A stretch of 38,335 bases of DNA from a bacterium. Its GTDB lineage: Bacteria > Cyanobacteriota > Vampirovibrionia > Gastranaerophilales > Gastranaerophilaceae. Numbering within the stretch: the first letter of the stretch is position 1; every line of letters begins with the position of its first letter. The position numbers were made by a program, and so were the translations under genes. Below, piece after piece: positions 1-38,335 of this stretch. A model generated the notes under the pieces. That model was not told the origin of the DNA. It saw nothing but the letters and a program-made list of their open reading frames with translations, and did not search any database. The DNA lies in assembly GCA_017536545.1 (NCBI GenBank), contig JAFXHF010000012.1, positions 1 through 38,335 of the forward strand, in the 5' to 3' direction.

Positions 1-336
1 ACTTAATTGTCTTGTTGTTACTACTGAACCATTTGACACTACGTTTTCTGCTTCGTATGATTGGGTGTAGTTCAAAATATACATACCATTTTGTTGTGCT
101 ATCAATGAATTAATTGTATTTGTTTCTGAGCCATCTACAAATGTATACACTGTTTTTGTGTAATCTTCTGATGATGGTGGTGTTGGAACTACCATATTAC
201 ACAATTGGCTATAATAATTTGCTGATTCGTTTGACAAAGATGTTCTTTGTTGGTTGATCTGTTGTCCTTCGAATTCTACGTTTGTCTTTCTTGCTGTCAA
301 GCTTAAAAATCTCGCTTGAGATGCTGCCATTCCCAT
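1..336 (-). CDS. N-terminal part of a paralogue of the 602-1645 protein (cut by window edge)
   Basis: An open frame runs from an ATG at 336 to the first base of the window without a stop, so only the first 112 residues are visible. It starts MGMAASQARFLSLTARK and shares most of its first 60 residues with the complete neighbour at 602-1645, including the EGQQINQQRT and CNMVVPTPPS stretches, and then diverges. A ribosome site (GAAAGGAAA) lies just before the ATG. The upstream sequence carries a sigma-28-like promoter (372-399). I do not recognise a named family. The short helical N-terminus without signal peptide or membrane segment, together with this promoter class, would suit an exported axial or surface-appendage protein, but that is inference. 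Confidence 0.8.
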   Translation of the reverse strand, partial: MGMAASQARFLSLTARKTNVEFEGQQINQQRTSLSNESANYYSQLCNMVVPTPPSSEDYTKTVYTFVDGSETNTINSLIAQQNGMYILNYTQSYEAENVVSNGSVVTTRQLS

Positions 337-371
337 GGTAGTTTCCTTTCATTTTGTTTCCTATGGGTGTA

Positions 372-399
372 TTATCGGCAAATAGACGAGAAATCTTTA
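372..399 (-). promoter_or_regulatory. Sigma-28/FliA-type promoter of the gene at 1-336
   Basis: On the minus strand TAAA (399-396) is followed after 16 bases by GCCGATAA (379-372). This matches the FliA/SigD consensus TAAA-N15-GCCGATAA/T with one extra spacer base. The predicted leader is about 30 bases. The -35 box falls inside the loop of a 15-bp perfect inverted repeat. Confidence 0.7.
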
Positions 400-414
400 A
401 TTTCTCGTCTATTT
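380..414. repeat. 15-bp perfect inverted repeat around the sigma-28-type -35 box
   Basis: Arms AAATAGACGAGAAAT (380-394) and its exact reverse complement (400-414) enclose a 5-base loop. On the minus strand the loop reads TAAAG, the -35 element, and the -10 box starts directly after the second arm. It could be a terminator for the upstream gene at 602-1645, a regulator site, or both. There is no clear T-tract on the minus strand, which weakens the terminator reading. Confidence 0.6.
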
Positions 415-475
415 ATTGTAATATTTCGTTACAAAAAACATCTTAAAAGGTATAATTAAAACGTACCATACCTGC

Positions 476-590
476 AGTTGGTGGCATATTGCCCCGTCCT
501 GACGAGGACTGTCTTGTATTTTGGCTTTTTGGCTCGCTGTGCGCATTGATTTAGCAAATCTTGCCAGCTGTTGGTGGCGTATTGCCCCGT
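476..590. repeat. Two near-identical 21-bp direct repeats in a GC-richer spacer
   Basis: GTTGGTGGCATATTGCCCCGT (about 477-497, read without its last base for the exact match) recurs at 570-590 with a single A/G difference. The two copies are about 93 bases apart in the spacer between the tandem paralogues. The stretch from about 475 to 601 is visibly richer in G and C than its surroundings. No protein family or known element was recognised. Confidence 0.5.
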
Positions 591-601
591 GCGGCCGAGC
601 A

Positions 602-1645
602 CTATGCGTTGAATGTTTTGAATGTAGTTTCGATGTTTTTGTTTAGAACTTTTTTAACTGCTTCCATTTCAGTTGAAATAGCTGTTTCTTCAGTATCTAA
701 TTGTTTCAAGTCTAATTCTAACGCTTTATCTTGTTGTTGAACAATTTCAATTTTAGAGTTAATTTCTTGAACTTTTTGGTCATATTGATATTGTTCATAT
801 TGGTATTTATTTAATGCATCATTGTAGGCATCTTCATCGGTAGTTGTATTTGTTGTCAAAGAGTATTCTTTTGCAATTTCGTTACCATCTGCATCATATT
901 CAATCAATGCAATTGAGATATATCTGCCTGTTGAATCTTTTTCAACTCTACCAAGTGCATTTAAAACTTCTTTAGTTTTAGTAGCTGTACCTAATGAGTA
1001 GCAGTTAATATTGCTTGTTGCAAAACCATTTACATAATTATTGTCATTTTCAACTGCATTTGCTTCATAGAAATATGGAACATATGAGCCTGAAACTGAA
1101 TCTTTAACATATCTTACATACCATTCATTTGTTGCTGCAGGGTCATTGAAAACTTTGTCATTCAACATTGATTGATAATATGTTTCTTGTTCCATCAAAT
1201 CATCCAATTGTGCTTGATCTAATGTACTTAGGTAAGGATCATTTGCAACTGTAGCTGCATCATATTGACCTAATTTTCTCAATTCAGTTGAGCCAACTTT
1301 ATATTTGCCACTTTCTTGAGCAATAATACTAGATGAAGCTGAAACAATTGAATAATCATCTTGCCATTGTTGAATATATGAAATCGAATATTCATTATTA
1401 CCTTTAGCAATCATTGAAGTAATAGTGTTAGTTAACGCACCATCATCGAATGTGTATGTTACTTTAGTGTAATCATCCACTGATGGAGGAGTAGGCACAA
1501 CCATATTACACAATTCTGAGTAGTAGCTGCCTGACTCATTAGATAATGTAGTTCTTTGTTGGTTAATTTGTTGACCTTCAAATTCCACATTATTTTTTCG
1601 TGCTGTTAGACACAAAAATCTTGCTTGTGAAGCTGACATTCCCAT
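602..1645 (-). CDS. Lineage-specific protein with helical ends, driven by a sigma-28-type promoter
   Basis: A 347-residue protein of unknown function, complete, with a GAAAGGAAC ribosome site before the ATG. It has no signal peptide and no membrane segment. The N-terminal 60 residues (MGMSASQARFLCLTARK, then EGQQINQQRT and CNMVVPTPPS) are nearly the same as in the adjacent truncated gene, so the two are tandem duplicates. The middle (about 60-270) is polar and rich in Tyr, Asn, Ser and Thr. The last 70 residues are strongly predicted to be helical and coiled-coil-like (YQYEQYQYDQKVQEINSKI and onward), ending in a phenylalanine-containing tail. Helical ends around a variable middle, with a FliA-like promoter, recall axial or appendage proteins such as flagellin-type or hook-associated subunits. 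I see no direct sequence match to those families. Confidence 0.85.
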   Translation of the reverse strand: MGMSASQARFLCLTARKNNVEFEGQQINQQRTTLSNESGSYYSELCNMVVPTPPSVDDYTKVTYTFDDGALTNTITSMIAKGNNEYSISYIQQWQDDYSIVSASSSIIAQESGKYKVGSTELRKLGQYDAATVANDPYLSTLDQAQLDDLMEQETYYQSMLNDKVFNDPAATNEWYVRYVKDSVSGSYVPYFYEANAVENDNNYVNGFATSNINCYSLGTATKTKEVLNALGRVEKDSTGRYISIALIEYDADGNEIAKEYSLTTNTTTDEDAYNDALNKYQYEQYQYDQKVQEINSKIEIVQQQDKALELDLKQLDTEETAISTEMEAVKKVLNKNIETTFKTFNA

Positions 1646-1687
1646 TTTGGTTGTTCCTTTCGTAACTTTTAGTATCCTATACCTCCA

Positions 1688-1715
1688 ATATCGGCACAGT
1701 TTTATTAAAACTTTA
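1688..1715 (-). promoter_or_regulatory. Sigma-28/FliA-type promoter of the gene at 602-1645
   Basis: On the minus strand TAAAGTTT begins at 1715 and GCCGATAT occupies 1695-1688, leaving 16 bases between TAAA and GCCGATAT. This has the same spacing as the promoter of the paralogue at 372-399 and is very close to the SigD/FliA consensus. The -10 box lies about 42 bases before the ATG. Confidence 0.75.
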
Positions 1716-1832
1716 GGATTTTAAGTCATTTGTTTACAATTCGTAACAATACAAAACATTAAATAATAATTAAGCAAACGAATAAATAATTATTTTTGCG
1801 GTAAAATAATATAAAGTAAGAAAGGGAACATT

Positions 1833-2681
1833 ATGTGGGATTATTCAGAAAAGGTTATGGACCATTATAGAAACCCAAGAAACGTTGGAGCTATTGACGA
1901 TGCTGACGCTGTTGGTGTAGCTGGTTCTTTAACTTGTGGTGACCAATTAAAAATATATTTAAAAATAGAAAACAACATTGTAACAGATGCAAAATTTCAA
2001 ACTTTCGGATGTGGATCTGCGGTTGCAAGCTCAAGCATCTTAACCGAAATGATTATTGGAAAAACTGTTGAAGAAGTTAAAAAGATAACTAATAAAGACA
2101 TCGCAGATGAATTAGGGGGACTTCCACCTGAAAAAATGCACTGTTCTGTTATGGGTTATGAAGCTTTAGAAGATGCTTTGAAAAACTTCAACAAAGAAGA
2201 ATATGTTGACCTTGATGACTTGTTAGGCAAAAAACCTCAGGAACAAAAAGGTAAAATTATTTGTACTTGTTTCCAAATTACTGAAGATTTAATTTGGGAT
2301 GCAATCAAACAAAACGGATTAAAAACCGTGGACGAAGTAACAAATTACACAAAAGCTGGTGGTGCTTGCGGTAAATGTAAATCAATTATCCAAGACGTAA
2401 TTGACACTTACTATAACAAACAACAAGCTGAAGTAGATAAATTAACTCCAACACAATGGATTCTAAAAGTTAACAATGTTATCGAAACTCAAATTTCACC
2501 TGAATTACAAAAAGATGGTGGAGATATTGAATTAGTAGATATCAAAAACAAAAGTATCTACGTAAAATTAAAAGGTAGATGTTCAGGTTGTAAAAATTCA
2601 ACTATGACATTGAAAAACTTTGCAGAAAAAGTTCTTAAAGATTCTTTAGGAACTGACATCACTCTTATCGAGGTTAAATAA
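1833..2681 (+). CDS. nifU: NifU-type Fe-S cluster scaffold protein
   Basis: A full-length, three-domain NifU of 282 residues. Residues 1-125 are the IscU-like scaffold, with its three cluster-ligand cysteines at C35 (LTCGDQ), C60 (FGCGS) and C104 (HCSVMG). Residues 140-190 form the central [2Fe-2S] BFD-like domain with C144, C146, C179 and C182. Residues 205-282 are the C-terminal Nfu domain with the CSGC pair C250/C253. NifU receives sulfur from NifS, builds [2Fe-2S] or [4Fe-4S] clusters and hands them to apoproteins in the cytoplasm. The ribosome site AGAAAGGG precedes the ATG. Its stop overlaps the nifS start in a TAATG junction, so the pair is translationally coupled. No nitrogenase genes are visible, so a general housekeeping Fe-S role is likely. 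Confidence 0.96.
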   Translation: MWDYSEKVMDHYRNPRNVGAIDDADAVGVAGSLTCGDQLKIYLKIENNIVTDAKFQTFGCGSAVASSSILTEMIIGKTVEEVKKITNKDIADELGGLPPEKMHCSVMGYEALEDALKNFNKEEYVDLDDLLGKKPQEQKGKIICTCFQITEDLIWDAIKQNGLKTVDEVTNYTKAGGACGKCKSIIQDVIDTYYNKQQAEVDKLTPTQWILKVNNVIETQISPELQKDGGDIELVDIKNKSIYVKLKGRCSGCKNSTMTLKNFAEKVLKDSLGTDITLIEVK

Positions 2682-3880
2682 TGACAAACAAATTGATATA
2701 TTTAGATAATAACGCAACAACTAAAGTTGATGAAAAAGTATTAGAAGAAATGATGCCGTTTTTCAAAGAGGAATACGCAAACCCTTCTAGCATGTATAAT
2801 TTCAGCCGTAGATCTTCTAATGCAATAAAAGAAGCTAGAGTTAAAATTAGAGATTTCGTTAATGCCCAAGACGAAAAAGAAATTCTTTTCACTTCTTGCG
2901 GTTCTGAAAGTGCAAACACGGCAATTCGTGGCGTATTAAACTACAACAAAACGAAAAAACACATTATAACATCAAAAGTTGAACACCCTTGCGTTCTAAA
3001 TTTATATCAAGCATTAGAAAAACAAGGATATAGAGTTGACTATATTGGAGTAAACTCAAATGGTGAACTAGACCTTGAAGAACTAGCAGCTGCAGTTTGC
3101 GAAGATACTGCTTTAGTTTCAATAATGTGGGCAAATAATGAAACTGGTGTAATTAACCCAATCGACAAAATTTCAGAAATCGTTAAATCTAAAAACAAAG
3201 ATACAAAATTATTTGTCGATGCGGTTCAAGTTGCAGGTAAAATTCCAATTGATGTTCAAGCAAATGGTGTTGATTTGCTAGGTATTTCTGGACATAAATT
3301 CCATGCTCCAAAAGGGGTTGGGGCTTTATATGTCAATTCAAAAACAATGATTACTCCACTAATTATTGGTGGACACCAAGAAAAAGGTAAACGTGCAGGG
3401 ACAGAAAACACTCCATATATCGTGGGATTGGGTAAAGCTGCTGAACTTGCTCAAAGTTATTTAGACTATGAATTAACTGAAGTTAAACGTCTTAGAGATA
3501 AATTAGAGTCAAATATTCTAAGCAAAATTTATAATGCAAGACTAAATACAGGTGTTGCAAATAGAGTTCCAAACACTACAAATATCGGTTTTGAATATAT
3601 TGAGGGCGAGTTAATTCTACTTCACTTATCTGACCTTGGAATTTGTGCGTCTTCAGGTTCAGCTTGTACATCAGGTTCACTTGAGCCAAGCCATGTTTTA
3701 AGAGCCATGAATGTTCCATTCACCGCAATTCACGGAAGTATTCGTTGGAGCTTAAGTAGATATACTACAGAAGAAGAAATAGATTATGTAATTGAAAAAC
3801 TTCCTGGAATTATTGAAAAAGCAACATCTATTTCACCTTATCAAAATGAGCTTCAAGCTTTAAAAAATTTGCGAAAATAA
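2681..3880 (+). CDS. nifS: Cysteine desulfurase NifS/IscS
   Basis: A class V PLP-dependent aminotransferase-fold enzyme of 399 residues that removes sulfur from cysteine as a persulfide and passes it to NifU. Visible landmarks are the N-terminal YLDNNATT, the substrate/PLP region EHP (H102), D180 with Q183, the Schiff-base lysine K206 in GISGHKFHAPKG, and the catalytic cysteine C329 in ASSGSACTSG. The short gap before ACTSG and the fusion-free layout fit the NifS/IscS group (group I) rather than SufS. The start overlaps the nifU stop by one base. A strong hairpin terminator follows at about 3908. The gene symbol is chosen from pairing with nifU; iscS would be functionally equivalent. Confidence 0.95.
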   Translation: MTNKLIYLDNNATTKVDEKVLEEMMPFFKEEYANPSSMYNFSRRSSNAIKEARVKIRDFVNAQDEKEILFTSCGSESANTAIRGVLNYNKTKKHIITSKVEHPCVLNLYQALEKQGYRVDYIGVNSNGELDLEELAAAVCEDTALVSIMWANNETGVINPIDKISEIVKSKNKDTKLFVDAVQVAGKIPIDVQANGVDLLGISGHKFHAPKGVGALYVNSKTMITPLIIGGHQEKGKRAGTENTPYIVGLGKAAELAQSYLDYELTEVKRLRDKLESNILSKIYNARLNTGVANRVPNTTNIGFEYIEGELILLHLSDLGICASSGSACTSGSLEPSHVLRAMNVPFTAIHGSIRWSLSRYTTEEEIDYVIEKLPGIIEKATSISPYQNELQALKNLRK

Positions 3881-3907
3881 ATTTGAATAGACAAATAAAC
3901 TAAATAA

Positions 3908-3942
3908 AAAGTCCTATAATAATCAAATTATAGGACTTTTAT
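3908..3942 (+). terminator. Terminator of nifU-nifS
   Basis: AAAGTCCTATAAT and its reverse complement ATTATAGGACTTT form a 13-bp stem with a short AT loop, ending in TTTT. It is placed 30 bases after nifS. Confidence 0.85.
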
Positions 3943-4042
3943 CTTAGAAAAATATACTTAATTTATCTCTGCAAAAGACTCCAAGATTGTTGAATAGGTT
4001 TAGACATAAAAAAACTTTATTCTAACTCTAAGGAGTTCAATT

Positions 4043-5023
4043 ATGAAAAAACTAATTCTGATCTTCACGCTATTCTTGTCTTGTCAATGTACATTCGCAA
4101 GTCAAAACAGCGTAATTTTAGACAAAATAGAAAATTCAATTTTTGGGTATACATACTCAAATGAAACTGAACTATCTCGGCTTAATCGTATAGAAGAAAA
4201 TGTTTACGGCAAAAGTTCTACTGGACAAATACAAAACAGAGTCGCTAAACTTAAAAAAGATTTATCCGCAGATCTGATGGGACAAGAAATAGAACCAAGA
4301 GAGGATACATTTGCTGAACCTGAAGATTCTTGGGTTTTTGCAAAAGAACCTGTCGAATCTACAAAAATTCAATACCCAGCAATCGATGAACTTGAACAGC
4401 ATATTTTCAAAAAAGATTTTAAAGATCAAAATATAAAAACGAGATTATCAAATCTTGAAAAGAAAACTTTTGGAAAAACATATGAAAGCGAAGATTTATC
4501 AAGTAGAGTTGATAGATTAAAAGCTGAAATAAAACCTAGAAAATTCATGGATAATCAAATAGCACAACAAGAAAATTCATTCTACAATGGTGATATTGGC
4601 AAAATGGATGAAAACTATCACCTTAGTGAATACGGAGATATGTTTGATTATGAAGATTATAATAACAACAGCCGAAGAATCATCGACGATTATACCTACG
4701 ATGGGTATGATGAGTACTCCCCAAGTAGAAGCATCTTTAACAAACCTTCCAAACCTCTAAATATAACTACAATAGAAAAAACTCTATATAATCAAAAATA
4801 TGAAAATGAACCTATGCAAGCAAGATTATCAAGAGTTGAGTCGAGTGTATTTGGAACTGTATTTGGAAACGACAGCGATGAAGAAAGAATCGCCAGACTA
4901 TCAAGTGCAATAAATGCACAAAAATCAGCCAGCCGATACGACAGTAACAAGATTGGTAGAAATCTTGGTACTGCCTTTCAAATCGGAACAATCTTATTAA
5001 TGGTTTTAGCCTGCATTCTGTAA
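4043..5023 (+). CDS. Exported three-repeat protein with C-terminal membrane anchor
   Basis: A 326-residue protein of unknown function. It has a typical signal peptide (MKKLILIFTLFLSCQCTFAS, cleavage likely after A19-S20), although C14/C16 near the end of the hydrophobic stretch leave a lipoprotein possible. Three related units follow at about 25-74, 114-163 and 242-290. Each contains a pattern like (I/L)E..(I/L)(F/Y)...Y......(R)L..(L/V)E...(F/Y)GK, then an RL- or RV-containing end. A low-complexity acidic Tyr/Asp/Asn linker (180-240) separates units two and three. The last 18 residues (309-326) are hydrophobic and could anchor the C-terminus in a membrane. An AAGGAG ribosome site sits 7 bases before the ATG. 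It probably acts in the periplasm or envelope; nothing in the sequence indicates an enzyme. Confidence 0.85.
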   Translation: MKKLILIFTLFLSCQCTFASQNSVILDKIENSIFGYTYSNETELSRLNRIEENVYGKSSTGQIQNRVAKLKKDLSADLMGQEIEPREDTFAEPEDSWVFAKEPVESTKIQYPAIDELEQHIFKKDFKDQNIKTRLSNLEKKTFGKTYESEDLSSRVDRLKAEIKPRKFMDNQIAQQENSFYNGDIGKMDENYHLSEYGDMFDYEDYNNNSRRIIDDYTYDGYDEYSPSRSIFNKPSKPLNITTIEKTLYNQKYENEPMQARLSRVESSVFGTVFGNDSDEERIARLSSAINAQKSASRYDSNKIGRNLGTAFQIGTILLMVLACIL

Positions 5024-5025
5024 TT

Positions 5026-8000
5026 TTATTGTGCGTTTTTCAAAACGCCTTTGAATAAGTTTTTCAAATTCTCAGCACTTTGCTTACTACTTTCTTTTGC
5101 AGCTTGAGCATCTGATTTTGCTTGACTAAACGCATCTTTGAATGATTGAACAGTATTTTTAACTGCTTCGTGAGCATCTTTTAACTCTTGTTTTATATCA
5201 ATTTCTGAAGTATCACAAACTGACAACCACTTGAAGCTTCTTACAGAGGAAGCACTTGCCGCAGAACCTACAAATTCAACTTTAAAATCCTTGTACAACT
5301 CACTACCTGTACTTAACGCAGGAATATCTGCAGTATTTTCTTTTTCAGGATTAGCAGTCAATTGCCCCAAAACACTTGAAGTTGCGGCTCCAAATTTAGG
5401 GATGTAAGCAAGCAATTTATCCGCAGAAAGCTCACCTAATGGCCCTAAAACAGAAACAACTTTTGAATCTAATCTTCCTAAAATTAATAAATCTGCAGTA
5501 TTTGGTAAAATATTATATTTTCCTGTAACGTGATATGCCATCAATGGTCCTACAACATCTATTTTTGTAATGTTAGCACTACCATTTGCTAGCGTTAAAT
5601 TACCAACAATAGATTTATATTTATCGGCTTCCTGAACAATTTGAAGTGATGATAATGCAGATATTGCAGCTTTTAAAATCGAATTTGAAGAAACGTTTTG
5701 TGCCGCAACTAGATTTTCCAAACGCCCGATACCAATAAATCTTCCTTCACCAATTTTAAAATCGATATTACCAGCCATAGACTGAATAATTTCTTTATCT
5801 GTCACACCGTGCATTGTTAATTTTGTACCAAAATCAAGAACCCCTGTTAGAGCATTCGGAATTCCAACCGCACCTTGGACTGCCTTTGTAGAATTCAATT
5901 TCTCACCAGTCATTTCAAGTACAATCTTTGTTGTCATAATATCATAAGATAATTTACCCTTTAGATTACCATCAAAAGCCTTACCTGCTAAGTCAGTTAA
6001 GTACAATTTTGTATAATCTTTTAAAGAAACATTACCTGTAATATCAGTTGCAACAATTCCTCCAACTTTAATTTCTTTTAATGATGCAACACCATTTAAA
6101 ATTGGACCAGCCAAATCAACAACTAAATCGCTCATCTTGAATAAGAAATCAGTCATTGAAATATCAGTAACGTTAACTGTACCCCTCATTTGAGGATTCA
6201 TTGCATTTCCCACAATTGAGACTGTACCATTTGCTGACATATTTGAATTTGGAACACCCCATATTGGGAACGATACCAAATTTGGAATAGATAAATTCAA
6301 ATTCAAAGTAGGATTAGAATACAATTTAGTAACATCACCACCCAATTTAGCTATCATCGTTTTATTATTTGAGATACCAGTATTTGTTAAATTTAAAGTA
6401 TCACCAATAATTTCTATATTTGAATGTATTTTAGTATTTTGACCTTTTAATAAATCGACATCAGCTAAAGCAATGTAATTATTCGGATCAGCTTCTAAAT
6501 TAACTTTTATATTTTGGACTTTAGTATTACCATCAACTACAACATTTAATGGCATTTGACCTTTATAAGAAATCAAATCTCTAAATTCTTTAGGTAATAA
6601 AATTGCAACATCATTAGATTTCAAATTACCAGAAGCTTTTAAATCCATATGTAACTTGTCAGATAAATAGTTAGTTACAACCCCAGTTATATCAATCCTT
6701 GAGTTATTAAACATCAAATATGAGTCCTTGATATTTATACTTTTAGGGTCAATAACAACCTTTGTTGTCGGAACAGCTATTTTTGACATTGGATGAGTTA
6801 AATTTAAAGCATTTACATTAACTTCACCTGATGCAGTTTTACCATCATAATTTGCAGTAACTTCTGCTTTATTCAAACCTACAGAAAGTTGTGCAGGCTT
6901 GTTATACAAATTCAAATCATCAACACTTGCCACCAATTCTGGTTTAATTGAATTTAATTTACCTTTAACATTAGCGTTCATTGAAACTGAACCACTCTTG
7001 ATGTCATTATCTTTCAATAAAGCCATCTGACCGCAAGCTGCAATTAAACCTTTCAAAGACAATTTATCAGCAACAAGACTCAAATCTGTTGTAGAATCTG
7101 CTAAAATTGAACCTGTCAATTTTAATGGATGACCTAAAATTGAAAATCCTGCATCTTTGATTTGAACATTATTATTATCTAAATCGACATCAGCTTTAAT
7201 ATCATCAATTTTAACATTGTATAAACCATAAGAAATAGTTGATGGAACAACTTTTAAATAACCTTCTGAATTTACTTTTTTCATATCTGACTGGATATTA
7301 AAATCAGCATCAAAGCCACCTGTTGCTGTCAAAGTTGCAAAATCTTTATATCCAAAAGATTCAGCAATACTATCAATCAGCCTGAATAAATTATTGAACT
7401 TAGCATTTGAGCGAAAAGTCATATCAATTGAAGGCTTTTTACCACCTACTAAATTACCAATAATTTGAGTATTCTCAGATTTATCAAATGATGAGTACAT
7501 AATCGAATCAATAACTGTTTTACTTCCTTTAAATTTCATATCAAAATAACTTTCAGGTAGTTTTTTACCATTAACAGCAACAGTCATATCACTAACTTTT
7601 AAGCCCCCGTCAACTTTTAAATTTTTAAAAGTTCCTGAAGTTTTAATGTCAGCTAATAAATTGGAGCTGAATTGATTACGTTTCACCCCATTTAAAATAT
7701 CAATCACATTAAATGGCATAGCAAATTGTTCTTGAGTTTGAGGTTGAGCATCAGTTGAGATTGCAACTTCTTTTGGGAAAATCAAATCGTGTAACTGAAT
7801 ATTTGGCATAATATCATTATTTACTTTAACATCGTAATTAGAAATTACAGCCTCATCAAACACAACACTACCATTTGTAGAGAATTTAACCTTTTTATCT
7901 AAAACAAAATCAGAGACTTTTAAATTTGAGCCATCTACAAAATAAGTTTTATTAGTTACAACATCAGATACTCCAAACTTATAAGATTTAACACTAATAT

Positions 8001-8484
8001 TTGGTAAATGATTAGAAAGTTTTATTCCAAGAGGCAAAGTCATAGGCTCGGTTGATACATCTTTTTTTACTTCTGAGTTCGGCAAATAATCCATCAATAA
8101 CAAATTCCCATCTTTTTTGATAGCAATATCAGCGGTAATATCATCAGCAAAAACACTATCAATACGGATTTTACGAGCCAAAATAGGAAGTAATGCTAAT
8201 TTACCTCCAATATTCTTAGCTGAGAAAAACGGGGTTTTTGAATTTGGCAAAGATAGAGAAACCTCTCCAACTTTAGCCCCTGCAGATAAATTCCAAGAAG
8301 TAACAACAGAAATTTTATCAACTTTTGTTTCAAAACCAGTTGACTCTTTTACTATTTTTTCTATCTCTCCTTTATAAGAATTTGCTATAGGCGACAATAT
8401 CAAAGGAAGTGCCAAAAATAACACATACACACCTAACAATGTATAACCCGTGATAATACCAAATCTTTTCAATTTATTACTCAT
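5026..8484 (-). CDS. AsmA-family (AsmA/TamB-like) envelope protein
   Basis: A 1152-residue protein with one N-terminal membrane helix (about residues 9-32), then an AsmA-like start (YKGEIEKIVKESTGFETKV) and hundreds of residues of beta-rich repeats typical of the bridge-like lipid-transfer superfamily (AsmA, YhdP, TamB). Near the C-terminus the AsmA-C type region is seen (GEGRFIGIGRLENLVAAQN, then LTLANGSANITKIDVVGPL), followed by a Lys/Ala-rich helical tail. Family members are anchored in the inner membrane, span the periplasm and help move phospholipid or lipopolysaccharide-related lipid to the outer membrane. This fits the Kdo genes elsewhere in the window. The start is supported by AGGTAGGG before the ATG. 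Its 3' end converges on the three-repeat protein gene with a gap of only 2 bases. Confidence 0.88.
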   Translation of the reverse strand: MSNKLKRFGIITGYTLLGVYVLFLALPLILSPIANSYKGEIEKIVKESTGFETKVDKISVVTSWNLSAGAKVGEVSLSLPNSKTPFFSAKNIGGKLALLPILARKIRIDSVFADDITADIAIKKDGNLLLMDYLPNSEVKKDVSTEPMTLPLGIKLSNHLPNISVKSYKFGVSDVVTNKTYFVDGSNLKVSDFVLDKKVKFSTNGSVVFDEAVISNYDVKVNNDIMPNIQLHDLIFPKEVAISTDAQPQTQEQFAMPFNVIDILNGVKRNQFSSNLLADIKTSGTFKNLKVDGGLKVSDMTVAVNGKKLPESYFDMKFKGSKTVIDSIMYSSFDKSENTQIIGNLVGGKKPSIDMTFRSNAKFNNLFRLIDSIAESFGYKDFATLTATGGFDADFNIQSDMKKVNSEGYLKVVPSTISYGLYNVKIDDIKADVDLDNNNVQIKDAGFSILGHPLKLTGSILADSTTDLSLVADKLSLKGLIAACGQMALLKDNDIKSGSVSMNANVKGKLNSIKPELVASVDDLNLYNKPAQLSVGLNKAEVTANYDGKTASGEVNVNALNLTHPMSKIAVPTTKVVIDPKSINIKDSYLMFNNSRIDITGVVTNYLSDKLHMDLKASGNLKSNDVAILLPKEFRDLISYKGQMPLNVVVDGNTKVQNIKVNLEADPNNYIALADVDLLKGQNTKIHSNIEIIGDTLNLTNTGISNNKTMIAKLGGDVTKLYSNPTLNLNLSIPNLVSFPIWGVPNSNMSANGTVSIVGNAMNPQMRGTVNVTDISMTDFLFKMSDLVVDLAGPILNGVASLKEIKVGGIVATDITGNVSLKDYTKLYLTDLAGKAFDGNLKGKLSYDIMTTKIVLEMTGEKLNSTKAVQGAVGIPNALTGVLDFGTKLTMHGVTDKEIIQSMAGNIDFKIGEGRFIGIGRLENLVAAQNVSSNSILKAAISALSSLQIVQEADKYKSIVGNLTLANGSANITKIDVVGPLMAYHVTGKYNILPNTADLLILGRLDSKVVSVLGPLGELSADKLLAYIPKFGAATSSVLGQLTANPEKENTADIPALSTGSELYKDFKVEFVGSAASASSVRSFKWLSVCDTSEIDIKQELKDAHEAVKNTVQSFKDAFSQAKSDAQAAKESSKQSAENLKNLFKGVLKNAQ

Positions 8485-8546
8485 AACCCTACCTCAACAA
8501 TTTATGTATAAGATTATTTTATCACAAAACGAGAAGTCCAGATTAA

Positions 8547-9956
8547 TTATTTGAGAGATTTTACAAATTTTATAGCATCATCTTTAGTTAAAATATCACC
8601 AGAAATTTGAGCTTCATTTAAAGCTTCCAAAATTTCACCTAAGCGTGGAGATGGGGACAAGTTCAAAATCTCCATAACTTCATTACCATCCAACAACTTT
8701 GGCAATGGTTTAAGAGTATCTTTAGCATCTAAATAGAACTGGAGAAGTTTATTTAATAATGAGATATTTTCATCAACAATTTCTTGCGTAATTTCAGGAC
8801 CTAATGCAGATAATCTATCTGCTTTTGCTATTAATATATTATCAATTGCATTATCCTCAGATTTTCGAACATATCGCATCATAATTTTTTCATTCATATC
8901 AGGTGCTGATACAACTGCTGTTGGATACATATGTTTTTTGATAATGTATGATACATAGTCGATTTGCTTATTAGAAAAACACATAGATTTTAAAATTGGA
9001 ACACACATTTTTGCACCAACATCTTCGTGTTTGATAAACCTATGACGATTTGTATCTTCTTCAATAGTCCAAGTTGAGAACTTCCCAATATCATGCATAA
9101 AAGCCGATAATCTTAAATGTGCAAGTCTTGAAAACCCTCCAAAATCAATTTTATCCATATGTTGCTTAACTTCAACAGAGGAAGTTTCATACATCAAACC
9201 GACTTGTCTAACTGTTTCTATCGAATGATTAAACAAGTCTAAATGGTGATGGAGATTTGGTGGAACTTGTTTTAATTCTTTGACAAATGGAAACAACAAT
9301 TCTAAAAGCCCACATTCATCCATCTTTAAAATAGCCTTGTGAGCAAAATCACCACTAAACAACTTCATCAATTCATATTGAACACGTTCTTTTGCAGGTT
9401 GCTCAATCAAATGGGCATACTTTTTAACAATGCCAATCAATGAATCATCAATATCAAAACCTAAAAGTGAATAAAATCTAAAAACTCTCAATAATCTCAA
9501 AGGATCATCCACAAAGTTTTCTTCTTTTACACCTCTAATAATTTTATTTTCAATATCTTGAACAAATTCCGCACAAAAATCTGGAATTTCACCCGTTCTA
9601 ATATCAACAGCAACAGCGTTTATTGTCAAATCTCGACGCAAAATATCATCAGCTAAATTTCCACCAATTGGATTTGTAATATCAAAATAATTTATTTTAT
9701 CTTCTAATACAATACGATAAATCTTATTTTCTTCATCTAAAGGAATAAATGTTCCATTAAAAAATTCTGCTACTTGCAAAGAAAAATCTCTTGCATCGCA
9801 ATCAACTACAATCAAATCTCTATCAACAAAGTCTTTACCTAAGAAAGCATCACGAACCGAACCTCCAACAAGATAAATTTGATTAGGGAAAAAACTAACC
9901 AAATTATTTAATATTGCATCGTTATTTATTTTATCTGTTAAAGTTTGAATATTCAT
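8547..9956 (-). CDS. CCA-adding enzyme / poly(A) polymerase family with HD domain
   Basis: A class II nucleotidyltransferase of 469 residues. The head domain shows GGSVRDAFLG (31-40) with catalytic D45 and D47, the FD pair at 91-92 and the RRDLTINA motif at 107-114. The neck carries ENFVDDPLRLLRVFRF (147-161). A C-terminal HD phosphohydrolase-like domain follows, with H245, H288-D289 in FMHDIGK, and KHED at 309-312. Enzymes with this order add or repair the tRNA 3' CCA end, or only part of it. A-adding, CC-adding and full CCA-adding types cannot be told apart safely here. The reading frame begins inside rsmE (26-base overlap), so the two are co-transcribed and probably translationally coupled, a link between tRNA and rRNA maturation. 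Confidence 0.9.
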   Translation of the reverse strand: MNIQTLTDKINNDAILNNLVSFFPNQIYLVGGSVRDAFLGKDFVDRDLIVVDCDARDFSLQVAEFFNGTFIPLDEENKIYRIVLEDKINYFDITNPIGGNLADDILRRDLTINAVAVDIRTGEIPDFCAEFVQDIENKIIRGVKEENFVDDPLRLLRVFRFYSLLGFDIDDSLIGIVKKYAHLIEQPAKERVQYELMKLFSGDFAHKAILKMDECGLLELLFPFVKELKQVPPNLHHHLDLFNHSIETVRQVGLMYETSSVEVKQHMDKIDFGGFSRLAHLRLSAFMHDIGKFSTWTIEEDTNRHRFIKHEDVGAKMCVPILKSMCFSNKQIDYVSYIIKKHMYPTAVVSAPDMNEKIMMRYVRKSEDNAIDNILIAKADRLSALGPEITQEIVDENISLLNKLLQFYLDAKDTLKPLPKLLDGNEVMEILNLSPSPRLGEILEALNEAQISGDILTKDDAIKFVKSLK

Positions 9957-10674
9957 AGATAATATTTCCTAACGCAACAACTACTGCGGTTTCTGCCCGT
10001 AAAATCAAATCACCAAGAGTAAGCATCTCTAATGATTTTTCTCTAAAGCTATCAAATTCTTTTTGTGAAAAACCACCCTCAGGACCAATCACAACAAGAA
10101 CCTTATCACCTTTTTTAATAGGATTTTCCTTAAATGAATCCCTAATTGTTTTATCTGCAATTCTTTCGCAAAATACAATCACTTTATCAAAGTTATTTTC
10201 TGCCAAAACTTTTTCTAAAGTTGTCGCTTCATAACAAGATGGCACAATTGCACGCTCACATTGTTTTGATGATTCATACATAACTCGTTGCCATTTTGGA
10301 ACTTTTTTCTCAACTACAGATTTATTTAAAGCACAGTTATCAGTCATTATAGGATAGACAGCAGTTACCCCTAATTCAGTTGCTTTTTCAATTATCAAAC
10401 CTTGAGCATCAGAACGAAGCGGGCTTTGAGCCAAATAAAGTTCAAAATCTAAAGACCTTTTTGAATGATAATATTTATCAACATTAGCAATAACTTTTGA
10501 ATTAGTAATTTCATTAATTGTTGTTTCATATTGGATTTGATTTTCATCAATCAATAACAAAGTTTCACCAACCCTTGCTCTTAGAGATTTGGCGATATGT
10601 TGATAATTTTCTTTGTCAGAAACTTCTACAACATTATTAACTACTTGTTTTGAATTAATGAAAAAATGTGGCAT
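9931..10674 (-). CDS. rsmE: 16S rRNA m3U1498 methyltransferase RsmE
   Basis: A SPOUT-family (knotted) methyltransferase of 247 residues that methylates N3 of U1498 in 16S rRNA. The N-terminal PUA-like domain begins MPHFFINSKQ. The C-terminal S-adenosylmethionine-binding knot shows IGPEGGFSQKEF (196-207) and LGDLILRAETA (220-230), the two hallmark motifs of the family. Its length matches the usual 240-250 residues. The short leader contains GAGGTG about 8 bases before the ATG. The gene overlaps the downstream nucleotidyltransferase gene by 26 bases. Confidence 0.95.
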   Translation of the reverse strand: MPHFFINSKQVVNNVVEVSDKENYQHIAKSLRARVGETLLLIDENQIQYETTINEITNSKVIANVDKYYHSKRSLDFELYLAQSPLRSDAQGLIIEKATELGVTAVYPIMTDNCALNKSVVEKKVPKWQRVMYESSKQCERAIVPSCYEATTLEKVLAENNFDKVIVFCERIADKTIRDSFKENPIKKGDKVLVVIGPEGGFSQKEFDSFREKSLEMLTLGDLILRAETAVVVALGNIIYEYSNFNR

Positions 10675-10732
10675 AATTCACCTCTGTTACGAGAAATTAT
10701 ACCACAAATTTTTGAGGTTATTTATTATAAAA

Positions 10733-11029
10733 TTAAGATAGGTATACTAACTTATTCATTCTTTCATTCTCAGCTTGATCTAACTTTTTAACTCCGTTAC
10801 AAATTAGATTTCCTAATCCATAAGTTAAAGCTGTACCAATACTTATAGCCATTAAAGCTGGATGTTTTATTTTAAAAGGTTTAGACATTGGACCAATTGG
10901 ATTTAAAGGTACAAAGTTGATTTTACTACCTTTAAGTTTTGCAATTTTTTCAACCATTTCAGGAGTCCAAAAAGATTCTACACCTTTTGAAACTTTCACA
11001 AAATTATTACCTAAAGCTTCTACAGACAT
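10733..11029 (-). CDS. Small single-span membrane protein of unknown function
   Basis: About 98 residues from the ATG at 11029 (MSVEALGNNF). An in-frame ATG two codons earlier at 11035 is possible, but the GGGG that may serve as ribosome site is then only 2 bases away. The N-terminal half is polar (WTPEMVEKIAKLKG). The second half has a hydrophobic segment of about 20 residues (ALMAISIGTALTYGLGNLI) after a KHPAL motif and ends with a charged tail. It follows the 11051-11452 gene by a gap of about 20 bases, so both are likely one transcript. The KHPxL..I..IG pattern also occurs in the protein at 20600-21370. No named family recognised. Confidence 0.7.
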   Translation of the reverse strand: MSVEALGNNFVKVSKGVESFWTPEMVEKIAKLKGSKINFVPLNPIGPMSKPFKIKHPALMAISIGTALTYGLGNLICNGVKKLDQAENERMNKLVYLS

Positions 11030-11050
11030 ACACATTACCCCATTAAAACA

Positions 11051-11452
11051 CTATGCTAAATATTCAACATTGGCTGTTTCTGCCGCTAGTGCATCTGCTT
11101 CTTTTGCACGTTTATTTTCAATATTTCTATCTACTGCGTGCCCAATAAGTCTACCTACACCTGCATAAAGTAAACTTACAGCAGACATACCTAAACCTAA
11201 AATTCCAAATTTAGCAAATTTTGCATTTTTAGTAAGTAAATTAGCAAATTTACCAGTATTATGAGATGTATATCTAGTAATAGCATTTTCAACTGCTGGA
11301 ACTAATCTACCAGATTTATAAGCTACAACAGAACTAGCTGCAGCTAAGCCCGCTCCAACTGCTGTTCCTACTTTTTTACCTGTATTTGAAGATTGGTATT
11401 GATTACCATTTAAAGTATAATTAACACTTGAATCTACTGCAGAAATTGACAT
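11051..11452 (-). CDS. Small glycine/alanine-rich membrane protein, paralogue of 15404-15739
   Basis: A 133-residue protein of unknown function with a perfect AGGAGG ribosome site 7 bases before the ATG. After a polar start it shows NTGKKVGTAVGAGLAAASSV, a weakly hydrophobic Gly/Ala segment. A second hydrophobic segment (FGILGLGMSAVSLLYAGVG) leads into GRLIGHAVDRNIENKRAKEA. The protein at 15404-15739 has the same order: NTGK.(I/V)G, a Gly/Ala segment, then GRL(L/I)G...DR...K.R.AKAD. The two are therefore homologous despite low identity. It probably inserts in the cytoplasmic membrane with a charged C-terminal tail. It lies upstream of the 98-residue membrane protein in the same direction. Confidence 0.75.
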   Translation of the reverse strand: MSISAVDSSVNYTLNGNQYQSSNTGKKVGTAVGAGLAAASSVVAYKSGRLVPAVENAITRYTSHNTGKFANLLTKNAKFAKFGILGLGMSAVSLLYAGVGRLIGHAVDRNIENKRAKEADALAAETANVEYLA

Positions 11453-11553
11453 AACATAACCTCCTATTAAAACATATAAAAATAACTAACCTATAACCCT
11501 ATGCTTTAATAAAGTATTTTTTTATACAGAAATTGATTAATTGTAAACAAATG

Positions 11554-12978
11554 TTAATCTAATACAATTTCTTTTTCATTTTTATAAGTAACATACCCTA
11601 AAGGCGACGCTGGAGGTTTACGTATATACTTACGTTTTGTATAGATAACACCAATTTTTGATGAATCCTTCACACTTGAATACTCTTTTGCTAATTTTGC
11701 ACATTTTAGTATCAATTCATCAGTAACATTTTGTGTTTTTAATAAAATATGAGAACCTGCACAATTATGAACGTGGAACCATAAATCATCTTCTGTTGCT
11801 AATTTTGAAATTATATAATCATTTTGTTTATTATTTTTACCAATATAAATTCTTGAACCGTCCGATTCTTCAATCATTAAGACATCTTGTATTTTATTTT
11901 TAGAGTCTTTTCTATCAGTATTTTCAAGAACTTCAGGCGTAATTTCAAACAGATCTTCAATATTTTGAGCTGAATTAATCGAATACAAAACTTGTTCAAA
12001 ATATTCTTTTTTGGTATTTGATTCTTCGATAAGCTCATTTAATTTATTTCTAGCAATTTTAGCCTTGTTATACAACTTATAAAACTGAGTAGCATTATCT
12101 TTTAAAGTTTTTGTTTCATCTAATTTCAATTCAATTTGCTTATCATTTTCGTAATCATAAACAGATACAACATTACTGAAATCTTTAAGGGCGTATAGAT
12201 TTGCCATAATCAAATCACCCCATAACCTGTATTTATCACTATCAGAGTCTGATAAAAGTTTATATTCCATCTGTTTAAGTGACTTAGTAACTTTCTTCAA
12301 TTTCTGAGAAATAATTGAACTATAATTACCCTTTAAAACTCTGAATTTATCATTAGCAATCTGAGTTGCGTAATAATCATCAATTAAACTATTAACAGAC
12401 GAGGTTATAGCCTCAACCTCAATCAAACTGTCCCATTTTTTCAATACAAAATTCTGTTTTGGAGGATAAACATATGGTATTCCCCCAAAGATTTCTCTTT
12501 CACGACTTTTTTCTGAGCCTACATTATGAGCACAACCAATAATGACATTTGTATCGTAATTATACAAAATAACATTTGAATGTTTACCCATGAATTCAAA
12601 AGCTAAACACAGATAAATCTTTTCACCAACTTCACTGTATGTTTCAATAAAAATTTCAAGAATTCTTTCACCTTCAGGCAGATTGACCTTTGCTATACGG
12701 GAATTTTCTAGATATTTTCGTAATAACATACAAAACATTGGAGGCTTTTGAGGGATTTCAAGAACTCTTTTGACTTGATTTTCTTTGCTCATAAAACATA
12801 CGTGATAAAATTGAGGATTAATATTCACATACAATTGACGAGTTTCGCTATTATTCCTAAGTGCAAAAATAAATTCACGTCTTGTGGGTTGTTGAATCTT
12901 GTTAATTCTTGCACCTAAAAAGAACTCTTTTTGCTCCTTCAAAAATTCTGCTAATGTGTAATAATCAAAAGTAATCAT
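11554..12978 (-). CDS. RqcH/FbpA-like NFACT protein (ribosome quality control)
   Basis: A 474-residue member of the NEMF/Tae2/RqcH family. The NFACT-N domain is clear (FLGARINKIQQP, PPMFCMLLRKYLE at 79-91, MGKHSNVILYN, then GIPYVYPPKQN). A helical coiled-coil middle follows at about 230-330, and the NFACT-R domain ends the protein (DGSRIYIGKNNKQND, DDLWFHVHNCAGSHILLK). In Bacillus the homologue binds stalled 50S-peptidyl-tRNA and adds alanine tails. The protein is shorter than the usual 550-570 residues, mainly in the middle. The usual Asp-Arg pair preceding I(I/V/L)E appears as E104-R105. No convincing Shine-Dalgarno sequence precedes the ATG at 12978. It reads divergently from the small gene at 13061. 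Confidence 0.88.
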   Translation of the reverse strand: MITFDYYTLAEFLKEQKEFFLGARINKIQQPTRREFIFALRNNSETRQLYVNINPQFYHVCFMSKENQVKRVLEIPQKPPMFCMLLRKYLENSRIAKVNLPEGERILEIFIETYSEVGEKIYLCLAFEFMGKHSNVILYNYDTNVIIGCAHNVGSEKSREREIFGGIPYVYPPKQNFVLKKWDSLIEVEAITSSVNSLIDDYYATQIANDKFRVLKGNYSSIISQKLKKVTKSLKQMEYKLLSDSDSDKYRLWGDLIMANLYALKDFSNVVSVYDYENDKQIELKLDETKTLKDNATQFYKLYNKAKIARNKLNELIEESNTKKEYFEQVLYSINSAQNIEDLFEITPEVLENTDRKDSKNKIQDVLMIEESDGSRIYIGKNNKQNDYIISKLATEDDLWFHVHNCAGSHILLKTQNVTDELILKCAKLAKEYSSVKDSSKIGVIYTKRKYIRKPPASPLGYVTYKNEKEIVLD

Positions 12979-13060
12979 AAAATTAGTTTACTAAAAAGCA
13001 AAACTATTGTCCAACTGCAAAAAATATGATAAAATCAGAAAAAAAGGAAAGAGAGAAATT

Positions 13061-13360
13061 ATGGCAAAAACACATCAAAAAAATAACCTTGAAGCAGGAA
13101 AAGAAAGTATTAAAATCTTAATTACTACAGATGAATATTTAATCTCTGGAGATTTATACTTACCAATCCCATCTGTTGTACAAAATCCAACAAACGAAAA
13201 CCTATTATTCTACGCATTAAACTGTGGTAACAAATTTATTCAATTATACAACTGTGTAATTTCGAACAAAGATAGCGTTGAATATCAACCAGAAGTGGTA
13301 AACTGCTACAATATTAACTTAGATATTGTGCATTCTTGTCAAATTATCAAAGAAGATTAA
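13061..13360 (+). CDS. Conserved small protein of unknown function
   Basis: About 99 residues from ATG 13061, which follows an AAGGAAAGAGAG ribosome site. An upstream TTG at 13007 would extend the frame by 18 lysine-rich residues but would put the TATGAT (about 13025) promoter-like element inside the gene, so the ATG is preferred. The protein has a beta-rich pattern (SIKILITTDEYLISGDLYLP, then FIQLYNCVISN) with no signal peptide or membrane segment. It may be a small barrel-like or nucleic-acid-associated domain, but this is only a guess from strand pattern. It lies between rqcH and aspS and is closed by its own terminator. Confidence 0.7.
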   Translation: MAKTHQKNNLEAGKESIKILITTDEYLISGDLYLPIPSVVQNPTNENLLFYALNCGNKFIQLYNCVISNKDSVEYQPEVVNCYNINLDIVHSCQIIKED

Positions 13361-13372
13361 TCTAAAAACTTA

Positions 13373-13413
13373 TAAAAAAGATTACAAATGTTACATTTTG
13401 TAGTCTTTTTTTT
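13373..13413 (+). terminator. Terminator of the 13061-13360 gene
   Basis: The stem AAAAAGATTACAAA pairs with TTTGTAGTCTTTTT across a short loop (one G-T wobble) and runs into eight T residues. Confidence 0.85.
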
Positions 13414-13470
13414 GTGTTTTTGCTAGTATTATGTATGCAATATAAATAGACTTTAAGAAGGAAATAAGAG

Positions 13471-15252
13471 ATGATTAAAACAATGTTTAAAGACCACGAA
13501 TGTGGAAAGCTAAACTTGGCAAACGTTAACGAAACAGTAGTTTTGTCAGGTTGGGTATCAACAGTAAGAGACTTAGGTGGTATTTTATTCGTTGAATTGA
13601 GAGATAGAAGTGGATTTTTCCAAATCGTAGCAAACCCTCAAATCAACCCACAAGTTCATAAAATTTTAGAACAAGTTAGAACTGAATACGTTATCAAAGT
13701 TTCTGGTAAAGTTACAAAAAGACCTGAAGAAACATACAACGAAAAATATCCGACTGGTCAAGTTGAAATGTACCCAGAATCTGTTGAAATTCTATCTGAA
13801 GCAAAAGTTTTACCATTCGTTTTAGATGATAACAACGTTTCAGAAGATATCAGACTTAAATACAGATACTTAGACTTAAGACGTGAACCAATGTTATCAA
13901 AACTTGTTATGCGTCATAACATTGTTCAAGCAATTAGAAACTATATGAACAATCTTGATTTCTTGGAAGTTGAAACTCCAATTCTTATCAAGACTACTCC
14001 AGAAGGTGCTAGAGATTACTTAGTTCCATCTCGTGTACAAGAAGGTAAATTCTACGCACTTCCACAATCACCACAAATCTTCAAACAATTATTGATGGTT
14101 GGTGGTATTGAAAGATATTATCAAATTGCTAAATGCTTCCGTGACGAAGACTTAAGAGCAGACAGACAACCTGAATTTACTCAAGTTGATATCGAAATGT
14201 CATTTGTTGAACAAAAAGACGTTATCTCTGTTGTTGAAGGTCTAATCGTAGATGCATTCAAAGCTGCTGGTGTAGAGGTAAAACCTCCATTCAGACAAAT
14301 CCCATGGCAAGAAGCTATGGATAGATTTGGTTCAGATAAACCAGACACAAGATTTGGATTAGAATTATTCGATCTTGGCGATATCATTATGCAATCTGAA
14401 TTCCAAATCGTTAAAAACACTCTAGAAAATGGCGGTATCGTTCGTGGTATTAGAATTCCAGGTGGTGCTAGCTACTCTAGAAAAGAAATCGACGATATTA
14501 CAAAACTTGCTGTATCATTTGGTGCAAAAGCTCTTGCTAATATCATTTACCAAGAAGATGGCACAGCTAAATCTCCTGTATTGAAATTCGTTACAGAAGA
14601 ACAAGCAAAAGCAATTCAAGATAGAGCTCAAGCACAAGCTGGCGATATTATCTTCTTCGTTGCAGACAAACCAAAAGCTGTTTACGATATTATGGGTAGA
14701 TTGAGATTACACTTCGGGAAATCTCTAAACTTAATCGATGAAGCAAAACACGACTTGTTATGGGTTGTTGACTTCCCAATGTTTGAATACTCTGAAGAAG
14801 AAGGCAGATTTATGGCAATGCACCACCCATTCACATCTCCAAACTTAGAAGATGTTGATAAACTTGATTCAGGTGATTTAGGCAACGTTAAATCTATCGC
14901 ATATGATATCGTTTACAACGGTTGCGAATTAGGTGGTGGTTCTGTGAGAATCCACTCTTCTGAAGTTCAAAAGAAAATCTTCAAAGCATTAGGCTTAACA
15001 GAAGAAGAAGCTCAAGAAAAATTCGGATTTATGGTTAACGCATTACAATACGGTACTCCGCCACACGCTGGTTTAGCTATTGGTTTAGACAGATTAGTTG
15101 CATTACTAGCTAGAACTGATTCTATCCGTGATGTAATCGCATTCCCTAAAAACGCTGGTGCTAAATGTTTAATGAGTGACGCTCCAGGCGAAGCTGCTCT
15201 AAAACAACTTAGAGAATTACACATCAAATCAACAGCAAATTTAGGCAAATAA
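13471..15252 (+). CDS. aspS: Aspartyl-tRNA synthetase
   Basis: A class IIb synthetase of 593 residues, the normal length for the bacterial type. It comprises an N-terminal OB-fold anticodon-binding domain (GWVSTVRDLGG), class II motif 2 at 223-236 (FRDEDLRADRQPEF), an inserted GAD-type domain at roughly 290-420, and motif 3 at 534-546 (GLAIGLDRLVALL). The residue at the position known to differ between discriminating and non-discriminating enzymes (RDLG versus RDHG) is leucine (L35), as in E. coli. This suggests an enzyme specific for tRNA-Asp, though one residue is not proof. An AAGGAAAT ribosome site precedes the ATG and a strong terminator follows. It is monocistronic. Confidence 0.97.
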   Translation: MIKTMFKDHECGKLNLANVNETVVLSGWVSTVRDLGGILFVELRDRSGFFQIVANPQINPQVHKILEQVRTEYVIKVSGKVTKRPEETYNEKYPTGQVEMYPESVEILSEAKVLPFVLDDNNVSEDIRLKYRYLDLRREPMLSKLVMRHNIVQAIRNYMNNLDFLEVETPILIKTTPEGARDYLVPSRVQEGKFYALPQSPQIFKQLLMVGGIERYYQIAKCFRDEDLRADRQPEFTQVDIEMSFVEQKDVISVVEGLIVDAFKAAGVEVKPPFRQIPWQEAMDRFGSDKPDTRFGLELFDLGDIIMQSEFQIVKNTLENGGIVRGIRIPGGASYSRKEIDDITKLAVSFGAKALANIIYQEDGTAKSPVLKFVTEEQAKAIQDRAQAQAGDIIFFVADKPKAVYDIMGRLRLHFGKSLNLIDEAKHDLLWVVDFPMFEYSEEEGRFMAMHHPFTSPNLEDVDKLDSGDLGNVKSIAYDIVYNGCELGGGSVRIHSSEVQKKIFKALGLTEEEAQEKFGFMVNALQYGTPPHAGLAIGLDRLVALLARTDSIRDVIAFPKNAGAKCLMSDAPGEAALKQLRELHIKSTANLGK

Positions 15253-15272
15253 ATCTATTAAAATAAAGTTTA

Positions 15273-15304
15273 GGACGTTGACAAAACTGCCAACGTCCTT
15301 TTTT
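15273..15304 (+). terminator. Terminator of aspS
   Basis: GGACGTTG and CAACGTCC form an 8-bp perfect stem with a 10-base loop, followed by TTTTTT. Confidence 0.9.
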
Positions 15305-15322
15305 GTTAACATATTGAAATAT

Positions 15323-15340
15323 TTACTATCACAATAGCAA
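15323..15340 (+). promoter_or_regulatory. Shared upstream motif, copy 1 (gene 15404)
   Basis: TTACTATCACAATAGCAA lies 63 bases before the ATG at 15404. The same motif, in the same orientation relative to the gene, lies at a matching distance before the genes starting at 21370 and 29193, and more weakly before 34601. No good -10 box follows at the expected 28-base offset here (CATCTA is poor). Confidence 0.55.
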
Positions 15341-15403
15341 GAATAAAGATTCACAGGTTTTAAAAAATCATCTAAACATTTACCTAAGCGAAAGGATGAT
15401 TAA

Positions 15404-15739
15404 ATGGAAGTAAGTAAAATCTCATTCACTGGTCTTGCTCAAACCAAAAAGGGCAATTTATATAACAAAACAAACACTGGCAAAAACATTGGTGCAATTG
15501 CAGGTTTAGGTGCTGGTGCTTTAATAGCAACAACTTCTACCAAAGCTCAACTTGGAGCTTTAGAAATAGCAACTAAGCTTACAAAAAATGTAATGAAACT
15601 ACCATCAACAACAAAAGTTGTTTTAGCAGCAGGTGTTTTATTATTAGGTCTTGCTGGTAGATTACTAGGAGCTATTCCTGACAGAATTGTAAACAAATCA
15701 AGAGTAGCAAAAGCTGATGCAAAAGCAGAAAACGTTTAA
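15404..15739 (+). CDS. Small glycine/alanine-rich membrane protein, paralogue of 11051-11452
   Basis: A 111-residue protein with AAAGGATG before the ATG. It opens MEVSKISFTG, a short hydrophobic-polar tag containing SFTG that resembles the starts of other lineage-specific proteins in this window. Then come NTGKNIGAIAGLGAGALIA (first weakly hydrophobic segment), a linker, and a second segment (VVLAAGVLLLGLAGRLLGA) leading into the charged tail IVNKSRVAKADAKAE. The same order of motifs is found in the 11051-11452 protein. No enzyme motif is visible. The downstream gene starts 15 bases after its stop, so the two form one unit. The shared upstream motif at 15323 suggests common regulation with other genes of this kind. 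Confidence 0.78.
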   Translation: MEVSKISFTGLAQTKKGNLYNKTNTGKNIGAIAGLGAGALIATTSTKAQLGALEIATKLTKNVMKLPSTTKVVLAAGVLLLGLAGRLLGAIPDRIVNKSRVAKADAKAENV

Positions 15740-15754
15740 GGAGTAACAATATAT

Positions 15755-16969
15755 ATGATTAACCCAATTACAATTAAAGCAGAACGTGAATTATTCAATT
15801 ATTTAACAAAAAACAGCGAAGTAATCGCAAGAGAAGTTCAAGCAATACAAAAGATGGGCTTAACTGAAAAAGATTTATTTATCAAAACAATTATGGAATG
15901 TGCAACATCAGAAGATCCAGCAATAAGAGCTGCAGTTGCAGAAGTACAAAAAGGCTTACGTGGTCAGTTTGACTTAGGGGCAGCAATTCAAAAATTAAAA
16001 AGCGTAATTCCGAATGAGGCGGCCATGATGGAAACTGCAGATGGTGGAAAACTAGTTATGGCAAAAGGCTGGAAAATGCCAGTTCTATTTGAAAACGTTC
16101 CAGGTTTCAAATGGTTAGGTTTTGCCGATGAGCCTGCAAAATTAACAACTGAAGGTATTTGGACTGCAGCTCACGGAGAAAAACCAGCTGTAATTCTTGG
16201 AGGAATTGGAAACTCAAACATTAAACCTGAACAAGTTTTGGGCGGATGTTCTTTAAGCAAAAAAGAATTATCTGCACAATATGAACAAGCTATTGTTGAT
16301 TTCTTCACTCCAATCTTCAAATATTTTGAAGAACTAGGTGTAAATATTAGAGAATCTTTTGGCTTTGGCTTAGCACACAGTTATTGTGGTGTTGACAAAG
16401 CAACAAGAGATTTGGCTGAAACTTTTGGAATCCGAATTGTAGGTACAACTCCAACAGAATATACTCAATATATTAAAGGTACACCAAGAGTTCTTGATAT
16501 TTTAGATGGTGCAGAAGCTATGGTTGCAGATTTCCCTCACCCAACAATTCTTACAAGAAATCTATCTCAGATTAGCGACTATGGTACAACATATGGCAAA
16601 ATTATCGGTGAAAACAATCCAATATTAGTTGCTAACGGTGGTGGACACGCTTGGGTAGAAGACTCAGGAAAAGCAATTATAGGTCTAGATGGCTCAACAC
16701 TTATCCCAGCAAACTTAGTAAAAGATAAATTAGGCTATGTAATTCCAGCTACAACTGGAGAAGGTAAAGACAAAGTTGTAACAAATACAGCTCAACTTCT
16801 TCTAGAAAAAGTTGACGGCAATCCATTTGAAAGATATAAATTCGCATTTGAACAGTATCTACCATCAAGCAGATTAAAAGAAGATATAGCTCAATATGAT
16901 CCTCAAATGGCAATGACTACTCATATCCACGGCTTATTATCAAAAGCAGGACAAATTCCAAAACAATAA
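15755..16969 (+). CDS. Unknown protein, possibly with a SLOG/Rossmann-like nucleotide-binding domain
   Basis: A 404-residue soluble protein I cannot place in a named family. The N-terminal 100 residues are helical. From about 140 the pattern alternates strand and helix with glycine turns: AVILGGIGNS, FGFGLAHSYCGVDKATRDLA, GIRIVGTTPTEY, AMVADFPHPT, then ILVANGGGHAWVEDSGKAI. The order of a GG turn, a CGVDKATRDLAE-like segment and IVGTTP recalls the SLOG (LOG/DprA-like) nucleotide-binding fold, where (V)GGG...G.M...A.aA...G..V.G..P is typical. This similarity is by eye only and the classical LOG motifs are not conserved. AAGGAG precedes the ATG. It is the second gene after the 111-residue membrane protein and is closed by a terminator at about 16989. 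Confidence 0.8.
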   Translation: MINPITIKAERELFNYLTKNSEVIAREVQAIQKMGLTEKDLFIKTIMECATSEDPAIRAAVAEVQKGLRGQFDLGAAIQKLKSVIPNEAAMMETADGGKLVMAKGWKMPVLFENVPGFKWLGFADEPAKLTTEGIWTAAHGEKPAVILGGIGNSNIKPEQVLGGCSLSKKELSAQYEQAIVDFFTPIFKYFEELGVNIRESFGFGLAHSYCGVDKATRDLAETFGIRIVGTTPTEYTQYIKGTPRVLDILDGAEAMVADFPHPTILTRNLSQISDYGTTYGKIIGENNPILVANGGGHAWVEDSGKAIIGLDGSTLIPANLVKDKLGYVIPATTGEGKDKVVTNTAQLLLEKVDGNPFERYKFAFEQYLPSSRLKEDIAQYDPQMAMTTHIHGLLSKAGQIPKQ

Positions 16970-16988
16970 TGGAAACATTAAATAAACA

Positions 16989-17021
16989 AAAAGGGCTCTG
17001 AATACTTCAGGGTCCTTTTTA
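16989..17021 (+). terminator. Terminator of the 15404-16969 unit
   Basis: AAAGGGCTCTGAA pairs with TTCAGGGTCCTTTTT around a 3-base loop, with wobble pairs in the middle, ending in five T residues. Confidence 0.75.
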
Positions 17022-17309
17022 CTATAAATTATCTTTTATAAATCTATGTGCATCAATAACATCATCAGAACTAATCGGAGGTGGTCCTTCAACCATTTCT
17101 AGGGGTAAATGATTATCTGATTTTCTATTAAAATTAAAGACAACTTCACCAAAATCTTTTCCACATTTTTCGCATAATAAATTACAAAGCATCATATCGC
17201 AATCCTGTTCTAAAATTTTAATAGAATCTATCGAAAATTCATTTTTACATCTAGAACAGCAAAGATGCGAGAATAGTGTTTTTATATCATTTTGAGTAAA
17301 TCTTTTCAT
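17022..17309 (-). CDS. Small zinc-ribbon-like protein
   Basis: A protein of 95 residues from ATG 17309 (MKRFTQND). A TTG at 17345 would add 12 residues; neither start has a strong ribosome site. Two cysteine pairs, CSRC in the first third and CEKC further on, with additional single cysteines, look like a zinc ribbon. A conserved-looking tail, PISSDDVIDAHRFIKDN, resembles the PIS.DDV..AH.F..N ending of small proteins found widely in Firmicutes and Cyanobacteria, whose function I do not know. It lies alone on the minus strand, its 3' end abutting the terminator of the preceding unit. Confidence 0.72.
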   Translation of the reverse strand: MKRFTQNDIKTLFSHLCCSRCKNEFSIDSIKILEQDCDMMLCNLLCEKCGKDFGEVVFNFNRKSDNHLPLEMVEGPPPISSDDVIDAHRFIKDNL

Positions 17310-17417
17310 ATCACTTTTTCGTATTAAATTTTGTAAAGTTTTCAACTTTTTAGACTATTAATTGTTATTTTACCCTAAAAAATGGGATTAATATACATGT
17401 AACCAAAGGAGGTTATC

Positions 17418-17510
17418 ATGGCAATCAACTTAATCCTATTCGGTTTCATCGTGTACACTGCATTGATTGTTGTACCAAGCATCTGGGAAGAACTTACCAC
17501 TGAAGGGTAA
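17418..17510 (+). CDS. 30-residue single-span membrane miniprotein
   Basis: A short frame with an excellent ribosome site (AAAGGAGG, 6 bases before ATG 17418) encodes MAINLILFGFIVYTALIVVP followed by SIWEELTTEG and a TAA stop. About 19 N-terminal residues form a membrane helix, followed by Pro-Ser and an acidic amphipathic tail. The quality of the ribosome site, far better than that of the neighbouring genes, is the main argument that it is expressed. It resembles in size the tiny helices of bioenergetic complexes and bacterial regulatory miniproteins, but I cannot match it to a named one. It sits alone between the zinc-ribbon gene (opposite strand) and mnmG. Confidence 0.7.
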   Translation: MAINLILFGFIVYTALIVVPSIWEELTTEG

Positions 17511-17661
17511 TTCAAAATACCAAAACCTTCCCCAGATTAAAGACCGACAAACAGGGTGATTCTAAAATTTTAAATTCGTTTTTTGACATTTAGGAGAGTT
17601 TGAAGAGTTTTTAGTGTAGTTAGTACGTTTATCAAACAAACGTAAAGTTTGTAATGCCAAA

Positions 17662-17691
17662 ATTATAATTCACAAATGTTTGAATTATAAT
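17662..17691. repeat. 11-bp perfect inverted repeat directly before mnmG
   Basis: ATTATAATTCA (17662-17672) and TGAATTATAAT (17681-17691) are exact reverse complements with an 8-base loop, ending 6 bases before the mnmG ATG. A TATAAT-like box lies in each arm. It may be an operator or a leader hairpin. Confidence 0.5.
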
Positions 17692-17697
17692 AAAGTT

Positions 17698-19581
17698 ATG
17701 GATTACATAAACAACAAATTCGATATAATTGTAGTAGGTGCTGGTCACGCAGGCTGTGAAGCAACTTTAGCGTGTGCGAAGCTTGGAATGAAAGTTTTAT
17801 TATGCACGCTTAATGTTGATAATATTGCACTTCAACCTTGTAATCCCGCAATCGGTGGCCCTGCAAAATCAACTTTAGTACGTGAAATTGACGCACTAGG
17901 TGGAGTTATGGGCGAAGTTACTGATGCTACTTACCTCCAGATGAAAGTATTAAATTCATCAAAAGGCCCTGCGGTAAGAGCATTGAGAGCTCAATCAGAT
18001 AAAGCTGAATACACTAGATATATGCGTAATCTAATTGAAAGCAACGAAAACATATACCTAAAACAATGTTGTATAACAGAATTACTGGTAGATGGCGATA
18101 GAATCATCGGGGCAGTTGATGAACTTGGAACTGAGTACAAAGCTCAAGCAATTATACTTACAACAGGGACCTCTCTTGAAGGTCGAATCTTTGTTGGCTT
18201 ACAATCATTTAGTGCAGGCCGATTAGGAGAACAGGCTGCCATCGGACTTTCAGATTCATTACATAAATTAGGAATTGAAACTAAGAAACTAAAAACAGGA
18301 ACTCCAGCCCGTGTTGATAAAAGAACAATTGATTATTCAAAAATGACAATTCAACCTGGAGATGACGAATTAAGTTTCTTCTCATTCAAGCCTAATCGAC
18401 CAATTAGAAAGACTTATCCTTGCTATTTAACAAGAACGACAGAAGAAACTCACAATATTATTAGAGCAAATCTTGATAAATCTCCTATGTACCAAGGTTT
18501 AATACACGGTGTGGGCCCAAGATATTGCCCATCAATTGAAGATAAAATTGTTAGATTTGCATCAAATCCTTCTCACCATATCTTTATTGAACCAGAAGGT
18601 TTAGGAACTTATGAAACATACATCCAAGGTTTTTCAACAAGTTTACCAATGGATGTTCAAGTAAAAATGTTAAGAAGCTTACCAGGATTAGAAAACGCAC
18701 ACATCATAAAACCAGCTTACGCAGTTGAGTATGATTATGTTCCAGCCGTACAAACAACACATTCATTGATGTCTAAAAAAATCAAAGGTCTTTTCTTTGG
18801 TGGTCAAATCAATGGAACAAGTGGTTATGAAGAAGCTGCAGCTCAAGGTCTAATCGCAGGTATTAACGCTTTTAACTATATTAACGGTTCTGAAATGCTA
18901 GAACTTTCTAGAAGTTCATCATACACTGGAACTTTAATTGACGATCTTGTAACAAAAGATATTCAAGATCCATATAGAATGCTAACATCACGATCAGAGT
19001 ACAGATTACTTTTAAGACAAGACAACGCAGATGAACGTTTAATGCCAATAGGACATAAACTAGGTCTAATTGACGACACTCAATTTGCAAGATTTAAAGA
19101 TAAACAAAGACAAATCGAAGATGAAAGAATTCGCTTACAAGAATTAAAAATTCCTGCAAATGAACATACCAACGAAATTTTGGCAAAATATGAAGAACAT
19201 ATCGATAGAGGTATGAGAGCCGCAGAACTTCTAAAACGCCCAAACATCACATACAAAATACTAAAAGAACTTGATAATTCAACAAACGAATTAAACCTAT
19301 CAAAAGAAGTATTTGAACAAGTTGAAGTAATCATTAAATATGATGGCTATATCAAACGCCAAGAAGATCAAGTTGACCAAGCTGGAAAACTTGAGAAGTT
19401 TAAAATTCCAGAAAATATTGATTATTCAAGAATTGAACATATTTCAACAGAAACAAAAGAAAAACTAGAAAAAATCAGACCAAAAACGCTTGCTCAAGCA
19501 GCACGCATCGGTGGAGTTAAACCTGCCGACATCTCAATACTTATGGTTATGCTTGAAAAAAGTACATTTGCTAAGAAATAG
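17698..19581 (+). CDS. mnmG: tRNA uridine 5-carboxymethylaminomethyl modification enzyme MnmG (GidA)
   Basis: A 627-residue FAD-dependent enzyme that, with MnmE, modifies U34 of tRNAs reading NNA/NNG codons. The N-terminal FAD site VVGAGHAGCEA is at about 12-22, followed by LQPCNPAIGGPAKSTLVREI. Family signatures include GPRYCPSIEDKIVRF and GGQINGTSGYEEAAAQGL. The C-terminal helical domain, which contacts MnmE and tRNA, is complete. ATG 17698 is preferred over a TTG at 17680, because the latter lies within the inverted repeat before the gene. No clear Shine-Dalgarno sequence precedes the ATG. The 3' end overlaps the convergent formyltransferase-like gene by 11 bases. Confidence 0.96.
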   Translation: MDYINNKFDIIVVGAGHAGCEATLACAKLGMKVLLCTLNVDNIALQPCNPAIGGPAKSTLVREIDALGGVMGEVTDATYLQMKVLNSSKGPAVRALRAQSDKAEYTRYMRNLIESNENIYLKQCCITELLVDGDRIIGAVDELGTEYKAQAIILTTGTSLEGRIFVGLQSFSAGRLGEQAAIGLSDSLHKLGIETKKLKTGTPARVDKRTIDYSKMTIQPGDDELSFFSFKPNRPIRKTYPCYLTRTTEETHNIIRANLDKSPMYQGLIHGVGPRYCPSIEDKIVRFASNPSHHIFIEPEGLGTYETYIQGFSTSLPMDVQVKMLRSLPGLENAHIIKPAYAVEYDYVPAVQTTHSLMSKKIKGLFFGGQINGTSGYEEAAAQGLIAGINAFNYINGSEMLELSRSSSYTGTLIDDLVTKDIQDPYRMLTSRSEYRLLLRQDNADERLMPIGHKLGLIDDTQFARFKDKQRQIEDERIRLQELKIPANEHTNEILAKYEEHIDRGMRAAELLKRPNITYKILKELDNSTNELNLSKEVFEQVEVIIKYDGYIKRQEDQVDQAGKLEKFKIPENIDYSRIEHISTETKEKLEKIRPKTLAQAARIGGVKPADISILMVMLEKSTFAKK

Positions 19582-20521
19582 TTTCCACATACTTATCAAT
19601 AAACCAACTGGTTAAAAGTGGAAATTTATAAAGCTTCAAGTTTGAAAAACGTACAGCTTTACCGTCTTTGCACACAATAGTTAAAGATCGACGATCAGGA
19701 TATTTAAGCACAATATCTCCAGGATTAGTACTGCCTAAATCCTCATGAACAACTTGCATAGAATAAGGATCGACAACAAAGAAATTCTTTTCATAAGTAA
19801 TATAACTAGGCAAAAATGGATGAAGAGCTTTTACTGTTCTAATTATATCTTCTGAAGCTTGGAATTTAAAATCAATCATCTTCTCTTCACCAGAAATATT
19901 TGGGAAATATGTTGCATATTTTTCAGATTGCTTAATAGGAGTTATCACCTTGTTATTCAAATCTGAGATAAGTTCTGAAACCAGTTTTCTCGCTACTCGA
20001 ACAGATTTTTCTCTAACCTCTTTTGAGGTATCAGAATCAGCGATTTTAACTTTTTCCTGAGCTAAAATTGCACCCGTATCAAAACCCTCATCAACAAGAT
20101 GTAAAGTTACACCAGTTTCAGTTTCACCATGCAAAATAGCTTGAATATATGGATTTGGACCTCTATATTTTGGCAATAGAGATGGGTGAACATTAACCGT
20201 TCCGATAGTTGGAACACTATAGACTTCTTTCTTTAATCGTTCTTTCCACGTACCCACCAAAACCATATCTATATTTTGATTTATTAAAAGTTTTCTAAAC
20301 GCAGGAATATTTGCAGATTTCAACCTAATTTGATTTAACTTTAATTCTTTTATCAATGTTACTTCTGGAGCTGGATTAAATAAATCTTTTATAAACAATT
20401 TAAATCTATTTTCATTCGTATATTCATAGCGAAAAACACCAACAATATCAGCACCTGCATCTTTTGCTGCAAGTACCAAATTCGCTAACATTAACCCCTT
20501 ACCTAAAATAACAACTTTCAT
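19571..20521 (-). CDS. Formyltransferase-family protein (methionyl-tRNA formyltransferase-like)
   Basis: About 316 residues from ATG 20521 (MKVVILGKG); an ATG at 20530 adds three residues, and neither has a ribosome site. The N-terminal Rossmann-like formyl_trans_N domain holds VNVHPSLLPKYRGPNPYIQA with N113 and H115 (numbered from the longer start) and D151 in GFDTGAILA, the N-H-D triad used to transfer formyl from 10-formyl-tetrahydrofolate. The C-terminal 100 residues resemble the Fmt C-terminal domain. The usual Fmt segment RGAAP reads RGPNP here, so the acceptor could be Met-tRNA or another amine such as a nucleotide sugar. A terminator of the preceding gene lies just upstream, implying a separate promoter or read-through. 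Confidence 0.78.
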   Translation of the reverse strand: MKVVILGKGLMLANLVLAAKDAGADIVGVFRYEYTNENRFKLFIKDLFNPAPEVTLIKELKLNQIRLKSANIPAFRKLLINQNIDMVLVGTWKERLKKEVYSVPTIGTVNVHPSLLPKYRGPNPYIQAILHGETETGVTLHLVDEGFDTGAILAQEKVKIADSDTSKEVREKSVRVARKLVSELISDLNNKVITPIKQSEKYATYFPNISGEEKMIDFKFQASEDIIRTVKALHPFLPSYITYEKNFFVVDPYSMQVVHEDLGSTNPGDIVLKYPDRRSLTIVCKDGKAVRFSNLKLYKFPLLTSWFIDKYVETIS

Positions 20522-20540
20522 GAAAATCATTATAAAATAA

Positions 20541-20573
20541 AAAGTGCACCGAGTTCAACTTCGATACACTTTT
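20541..20573 (-). terminator. Terminator of the 20600-21370 gene
   Basis: On the minus strand AAAGTGTATCGA pairs with TCGGTGCACTTT (two wobble pairs) around AGTTGAAC, followed by TTTATTTTA. Confidence 0.75.
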
Positions 20574-20599
20574 TAAAATTTATTTAATAAATTTAGTTA

Positions 20600-21370
20600 C
20601 TATTGTTCATTTTCAATTGCATCAGCCATAGCTAAAGCTGTTCTAACTTGACCTTGAGCAGCTTTTAATTCTGCATAGTTATTAACAGTTTGAGTAGCTT
20701 TTGCTCTTTCGTGGCTTGATGTATGTGCCAAGCTTGTAAACGCTAACATCAATGGAGACCAATCAAGTAAACCTTTACCTAATGATTTCAATGATGATGG
20801 AGCTTTTCCAGCCCATTCGCTTAATTTATTAATCACTTTAGATTCTTTAATAAATTTATCAACTTTTAATTTTTTAGCTTGTGCAACGATTTTTGGACCT
20901 AATTTACCTGCTAATTTATTAACTGCAGCACCACCAGCAAACATTGCACCAATTGAAGCACCAATTGTTAAAATAGTAGATAAAACTGGATGTTTTCTAT
21001 CAAATTCTCTAGCACCTTCGCTATTTTTATTCAATGCACGTTTTCCTGCAAAAACTAAATCAATAGCTGCAAAAGAAGCTGCCCAAGAAGTAGCAGTTTT
21101 TGCAAATTGTTTAAGCATTGGAATTCTACCACCAGTAACAGCTACAGCAGCTGCTGCACCAGCAAATAATGGGATAGACCAGAAAATCGCATTTGAAATT
21201 CTTTTATGTTTTTTGCTGTCAACTTGTTGTTCCGCAATTTGAGCAGCTGTCTGTCTAAGAGCTCTATCATCAGCCTTTGCAAATTCTTGAAGCATTGCAC
21301 GTTGATAATCCATATTACCAAAAGAAGCCTTTGAATTAGCTGATAGATTAGAAACTGAATTAACTTGCAT
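20600..21370 (-). CDS. Lineage-specific membrane protein of unknown function
   Basis: A 256-residue protein with an AAAGGTG ribosome site. It starts MQVNSVSNLSANSKASFGN, a short tag containing SFG, without a classical signal peptide. The next 40 residues are charged and helical. Three to four hydrophobic stretches follow: IFWSIPLFAGAAAAVAV, SWAASFAAIDLVFAG, LSTILTIGASIGAMFAGGAA, and a weaker one near LLDWSPLMLAF. The third begins after a KHPVL motif, also seen (KHPAL) in the small membrane protein at 10733-11029. It probably sits in the cytoplasmic membrane. Its promoter region carries the shared motif plus a good -10 box (21398-21449). It is monocistronic, with a terminator directly after it. 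Confidence 0.8.
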   Translation of the reverse strand: MQVNSVSNLSANSKASFGNMDYQRAMLQEFAKADDRALRQTAAQIAEQQVDSKKHKRISNAIFWSIPLFAGAAAAVAVTGGRIPMLKQFAKTATSWAASFAAIDLVFAGKRALNKNSEGAREFDRKHPVLSTILTIGASIGAMFAGGAAVNKLAGKLGPKIVAQAKKLKVDKFIKESKVINKLSEWAGKAPSSLKSLGKGLLDWSPLMLAFTSLAHTSSHERAKATQTVNNYAELKAAQGQVRTALAMADAIENEQ

Positions 21371-21397
21371 AAAACACCTTTACCCTTTCACACTTTG

Positions 21398-21449
21398 ATT
21401 ATACACATGTAAAAACAGAAAGTAAAATTTTTTGCTATTGTGATAACAA
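21398..21449 (-). promoter_or_regulatory. Promoter with shared upstream motif, copy 2 (gene 20600-21370)
   Basis: On the minus strand TTGTTATCACAATAGCAA (21449-21432) is followed after 28 bases by TATAAT (21403-21398). A weak -35 TTTACT stands 17 bases before the -10, so the motif sits directly upstream of the -35 box, where an activator would bind. The -10 is 27 bases from the ATG. Confidence 0.65.
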
Positions 21450-21497
21450 AAAGACATAAATATTTACAAACTTTTGTCTTTTTTATATTATTAAGCA

Positions 21498-22781
21498 ATG
21501 AGAAAATTTAAAATTCATACAATGGGCTGTAAATCTAACCAATTTGAAAGCTCTATCATAATAGAAAACTTAAAAAAAAACGGACTGGAAGAAGTAAAAA
21601 ATATAAATGATGCAGATGTTTATATTTTAAATTCTTGTTCTGTTACTCATAAAAGTGACAATGAGGCATTATACTTATTACGTTCAGCAAAACACAAAAA
21701 CCAAAATTTAATAACGATCTTAACAGGCTGTTTTGCTCAAATCGAAAAAGAAAATTTATTAGAATATGACTTCATTGATTATGTAATCGGCAACGACGAA
21801 AAATTACGAATGTTTGATTACATCAATTCTGACGAACGTTTCCATGCTAAAGATATTATGAACCTATCAGAATTCAACAAAGTTGAGTTGATTGATACTA
21901 CAAAAACTCGTGCAAGTCTGAAAATTCAAGATGGATGTGACAATCGTTGTACATATTGCATAATATGGAAAGCTAGAGGAAAAAGCAGAAGTGCTGATTC
22001 AAATTTTATTATTGAACAGATCAACAATTTTTCAAAACTTGGATTCAAAGAAGTTGTCTTAACAGGTATCCACATTGGACAATGGGGTAGAGAATTTGGT
22101 CTAACAATACTTGATTTAATAAAAGATATTGAAGAAAAAACAACTATTGAAAGATTTCGTTTGGGTTCGCTTAATCCAACAGAGATTACTGATGAAATGC
22201 TAGAATACTTGAAAAACTCAAAAAAATTCTGTCCGCATTTTCATCTTTCACTTCAATCTGCAAATGATAAAACCCTACGTTCAATGAACAGATTTTATAA
22301 AACTGAATTTTACTTAGACCAAATTGAACAAATCAACAATACATTTGATTTACCATTTTTAGGAAGTGATATCATCGCAGGATTTGCAGGAGAAACCGAT
22401 GAAGACTTTGAGATTACTCGCAATAATTTAGTAAAATCTGGATTAACTCAAATCCATACTTTCCCGTACTCTAAACGTAAAGGAACTATCGGAGAAAGTC
22501 TTCCAGATCAAAACTCTGACGAGGTTAAAAATTACAGAGCTACAGTAATTAAAGACATCTCAAAACTTAAATACGAAGAATTTATCAATAAAAATATTGG
22601 CAAAATTCACGAAGTATTAATTGAAAAAAGACCTGACAAGCATTCGAGCAATTTAAAAGGTGTAACAAGAAATTACTTGACTGTTCAAATAAAATCAAAT
22701 AGAGAAGATCTATTTAATACCCTACAACAAGTTAAACTTATAAAATACGAAAACGGAATTATTTTTGGAGAAATTATATAA
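21498..22781 (+). CDS. mtaB: tRNA (N6-L-threonylcarbamoyladenosine-C2) methylthiotransferase MtaB
   Basis: A radical-SAM methylthiotransferase of 427 residues. The N-terminal UPF0004 domain has the three ligands of the auxiliary cluster at C11 (TMGCKSNQFES), C47 (NSCSVT) and C78 (LTGCFAQ). The radical-SAM cluster is bound by C147, C151 and C154 (CDNRCTYC). The TIM-barrel motifs (LTGIHIGQWG, FHLSLQSAND, GSDIIAGFAGETDEDF) and a short TRAM-like C-terminus complete it. The NSCSVTHKSD and IHIG patterns point to the MtaB (YqeV) group acting on ms2t6A37 rather than MiaB or RimO. The ATG has no strong ribosome site. It ends at a bidirectional terminator shared with secY. Confidence 0.92.
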   Translation: MRKFKIHTMGCKSNQFESSIIIENLKKNGLEEVKNINDADVYILNSCSVTHKSDNEALYLLRSAKHKNQNLITILTGCFAQIEKENLLEYDFIDYVIGNDEKLRMFDYINSDERFHAKDIMNLSEFNKVELIDTTKTRASLKIQDGCDNRCTYCIIWKARGKSRSADSNFIIEQINNFSKLGFKEVVLTGIHIGQWGREFGLTILDLIKDIEEKTTIERFRLGSLNPTEITDEMLEYLKNSKKFCPHFHLSLQSANDKTLRSMNRFYKTEFYLDQIEQINNTFDLPFLGSDIIAGFAGETDEDFEITRNNLVKSGLTQIHTFPYSKRKGTIGESLPDQNSDEVKNYRATVIKDISKLKYEEFINKNIGKIHEVLIEKRPDKHSSNLKGVTRNYLTVQIKSNREDLFNTLQQVKLIKYENGIIFGEII

Positions 22782-22783
22782 TA

Positions 22784-22819
22784 AAAAAGAGGTTCAAGAT
22801 TTAACTTGAACCTCTTTTT
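22784..22819. terminator. Bidirectional terminator between mtaB and secY
   Basis: AAAAAGAGGTTCAAG and its exact reverse complement CTTGAACCTCTTTTT form a perfect 15-bp stem with a 6-base loop. There are A and T tracts on both sides, so it can stop transcripts from both converging genes. Confidence 0.92.
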
Positions 22820-22832
22820 GTTATCTGTTAAA

Positions 22833-24176
22833 TTACATATCTTTCAAGAAAGATTCGTAATTTCTTGCCAACAAGTGAGTTTTTACCTGATTGATTAAGT
22901 CTAGAGCAACCCCAACCATAATGATTAGAGATGTTGCACCGATACCTTGCAATGTTTCAATCTTAGTAATATAACTTGCCAATGATGGAATCAATGCAAT
23001 AATACCTAAGCCCATAGCACCAATAAATGTTGTTTTAGTCAAGATTTTATCTAACGCATCAGCTGTTGGTTTACCAGGTTTGATACCAGGAATTGATGAA
23101 CCATATTTTTTCAAGTTATCTGCAATGTCTTTTGGCTGCATATTAGGCATAATTGATGCGTAGAAGAAAGTTAACGCAATAATCAAACCTACATACAACA
23201 AGTAATACCAAATTCCATCTGGACTCATTATCTGATTAAGCTTAACAATAAAGTTACTTACAGCAACTGATTTAATGTTTGCTTGACCGACTAAAGTCAA
23301 AATTGTTGAAGGGAACAACAAGATTGCAATAGCAAAGATAATTGGCATAACGCCACCTGGATTAAGTTTAAATGGAATGAATGAATTCATACCCCCATAA
23401 ACTTTATTACCAATTTGTCTTTTTGGATTTACAATAATTACTTTTCTAACAGCCTCTTGCATAATTACAATAAGAATCATTGCAAAGAAGAAAATTGCAA
23501 GTAAAGTCAACAAACCTAATTGCATTTGAGGACTTGACTTAACAATCATAGCGGTTCTTGATGCATAAATAGGAATACCTGACAAGATACCACAGAAGAT
23601 AACAAGTGAGCCACCGTTACCAATACCTCTTTCGGTAATCAATTCAGAAATCCACATTACAAGAACTGCACCTGCTGTTAATACACATATTGAACTAGCA
23701 TAAAATACGTAAGGGTTAACAGTTGAAATGATAGCCCCTGGTAAATGATGCAAGTACAACATAAAAATAAATGATTGGAAAATTGCTAATACAACAGTAA
23801 ACACTCTTGTATATTGAGACAATTTTCTTCTGCCTGCTTCTCCCTCTTCTTTCTGTAATTTTTCCAATGCAGGAATAACAACAGAAACAAGTTGAACAAT
23901 AATTGAAGAAGTGATGAATGGTCCGATACCTAGGGCAAGAATAGAAACCTTACCCAACGCACCACCTGTGAACAAGTCTAAAAATCCAACGATATTATTA
24001 CCTTGTGCGATATTAGAAAAAACTTCATTGTTAATACCGTACAAAGGCATTTGTACGCCAAATCTCCAAACTGCAATCATCAAGAATGTGAAAAGGATTT
24101 TCTGTTTTAATCCAGAAGCATTCCACATTGACATCAAATCTTCAGTTGTAGGCATTTTAACACTTTGTTGTGCCAT
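22833..24176 (-). CDS. secY: Protein translocase channel subunit SecY
   Basis: A 447-residue multi-span membrane protein with ten predicted helices, the channel of the Sec translocon that exports proteins and inserts membrane proteins. Diagnostic stretches include FLDLFTGGALGKVSILALGI, the cytoplasmic loop QEAVRKVIIVNPKRQ, SFIPFKLNPGGVMPIIFA, and a C-terminal cytoplasmic tail ending HLLARNYESFLKDM. Its ATG overlaps the rplO stop by one base (TAATG), so it is translationally coupled. It is the last gene of the unit; adk, map, infA and rpmJ, which often follow, are absent and a terminator follows instead. Confidence 0.97.
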   Translation of the reverse strand: MAQQSVKMPTTEDLMSMWNASGLKQKILFTFLMIAVWRFGVQMPLYGINNEVFSNIAQGNNIVGFLDLFTGGALGKVSILALGIGPFITSSIIVQLVSVVIPALEKLQKEEGEAGRRKLSQYTRVFTVVLAIFQSFIFMLYLHHLPGAIISTVNPYVFYASSICVLTAGAVLVMWISELITERGIGNGGSLVIFCGILSGIPIYASRTAMIVKSSPQMQLGLLTLLAIFFFAMILIVIMQEAVRKVIIVNPKRQIGNKVYGGMNSFIPFKLNPGGVMPIIFAIAILLFPSTILTLVGQANIKSVAVSNFIVKLNQIMSPDGIWYYLLYVGLIIALTFFYASIMPNMQPKDIADNLKKYGSSIPGIKPGKPTADALDKILTKTTFIGAMGLGIIALIPSLASYITKIETLQGIGATSLIIMVGVALDLINQVKTHLLARNYESFLKDM

Positions 24177-24625
24177 TATACTAACTCAACCTTTCCGCCT
24201 GCTGCTTCAATTTTTTCTTTTGCTGATGGTGTTACATAAGATGCTTTAACTGTAATAGCTGATTTAATTTCACCATTACCTAAAACTCTTAAACCAACGC
24301 AAGTTGGGTGAATTGTAAGAACTTCTTTTAATGATTCAAAAGAAACTTCTTTCAAACCTAAAGATTCTAATCTGCCAACATTAATTTGAGCATAGTTAAG
24401 TTTTGAATAAACTTGGAAACCTTTTAATTTAGGTAATCTTCTGTAAGCTGGCATTTGACCACCTTCAAAACCTCTTTTGCTTGAGTTACCAGATCTTTGA
24501 CCTTCACCGTTGTGACCACGGCAAGAAGTTTTACCATGACCTGAAGAACGGCCACGACCAACTCTTTTAGATTTAGATGTAGAACCTTCAGCAGGTCTTA
24601 AATCTTCTAATGTAATATTTGCCAT
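24176..24625 (-). CDS. rplO: 50S ribosomal protein L15
   Basis: A 149-residue protein of normal length. The N-terminal extension is glycine- and basic-rich (KRVGRGRSSGHGKTSCRGHN, then GQRSGNSSKRGFEGGQMP), which reaches into the 23S rRNA core, and the globular C-terminal half ends with VTPSAKEKIEAAGGKVELV. The gene lies in the usual L30-L15-SecY order, 51 bases after rpmD, and overlaps secY by one base. Confidence 0.97.
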   Translation of the reverse strand: MANITLEDLRPAEGSTSKSKRVGRGRSSGHGKTSCRGHNGEGQRSGNSSKRGFEGGQMPAYRRLPKLKGFQVYSKLNYAQINVGRLESLGLKEVSFESLKEVLTIHPTCVGLRVLGNGEIKSAITVKASYVTPSAKEKIEAAGGKVELV

Positions 24626-24676
24626 ATTATTTTCCTTCTTTCTTTGTATTTTTATAATTAACCGATTGGTGGGTTA

Positions 24677-24868
24677 TTATTTAACAACTTCTAACAAGTG
24701 AGAAACTTTGTTAACCATACCCATAATTGTAGCTGATTCACAGTGTTCAACAACTTGGTCTTTTTTAGTTAAACCAAGACCTCTAACAACTTTACGTTGT
24801 TTATCTGAACAGCCGATTAAACTTCTAACAAGTTTAATTTTGATTGTATTTGATTTTTTATCTGCCAT
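24677..24868 (-). CDS. rpmD: 50S ribosomal protein L30
   Basis: A 63-residue protein matching the short bacterial L30. It contains IKIKLVRSLIGCSDKQRKVV, then RGLGLTKKDQVVEH and the ending GMVNKVSHLLEVVK. It is placed between rpsE and rplO as in the classical spc operon. As I recall, photosynthetic cyanobacteria lack L30, so its presence would be informative if the host is a cyanobacterial relative. Confidence 0.95.
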   Translation of the reverse strand: MADKKSNTIKIKLVRSLIGCSDKQRKVVRGLGLTKKDQVVEHCESATIMGMVNKVSHLLEVVK

Positions 24869-24901
24869 GATTTTATTTCCTTATAATTTAAAATTACTAT
24901 A

Positions 24902-25540
24902 CTAGTTTAAAAACTCAGCCATTGTTAAGCCACGTTTTTTAGCAACTTCATTGAATGGTCTAAGAGCTTTTAGAGCTTCAATTGTAGCGTTAGCTGCGTT
25001 TAGAGGTGATTTAGAACCTAAAGATTTTGAAAGAATATTTTCAATACCAGCAAGTTCTAATACTGAACGAACTGCACCACCTGCGATAATACCAGTACCT
25101 TCAGAAGCTGGTCTTAACATAACTGCACCTGCACCTGATTTACCAGTGATTGGGTGAGGAATAGTTGTTTTGAAAATAGGTACATTGATAACATTTTTTC
25201 TACCATCAGCGATAGCTTTTTGAATAGCAATGATTACCTCAGAAGCTTTTGCACAACCGATACCTACTTGACCTTTTTGGTTACCAACGATAACGATAGC
25301 ACGGAAGCTTAATTTTTTACCACCTTTAACAACTTTAGTTACACGGCTGATTTGAACAACTCTTTCTGTCCATTCAGATTGTGGTTTTTCTTCAGTTGTT
25401 TCGATTTTTTGTTTTCTTGAACGGCCTTTTCTGCCTTTAGAAGGTTTTTCTTCTTCAGAAGCAACTTCAACTGCAGTTTCTTCAACTACTGTTTCTTCAG
25501 CTGCAACTTCAGTTACATTTAATTCTTCATTGTTTTCCAT
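24902..25540 (-). CDS. rpsE: 30S ribosomal protein S5 with acidic N-terminal extension
   Basis: A 212-residue protein. The conserved S5 part starts around residue 56 ([20 protein letters not shown]) and contains the double-stranded RNA-binding and C-terminal domains ([55 protein letters not shown]). Before it, about 50 extra residues are rich in Glu, Val and Ala, followed by a basic patch ([12 protein letters not shown]). Typical S5 is about 165 residues. It is the first gene of this unit: rplR (L18), normally directly upstream, is not there. A promoter lies at 25694-25722, giving a leader of about 145 bases. Confidence 0.96.
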
Positions 25541-25693
25541 TGATTTTTACCTTTCGTAATTTAATTCTATTTTAAGTAATAAATTTGTTTTGCAGGTTTT
25601 GGGTTACCTGACTTATGTGTCAATACGCCAAAACATAAGCTATTTAAAGCTATTTGGAAATCGTATTGGAACTTTTTACTTCTGACAGGAGCA

Positions 25694-25722
25694 ATCGTAA
25701 CATGAACAATATATGAAGTCAA
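25694..25722 (-). promoter_or_regulatory. Promoter of the rpsE-rpmD-rplO-secY unit
   Basis: On the minus strand TTGACT (25722-25717) and TACGAT (25699-25694) are separated by exactly 17 bases. The stretch from here to rpsE (25541-25693) holds no gene. It contains a small CAGGT...ACCTG inverted repeat near 25600, which may be a leader structure. Confidence 0.65.
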
Positions 25723-25752
25723 CACTTGAATTCAATAGAAAAGCTTTTTTTA

Positions 25753-25974
25753 CTACGACTTTTCAGTTAATAAATAATCAATAGATTTATTATAAAATTT
25801 TGCAAATTTATAGGCATTAGAAAGTGAAATTTTATGCTTGCCACTTTCTACATTAGAAACATAAACAGAACTAAAATCCAATTTCTCGGCAACTGTTTCC
25901 TGCGTCAAACCCAATTTAATGCGTTCTAGCTTAATATTTAAACCAAAAGTAATTAATAAATCTTCTTTATTCAT
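25753..25974 (-). CDS. XRE/Cro-CI family transcriptional regulator
   Basis: A 73-residue protein that is essentially a single helix-turn-helix domain. The pattern FGLNIKLERIKLGLTQETVA, then EKLDFSSVYVSNVESGKHKI and LSNAYKFAKFYNKSIDYLLT is the canonical HTH_3 fold, with recognition helix around SSVYVSNVESG. It lacks a sensor domain, so it may be a simple repressor or the antitoxin-like partner of something not present. It reads away from the pilin-like gene at 26060 across an 85-base region with a palindrome at the pilin promoter, a plausible target. Confidence 0.88.
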   Translation of the reverse strand: MNKEDLLITFGLNIKLERIKLGLTQETVAEKLDFSSVYVSNVESGKHKISLSNAYKFAKFYNKSIDYLLTEKS

Positions 25975-25991
25975 AGTTTAATTTTATAATC

Positions 25992-26039
25992 TTGACTTTA
26001 AGTTTCCAATCACCTATAGTATAAATATATAAACTATAG
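25992..26039 (+). promoter_or_regulatory. Promoter of the pilin-like gene with overlapping palindrome
   Basis: TTGACT (25992-25997) and TATAGT (26015-26020) are 17 bases apart. An inverted repeat CTATAGT (26014-26020) / ACTATAG (26033-26039) overlaps the -10 box and start point, the position expected for a repressor operator next to the divergent XRE gene. Confidence 0.65.
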
Positions 26040-26059
26040 ATTAAATTAGGGGATAAAAA

Positions 26060-26782
26060 ATGAGAAAAGCGTTCACTTTAGCAGAAGTATTAATTACACT
26101 TGGGATAATCGGTGTTGTTGCAGCAATGACAATACCTAACCTGATAAGCAACATTAACGGAGCTAAATACAGAAACCAATTTAAGAAAGCTATGTCAACA
26201 TTAAGCCAAGCTGCCAGAATGAACCAGGCTCAATTTGAATGGGATTATGCTGGAATTTCAAGCACCTGCGGAAATAATGCTCAAACTCAAACCCCTGAAA
26301 CACATTCAACAGTTTGTGCTATTTTTAATGCAAACTTAACAGGTGCAACATTTTATAACTCTGCAAGTGATATAAAAACTAAAGATGGAACAGCATATTC
26401 GATTACAAGCAATTATGCATCTTCTCGAGGCTTTAATCCATCAAACATGCACGCTTACCAACTTGCAGATGGGACAATCATAGCAATATCCAAAAGTATG
26501 GGATTACAACCATGTACACTTGACATTGGGAAAAGATTAGAAGACTCATATAGCACAGATGGTAATATGCGTTGGTGTTTTGGATGGATTGACGTAAATG
26601 GAACAGCATTACCAAATAAAGAGGTTAATTGCACCTCAGGTAGCAATTCCGTATTACAAAACACCTGCATAGTAAAAAATAACGTTAAGGATTTAACTGA
26701 TATATTTCCTATTAGACTTCACGATGGCATAGTCGAGCCAGTTACGGCTGCTGGTCGATACATATTAAAAACTGCAAAATAA
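26060..26782 (+). CDS. Type IV pilin/pseudopilin-like protein
   Basis: A 240-residue protein with a class III (prepilin) leader: MRKAFTLAEVLITLGIIGVV. The processing site is after A4, giving mature FTLAE with the conserved glutamate at +5. The -1 residue is Ala rather than the usual Gly. A single hydrophobic N-terminal helix is followed by a Thr/Asn/Ser-rich head domain with six or more cysteines (for example SSTCGNN, STVCAIF, PCTLDI, RWCFGW, NCTSG, NTCIV), likely disulfide-linked. It may be a major or minor pilin or a type II secretion pseudopilin. No assembly genes are nearby, so it depends on machinery encoded elsewhere. AGGGGAT precedes the ATG. Confidence 0.87.
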   Translation: MRKAFTLAEVLITLGIIGVVAAMTIPNLISNINGAKYRNQFKKAMSTLSQAARMNQAQFEWDYAGISSTCGNNAQTQTPETHSTVCAIFNANLTGATFYNSASDIKTKDGTAYSITSNYASSRGFNPSNMHAYQLADGTIIAISKSMGLQPCTLDIGKRLEDSYSTDGNMRWCFGWIDVNGTALPNKEVNCTSGSNSVLQNTCIVKNNVKDLTDIFPIRLHDGIVEPVTAAGRYILKTAK

Positions 26783-26845
26783 ATATTTACCCTAAAAACC
26801 GTTTGTGCTATTCTTTAGGAAAAGATAATAGATGAGGGACATAAG

Positions 26846-28087
26846 ATGGGACAAACTTTAGTAGAAAAAATTATATCAAATCACGCAGGAAAAGAAGTTA
26901 AAGCTGGTGAATTAGTTATTGCAAACGTTGATGTTTGTGCAGTTCAAGATGGTACTGGACCTTTAACGGTACAAGAATTTAAAAAACTTGGAAAAGAAAA
27001 ACTACACAATCCAGAACGTACAATTCTTTTCATCGACCACGCTTCGCCTAGTCCTAAAAAAGAATTATCAAACATGCACACTATCCTAAGAGATTTTTCT
27101 AAGGAATATGGTGCAGTTTTATCAGAAGTTGGTTCTGGAGTTTGTCACCAAAGACTTGTAGAAACATTTGTAAACCCAACAGAAATTCTAGTTGGAGCAG
27201 ATTCACACACTTGCACATCTGGGGCTTTAGGAGCATTTGCGACAGGTATGGGTTCAACCGACGTTGCTGTTGCCATGGCATTAGGTAAAACATGGTTAAA
27301 AGTTCCTCAAACCTTCAAAATCGTTGTAACTGGCAAATTTAACGAAGGAATTTGCTCAAAAGATTTAATGCTTCACTTAATCGGAATGATTGGTGCAGAT
27401 GGGGCTACATACAAGGCTTTAGAATTTTGTGGCGATACAATTGATAATATGTGCATGGCTGAACGCTTCACTCTTGCTAATATGGCTGTTGAAGCAGGTG
27501 CTAAATGCGGTTTGTTCGTTCCAGATGAAAAAACTAAAGAATATTTAGAATCTCGTGGTAGAGGAGATAAATTCCAAACTATCAAACCTGATACTGATGC
27601 TGTTTATGAAAGAGTAATTGAAATTGATGCGGCAACAATCGAGCATACAGTTTCTTGCCCACACACAGTTGATAACACAAAACTAGCAAAAGACTTAAAC
27701 GATATTAAAGTTCACCAAGTTTTCGTTGGCACATGTACTAACGGCCGTATTGAAGATATGAGAACTGTTGCAAACATTCTAAAAGGCAGAAAAGTTCACC
27801 CAGATGTTAGAATGCTAATCTGTCCAGCATCAAGAGATGTTTACAAACAAGCACTACAAGAAGGCTTGCTAGAAACATTTATCGATTCAAACGCAACAAT
27901 CTTACCACCTGGTTGTGGCCCTTGCGTTGGTATTCATGCCGGCATATTAGCTGACGAAGAAGTTTGTTTGACAACTCAAAACAGAAACTTCCAAGGTCGC
28001 CTAGGTAACACAAAAGGATACATTTATTTGTCGTCACCATACGTTGCAGCTTATTCTGCATTAAACGGTTATATTAGCAACAAATAA
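26846..28087 (+). CDS. leuC: 3-isopropylmalate/homoaconitate dehydratase large subunit (LeuC family)
   Basis: An aconitase-superfamily large subunit of 413 residues, the shorter type also common in archaea. The [4Fe-4S] ligands are C297 (VGTCTNGR), C357 and C360 (PPGCGPCVG). HASPSPKKELSNMH and GADSHTCTSGALGAFATGMG are family hallmarks. It isomerises 2-isopropylmalate to 3-isopropylmalate in leucine synthesis when paired with LeuD. No leuD, leuB or leuA lies beside it, so the small subunit must be elsewhere, and a related substrate (homoaconitate or a methylmalate) cannot be excluded. A GAGGGAC ribosome site supports the ATG. Confidence 0.88.
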   Translation: MGQTLVEKIISNHAGKEVKAGELVIANVDVCAVQDGTGPLTVQEFKKLGKEKLHNPERTILFIDHASPSPKKELSNMHTILRDFSKEYGAVLSEVGSGVCHQRLVETFVNPTEILVGADSHTCTSGALGAFATGMGSTDVAVAMALGKTWLKVPQTFKIVVTGKFNEGICSKDLMLHLIGMIGADGATYKALEFCGDTIDNMCMAERFTLANMAVEAGAKCGLFVPDEKTKEYLESRGRGDKFQTIKPDTDAVYERVIEIDAATIEHTVSCPHTVDNTKLAKDLNDIKVHQVFVGTCTNGRIEDMRTVANILKGRKVHPDVRMLICPASRDVYKQALQEGLLETFIDSNATILPPGCGPCVGIHAGILADEEVCLTTQNRNFQGRLGNTKGYIYLSSPYVAAYSALNGYISNK

Positions 28088-28098
28088 ATTATCTATCT

Positions 28099-29193
28099 CT
28101 ATCTGCGACGCTTACCACCTTCGTAGTTACCGCTAATAATTCTATTTTTGCCACCCAACAAATTTGGAGGTCCAAACACATCTTCCTTAACTTCTAAAGG
28201 TAGAGTATCAATTTTGTCCTGCAATTGAAGTTCCTTAAGCATTTCTCTACGTTGAGTTGACAAACTCTTATCAAATACTGTTGGATTTTCTCCAGTATGA
28301 GCTTTATAGGTTTTCAACAAAGCTTCAGCTTTTTTAGGATCTTCTTTCAATACTCGAACAATAGCCTTAGCTTCTGCTGGATAGAAACCTCGCATAAGAT
28401 CGTTAATAAATGACATATTTCCGCCACTTAATTTGTAAGCATCAACAAGAGCTTGCTCTATGAACTGGATTCTTTGGAATCTTTCCGGACCTAAATTTTT
28501 AACAATTTCGGCTAAAATTTCAGGAGCGTCACATTTACCAATACCTTCAGCAAAGTTATAGCCCCTTGTTGTTAAAATTTGAGATAACTCCATAGGACGA
28601 ACACTATTTACTTTTCTATAATGCTCATATTTTACAAGATTAAACTCATTAAGTCGGGCACTTTCATAATATTTTGCAAATTCTTTTTCTATTTTTTCAT
28701 CTTCCCAGCCCATATGTTTTTTATGCCATTCAGCATAACTTGCAAAGTGTTTTTTTCTAAAATTCTCTAGAGTGAAGTTTTTTGAAACATAGTCAAAATC
28801 ATATTCTACAACATCCACTTCTTTCATTTTCTTCATAAATTTTAAAACATTTTGTTGTTCTTTGGCTTCTAATGAACTTGTAGATTTTAAGAATGCAGTC
28901 ATTTCTTTTATTGATAAAGGTTCACCTTTTTGTAACCCAATTGCTAACAATTCTTTTACCACATCGGACTTACAAAGAGCTGTATCAAAATCACCAAAAG
29001 CTTTTGTTAAAGCTTTAATTTCTTCTGGATTAAATCTATATTCTCCCTTAGCTAATTGAGCAACCTCAAGATAGCGAGGAACCATTTCCATTTCTCTTGT
29101 TAATTCTTCAGCAGATTTAGATGCTGATTTCAAAACACGATTTGTAACATCACCTAAATATGATGTGATTTTTGTTGGGTTCAGTTTAACCAT
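28099..29193 (-). CDS. Helical soluble protein of unknown function
   Basis: A 364-residue protein, almost entirely predicted helical and highly charged, with no signal peptide or membrane helix. The first 60 residues include SASKSAEELTREMEMVPRYL. Several two-helix segments follow (for example IKALTKAFGDF, LSIKEMTAFLKSTSSLEAKE, AEAKAIVRVLKEDPKKAEAL), giving the impression of an alpha-solenoid. The last 20 residues are basic and glycine-rich (NRIISGNYEGGKRRR). A CAGGAG ribosome site precedes the ATG. It follows the GH13 gene by 84 bases but has its own promoter with the shared motif. I recognise no family. Confidence 0.78.
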   Translation of the reverse strand: MVKLNPTKITSYLGDVTNRVLKSASKSAEELTREMEMVPRYLEVAQLAKGEYRFNPEEIKALTKAFGDFDTALCKSDVVKELLAIGLQKGEPLSIKEMTAFLKSTSSLEAKEQQNVLKFMKKMKEVDVVEYDFDYVSKNFTLENFRKKHFASYAEWHKKHMGWEDEKIEKEFAKYYESARLNEFNLVKYEHYRKVNSVRPMELSQILTTRGYNFAEGIGKCDAPEILAEIVKNLGPERFQRIQFIEQALVDAYKLSGGNMSFINDLMRGFYPAEAKAIVRVLKEDPKKAEALLKTYKAHTGENPTVFDKSLSTQRREMLKELQLQDKIDTLPLEVKEDVFGPPNLLGGKNRIISGNYEGGKRRR

Positions 29194-29216
29194 TACAATA
29201 ACTCCTGTACTTTACC

Positions 29217-29267
29217 TACATAATGATTAAAAACATTTTATTAAAGTTATTTGCTATTTCATAACAA
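29217..29267 (-). promoter_or_regulatory. Promoter with shared upstream motif, copy 3 (gene 28099-29193)
   Basis: On the minus strand TTGTTATGAAATAGCAA (29267-29251) is followed after 28 bases by TATGTA (29222-29217), with TTTAAT as -35 17 bases before it. This is the same geometry as at 21398-21449. Confidence 0.6.
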
Positions 29268-29277
29268 AATGTAAAGC

Positions 29278-31020
29278 TTAGTGTTGCTTATAAACTTGTT
29301 TTGTATAGGTTTCAATGTATGGTGTATCGATCTCAAATACGTGAATTCTACCTGGAGCTAAATCCACAGCAATTTCACCTTTTGAAACTTGGAATTTACT
29401 TTCTTCACCATAAGCTGGTAATAAGTTATTCAATTTTTGATTTTCTTTTAATGTCGGTACTTGGACCTTACAAGCAACATTTCTATTTACGTTTTTATTA
29501 GCAAGAACAAGAAGTGTTTTACCGTGTCTATGACGAGCAAATGCAATCACTTGGTCTAGTTTATCTTTTTCTTTTTCAAGAACAATATATGAACCACGTT
29601 TTAGCACATGAGCATAATCATCTCTAAATTTCAATGCAGACTTCATAAATTGACCAATTTGCGGATCATTTCCACCAGGTTTTCTAGAGATATTAAAGAT
29701 ATCTAATTTGCCCCAGTGTGCTTCCATTTCATGGCAATCTGTCATTGTGTCTGTGGAGTATTGGTTTCTATAACTGTACTCATAATAATCCCCAGATTGG
29801 AAACCATCAACAAAATATGGGTTTATCATTGGTAATGTAACTTGAAGCCCTGTTGTCATATTACAGAAAATTTCGCCACCGTGAAACATCGGTGAAATAT
29901 CATCGTGAGTCGCAAATGAACCAATTAAGGATTTTCCACGCTCAACTCGATATGACATATTCAAGTTATCAATTACATAATCGTGTAAGTCCTTAGCAGA
30001 AGTCCATTCGTGGAAAATATGATATTGTCCATAATATGTATCAAAACCAGCACGAAGAGAATCCTCTGGTCTATCATATGGCATATTTGCTTGAGGGGAA
30101 GCATCTTCATATGTATAAGTTTCAGCTAACCATCCAAATTCAGGATCACGTTTTCTTGAATAAGGAATAATAATATCCCAAAACTCAACAGGTTTCGCTC
30201 TGGCTACATCAGCTCTTATACCATCAACACCAGCATCTATCATCAAATCAACAAACTTTCTATGATATTCCAAAAGTTCAGGATTTAAAGTTCTTTTACC
30301 TTCATCTTCCCATGGTTGGAACATTCTAATATCGTGCCAGCCTTGTGGTGTTTTAGCCATCCCGTTACGCTCTTTTGCCATTAATTCAGGTTTTGATACA
30401 TACAAATCATATGATGCACAACTTGGCAAATCTACCATTACCCTAATGTTTCTATCATGACAAGCTTCAACGAAAGCCTTAAATTGTTCAAAATCAGAAC
30501 GAGAATCATTCTTATCTATCAACATCGGATCTAATTTCAACAAATCTTCAGGTGCATAAACAGAACCCGCTATACCTTTTGCACTATTCTTACCAGGAGG
30601 ATTTATAGGTAACACGTGAAGAGTATTTATACCTAAATCTTTCATTTCATCAAGACGTTCAATGGCATTTAAGAACGTACCACATTGCTCCGAACCGTCA
30701 ATATATTCGTTGCCATTCACGTCTTTAGAATTAAATATCCTAGGAACAATAGCCATAATATTTGCACTATTTGTTAGCATTAAAGTTTTTAAATCATTTT
30801 TATAAGGCTTTTTAACTTCATCCGTTTCAGAAACTTTCGTAACTTCTGCAGGTTTATTTACTGCAACAGAATTCACCTTAGCAACATTATCCAAATACTG
30901 CGAAATTAAATTACCACCAAATGTAGGCTGAACAGAATGTGAAAATACAACTTGCTGATTTCTAGAAGCCAAAGCATATTGAGAGTTAAATTTATTTAAT
31001 GTCAAATTCTGTATATACAT
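29278..31020 (-). CDS. GH13 alpha-amylase-family enzyme without signal peptide, GlgE-like features
   Basis: A 580-residue protein with a (beta/alpha)8 GH13 catalytic domain from about 85 to 470 and a beta-rich C-terminal domain. The catalytic triad is recognisable: nucleophile D271 in GIRADVA (with R269), acid/base E300 in WLAETYTY, and D373 in FATHDD. Region I reads VMVDLPSCASYD, lacking the usual Asn-His. The segment after the nucleophile (KPVEFWD, then FGWLAETY and FHEW) resembles maltosyltransferase GlgE by eye, so an alpha-glucan transferase or hydrolase is likely. The N-terminal 80 residues are an unusual extension with VQPTFGGNL and no secretion signal. The start overlaps the stop of the upstream membrane-protein gene (TAATG), so the two are translationally coupled. 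Confidence 0.85.
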   Translation of the reverse strand: MYIQNLTLNKFNSQYALASRNQQVVFSHSVQPTFGGNLISQYLDNVAKVNSVAVNKPAEVTKVSETDEVKKPYKNDLKTLMLTNSANIMAIVPRIFNSKDVNGNEYIDGSEQCGTFLNAIERLDEMKDLGINTLHVLPINPPGKNSAKGIAGSVYAPEDLLKLDPMLIDKNDSRSDFEQFKAFVEACHDRNIRVMVDLPSCASYDLYVSKPELMAKERNGMAKTPQGWHDIRMFQPWEDEGKRTLNPELLEYHRKFVDLMIDAGVDGIRADVARAKPVEFWDIIIPYSRKRDPEFGWLAETYTYEDASPQANMPYDRPEDSLRAGFDTYYGQYHIFHEWTSAKDLHDYVIDNLNMSYRVERGKSLIGSFATHDDISPMFHGGEIFCNMTTGLQVTLPMINPYFVDGFQSGDYYEYSYRNQYSTDTMTDCHEMEAHWGKLDIFNISRKPGGNDPQIGQFMKSALKFRDDYAHVLKRGSYIVLEKEKDKLDQVIAFARHRHGKTLLVLANKNVNRNVACKVQVPTLKENQKLNNLLPAYGEESKFQVSKGEIAVDLAPGRIHVFEIDTPYIETYTKQVYKQH

Positions 31021-33557
31021 TATGCTTTAACCTCCTGATCTTTTTGTGGATTTTTCATTCTACCAAAGAAGAATTGAGCCAACAAAGTTACCCCAGCTAA
31101 AGCTGCTCCAAGCTTGCCAAATAAACTGAACCATTTACCACTATTAAAGCTTTGGTTTGCACGTTTAAAGAACATTTCATTAGGTGAACTACCCATCAAC
31201 AAGAATTTTGACCAAGATGAAGTAGATACTTGTTTTCCATCAACCAAGAAACTTGGTTTAACGAAATATTTATCGCCACCAAACACTTCTAATGCTTGTC
31301 TTCTATAGTTTTGGAATTCAGATAAAATTGAATCTTGAATTCTAGTTCGTGTATCAATATGAGGTTCTCCACCAAACATCAACTTCATAACTGATTGGTA
31401 GAATCCGTTATCGTTAGCTAGTTCTACAATTTCGCCTTCTTTATGCTTACCAAAATATTTATTAATAACTTTTCCACCTTGAACAACAATATCTGAATAG
31501 TCATCCATATTTGGAGAAGGATTACGTCTTTGCCAGAATTTTACAGCAAAATCTGAATTATGACCTTCTAATAAAGTAATCTTAGCAAGTTCGACTAATT
31601 CTTCTTTAACTTCCCTTGGATAACCTTTTAATAACTGAGTAACATCTTCTGAATGCGAAATTCTGTAGTACATATCAGCCAAATTCAAGAATCTGTAGAA
31701 CGAACTTTTAACACCTTTAACTCTATCTGCAACAAAATCAAATGCAATTTCTTTTGATGAAGTTTTAGCTATTCCTGGGAAACCAACAAGATTTTCTCTA
31801 AAGCTTTCAAAACCTAATTGTCTTAAAACCTCACCATATCCATCGTATGTTGAAATAACACGAGATTTATATAAATTTGTATTTGCATCTTGAGTCATAT
31901 CTAGAGATTTTACTCTACCTTGGATTGAAGATAACGCTCTTTCAATTTCACTAACAAATTTTGAATAAGCAGTTTTGTCTGCAGTTATAGACTCAAGCTT
32001 ACTTCTCAATACTTCACTAGCAATTTCACCATCTAATCTTGCTTTCTTAATTTCTTCTGGTGTGAAATTCATAGCTTTGAAAATAATTGATTCAGCTTCA
32101 TTCCAACCATTAGCAAGTGAAGTTTCAGGAGCTTGACCAGCTTTCATATAAGCAAATTTATCTAAAATAAATGTCTTTGCTTTGAATGAATTATTTTCAT
32201 TAGCTAGAGTTCTTAAAACTTTTATAATATTTTCATCAAGAATATTTGCACTTGTAGTTTTTAAAGATTGAACTAACGGAGAATCTGCACCGTGTTCAGC
32301 TGAGTGTACTAATTGTTTTGCTAAGAAATTCAATTTTCTTGCTGCTGGATGATTTGGATTTGCTCTGAGAAATTCTCGAACATTATTATCTAACAAATCT
32401 TGAATAATTTTAGTATGCTCAGAGAAATCATCATAAGCTCCACCTAACAAACTCTTAGCTGATAATGCTTGTTTGATAGAATCAGCATTTGGGATAATTC
32501 TAGCTAATTCATCTTCTGACAATGCTACAGTTTCGAAGGTAGATTTTAATGCACCTTGAATTCCTTCAATATTAGAATCTGTAAGTCTGAACTTGCCATC
32601 ACCTAACAACATTCTGTCCAAATCTCTTCTCAAGCCTTCTGATAACATATAATCTAAACCTTGAGAAAGATTATGATGAATAGCATCAACAATTTCTGGA
32701 GTTACAGCTTTTCCTGAATTTGCAGTTAAAATTTCATCTAAAGCTTTTATATTTTCCGTAAAATCAAACTTAGAAATTTCTTGAGTAAAGTTTGTCATCA
32801 AGTCATTTGCTTTTTTAGTTGTCCTTTGGTCAAGATATGCAGCCATTGGTTTTTCAAGAGCATTACACATTAAAGCACTCATTAATGGAGTAGCAACACC
32901 AGCTGTTAACATCCACAATGTATTATTCTGTAACGCTATTTTTCTCATTTTTTCTTGGATAAATTCACGTCTGTTTGGAATATCTTTAGGAACATTCAAT
33001 CTGTCACCAATTTTGTTTATTTCATCATCTGAATACAAATCCCATGGAATGAATTGGTGATCTTGATAGAACATTTTCTTTCTACCAAAACTATCTTCAT
33101 ATTCTTGACGGACATTAACACCGTGAATCAATTTAGCAGGTAATTGAATAAACAACTTAGGCCAAAAATCCATTGCAGCAAAGAAAGTACCTAAACCAAT
33201 AAATTCAAAAACTTTTGTCATTGGCGTTTGCTTTCTAGTAAACAAATAAGCAGCAATGGCCAAACCACCAAGTTTCATACCTACATCGTTCAAACGTCCC
33301 AATTCATGATCGTTTGCATCACCTTTTACAGCGTGCTTAAAAGCTTTCCAATCGTAATGTACATCTTTACGAAATTCAGATGGTAAATCCAAAAGACTTT
33401 TTCTTACTAATTTACCATTACTTGGCAAAGGTTTAATAAACGTACGATTAGATAATTCTTTATGAACATCAAACTCTCTAACAGCTTTATCTGAATGATA
33501 CTGCTGAGAAGCTGGATGTGAAGAAACGTATGACTGGATTAAATTCGTTGTTTTCAT
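31020..33557 (-). CDS. Large membrane-associated protein of unknown function, homologue of 33558-34601
   Basis: An 845-residue protein. Hydrophobic segments occur near residues 92-106 (GMKLGGLAIAAYLF), 115-130 (FEFIGLGTFFAAMDF), 215-230 (LWMLTAGVATPLMSALM) and 820-838 (LGAALAGVTLLAQFFFG). Between them lies a long helical, charged region of about 580 residues, presumably cytoplasmic. The N-terminal third shares an order of motifs with the preceding gene product: a KLFI..P.K...G segment, a WDL(Y/L) segment, then a hydrophobic segment before KP. The two therefore appear to be divergent homologues. The ATG directly follows the upstream TAG (TAGATG) and the stop overlaps the GH13 start, a tight three-gene unit. 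No enzymatic motif seen. Confidence 0.82.
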   Translation of the reverse strand: MKTTNLIQSYVSSHPASQQYHSDKAVREFDVHKELSNRTFIKPLPSNGKLVRKSLLDLPSEFRKDVHYDWKAFKHAVKGDANDHELGRLNDVGMKLGGLAIAAYLFTRKQTPMTKVFEFIGLGTFFAAMDFWPKLFIQLPAKLIHGVNVRQEYEDSFGRKKMFYQDHQFIPWDLYSDDEINKIGDRLNVPKDIPNRREFIQEKMRKIALQNNTLWMLTAGVATPLMSALMCNALEKPMAAYLDQRTTKKANDLMTNFTQEISKFDFTENIKALDEILTANSGKAVTPEIVDAIHHNLSQGLDYMLSEGLRRDLDRMLLGDGKFRLTDSNIEGIQGALKSTFETVALSEDELARIIPNADSIKQALSAKSLLGGAYDDFSEHTKIIQDLLDNNVREFLRANPNHPAARKLNFLAKQLVHSAEHGADSPLVQSLKTTSANILDENIIKVLRTLANENNSFKAKTFILDKFAYMKAGQAPETSLANGWNEAESIIFKAMNFTPEEIKKARLDGEIASEVLRSKLESITADKTAYSKFVSEIERALSSIQGRVKSLDMTQDANTNLYKSRVISTYDGYGEVLRQLGFESFRENLVGFPGIAKTSSKEIAFDFVADRVKGVKSSFYRFLNLADMYYRISHSEDVTQLLKGYPREVKEELVELAKITLLEGHNSDFAVKFWQRRNPSPNMDDYSDIVVQGGKVINKYFGKHKEGEIVELANDNGFYQSVMKLMFGGEPHIDTRTRIQDSILSEFQNYRRQALEVFGGDKYFVKPSFLVDGKQVSTSSWSKFLLMGSSPNEMFFKRANQSFNSGKWFSLFGKLGAALAGVTLLAQFFFGRMKNPQKDQEVKA

Positions 33558-34601
33558 CTAACCCACCACACTTTCTTTATTAGGATTTAACATTTCTTGA
33601 CCAGTAACATTTGAAGGTTTTTTAGTAATGTGGAATGTATTTAATAAACCTAAAACTGTTGTTAGTGCAGCCGCACCAATTACCAATTTACCAGAATGTT
33701 TACCAATCTTAGTCACAGCATCAGGATCACCTTTGTACAAAGATTTTGCACTATCTACAAAACTTTGACCAAATACTTTCAGCGAATGAGCAAATTCCCT
33801 ACCCTTCCAGAATTTTAATGTAGCAACATTAAAGTAATTTTCCCAAGGTTTTTGGAATGCTAAAGCAACACCAGTAGCTGCCCACATGAAAGAGGAAATA
33901 CTTTTAGCTAATTTTGACTTAATAAGTACTTCTTTATAAATCGGTTTAACTTCTTGGTCTGAATCATTAAGATTTTCACCAAAACCATTTTTCTTAGCAA
34001 TTTTGTCATATCTATAATTCAAAGGTTTATTATCTTCAGGTTTTGCATATAACAAATCCCATCTAGTGAAATCAACACTTTCTCCTACTTTATGATATTC
34101 AATACTTGTACTATCATCACTCTCATTTTCTTTCAATAGATAATTAACCTTTCTATAAGGTAACTCAGTATCAATACCAGTTTTCCATTTAACAGGATAT
34201 GTAATAAATAACTTAGAAACTTCTTTAAATAAAGCATAAAATAAAACACCTAAAGCCATTTTATTTCCAAGCTTCCTAGATGCGGCAACTTTATCAAACG
34301 GTAGAAATGATGGATTTACAGAGTTAAAAATTGACATTAGCATAACACTACCAACAATATATGGTACGGTACCCATTGTTAAAAATTCATAAAAATTGGA
34401 GTTTTTACTGCCAGCTAAACCTTTTGCAGGGTAAATAGTAAACGCTTTTGTGAATTTATCCATTGCAATTTTAGATTTAGTCACAATACCACAATCAAGC
34501 AGCTCATCTTCTTTATTAATTTGCTCATTAGATTCGCCTTCCGGCTTCGCCCTGAATGCTAAATTATTTTTCCCACTAATACTAGTAATTGGTGATATCA
34601 T
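33558..34601 (-). CDS. Multi-span membrane protein of unknown function, first gene of the GH13 operon
   Basis: A 347-residue protein beginning MISPITSISGKNNLAFRAKP, a tag-like start without signal peptide. Hydrophobic segments are visible around VPYIVGSVMLMSIFNSV, GNKMALGVLFYALF, ISSFMWAATGVALAF and LVIGAAALTTVLGLL. The segment KLFITYPVKWKTGIDTELPY, later RWDLLYAKPED, and the hydrophobic segment ending FQKPWE align in order with the next gene product, so the pair are homologous. A GGAG ribosome site supports the ATG. It is the promoter-proximal gene of a three-gene unit ending in the GH13 enzyme, and probably forms a membrane complex with its neighbour. Confidence 0.82.
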   Translation of the reverse strand: MISPITSISGKNNLAFRAKPEGESNEQINKEDELLDCGIVTKSKIAMDKFTKAFTIYPAKGLAGSKNSNFYEFLTMGTVPYIVGSVMLMSIFNSVNPSFLPFDKVAASRKLGNKMALGVLFYALFKEVSKLFITYPVKWKTGIDTELPYRKVNYLLKENESDDSTSIEYHKVGESVDFTRWDLLYAKPEDNKPLNYRYDKIAKKNGFGENLNDSDQEVKPIYKEVLIKSKLAKSISSFMWAATGVALAFQKPWENYFNVATLKFWKGREFAHSLKVFGQSFVDSAKSLYKGDPDAVTKIGKHSGKLVIGAAALTTVLGLLNTFHITKKPSNVTGQEMLNPNKESVVG

Positions 34602-34625
34602 GATAACTCCACATTTCTCATCATT

Positions 34626-34676
34626 AGAATACTCGTCAAGATTTTTTTTTGTTATCTATATTGCTTATATTTACAA
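34626..34676 (-). promoter_or_regulatory. Degenerate copy 4 of the shared upstream motif (GH13 operon)
   Basis: On the minus strand TTGTAAATATAAGCAA (34676-34661) lies 59 bases before the ATG at 34601, with TATTCT (34631-34626) as a -10-like box 29 bases after it. Only the outer TTGT and AGCAA halves match well, so this copy is tentative. Confidence 0.35.
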
Positions 34677-34692
34677 ATTTTAACAAATATTT

Positions 34693-35538
34693 TTATTTAA
34701 AAATATTAAAAAACACAAGTGTGAAAACCCCCATTATCACACAATAGTAGCCAAAAATATTTAGTGAAAATTTTGATATAAATTTCATAAAATATTTAAT
34801 ACACAAATACCCTACAATGGCAGAAACAAGAGTACCCACAATTATTGCTATCCAGTTATAAGTAAGTGCCTCTGCAAGATCAATTTTTATCAATGGATAA
34901 ACCATTGAGGCACCTAAAATAATAGGAATACTCAACAAGAATGAATACCTAGCAGATGTTTCTCTATCTAACCCTAAAAACAAACCCGTTGCAATAGTCC
35001 AACCAGAACGAGAAAAACCTGGAAGTACCGCCAAACCTTGAGCAACACCAATCAATAAAGCTTGTTTCAAGCCTACACCGTCAGACTTTTCAACTCTTTT
35101 TTTAGACAAATATTCACTAAAAAATAATACTCCACCTGTGATAATTAGTAATCCTCCAACTATCGCAGGATGAAAGACTAAATGATTTGCGACTTTTTCG
35201 ATAGGTAATGCTAACACAATAGTTATCATTGTACCTGCAATAATATATAAACCCAACTTAGCCAACTTTGATGAAAAATCACGGTTTTTCATAGCCACAA
35301 ATAGTGCAACACAAATTTCCCAAACATCTTTCCTAAAGAAAATAAGCACGGCAATTAAAGTACCTAAATGCAACATAATATCGAAAAAAACCTCTTGAGT
35401 TGAGTGTTCAGATATTGGAATATCCTTAAATACTTTATAAAAATTAGATGTAAAAACCAAATGTGCTGAACTTGAGATTGGCAAAAATTCACTTAAACCT
35501 TGAACAATCCCCATCAAAATTGACTGTATTAAATTCAT
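34693..35538 (-). CDS. uppP: Undecaprenyl-diphosphatase UppP (BacA)
   Basis: A polytopic membrane enzyme of 281 residues that removes a phosphate from undecaprenyl diphosphate so the lipid carrier for peptidoglycan and O-antigen can be reused. The first catalytic motif is (E/Q)xxxE followed by FLPISSSAH: Q13-G-L-S-E17 and H26. The second is PGFSRSG at 173-179 with R177. About eight hydrophobic helices are seen. It is the last gene of the kdsD-kdsC-queD-uppP row, starting 30 bases after queD with GAAAGAGAG before the ATG. High copy number of this enzyme is linked to bacitracin resistance in general. Confidence 0.95.
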   Translation of the reverse strand: MNLIQSILMGIVQGLSEFLPISSSAHLVFTSNFYKVFKDIPISEHSTQEVFFDIMLHLGTLIAVLIFFRKDVWEICVALFVAMKNRDFSSKLAKLGLYIIAGTMITIVLALPIEKVANHLVFHPAIVGGLLIITGGVLFFSEYLSKKRVEKSDGVGLKQALLIGVAQGLAVLPGFSRSGWTIATGLFLGLDRETSARYSFLLSIPIILGASMVYPLIKIDLAEALTYNWIAIIVGTLVSAIVGYLCIKYFMKFISKFSLNIFGYYCVIMGVFTLVFFNIFK

Positions 35539-35568
35539 TTATTAAACTCTCTTTCAAAATCAAAAATA

Positions 35569-35931
35569 TTAGTCTGCTTCAAAATATGAGCAACAAGAAG
35601 ATTGTGTTTCCCACACTGTAATTTTACTCAATTGAACAATTCTTTCTTTTAATTTTGAGTAAATATAAGCAGAAATCATTTCACTTGATGGACTTTCGCC
35701 TTTGAATTCTGGTAATTCATTCAAATCTTTATGATCAAGAGTTTCTAAAACTGCGTTTAATTCTTTTTTTAGCACTTTATAATCGATTAAAATATTACTA
35801 TTATTCAAAGATTCACCTTGAACAAACGCTTCAACCATCCAATTATGACCATGTTGGTTTTCGCATTCACCCTCATAATTTAATAGGTGATGTGCTGCAG
35901 AAAAAAATGCTTGTGTTTTAATTTCGTACAT
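35569..35931 (-). CDS. queD: 6-carboxytetrahydropterin synthase QueD
   Basis: A PTPS-fold enzyme of 120 residues that converts dihydroneopterin triphosphate to 6-carboxytetrahydropterin on the route to the queuosine precursor preQ0. Zinc ligands are in SAAHH (H14 or H15) and HGH (H27, H29). The catalytic cysteine is C23 in ECENQHGHN, and H67 and E108 (VWETQS) complete the site. Its length fits the QueD group. It stands between kdsC and uppP in one direction with short gaps, a location without an obvious metabolic link, so the row is probably co-transcribed for convenience rather than pathway logic. Confidence 0.93.
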   Translation of the reverse strand: MYEIKTQAFFSAAHHLLNYEGECENQHGHNWMVEAFVQGESLNNSNILIDYKVLKKELNAVLETLDHKDLNELPEFKGESPSSEMISAYIYSKLKERIVQLSKITVWETQSSCCSYFEAD

Positions 35932-35952
35932 AACTATATCCCTCTTATTGTA

Positions 35953-36450
35953 TTATTCTTCAATCTTTCTGTTTTCAAAAACAAAGTCGCAAAGCTCTCT
36001 AACTGCTCCTCTACCACCAGCTCTTGTAGCTTTAAAATTACAAACTTTTTGTACACTATCAACAGCATCAGCTGGACATGCTGCAATTGCAACTTTTTCT
36101 AATATACAGATATCAGGTTCATCATCTCCCATATAAGAAACTTGAGAAAAATCTAAACCATATTTTTGCATAATAGCTTCTAAAATAGGTAATTTATTCC
36201 TTACACCTTGATAAACTTCTGTTACTCTTAAATCTGTAGCACGTCTATCTACAGTTCCATTGTTACGACCAGTAATAATTGCAGTTATAAACCCGTTTTT
36301 TGACATTTTTGCAAGGCCATGACCATCTTTTGCGTTGAAAGTTTTATATTCAACACCATTTTCATCATAAGTGATACTACCGTCAGTCATAACACCATCA
36401 ACATCAAAAGCTAATAATTTAATATTACTTGCAATTTCTTTTAAATCCAT
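35953..36450 (-). CDS. kdsC: 3-deoxy-D-manno-octulosonate 8-phosphate phosphatase KdsC
   Basis: A C0-type HAD phosphatase of 165 residues that releases Kdo from Kdo-8-phosphate. Catalytic D16 and D18 lie in LLAFDVDGVMTDG, motif II is IITGRN, motif III includes RNKLPIL, and motif IV is MGDDEPD. The KDGHGLAKM segment is typical of KdsC. Its start codon overlaps the kdsD stop (TAATG), so the two consecutive Kdo genes are coupled. This implies a Kdo-containing lipopolysaccharide in the outer membrane. Confidence 0.95.
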   Translation of the reverse strand: MDLKEIASNIKLLAFDVDGVMTDGSITYDENGVEYKTFNAKDGHGLAKMSKNGFITAIITGRNNGTVDRRATDLRVTEVYQGVRNKLPILEAIMQKYGLDFSQVSYMGDDEPDICILEKVAIAACPADAVDSVQKVCNFKATRAGGRGAVRELCDFVFENRKIEE

Positions 36451-37430
36451 TACGCAACACCCGCTCTTAATAAGTCGTGAACATGAATTACACCAACTGG
36501 AATATTATTTTCATCAACAACCGCCAAAGCTGTAATTGAGAATTTCTCCATCAAATTCAATGCAGAAGCTGCATAAGCATCTGATGTAATTCTTTTTGGA
36601 TTAACAGTCATAACATCTTTTACTTGCAAACTTGATGTATCTGAGTGTTTAATAATTGTTCTTCTGATATCACCATCGGTTAACACCCCAGTTAATTGAC
36701 CTGAAGCATCAACAATCATCGCCATACCTAGTTTGAATTCAGAAATTGTATTGATTACAGAAGTAAAAGATAATGAATCAGAAACAACTGGCATTCTATC
36801 ACCTGTAATCATCAAATCCACAACTTTATAAGTTAAACCTTTACCTAATTTTCCTGATGGGTGGAACATTAAGAAATCTTCTTTAGTAAATCCTTTTTTC
36901 TCCATCAAACAAACTGCCAAAGTATCCCCCATTGCGAGAGTTGCAGTAGTACTGGCTGTTGGAGCTTTATTCAAAGGACAAGCTTCACGCTCAACTGAAA
37001 TATCCATAACAACTTCACTAGCTTTTGCTAAAGTAGAATTTAAATTACCAGTCATCCCAATCATAGGACAACCAAATCTTTTGATTAGAGGTAATAAATT
37101 CATTAATTCTTGAGTTTCACCACTGTTTGAGATTGCAATAATAACATCATCTCTTGTTATAACACCAGAATCACCGTGTGTACTTTCTGCTGGATGCAAG
37201 AAATATGATGGAGTACCAGTTGAAGACATAGTTGCTGCAATCTTTTTACCAATCAAACCTGATTTACCCATACCCGTAACGATTACACGACCTTTGCAAT
37301 TGTATAAAATATCAATTGCTTTTTCAAAATTTTCACCAATATTTGATTTTAGACGCAAAATAGAATTTGCTTCAATATCTAAAACTTCATTTGCTAATTC
37401 ATTAATTCTACTTAAAGTCATAGTTACCAT
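36450..37430 (-). CDS. kdsD: Arabinose-5-phosphate isomerase KdsD (SIS + two CBS domains)
   Basis: A 326-residue sugar isomerase that converts ribulose-5-phosphate to arabinose-5-phosphate, the first step of Kdo synthesis. The SIS domain shows VTGMGKSGLIGKKIAATMSS, LHPAESTHGDSG and AISNSGETQEL. Two CBS domains follow from about 205 (MITGDRMPVV and VKDVMTVNPKRIT). ATG 37430 is preferred over the GTG at 37436, because AGAGGTGG then has ideal spacing to the ribosome. It heads the kdsD-kdsC-queD-uppP row. A 17-bp palindrome covers its -10 region, which may mean control by a DNA-binding protein. Confidence 0.94.
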   Translation of the reverse strand: MVTMTLSRINELANEVLDIEANSILRLKSNIGENFEKAIDILYNCKGRVIVTGMGKSGLIGKKIAATMSSTGTPSYFLHPAESTHGDSGVITRDDVIIAISNSGETQELMNLLPLIKRFGCPMIGMTGNLNSTLAKASEVVMDISVEREACPLNKAPTASTTATLAMGDTLAVCLMEKKGFTKEDFLMFHPSGKLGKGLTYKVVDLMITGDRMPVVSDSLSFTSVINTISEFKLGMAMIVDASGQLTGVLTDGDIRRTIIKHSDTSSLQVKDVMTVNPKRITSDAYAASALNLMEKFSITALAVVDENNIPVGVIHVHDLLRAGVA

Positions 37431-37448
37431 ATCCACCTCTTTATGTCC

Positions 37449-37465
37449 TTGTATAAATTATACAA
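37449..37465. promoter_or_regulatory. 17-bp perfect palindrome over the kdsD -10 region
   Basis: TTGTATAAATTATACAA is its own reverse complement except the central base. It contains TATAAT on the minus strand (reading toward kdsD), so it overlaps the likely -10 box about 25 bases before the start codon. No good -35 was found, which would suit an activated or repressed promoter. Confidence 0.5.
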
Positions 37466-37520
37466 CAAACATCCGACAAATACAGAAACTTTACAAAAAT
37501 TTTATTATTTAGTCAACACA

Positions 37521-37556
37521 ATAAATAAGCCCCTAAATAAAAGGGGCTCATTTATC
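37521..37556 (-). terminator. Terminator of the autotransporter gene
   Basis: On the minus strand GAGCCCC pairs with GGGGCTT within a longer A/T-flanked stem, followed by ATTTATT. It is placed directly after the stop codon at 37558. Confidence 0.75.
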
Positions 37557-37557
37557 T

Positions 37558-38335
37558 TTAATATTGTCTTAGACTTCCAGATTTTGCAGTACGTGAGGTA
37601 TTCATATATTTACCCCCGCCAAGTGCCATTCTTTGTTCTGGTGTCATTTGTTTTATGATCTTCTTAGAGCTATTTGCTCCCTCACCTAGGGATAGGGTTT
37701 TACTCTTGTCATTTACCCTTTCAACTTTTTGCTCTTCATATTTACAATTATCGTGTCCTAATGCCCAGCGGAAACCTCCTGTAAGCGAAATACCGTTTCT
37801 GCCACCGTTTTGTATCATTGCTTGACCATATGCTGTAAAGTGGTCTTTGATGCGTTTTTGTACACCTACACCATATTGAACATAAGGTTTGATACTCATT
37901 TCTGGTAGTTTTACTCCATTTGCGGTGGCATCACTTTCGCCCATCAAGTTCCATACCATTGAAACACTTGCGTATGGTTGCCAACCATTTTTCAAGTTAC
38001 CAATAACTTTTACGCCTGGGGCTAGTTGTAATGCGTGTAATGGTTTGTTATCAATTCTTACGCCTGCTGCGTTTGTATAATCGAATGTATTAACGAATGT
38101 ATAACTCATTAACATTGATGGTTGTAAAATGAGTTTGCCCTCTTTGAATTCAAAGTTATAGCCTGTTTTGTTACCGATACCACTTAGTAACATTGCAAAG
38201 TCATCTTTTCCATACATTGTTTGGTTTTGAGCTACGTTTGCTCCAACTGATACGGTTGTTGCGTTGAAGAAGTTACCTTTATACATTGTAACTGTTCCAC
38301 CGATTAAGCCACCGTTTTGTGTTGAATCTACTCCA
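37558..38335 (-). CDS. C-terminal part of an autotransporter (beta-barrel domain), cut by window edge
   Basis: The frame is open to the last base, reading GVDSTQNGGLIGGTVTMYKG before the first in-frame Met at 38286, so the gene continues outside the window and this Met is not the real start. About 259 residues are visible. The alternating aromatic/polar beta-strands (ATTVSVGANVAQNQTM, LILQPSMLMSYTFVNTF, LQLAPGVKVIGNLKNGWQPY, IKPYVQYGVGVQKR, FTAYGQAMIQNGG, ISLTGGFRWALG) match the 12-strand autotransporter barrel that inserts in the outer membrane and carries a passenger to the surface. Unusually, about 65 further residues follow the last strand, polar and basic with SKKIIKQMTPEQRMALGGGK and a final SLRQY, instead of ending in an aromatic residue at the barrel. 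Confidence 0.85.
   Translation of the reverse strand, partial: GVDSTQNGGLIGGTVTMYKGNFFNATTVSVGANVAQNQTMYGKDDFAMLLSGIGNKTGYNFEFKEGKLILQPSMLMSYTFVNTFDYTNAAGVRIDNKPLHALQLAPGVKVIGNLKNGWQPYASVSMVWNLMGESDATANGVKLPEMSIKPYVQYGVGVQKRIKDHFTAYGQAMIQNGGRNGISLTGGFRWALGHDNCKYEEQKVERVNDKSKTLSLGEGANSSKKIIKQMTPEQRMALGGGKYMNTSRTAKSGSLRQY

Follow-up and report, generated by a model that had tools for sequence, protein, structure and literature searches.

Do the lineage-specific genes in this stretch of DNA share an upstream signal and, if so, what kind of signal is it? The window (the whole 38,335-nt stretch analyzed; contig C11 of a 1.90-Mb assembly that is 99% complete; 33% GC) was originally predicted to carry four copies of an 18-mer about 60 bases before gene 1 (15404), gene 2 (20600), gene 3 (28099), and gene 4 (33558, the GH13 operon). 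Copy 1 (15323–15340, + strand, two mismatches) and copy 2 (21432–21449, − strand, exact) were found at the predicted places, but copy 3 (29251–29267, − strand, TTGTTATGAAATAGCAA) is shorter by one base and copy 4 (34661–34676, − strand, TTGTAAATATAAGCAA) is a poor match. The distances to the start codons were 63, 61, 57, and 59 bases, as predicted except for copy 3, which had been placed at 58. A −10 hexamer 28 bases past the motif, claimed for copies 2 and 3, is present at copy 2 (TATAAT, 21403–21398), whereas copy 3 has TATGTA there (3/6). At up to three mismatches, 0.14 matches to the 18-mer are expected per window, and two were reached in 1 of 100 shuffles. Genome-wide, the same threshold gave 15 matches versus 8 for the reversed pattern, an enrichment that is at most weak. 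Furthermore, the left part of the 18-mer (TTGTTATC) was not conserved across orthologs when the footprints upstream of genes 2–4 were compared. Because this half is not conserved, we rejected a palindromic operator of the Rex-like dyad type. As a unit, the 18-mer is neither conserved nor clearly enriched.

The prediction was nevertheless right that a signal is shared before lineage-specific genes: it is wider than could be seen from the window, but it is not the 18-mer. We modeled 777 upstreams of 130 nt from the window, 448 kb of its own genome, 340 kb of a same-genus species (G006), and 200 kb from each of two other families (G047 and G041), with genes called by a simple script. A two-component model assigned 59% of the upstreams to class I, an ordinary sigma-A-type promoter (TTgaaa...TGnTATAAT), and 15% to class II, a two-block element composed of TAGCAA and GTTTTAAT. 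The class II consensus reads a.TaGCAAat, a gap of 11 (28%) or 12 (61%), and atgtTTTtATAt, which places the hexamers 17–18 nt apart. Fitting of the two blocks by EM gave an LL of 141 versus 48–72 in six shuffles, and a single class II model reached 226 in the four pooled genomes (58–72 in three shuffled sets) and 157–164 in the own genome alone (58–70 in shuffles). In single-genome fits, class II did not rise above the shuffles for G047 or G041, and the G006 model drifted to class I. With class II as a second class, the fit improved by 228 nats over class I alone; second classes grown from random seeds, however, gained 104–123 nats, so that about half of the gain is overfitting and the held-out tests weigh more; the class II seeds were picked after the orthologs had been looked at. 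When class II was divided further, into IIa (GGCAATT...ACTTTATAT) and a second group, IIb (TAGCAAAA...GTTTTAAT), the gain was 130 nats, little above random seeds. Other words were also enriched in own-genome upstreams, namely TGTTACA (in 16 versus 4.2 expected), TTGTAACA (10 versus 1.7), and TTGTGATAA (6 versus 0.6), and are perhaps sites of further regulators.

For the held-out tests we froze the motif model, re-estimated the background for each set, and called sites at a class II posterior >0.6. Among same-genus upstreams, class II was called in 9/105 from new stretches of the own genome and in 9/86 and 13/77 from two unseen species. The pooled count (31/268) exceeded those of the reversed sequences (6/268; Fisher p = 2e-5), the other strand (10/268; Fisher p = 9e-4), and intragenic sequences (16/528; Fisher p = 4e-6). 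A held-out sample from a third other family (G048) had class II in 11/131 upstreams, compared to 2 reversed, 4 on the other strand, and 4/254 intragenic. The two families included in the training gave 16/142 (G047; controls 4 and 7, intragenic 3/280) and 15/119 (G041; controls 0 and 4, intragenic 6/264), and an outgroup from another order (G059) gave 3/89 versus controls of 3 and 2. A model trained on the genus only, whose spacing drifted, called 20/392 upstreams in the three other families, which is above the reversed (6; p = 0.008) and intragenic (15/798; p = 0.003) controls but not above the opposite strand (12; p = 0.21). The exact pattern TAGCAA-N13..16-GGTTTTA had four matches in the genome versus none for its reversed control, and class II starts at a median of 65 nt before the ATG (63.5 for class I). 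Class II is very probably real in the genus and is likely real in the other families as well.

In the window, class II exceeded a posterior of 0.6 in 4 of the 24 scored upstreams (11051, 15404, 20600, and 28099), which bears out the claim that housekeeping genes lack the signal. Three of the four genes predicted to be controlled are in this group. The −35-like block 1 of gene 1 (AATAGCAAGA, 15333–15342, + strand; posterior 0.96) extends across the 3′ end of copy 1 and is followed by a −10-like block 2 (AGGTTTTAAAAA, 15355–15366, + strand), the site being among the matches to the exact two-block pattern; the gene (15404–15739, + strand) encodes a 111-aa lineage-specific protein with the N-terminus MEVSKISFTG. 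Gene 2 (20600–21370, − strand), which codes for a 256-aa lineage-specific protein starting with MQVNSVS...SFG, has block 1 (AATAGCAAAA, 21430–21439, − strand; posterior 0.92, also seen in orthologs) over the 3′ end of copy 2 and block 2 (CTGTTTTTACAT, 21407–21418, − strand) assigned from the model and the orthologs. From its sequence, the −10 hexamer of copy 2 (21398–21403, − strand) is part of an overlapping class I promoter, with TTTACT at 21421–21426, that lies about 10 nt further downstream. The sites of gene 3 (28099–29193, − strand; a 364-aa lineage-specific protein) are block 1 (AATAGCAAAT, 29249–29258, − strand; posterior 1.00), overlapping the 3′ end of copy 3, and block 2 (ATGTTTTTAATC, 29225–29236, − strand), assigned from the model and an ortholog. 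A weaker site (TTAATCAATT-N12-AATACTTTATTA, 11507–11540, − strand; posterior 0.70) precedes gene 11051 (11051–11452, − strand), whose 133-aa lineage-specific product is a paralogue type of 15404. None of these four proteins has a Pfam match.

The fourth gene is different. A conserved GATAACAAAA-N11-CGAGTATTCTAA element before gene 33558 (34624–34656, − strand) had a class II posterior of 0.17; because of this value and the absence of calls in its orthologs when class I competes (0/20), we excluded copy 4 from class II, and the GH13 operon probably lacks the element. The same upstream contains a repeat with a 10-nt period (TTGTTAAAATTTGTAAA, 34670–34686, − strand) that is kept in many orthologs and is presumably like cyanobacterial HLR1/RpaB sites. 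OmpR/RpaB HLR1-like repeats (TTGTAAANNNTTGTAAA) were rejected as the signal, as genome matches with up to three mismatches numbered 1926 versus 2103 for the control.

Orthologs of the four genes were also compared. A match to gene 2 was present in all 36 same-genus relatives searched. Most of its upstreams (30 loci including its own) retain TAGCAAAAA, TTTAC, and GTTTTTAACATGTGTATAAT but differ from one another in the left half of the 18-mer. In three genomes (G025, G003, and G006; loci L028, L033, and L034) the TATAAT is lost but the class II blocks (TAGCAAA...GTTTTAAAAT) are kept. The upstreams of gene 1 homologues (22 loci out of 30) and of the single close ortholog of gene 3 also suggest the two-block layout, as do those of the gene 4 orthologs, although these fit it poorly. 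Without class I competing, class II was called in 27/29 gene 2 upstreams (in one case at a different position), 13/16 gene 1 homologues, 2/2 for gene 3, and 5/20 for gene 4; when class I was allowed to compete, the counts were 23/29, 13/16, 2/2, and 0/20, respectively. These counts leave out loci with remote or partial homologues (14 of 30 for gene 1) or with partial matches (4 of 6 for gene 3), one gene 2 locus of 30 (L044), and, for gene 4, 8 loci of other families and 2 with <130 nt of upstream sequence. The training set had included two gene 1 upstreams out of the 16 and, for each of the other genes, the own copy; 28 of the 29 gene 2 upstreams were outside it. Near gene 2, a leader (GTGTGAAAGG..AAGGTG, 21371–21397, − strand) is also strongly conserved among orthologs. 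Gene 21498 (MtaB-like by eye) is divergent from gene 2 and has a promoter reading TTTACA-N17-TATTAT (21463–21491, + strand); the footprints of gene 2 show the −35 region of this promoter to be conserved.

We then asked what the proteins encoded behind class II sites have in common. In the own genome (n = 35; posterior ≥0.9, site within 100 nt), 31 of the 35 class II proteins had no Pfam match. The 38 Pfam families found in the set come from exactly four proteins, in agreement with NCBIfam: a HEAT-repeat protein (13 families), an FtsY-like protein (22; probably miscalled as class II), an M16 peptidase (2), and an ADP-ribosyltransferase-like protein (1). By comparison, 107 Pfam families were listed for 35 random class I proteins. 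Across all samples, a hydrophobic N-terminus was found in 2/87 class II versus 96/413 class I proteins, and the start M[QKENDYM][IVLF] in 24/87 versus 43/413. The enrichment of SFG/TFG-type N-termini, proposed as a check of the original prediction, held in the own genome and in the pooled samples but not elsewhere. With an earlier PWM at score 8, the test was positive in the own genome (17/51 versus 22/270) and negative in G006, G047, and G041. A frozen regular expression for the tag gave 11/29 versus 39/292 in the own genome (p = 0.0017) and was not significant in G006 (2/11), G047 (2/9), G041 (2/6), or the held-out sets (0/3, 0/2, and 1/3 tagged). Pooled, an SFG/FTG-like tag was present in 14/87 class II and 20/413 class I proteins (p = 0.0006). 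A looser form of the tag was also more common in the interior of class II proteins (10/59 versus 24/319; p = 0.03), and part of the excess is therefore compositional. Some small families that look alike by eye, such as the MGVGAEDYIDKML type, bear class II in different families of the order (G000, G023, G041, and G047). The class II gene for the ADP-ribosyltransferase-like protein (L118:1699-2595) codes for a product matching the ADP-ribosyltransferase exoenzyme domain (PF03496; E 1e-11).

The own genome has eight genes with the sigma factor domain PF04542: RpoD (over cut-off), three group 2-like, two ECF-like, one FliA/WhiG-like (over cut-off), and one SigF-like. The family scan covered seven of the eight proteins, and the remaining group 2-like protein (L167) was placed by eye. 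The best NCBIfam models for the SigF-like protein, both below cut-off, were SigB/F/G (143 of 234 bits) and SigF (127 of 261 bits); its counterparts in G041 and G047 scored 191 and 204 of 261 bits, respectively, with the SigF model, also below cut-off. Clear matches to the SigF-like protein (E <1e-28) were present in 56 of the 60 genomes, with weaker matches only in G005, G049, G052, and G055. Its best relatives of solved structure are annotated just as 'sigma factor' (1l0o, a sporulation SigF). In all seven loci of the order that we read (L177:9170-11086, L297–L301, and L303) the SigF-like gene immediately precedes a prepilin peptidase-like gene (three of these peptidases checked by Pfam); in G059 such a gene shares its strand but is separated from it by two genes. 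The own sigF-like upstream scored as class I (0.98) and not class II (0.00), and thus bears no sign of autoregulation. Pseudopilin-like upstreams also mostly lack class II (>0.5 in 1/14) and score as class I (12/14).

The FliA/WhiG-like sigma appears to have canonical sites of its own. Sites of the form TAAA-N14..16-G[CA]CGAT[AT] were ≤160 nt from a start in 3/6 cases in the own sample and 1/1 in the new stretches, and a canonical sigma-28-like site precedes a flagellin gene of G041, neither result having a chance control. The fit of the FliA/WhiG-like sigma to these sites leaves the SigF-like protein as the best candidate for class II. By this elimination, and by the resemblance of class II to the cyanobacterial SigF core, there is a somewhat better than even chance that the SigF-like protein is the class II sigma. 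Genes for FliE, FliF, and FlhA (FHIPEP) are encoded at L218:4157-10052 on contig C3 of the own genome. FHIPEP is present in 59 of the 60 genomes and absent from G059; among the copies listed, scores of ~860–890 bits came only from other families, and this genus had ~700–726 bits. The FliE/FliF/FlhA set may constitute an export apparatus of flagellar origin with no flagellum.

Known promoter classes provide points of comparison. The promoters of pilA1 and sigF recognized by the group 3 sigma SigF of Synechocystis carry TAGGC (−32) and GGTAA (−12) (PMC2758279). Class II is alike in having two blocks ~20 nt apart, a TAG-GC-like upstream block, and a GG-rich start of the downstream block, yet its consensus (a.TaGCAAat / atgtTTTtATAt) is similar and not identical to the TAGGC / GGTAA core, its sequence being TAGCAA / GTTTTAAT. 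Also as in cyanobacteria, the SigF-type sigma is encoded beside type IV pilus genes. Pseudopilin genes are known SigF targets in cyanobacteria, whereas here neither they nor the sigF-like gene are class II and the class II targets are lineage-specific proteins. The class II set likely works like a SigF regulon, although it is not filed as one. FliA/WhiG promoters, like class II as predicted here, depend on an alternative sigma and occur in these genomes too. However, the FliA/WhiG (sigma-28) consensus is TAAAGTTT-N11-GCCGATAA, with a GCCGATA-type downstream block; the blocks of class II differ, and sigma-28-like sites stand separately. One such site in the window (TAAAGTTTTAATAAAACTGTGCCGATA, 1689–1715, − strand) is 70 nt before gene 602–1645, whose product (MGMSASQARF...) has no Pfam match. 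The sigma-B/sigma-F promoters of Gram-positive bacteria (GTTTAA-N12..15-GGGTAT) are read by a related sigma family and, as in their case, the −10 block of class II starts with G, but its −35 block is TAGCAA. Titles and abstract openings in open-licence PMC yielded no report of class II-like promoters or sigma regulons in this lineage.

The reading that we favor, at slightly more than even confidence, is that class II is an alternative-sigma promoter before lineage-specific genes of the genus, and more weakly of three other families, that is likely read by the SigF-like sigma. Three of the four originally predicted sites would then contain its −35-like half, with the other half (GTTTTAAT) 17–18 nt downstream, and no separate role would fall to the left half of the 18-mer. 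The SigF-like sigma would recognize class II, RNA polymerase would start a few bases past GTTTTAAT/ACTTTATA, and the genes would be switched together. It is rather unlikely that class II is instead the core promoter of another sigma (either ECF-like, group 2-like, or the FliA/WhiG-like). The presence of eight sigma genes, whose links to class II are all predictions, and the lack of class II before the sigF-like gene leave room for such an assignment, but canonical TAAAGTTT-N11-GCCGATA sites before other genes, including a flagellin gene of G041, fit the FliA/WhiG-like sigma. ECF promoters have a GGAAC-type −35, which class II lacks, as it does the TATAAT of group 1/2 promoters.

Explanations that rely on sigma-A fare worse. 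Class II could be a sigma-A promoter with a poor −10, its −35 replaced by an activator at TAGCAA, given that TTTTTAT/TTTTAAT shares A/T-rich letters with TATAAT and that class I and class II elements overlap at gene 2; we consider this improbable, as both class II blocks are retained with their spacing fixed at 17–18 nt and a class I promoter beside class II is not above shuffle level. Outside the class II site, such a promoter was found in 9/64 class II upstreams, compared to 149/601 other upstreams with an equal span masked and 175/777 mononucleotide shuffles. The same count and the unconserved left half speak against the original proposal that an activator binds the 18-mer, or the dyad in it, just upstream of a sigma-A −35. 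The TATAAT 28 nt past copy 2, which many orthologs conserve, agrees with that proposal, but the 18-mer is little enriched genome-wide and most class II sites have no sigma-A promoter, making it very improbable. A general UP element was likewise rejected: no common TAGCAAA was found when 135 of 238 upstreams, a selection that favors class I, were aligned by their TATAAT-like box. Lastly, class II could reflect chance and overfitting in A/T-rich upstream DNA, since models started from random seeds improve in likelihood too, 2% of the reversed and 3% of the intragenic controls exceed the cut-off, and the genus-only model transfers weakly to other families. We give this very little credence in view of the held-out enrichment in same-genus upstreams, the presence of class II in 23 to 27 of the 29 gene 2 upstreams (28 of them outside training), and the sharply different gene classes behind class II and class I.

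More tentatively, class II may belong to an order-wide SigF-type circuit that would serve specifically to switch on the private proteins of these non-photosynthetic gut relatives of cyanobacteria (from its proteins, the genome probably belongs to Candidatus Gastranaerophilales), a reading whose odds are lowered by the weak transfer of the genus-only model. The targets of such a circuit would be proteins without known domains or a Sec signal that often start with M[QKEN][IVLF] and carry an SFxG-like tag. Some class II proteins could perhaps be exported or host-directed, as an ADP-ribosyltransferase-like protein and an M16 peptidase are encoded among them. If class II is indeed an alternative-sigma promoter, it would provide a promoter code for a gut order of which little is in culture, and with it an entry point to the many uncharacterized genes of that order. 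It would also single out, from DNA alone, co-regulated proteins without known domains, and would mean that a cyanobacterial-type group 3 sigma has been re-purposed in the non-photosynthetic sister lineage.
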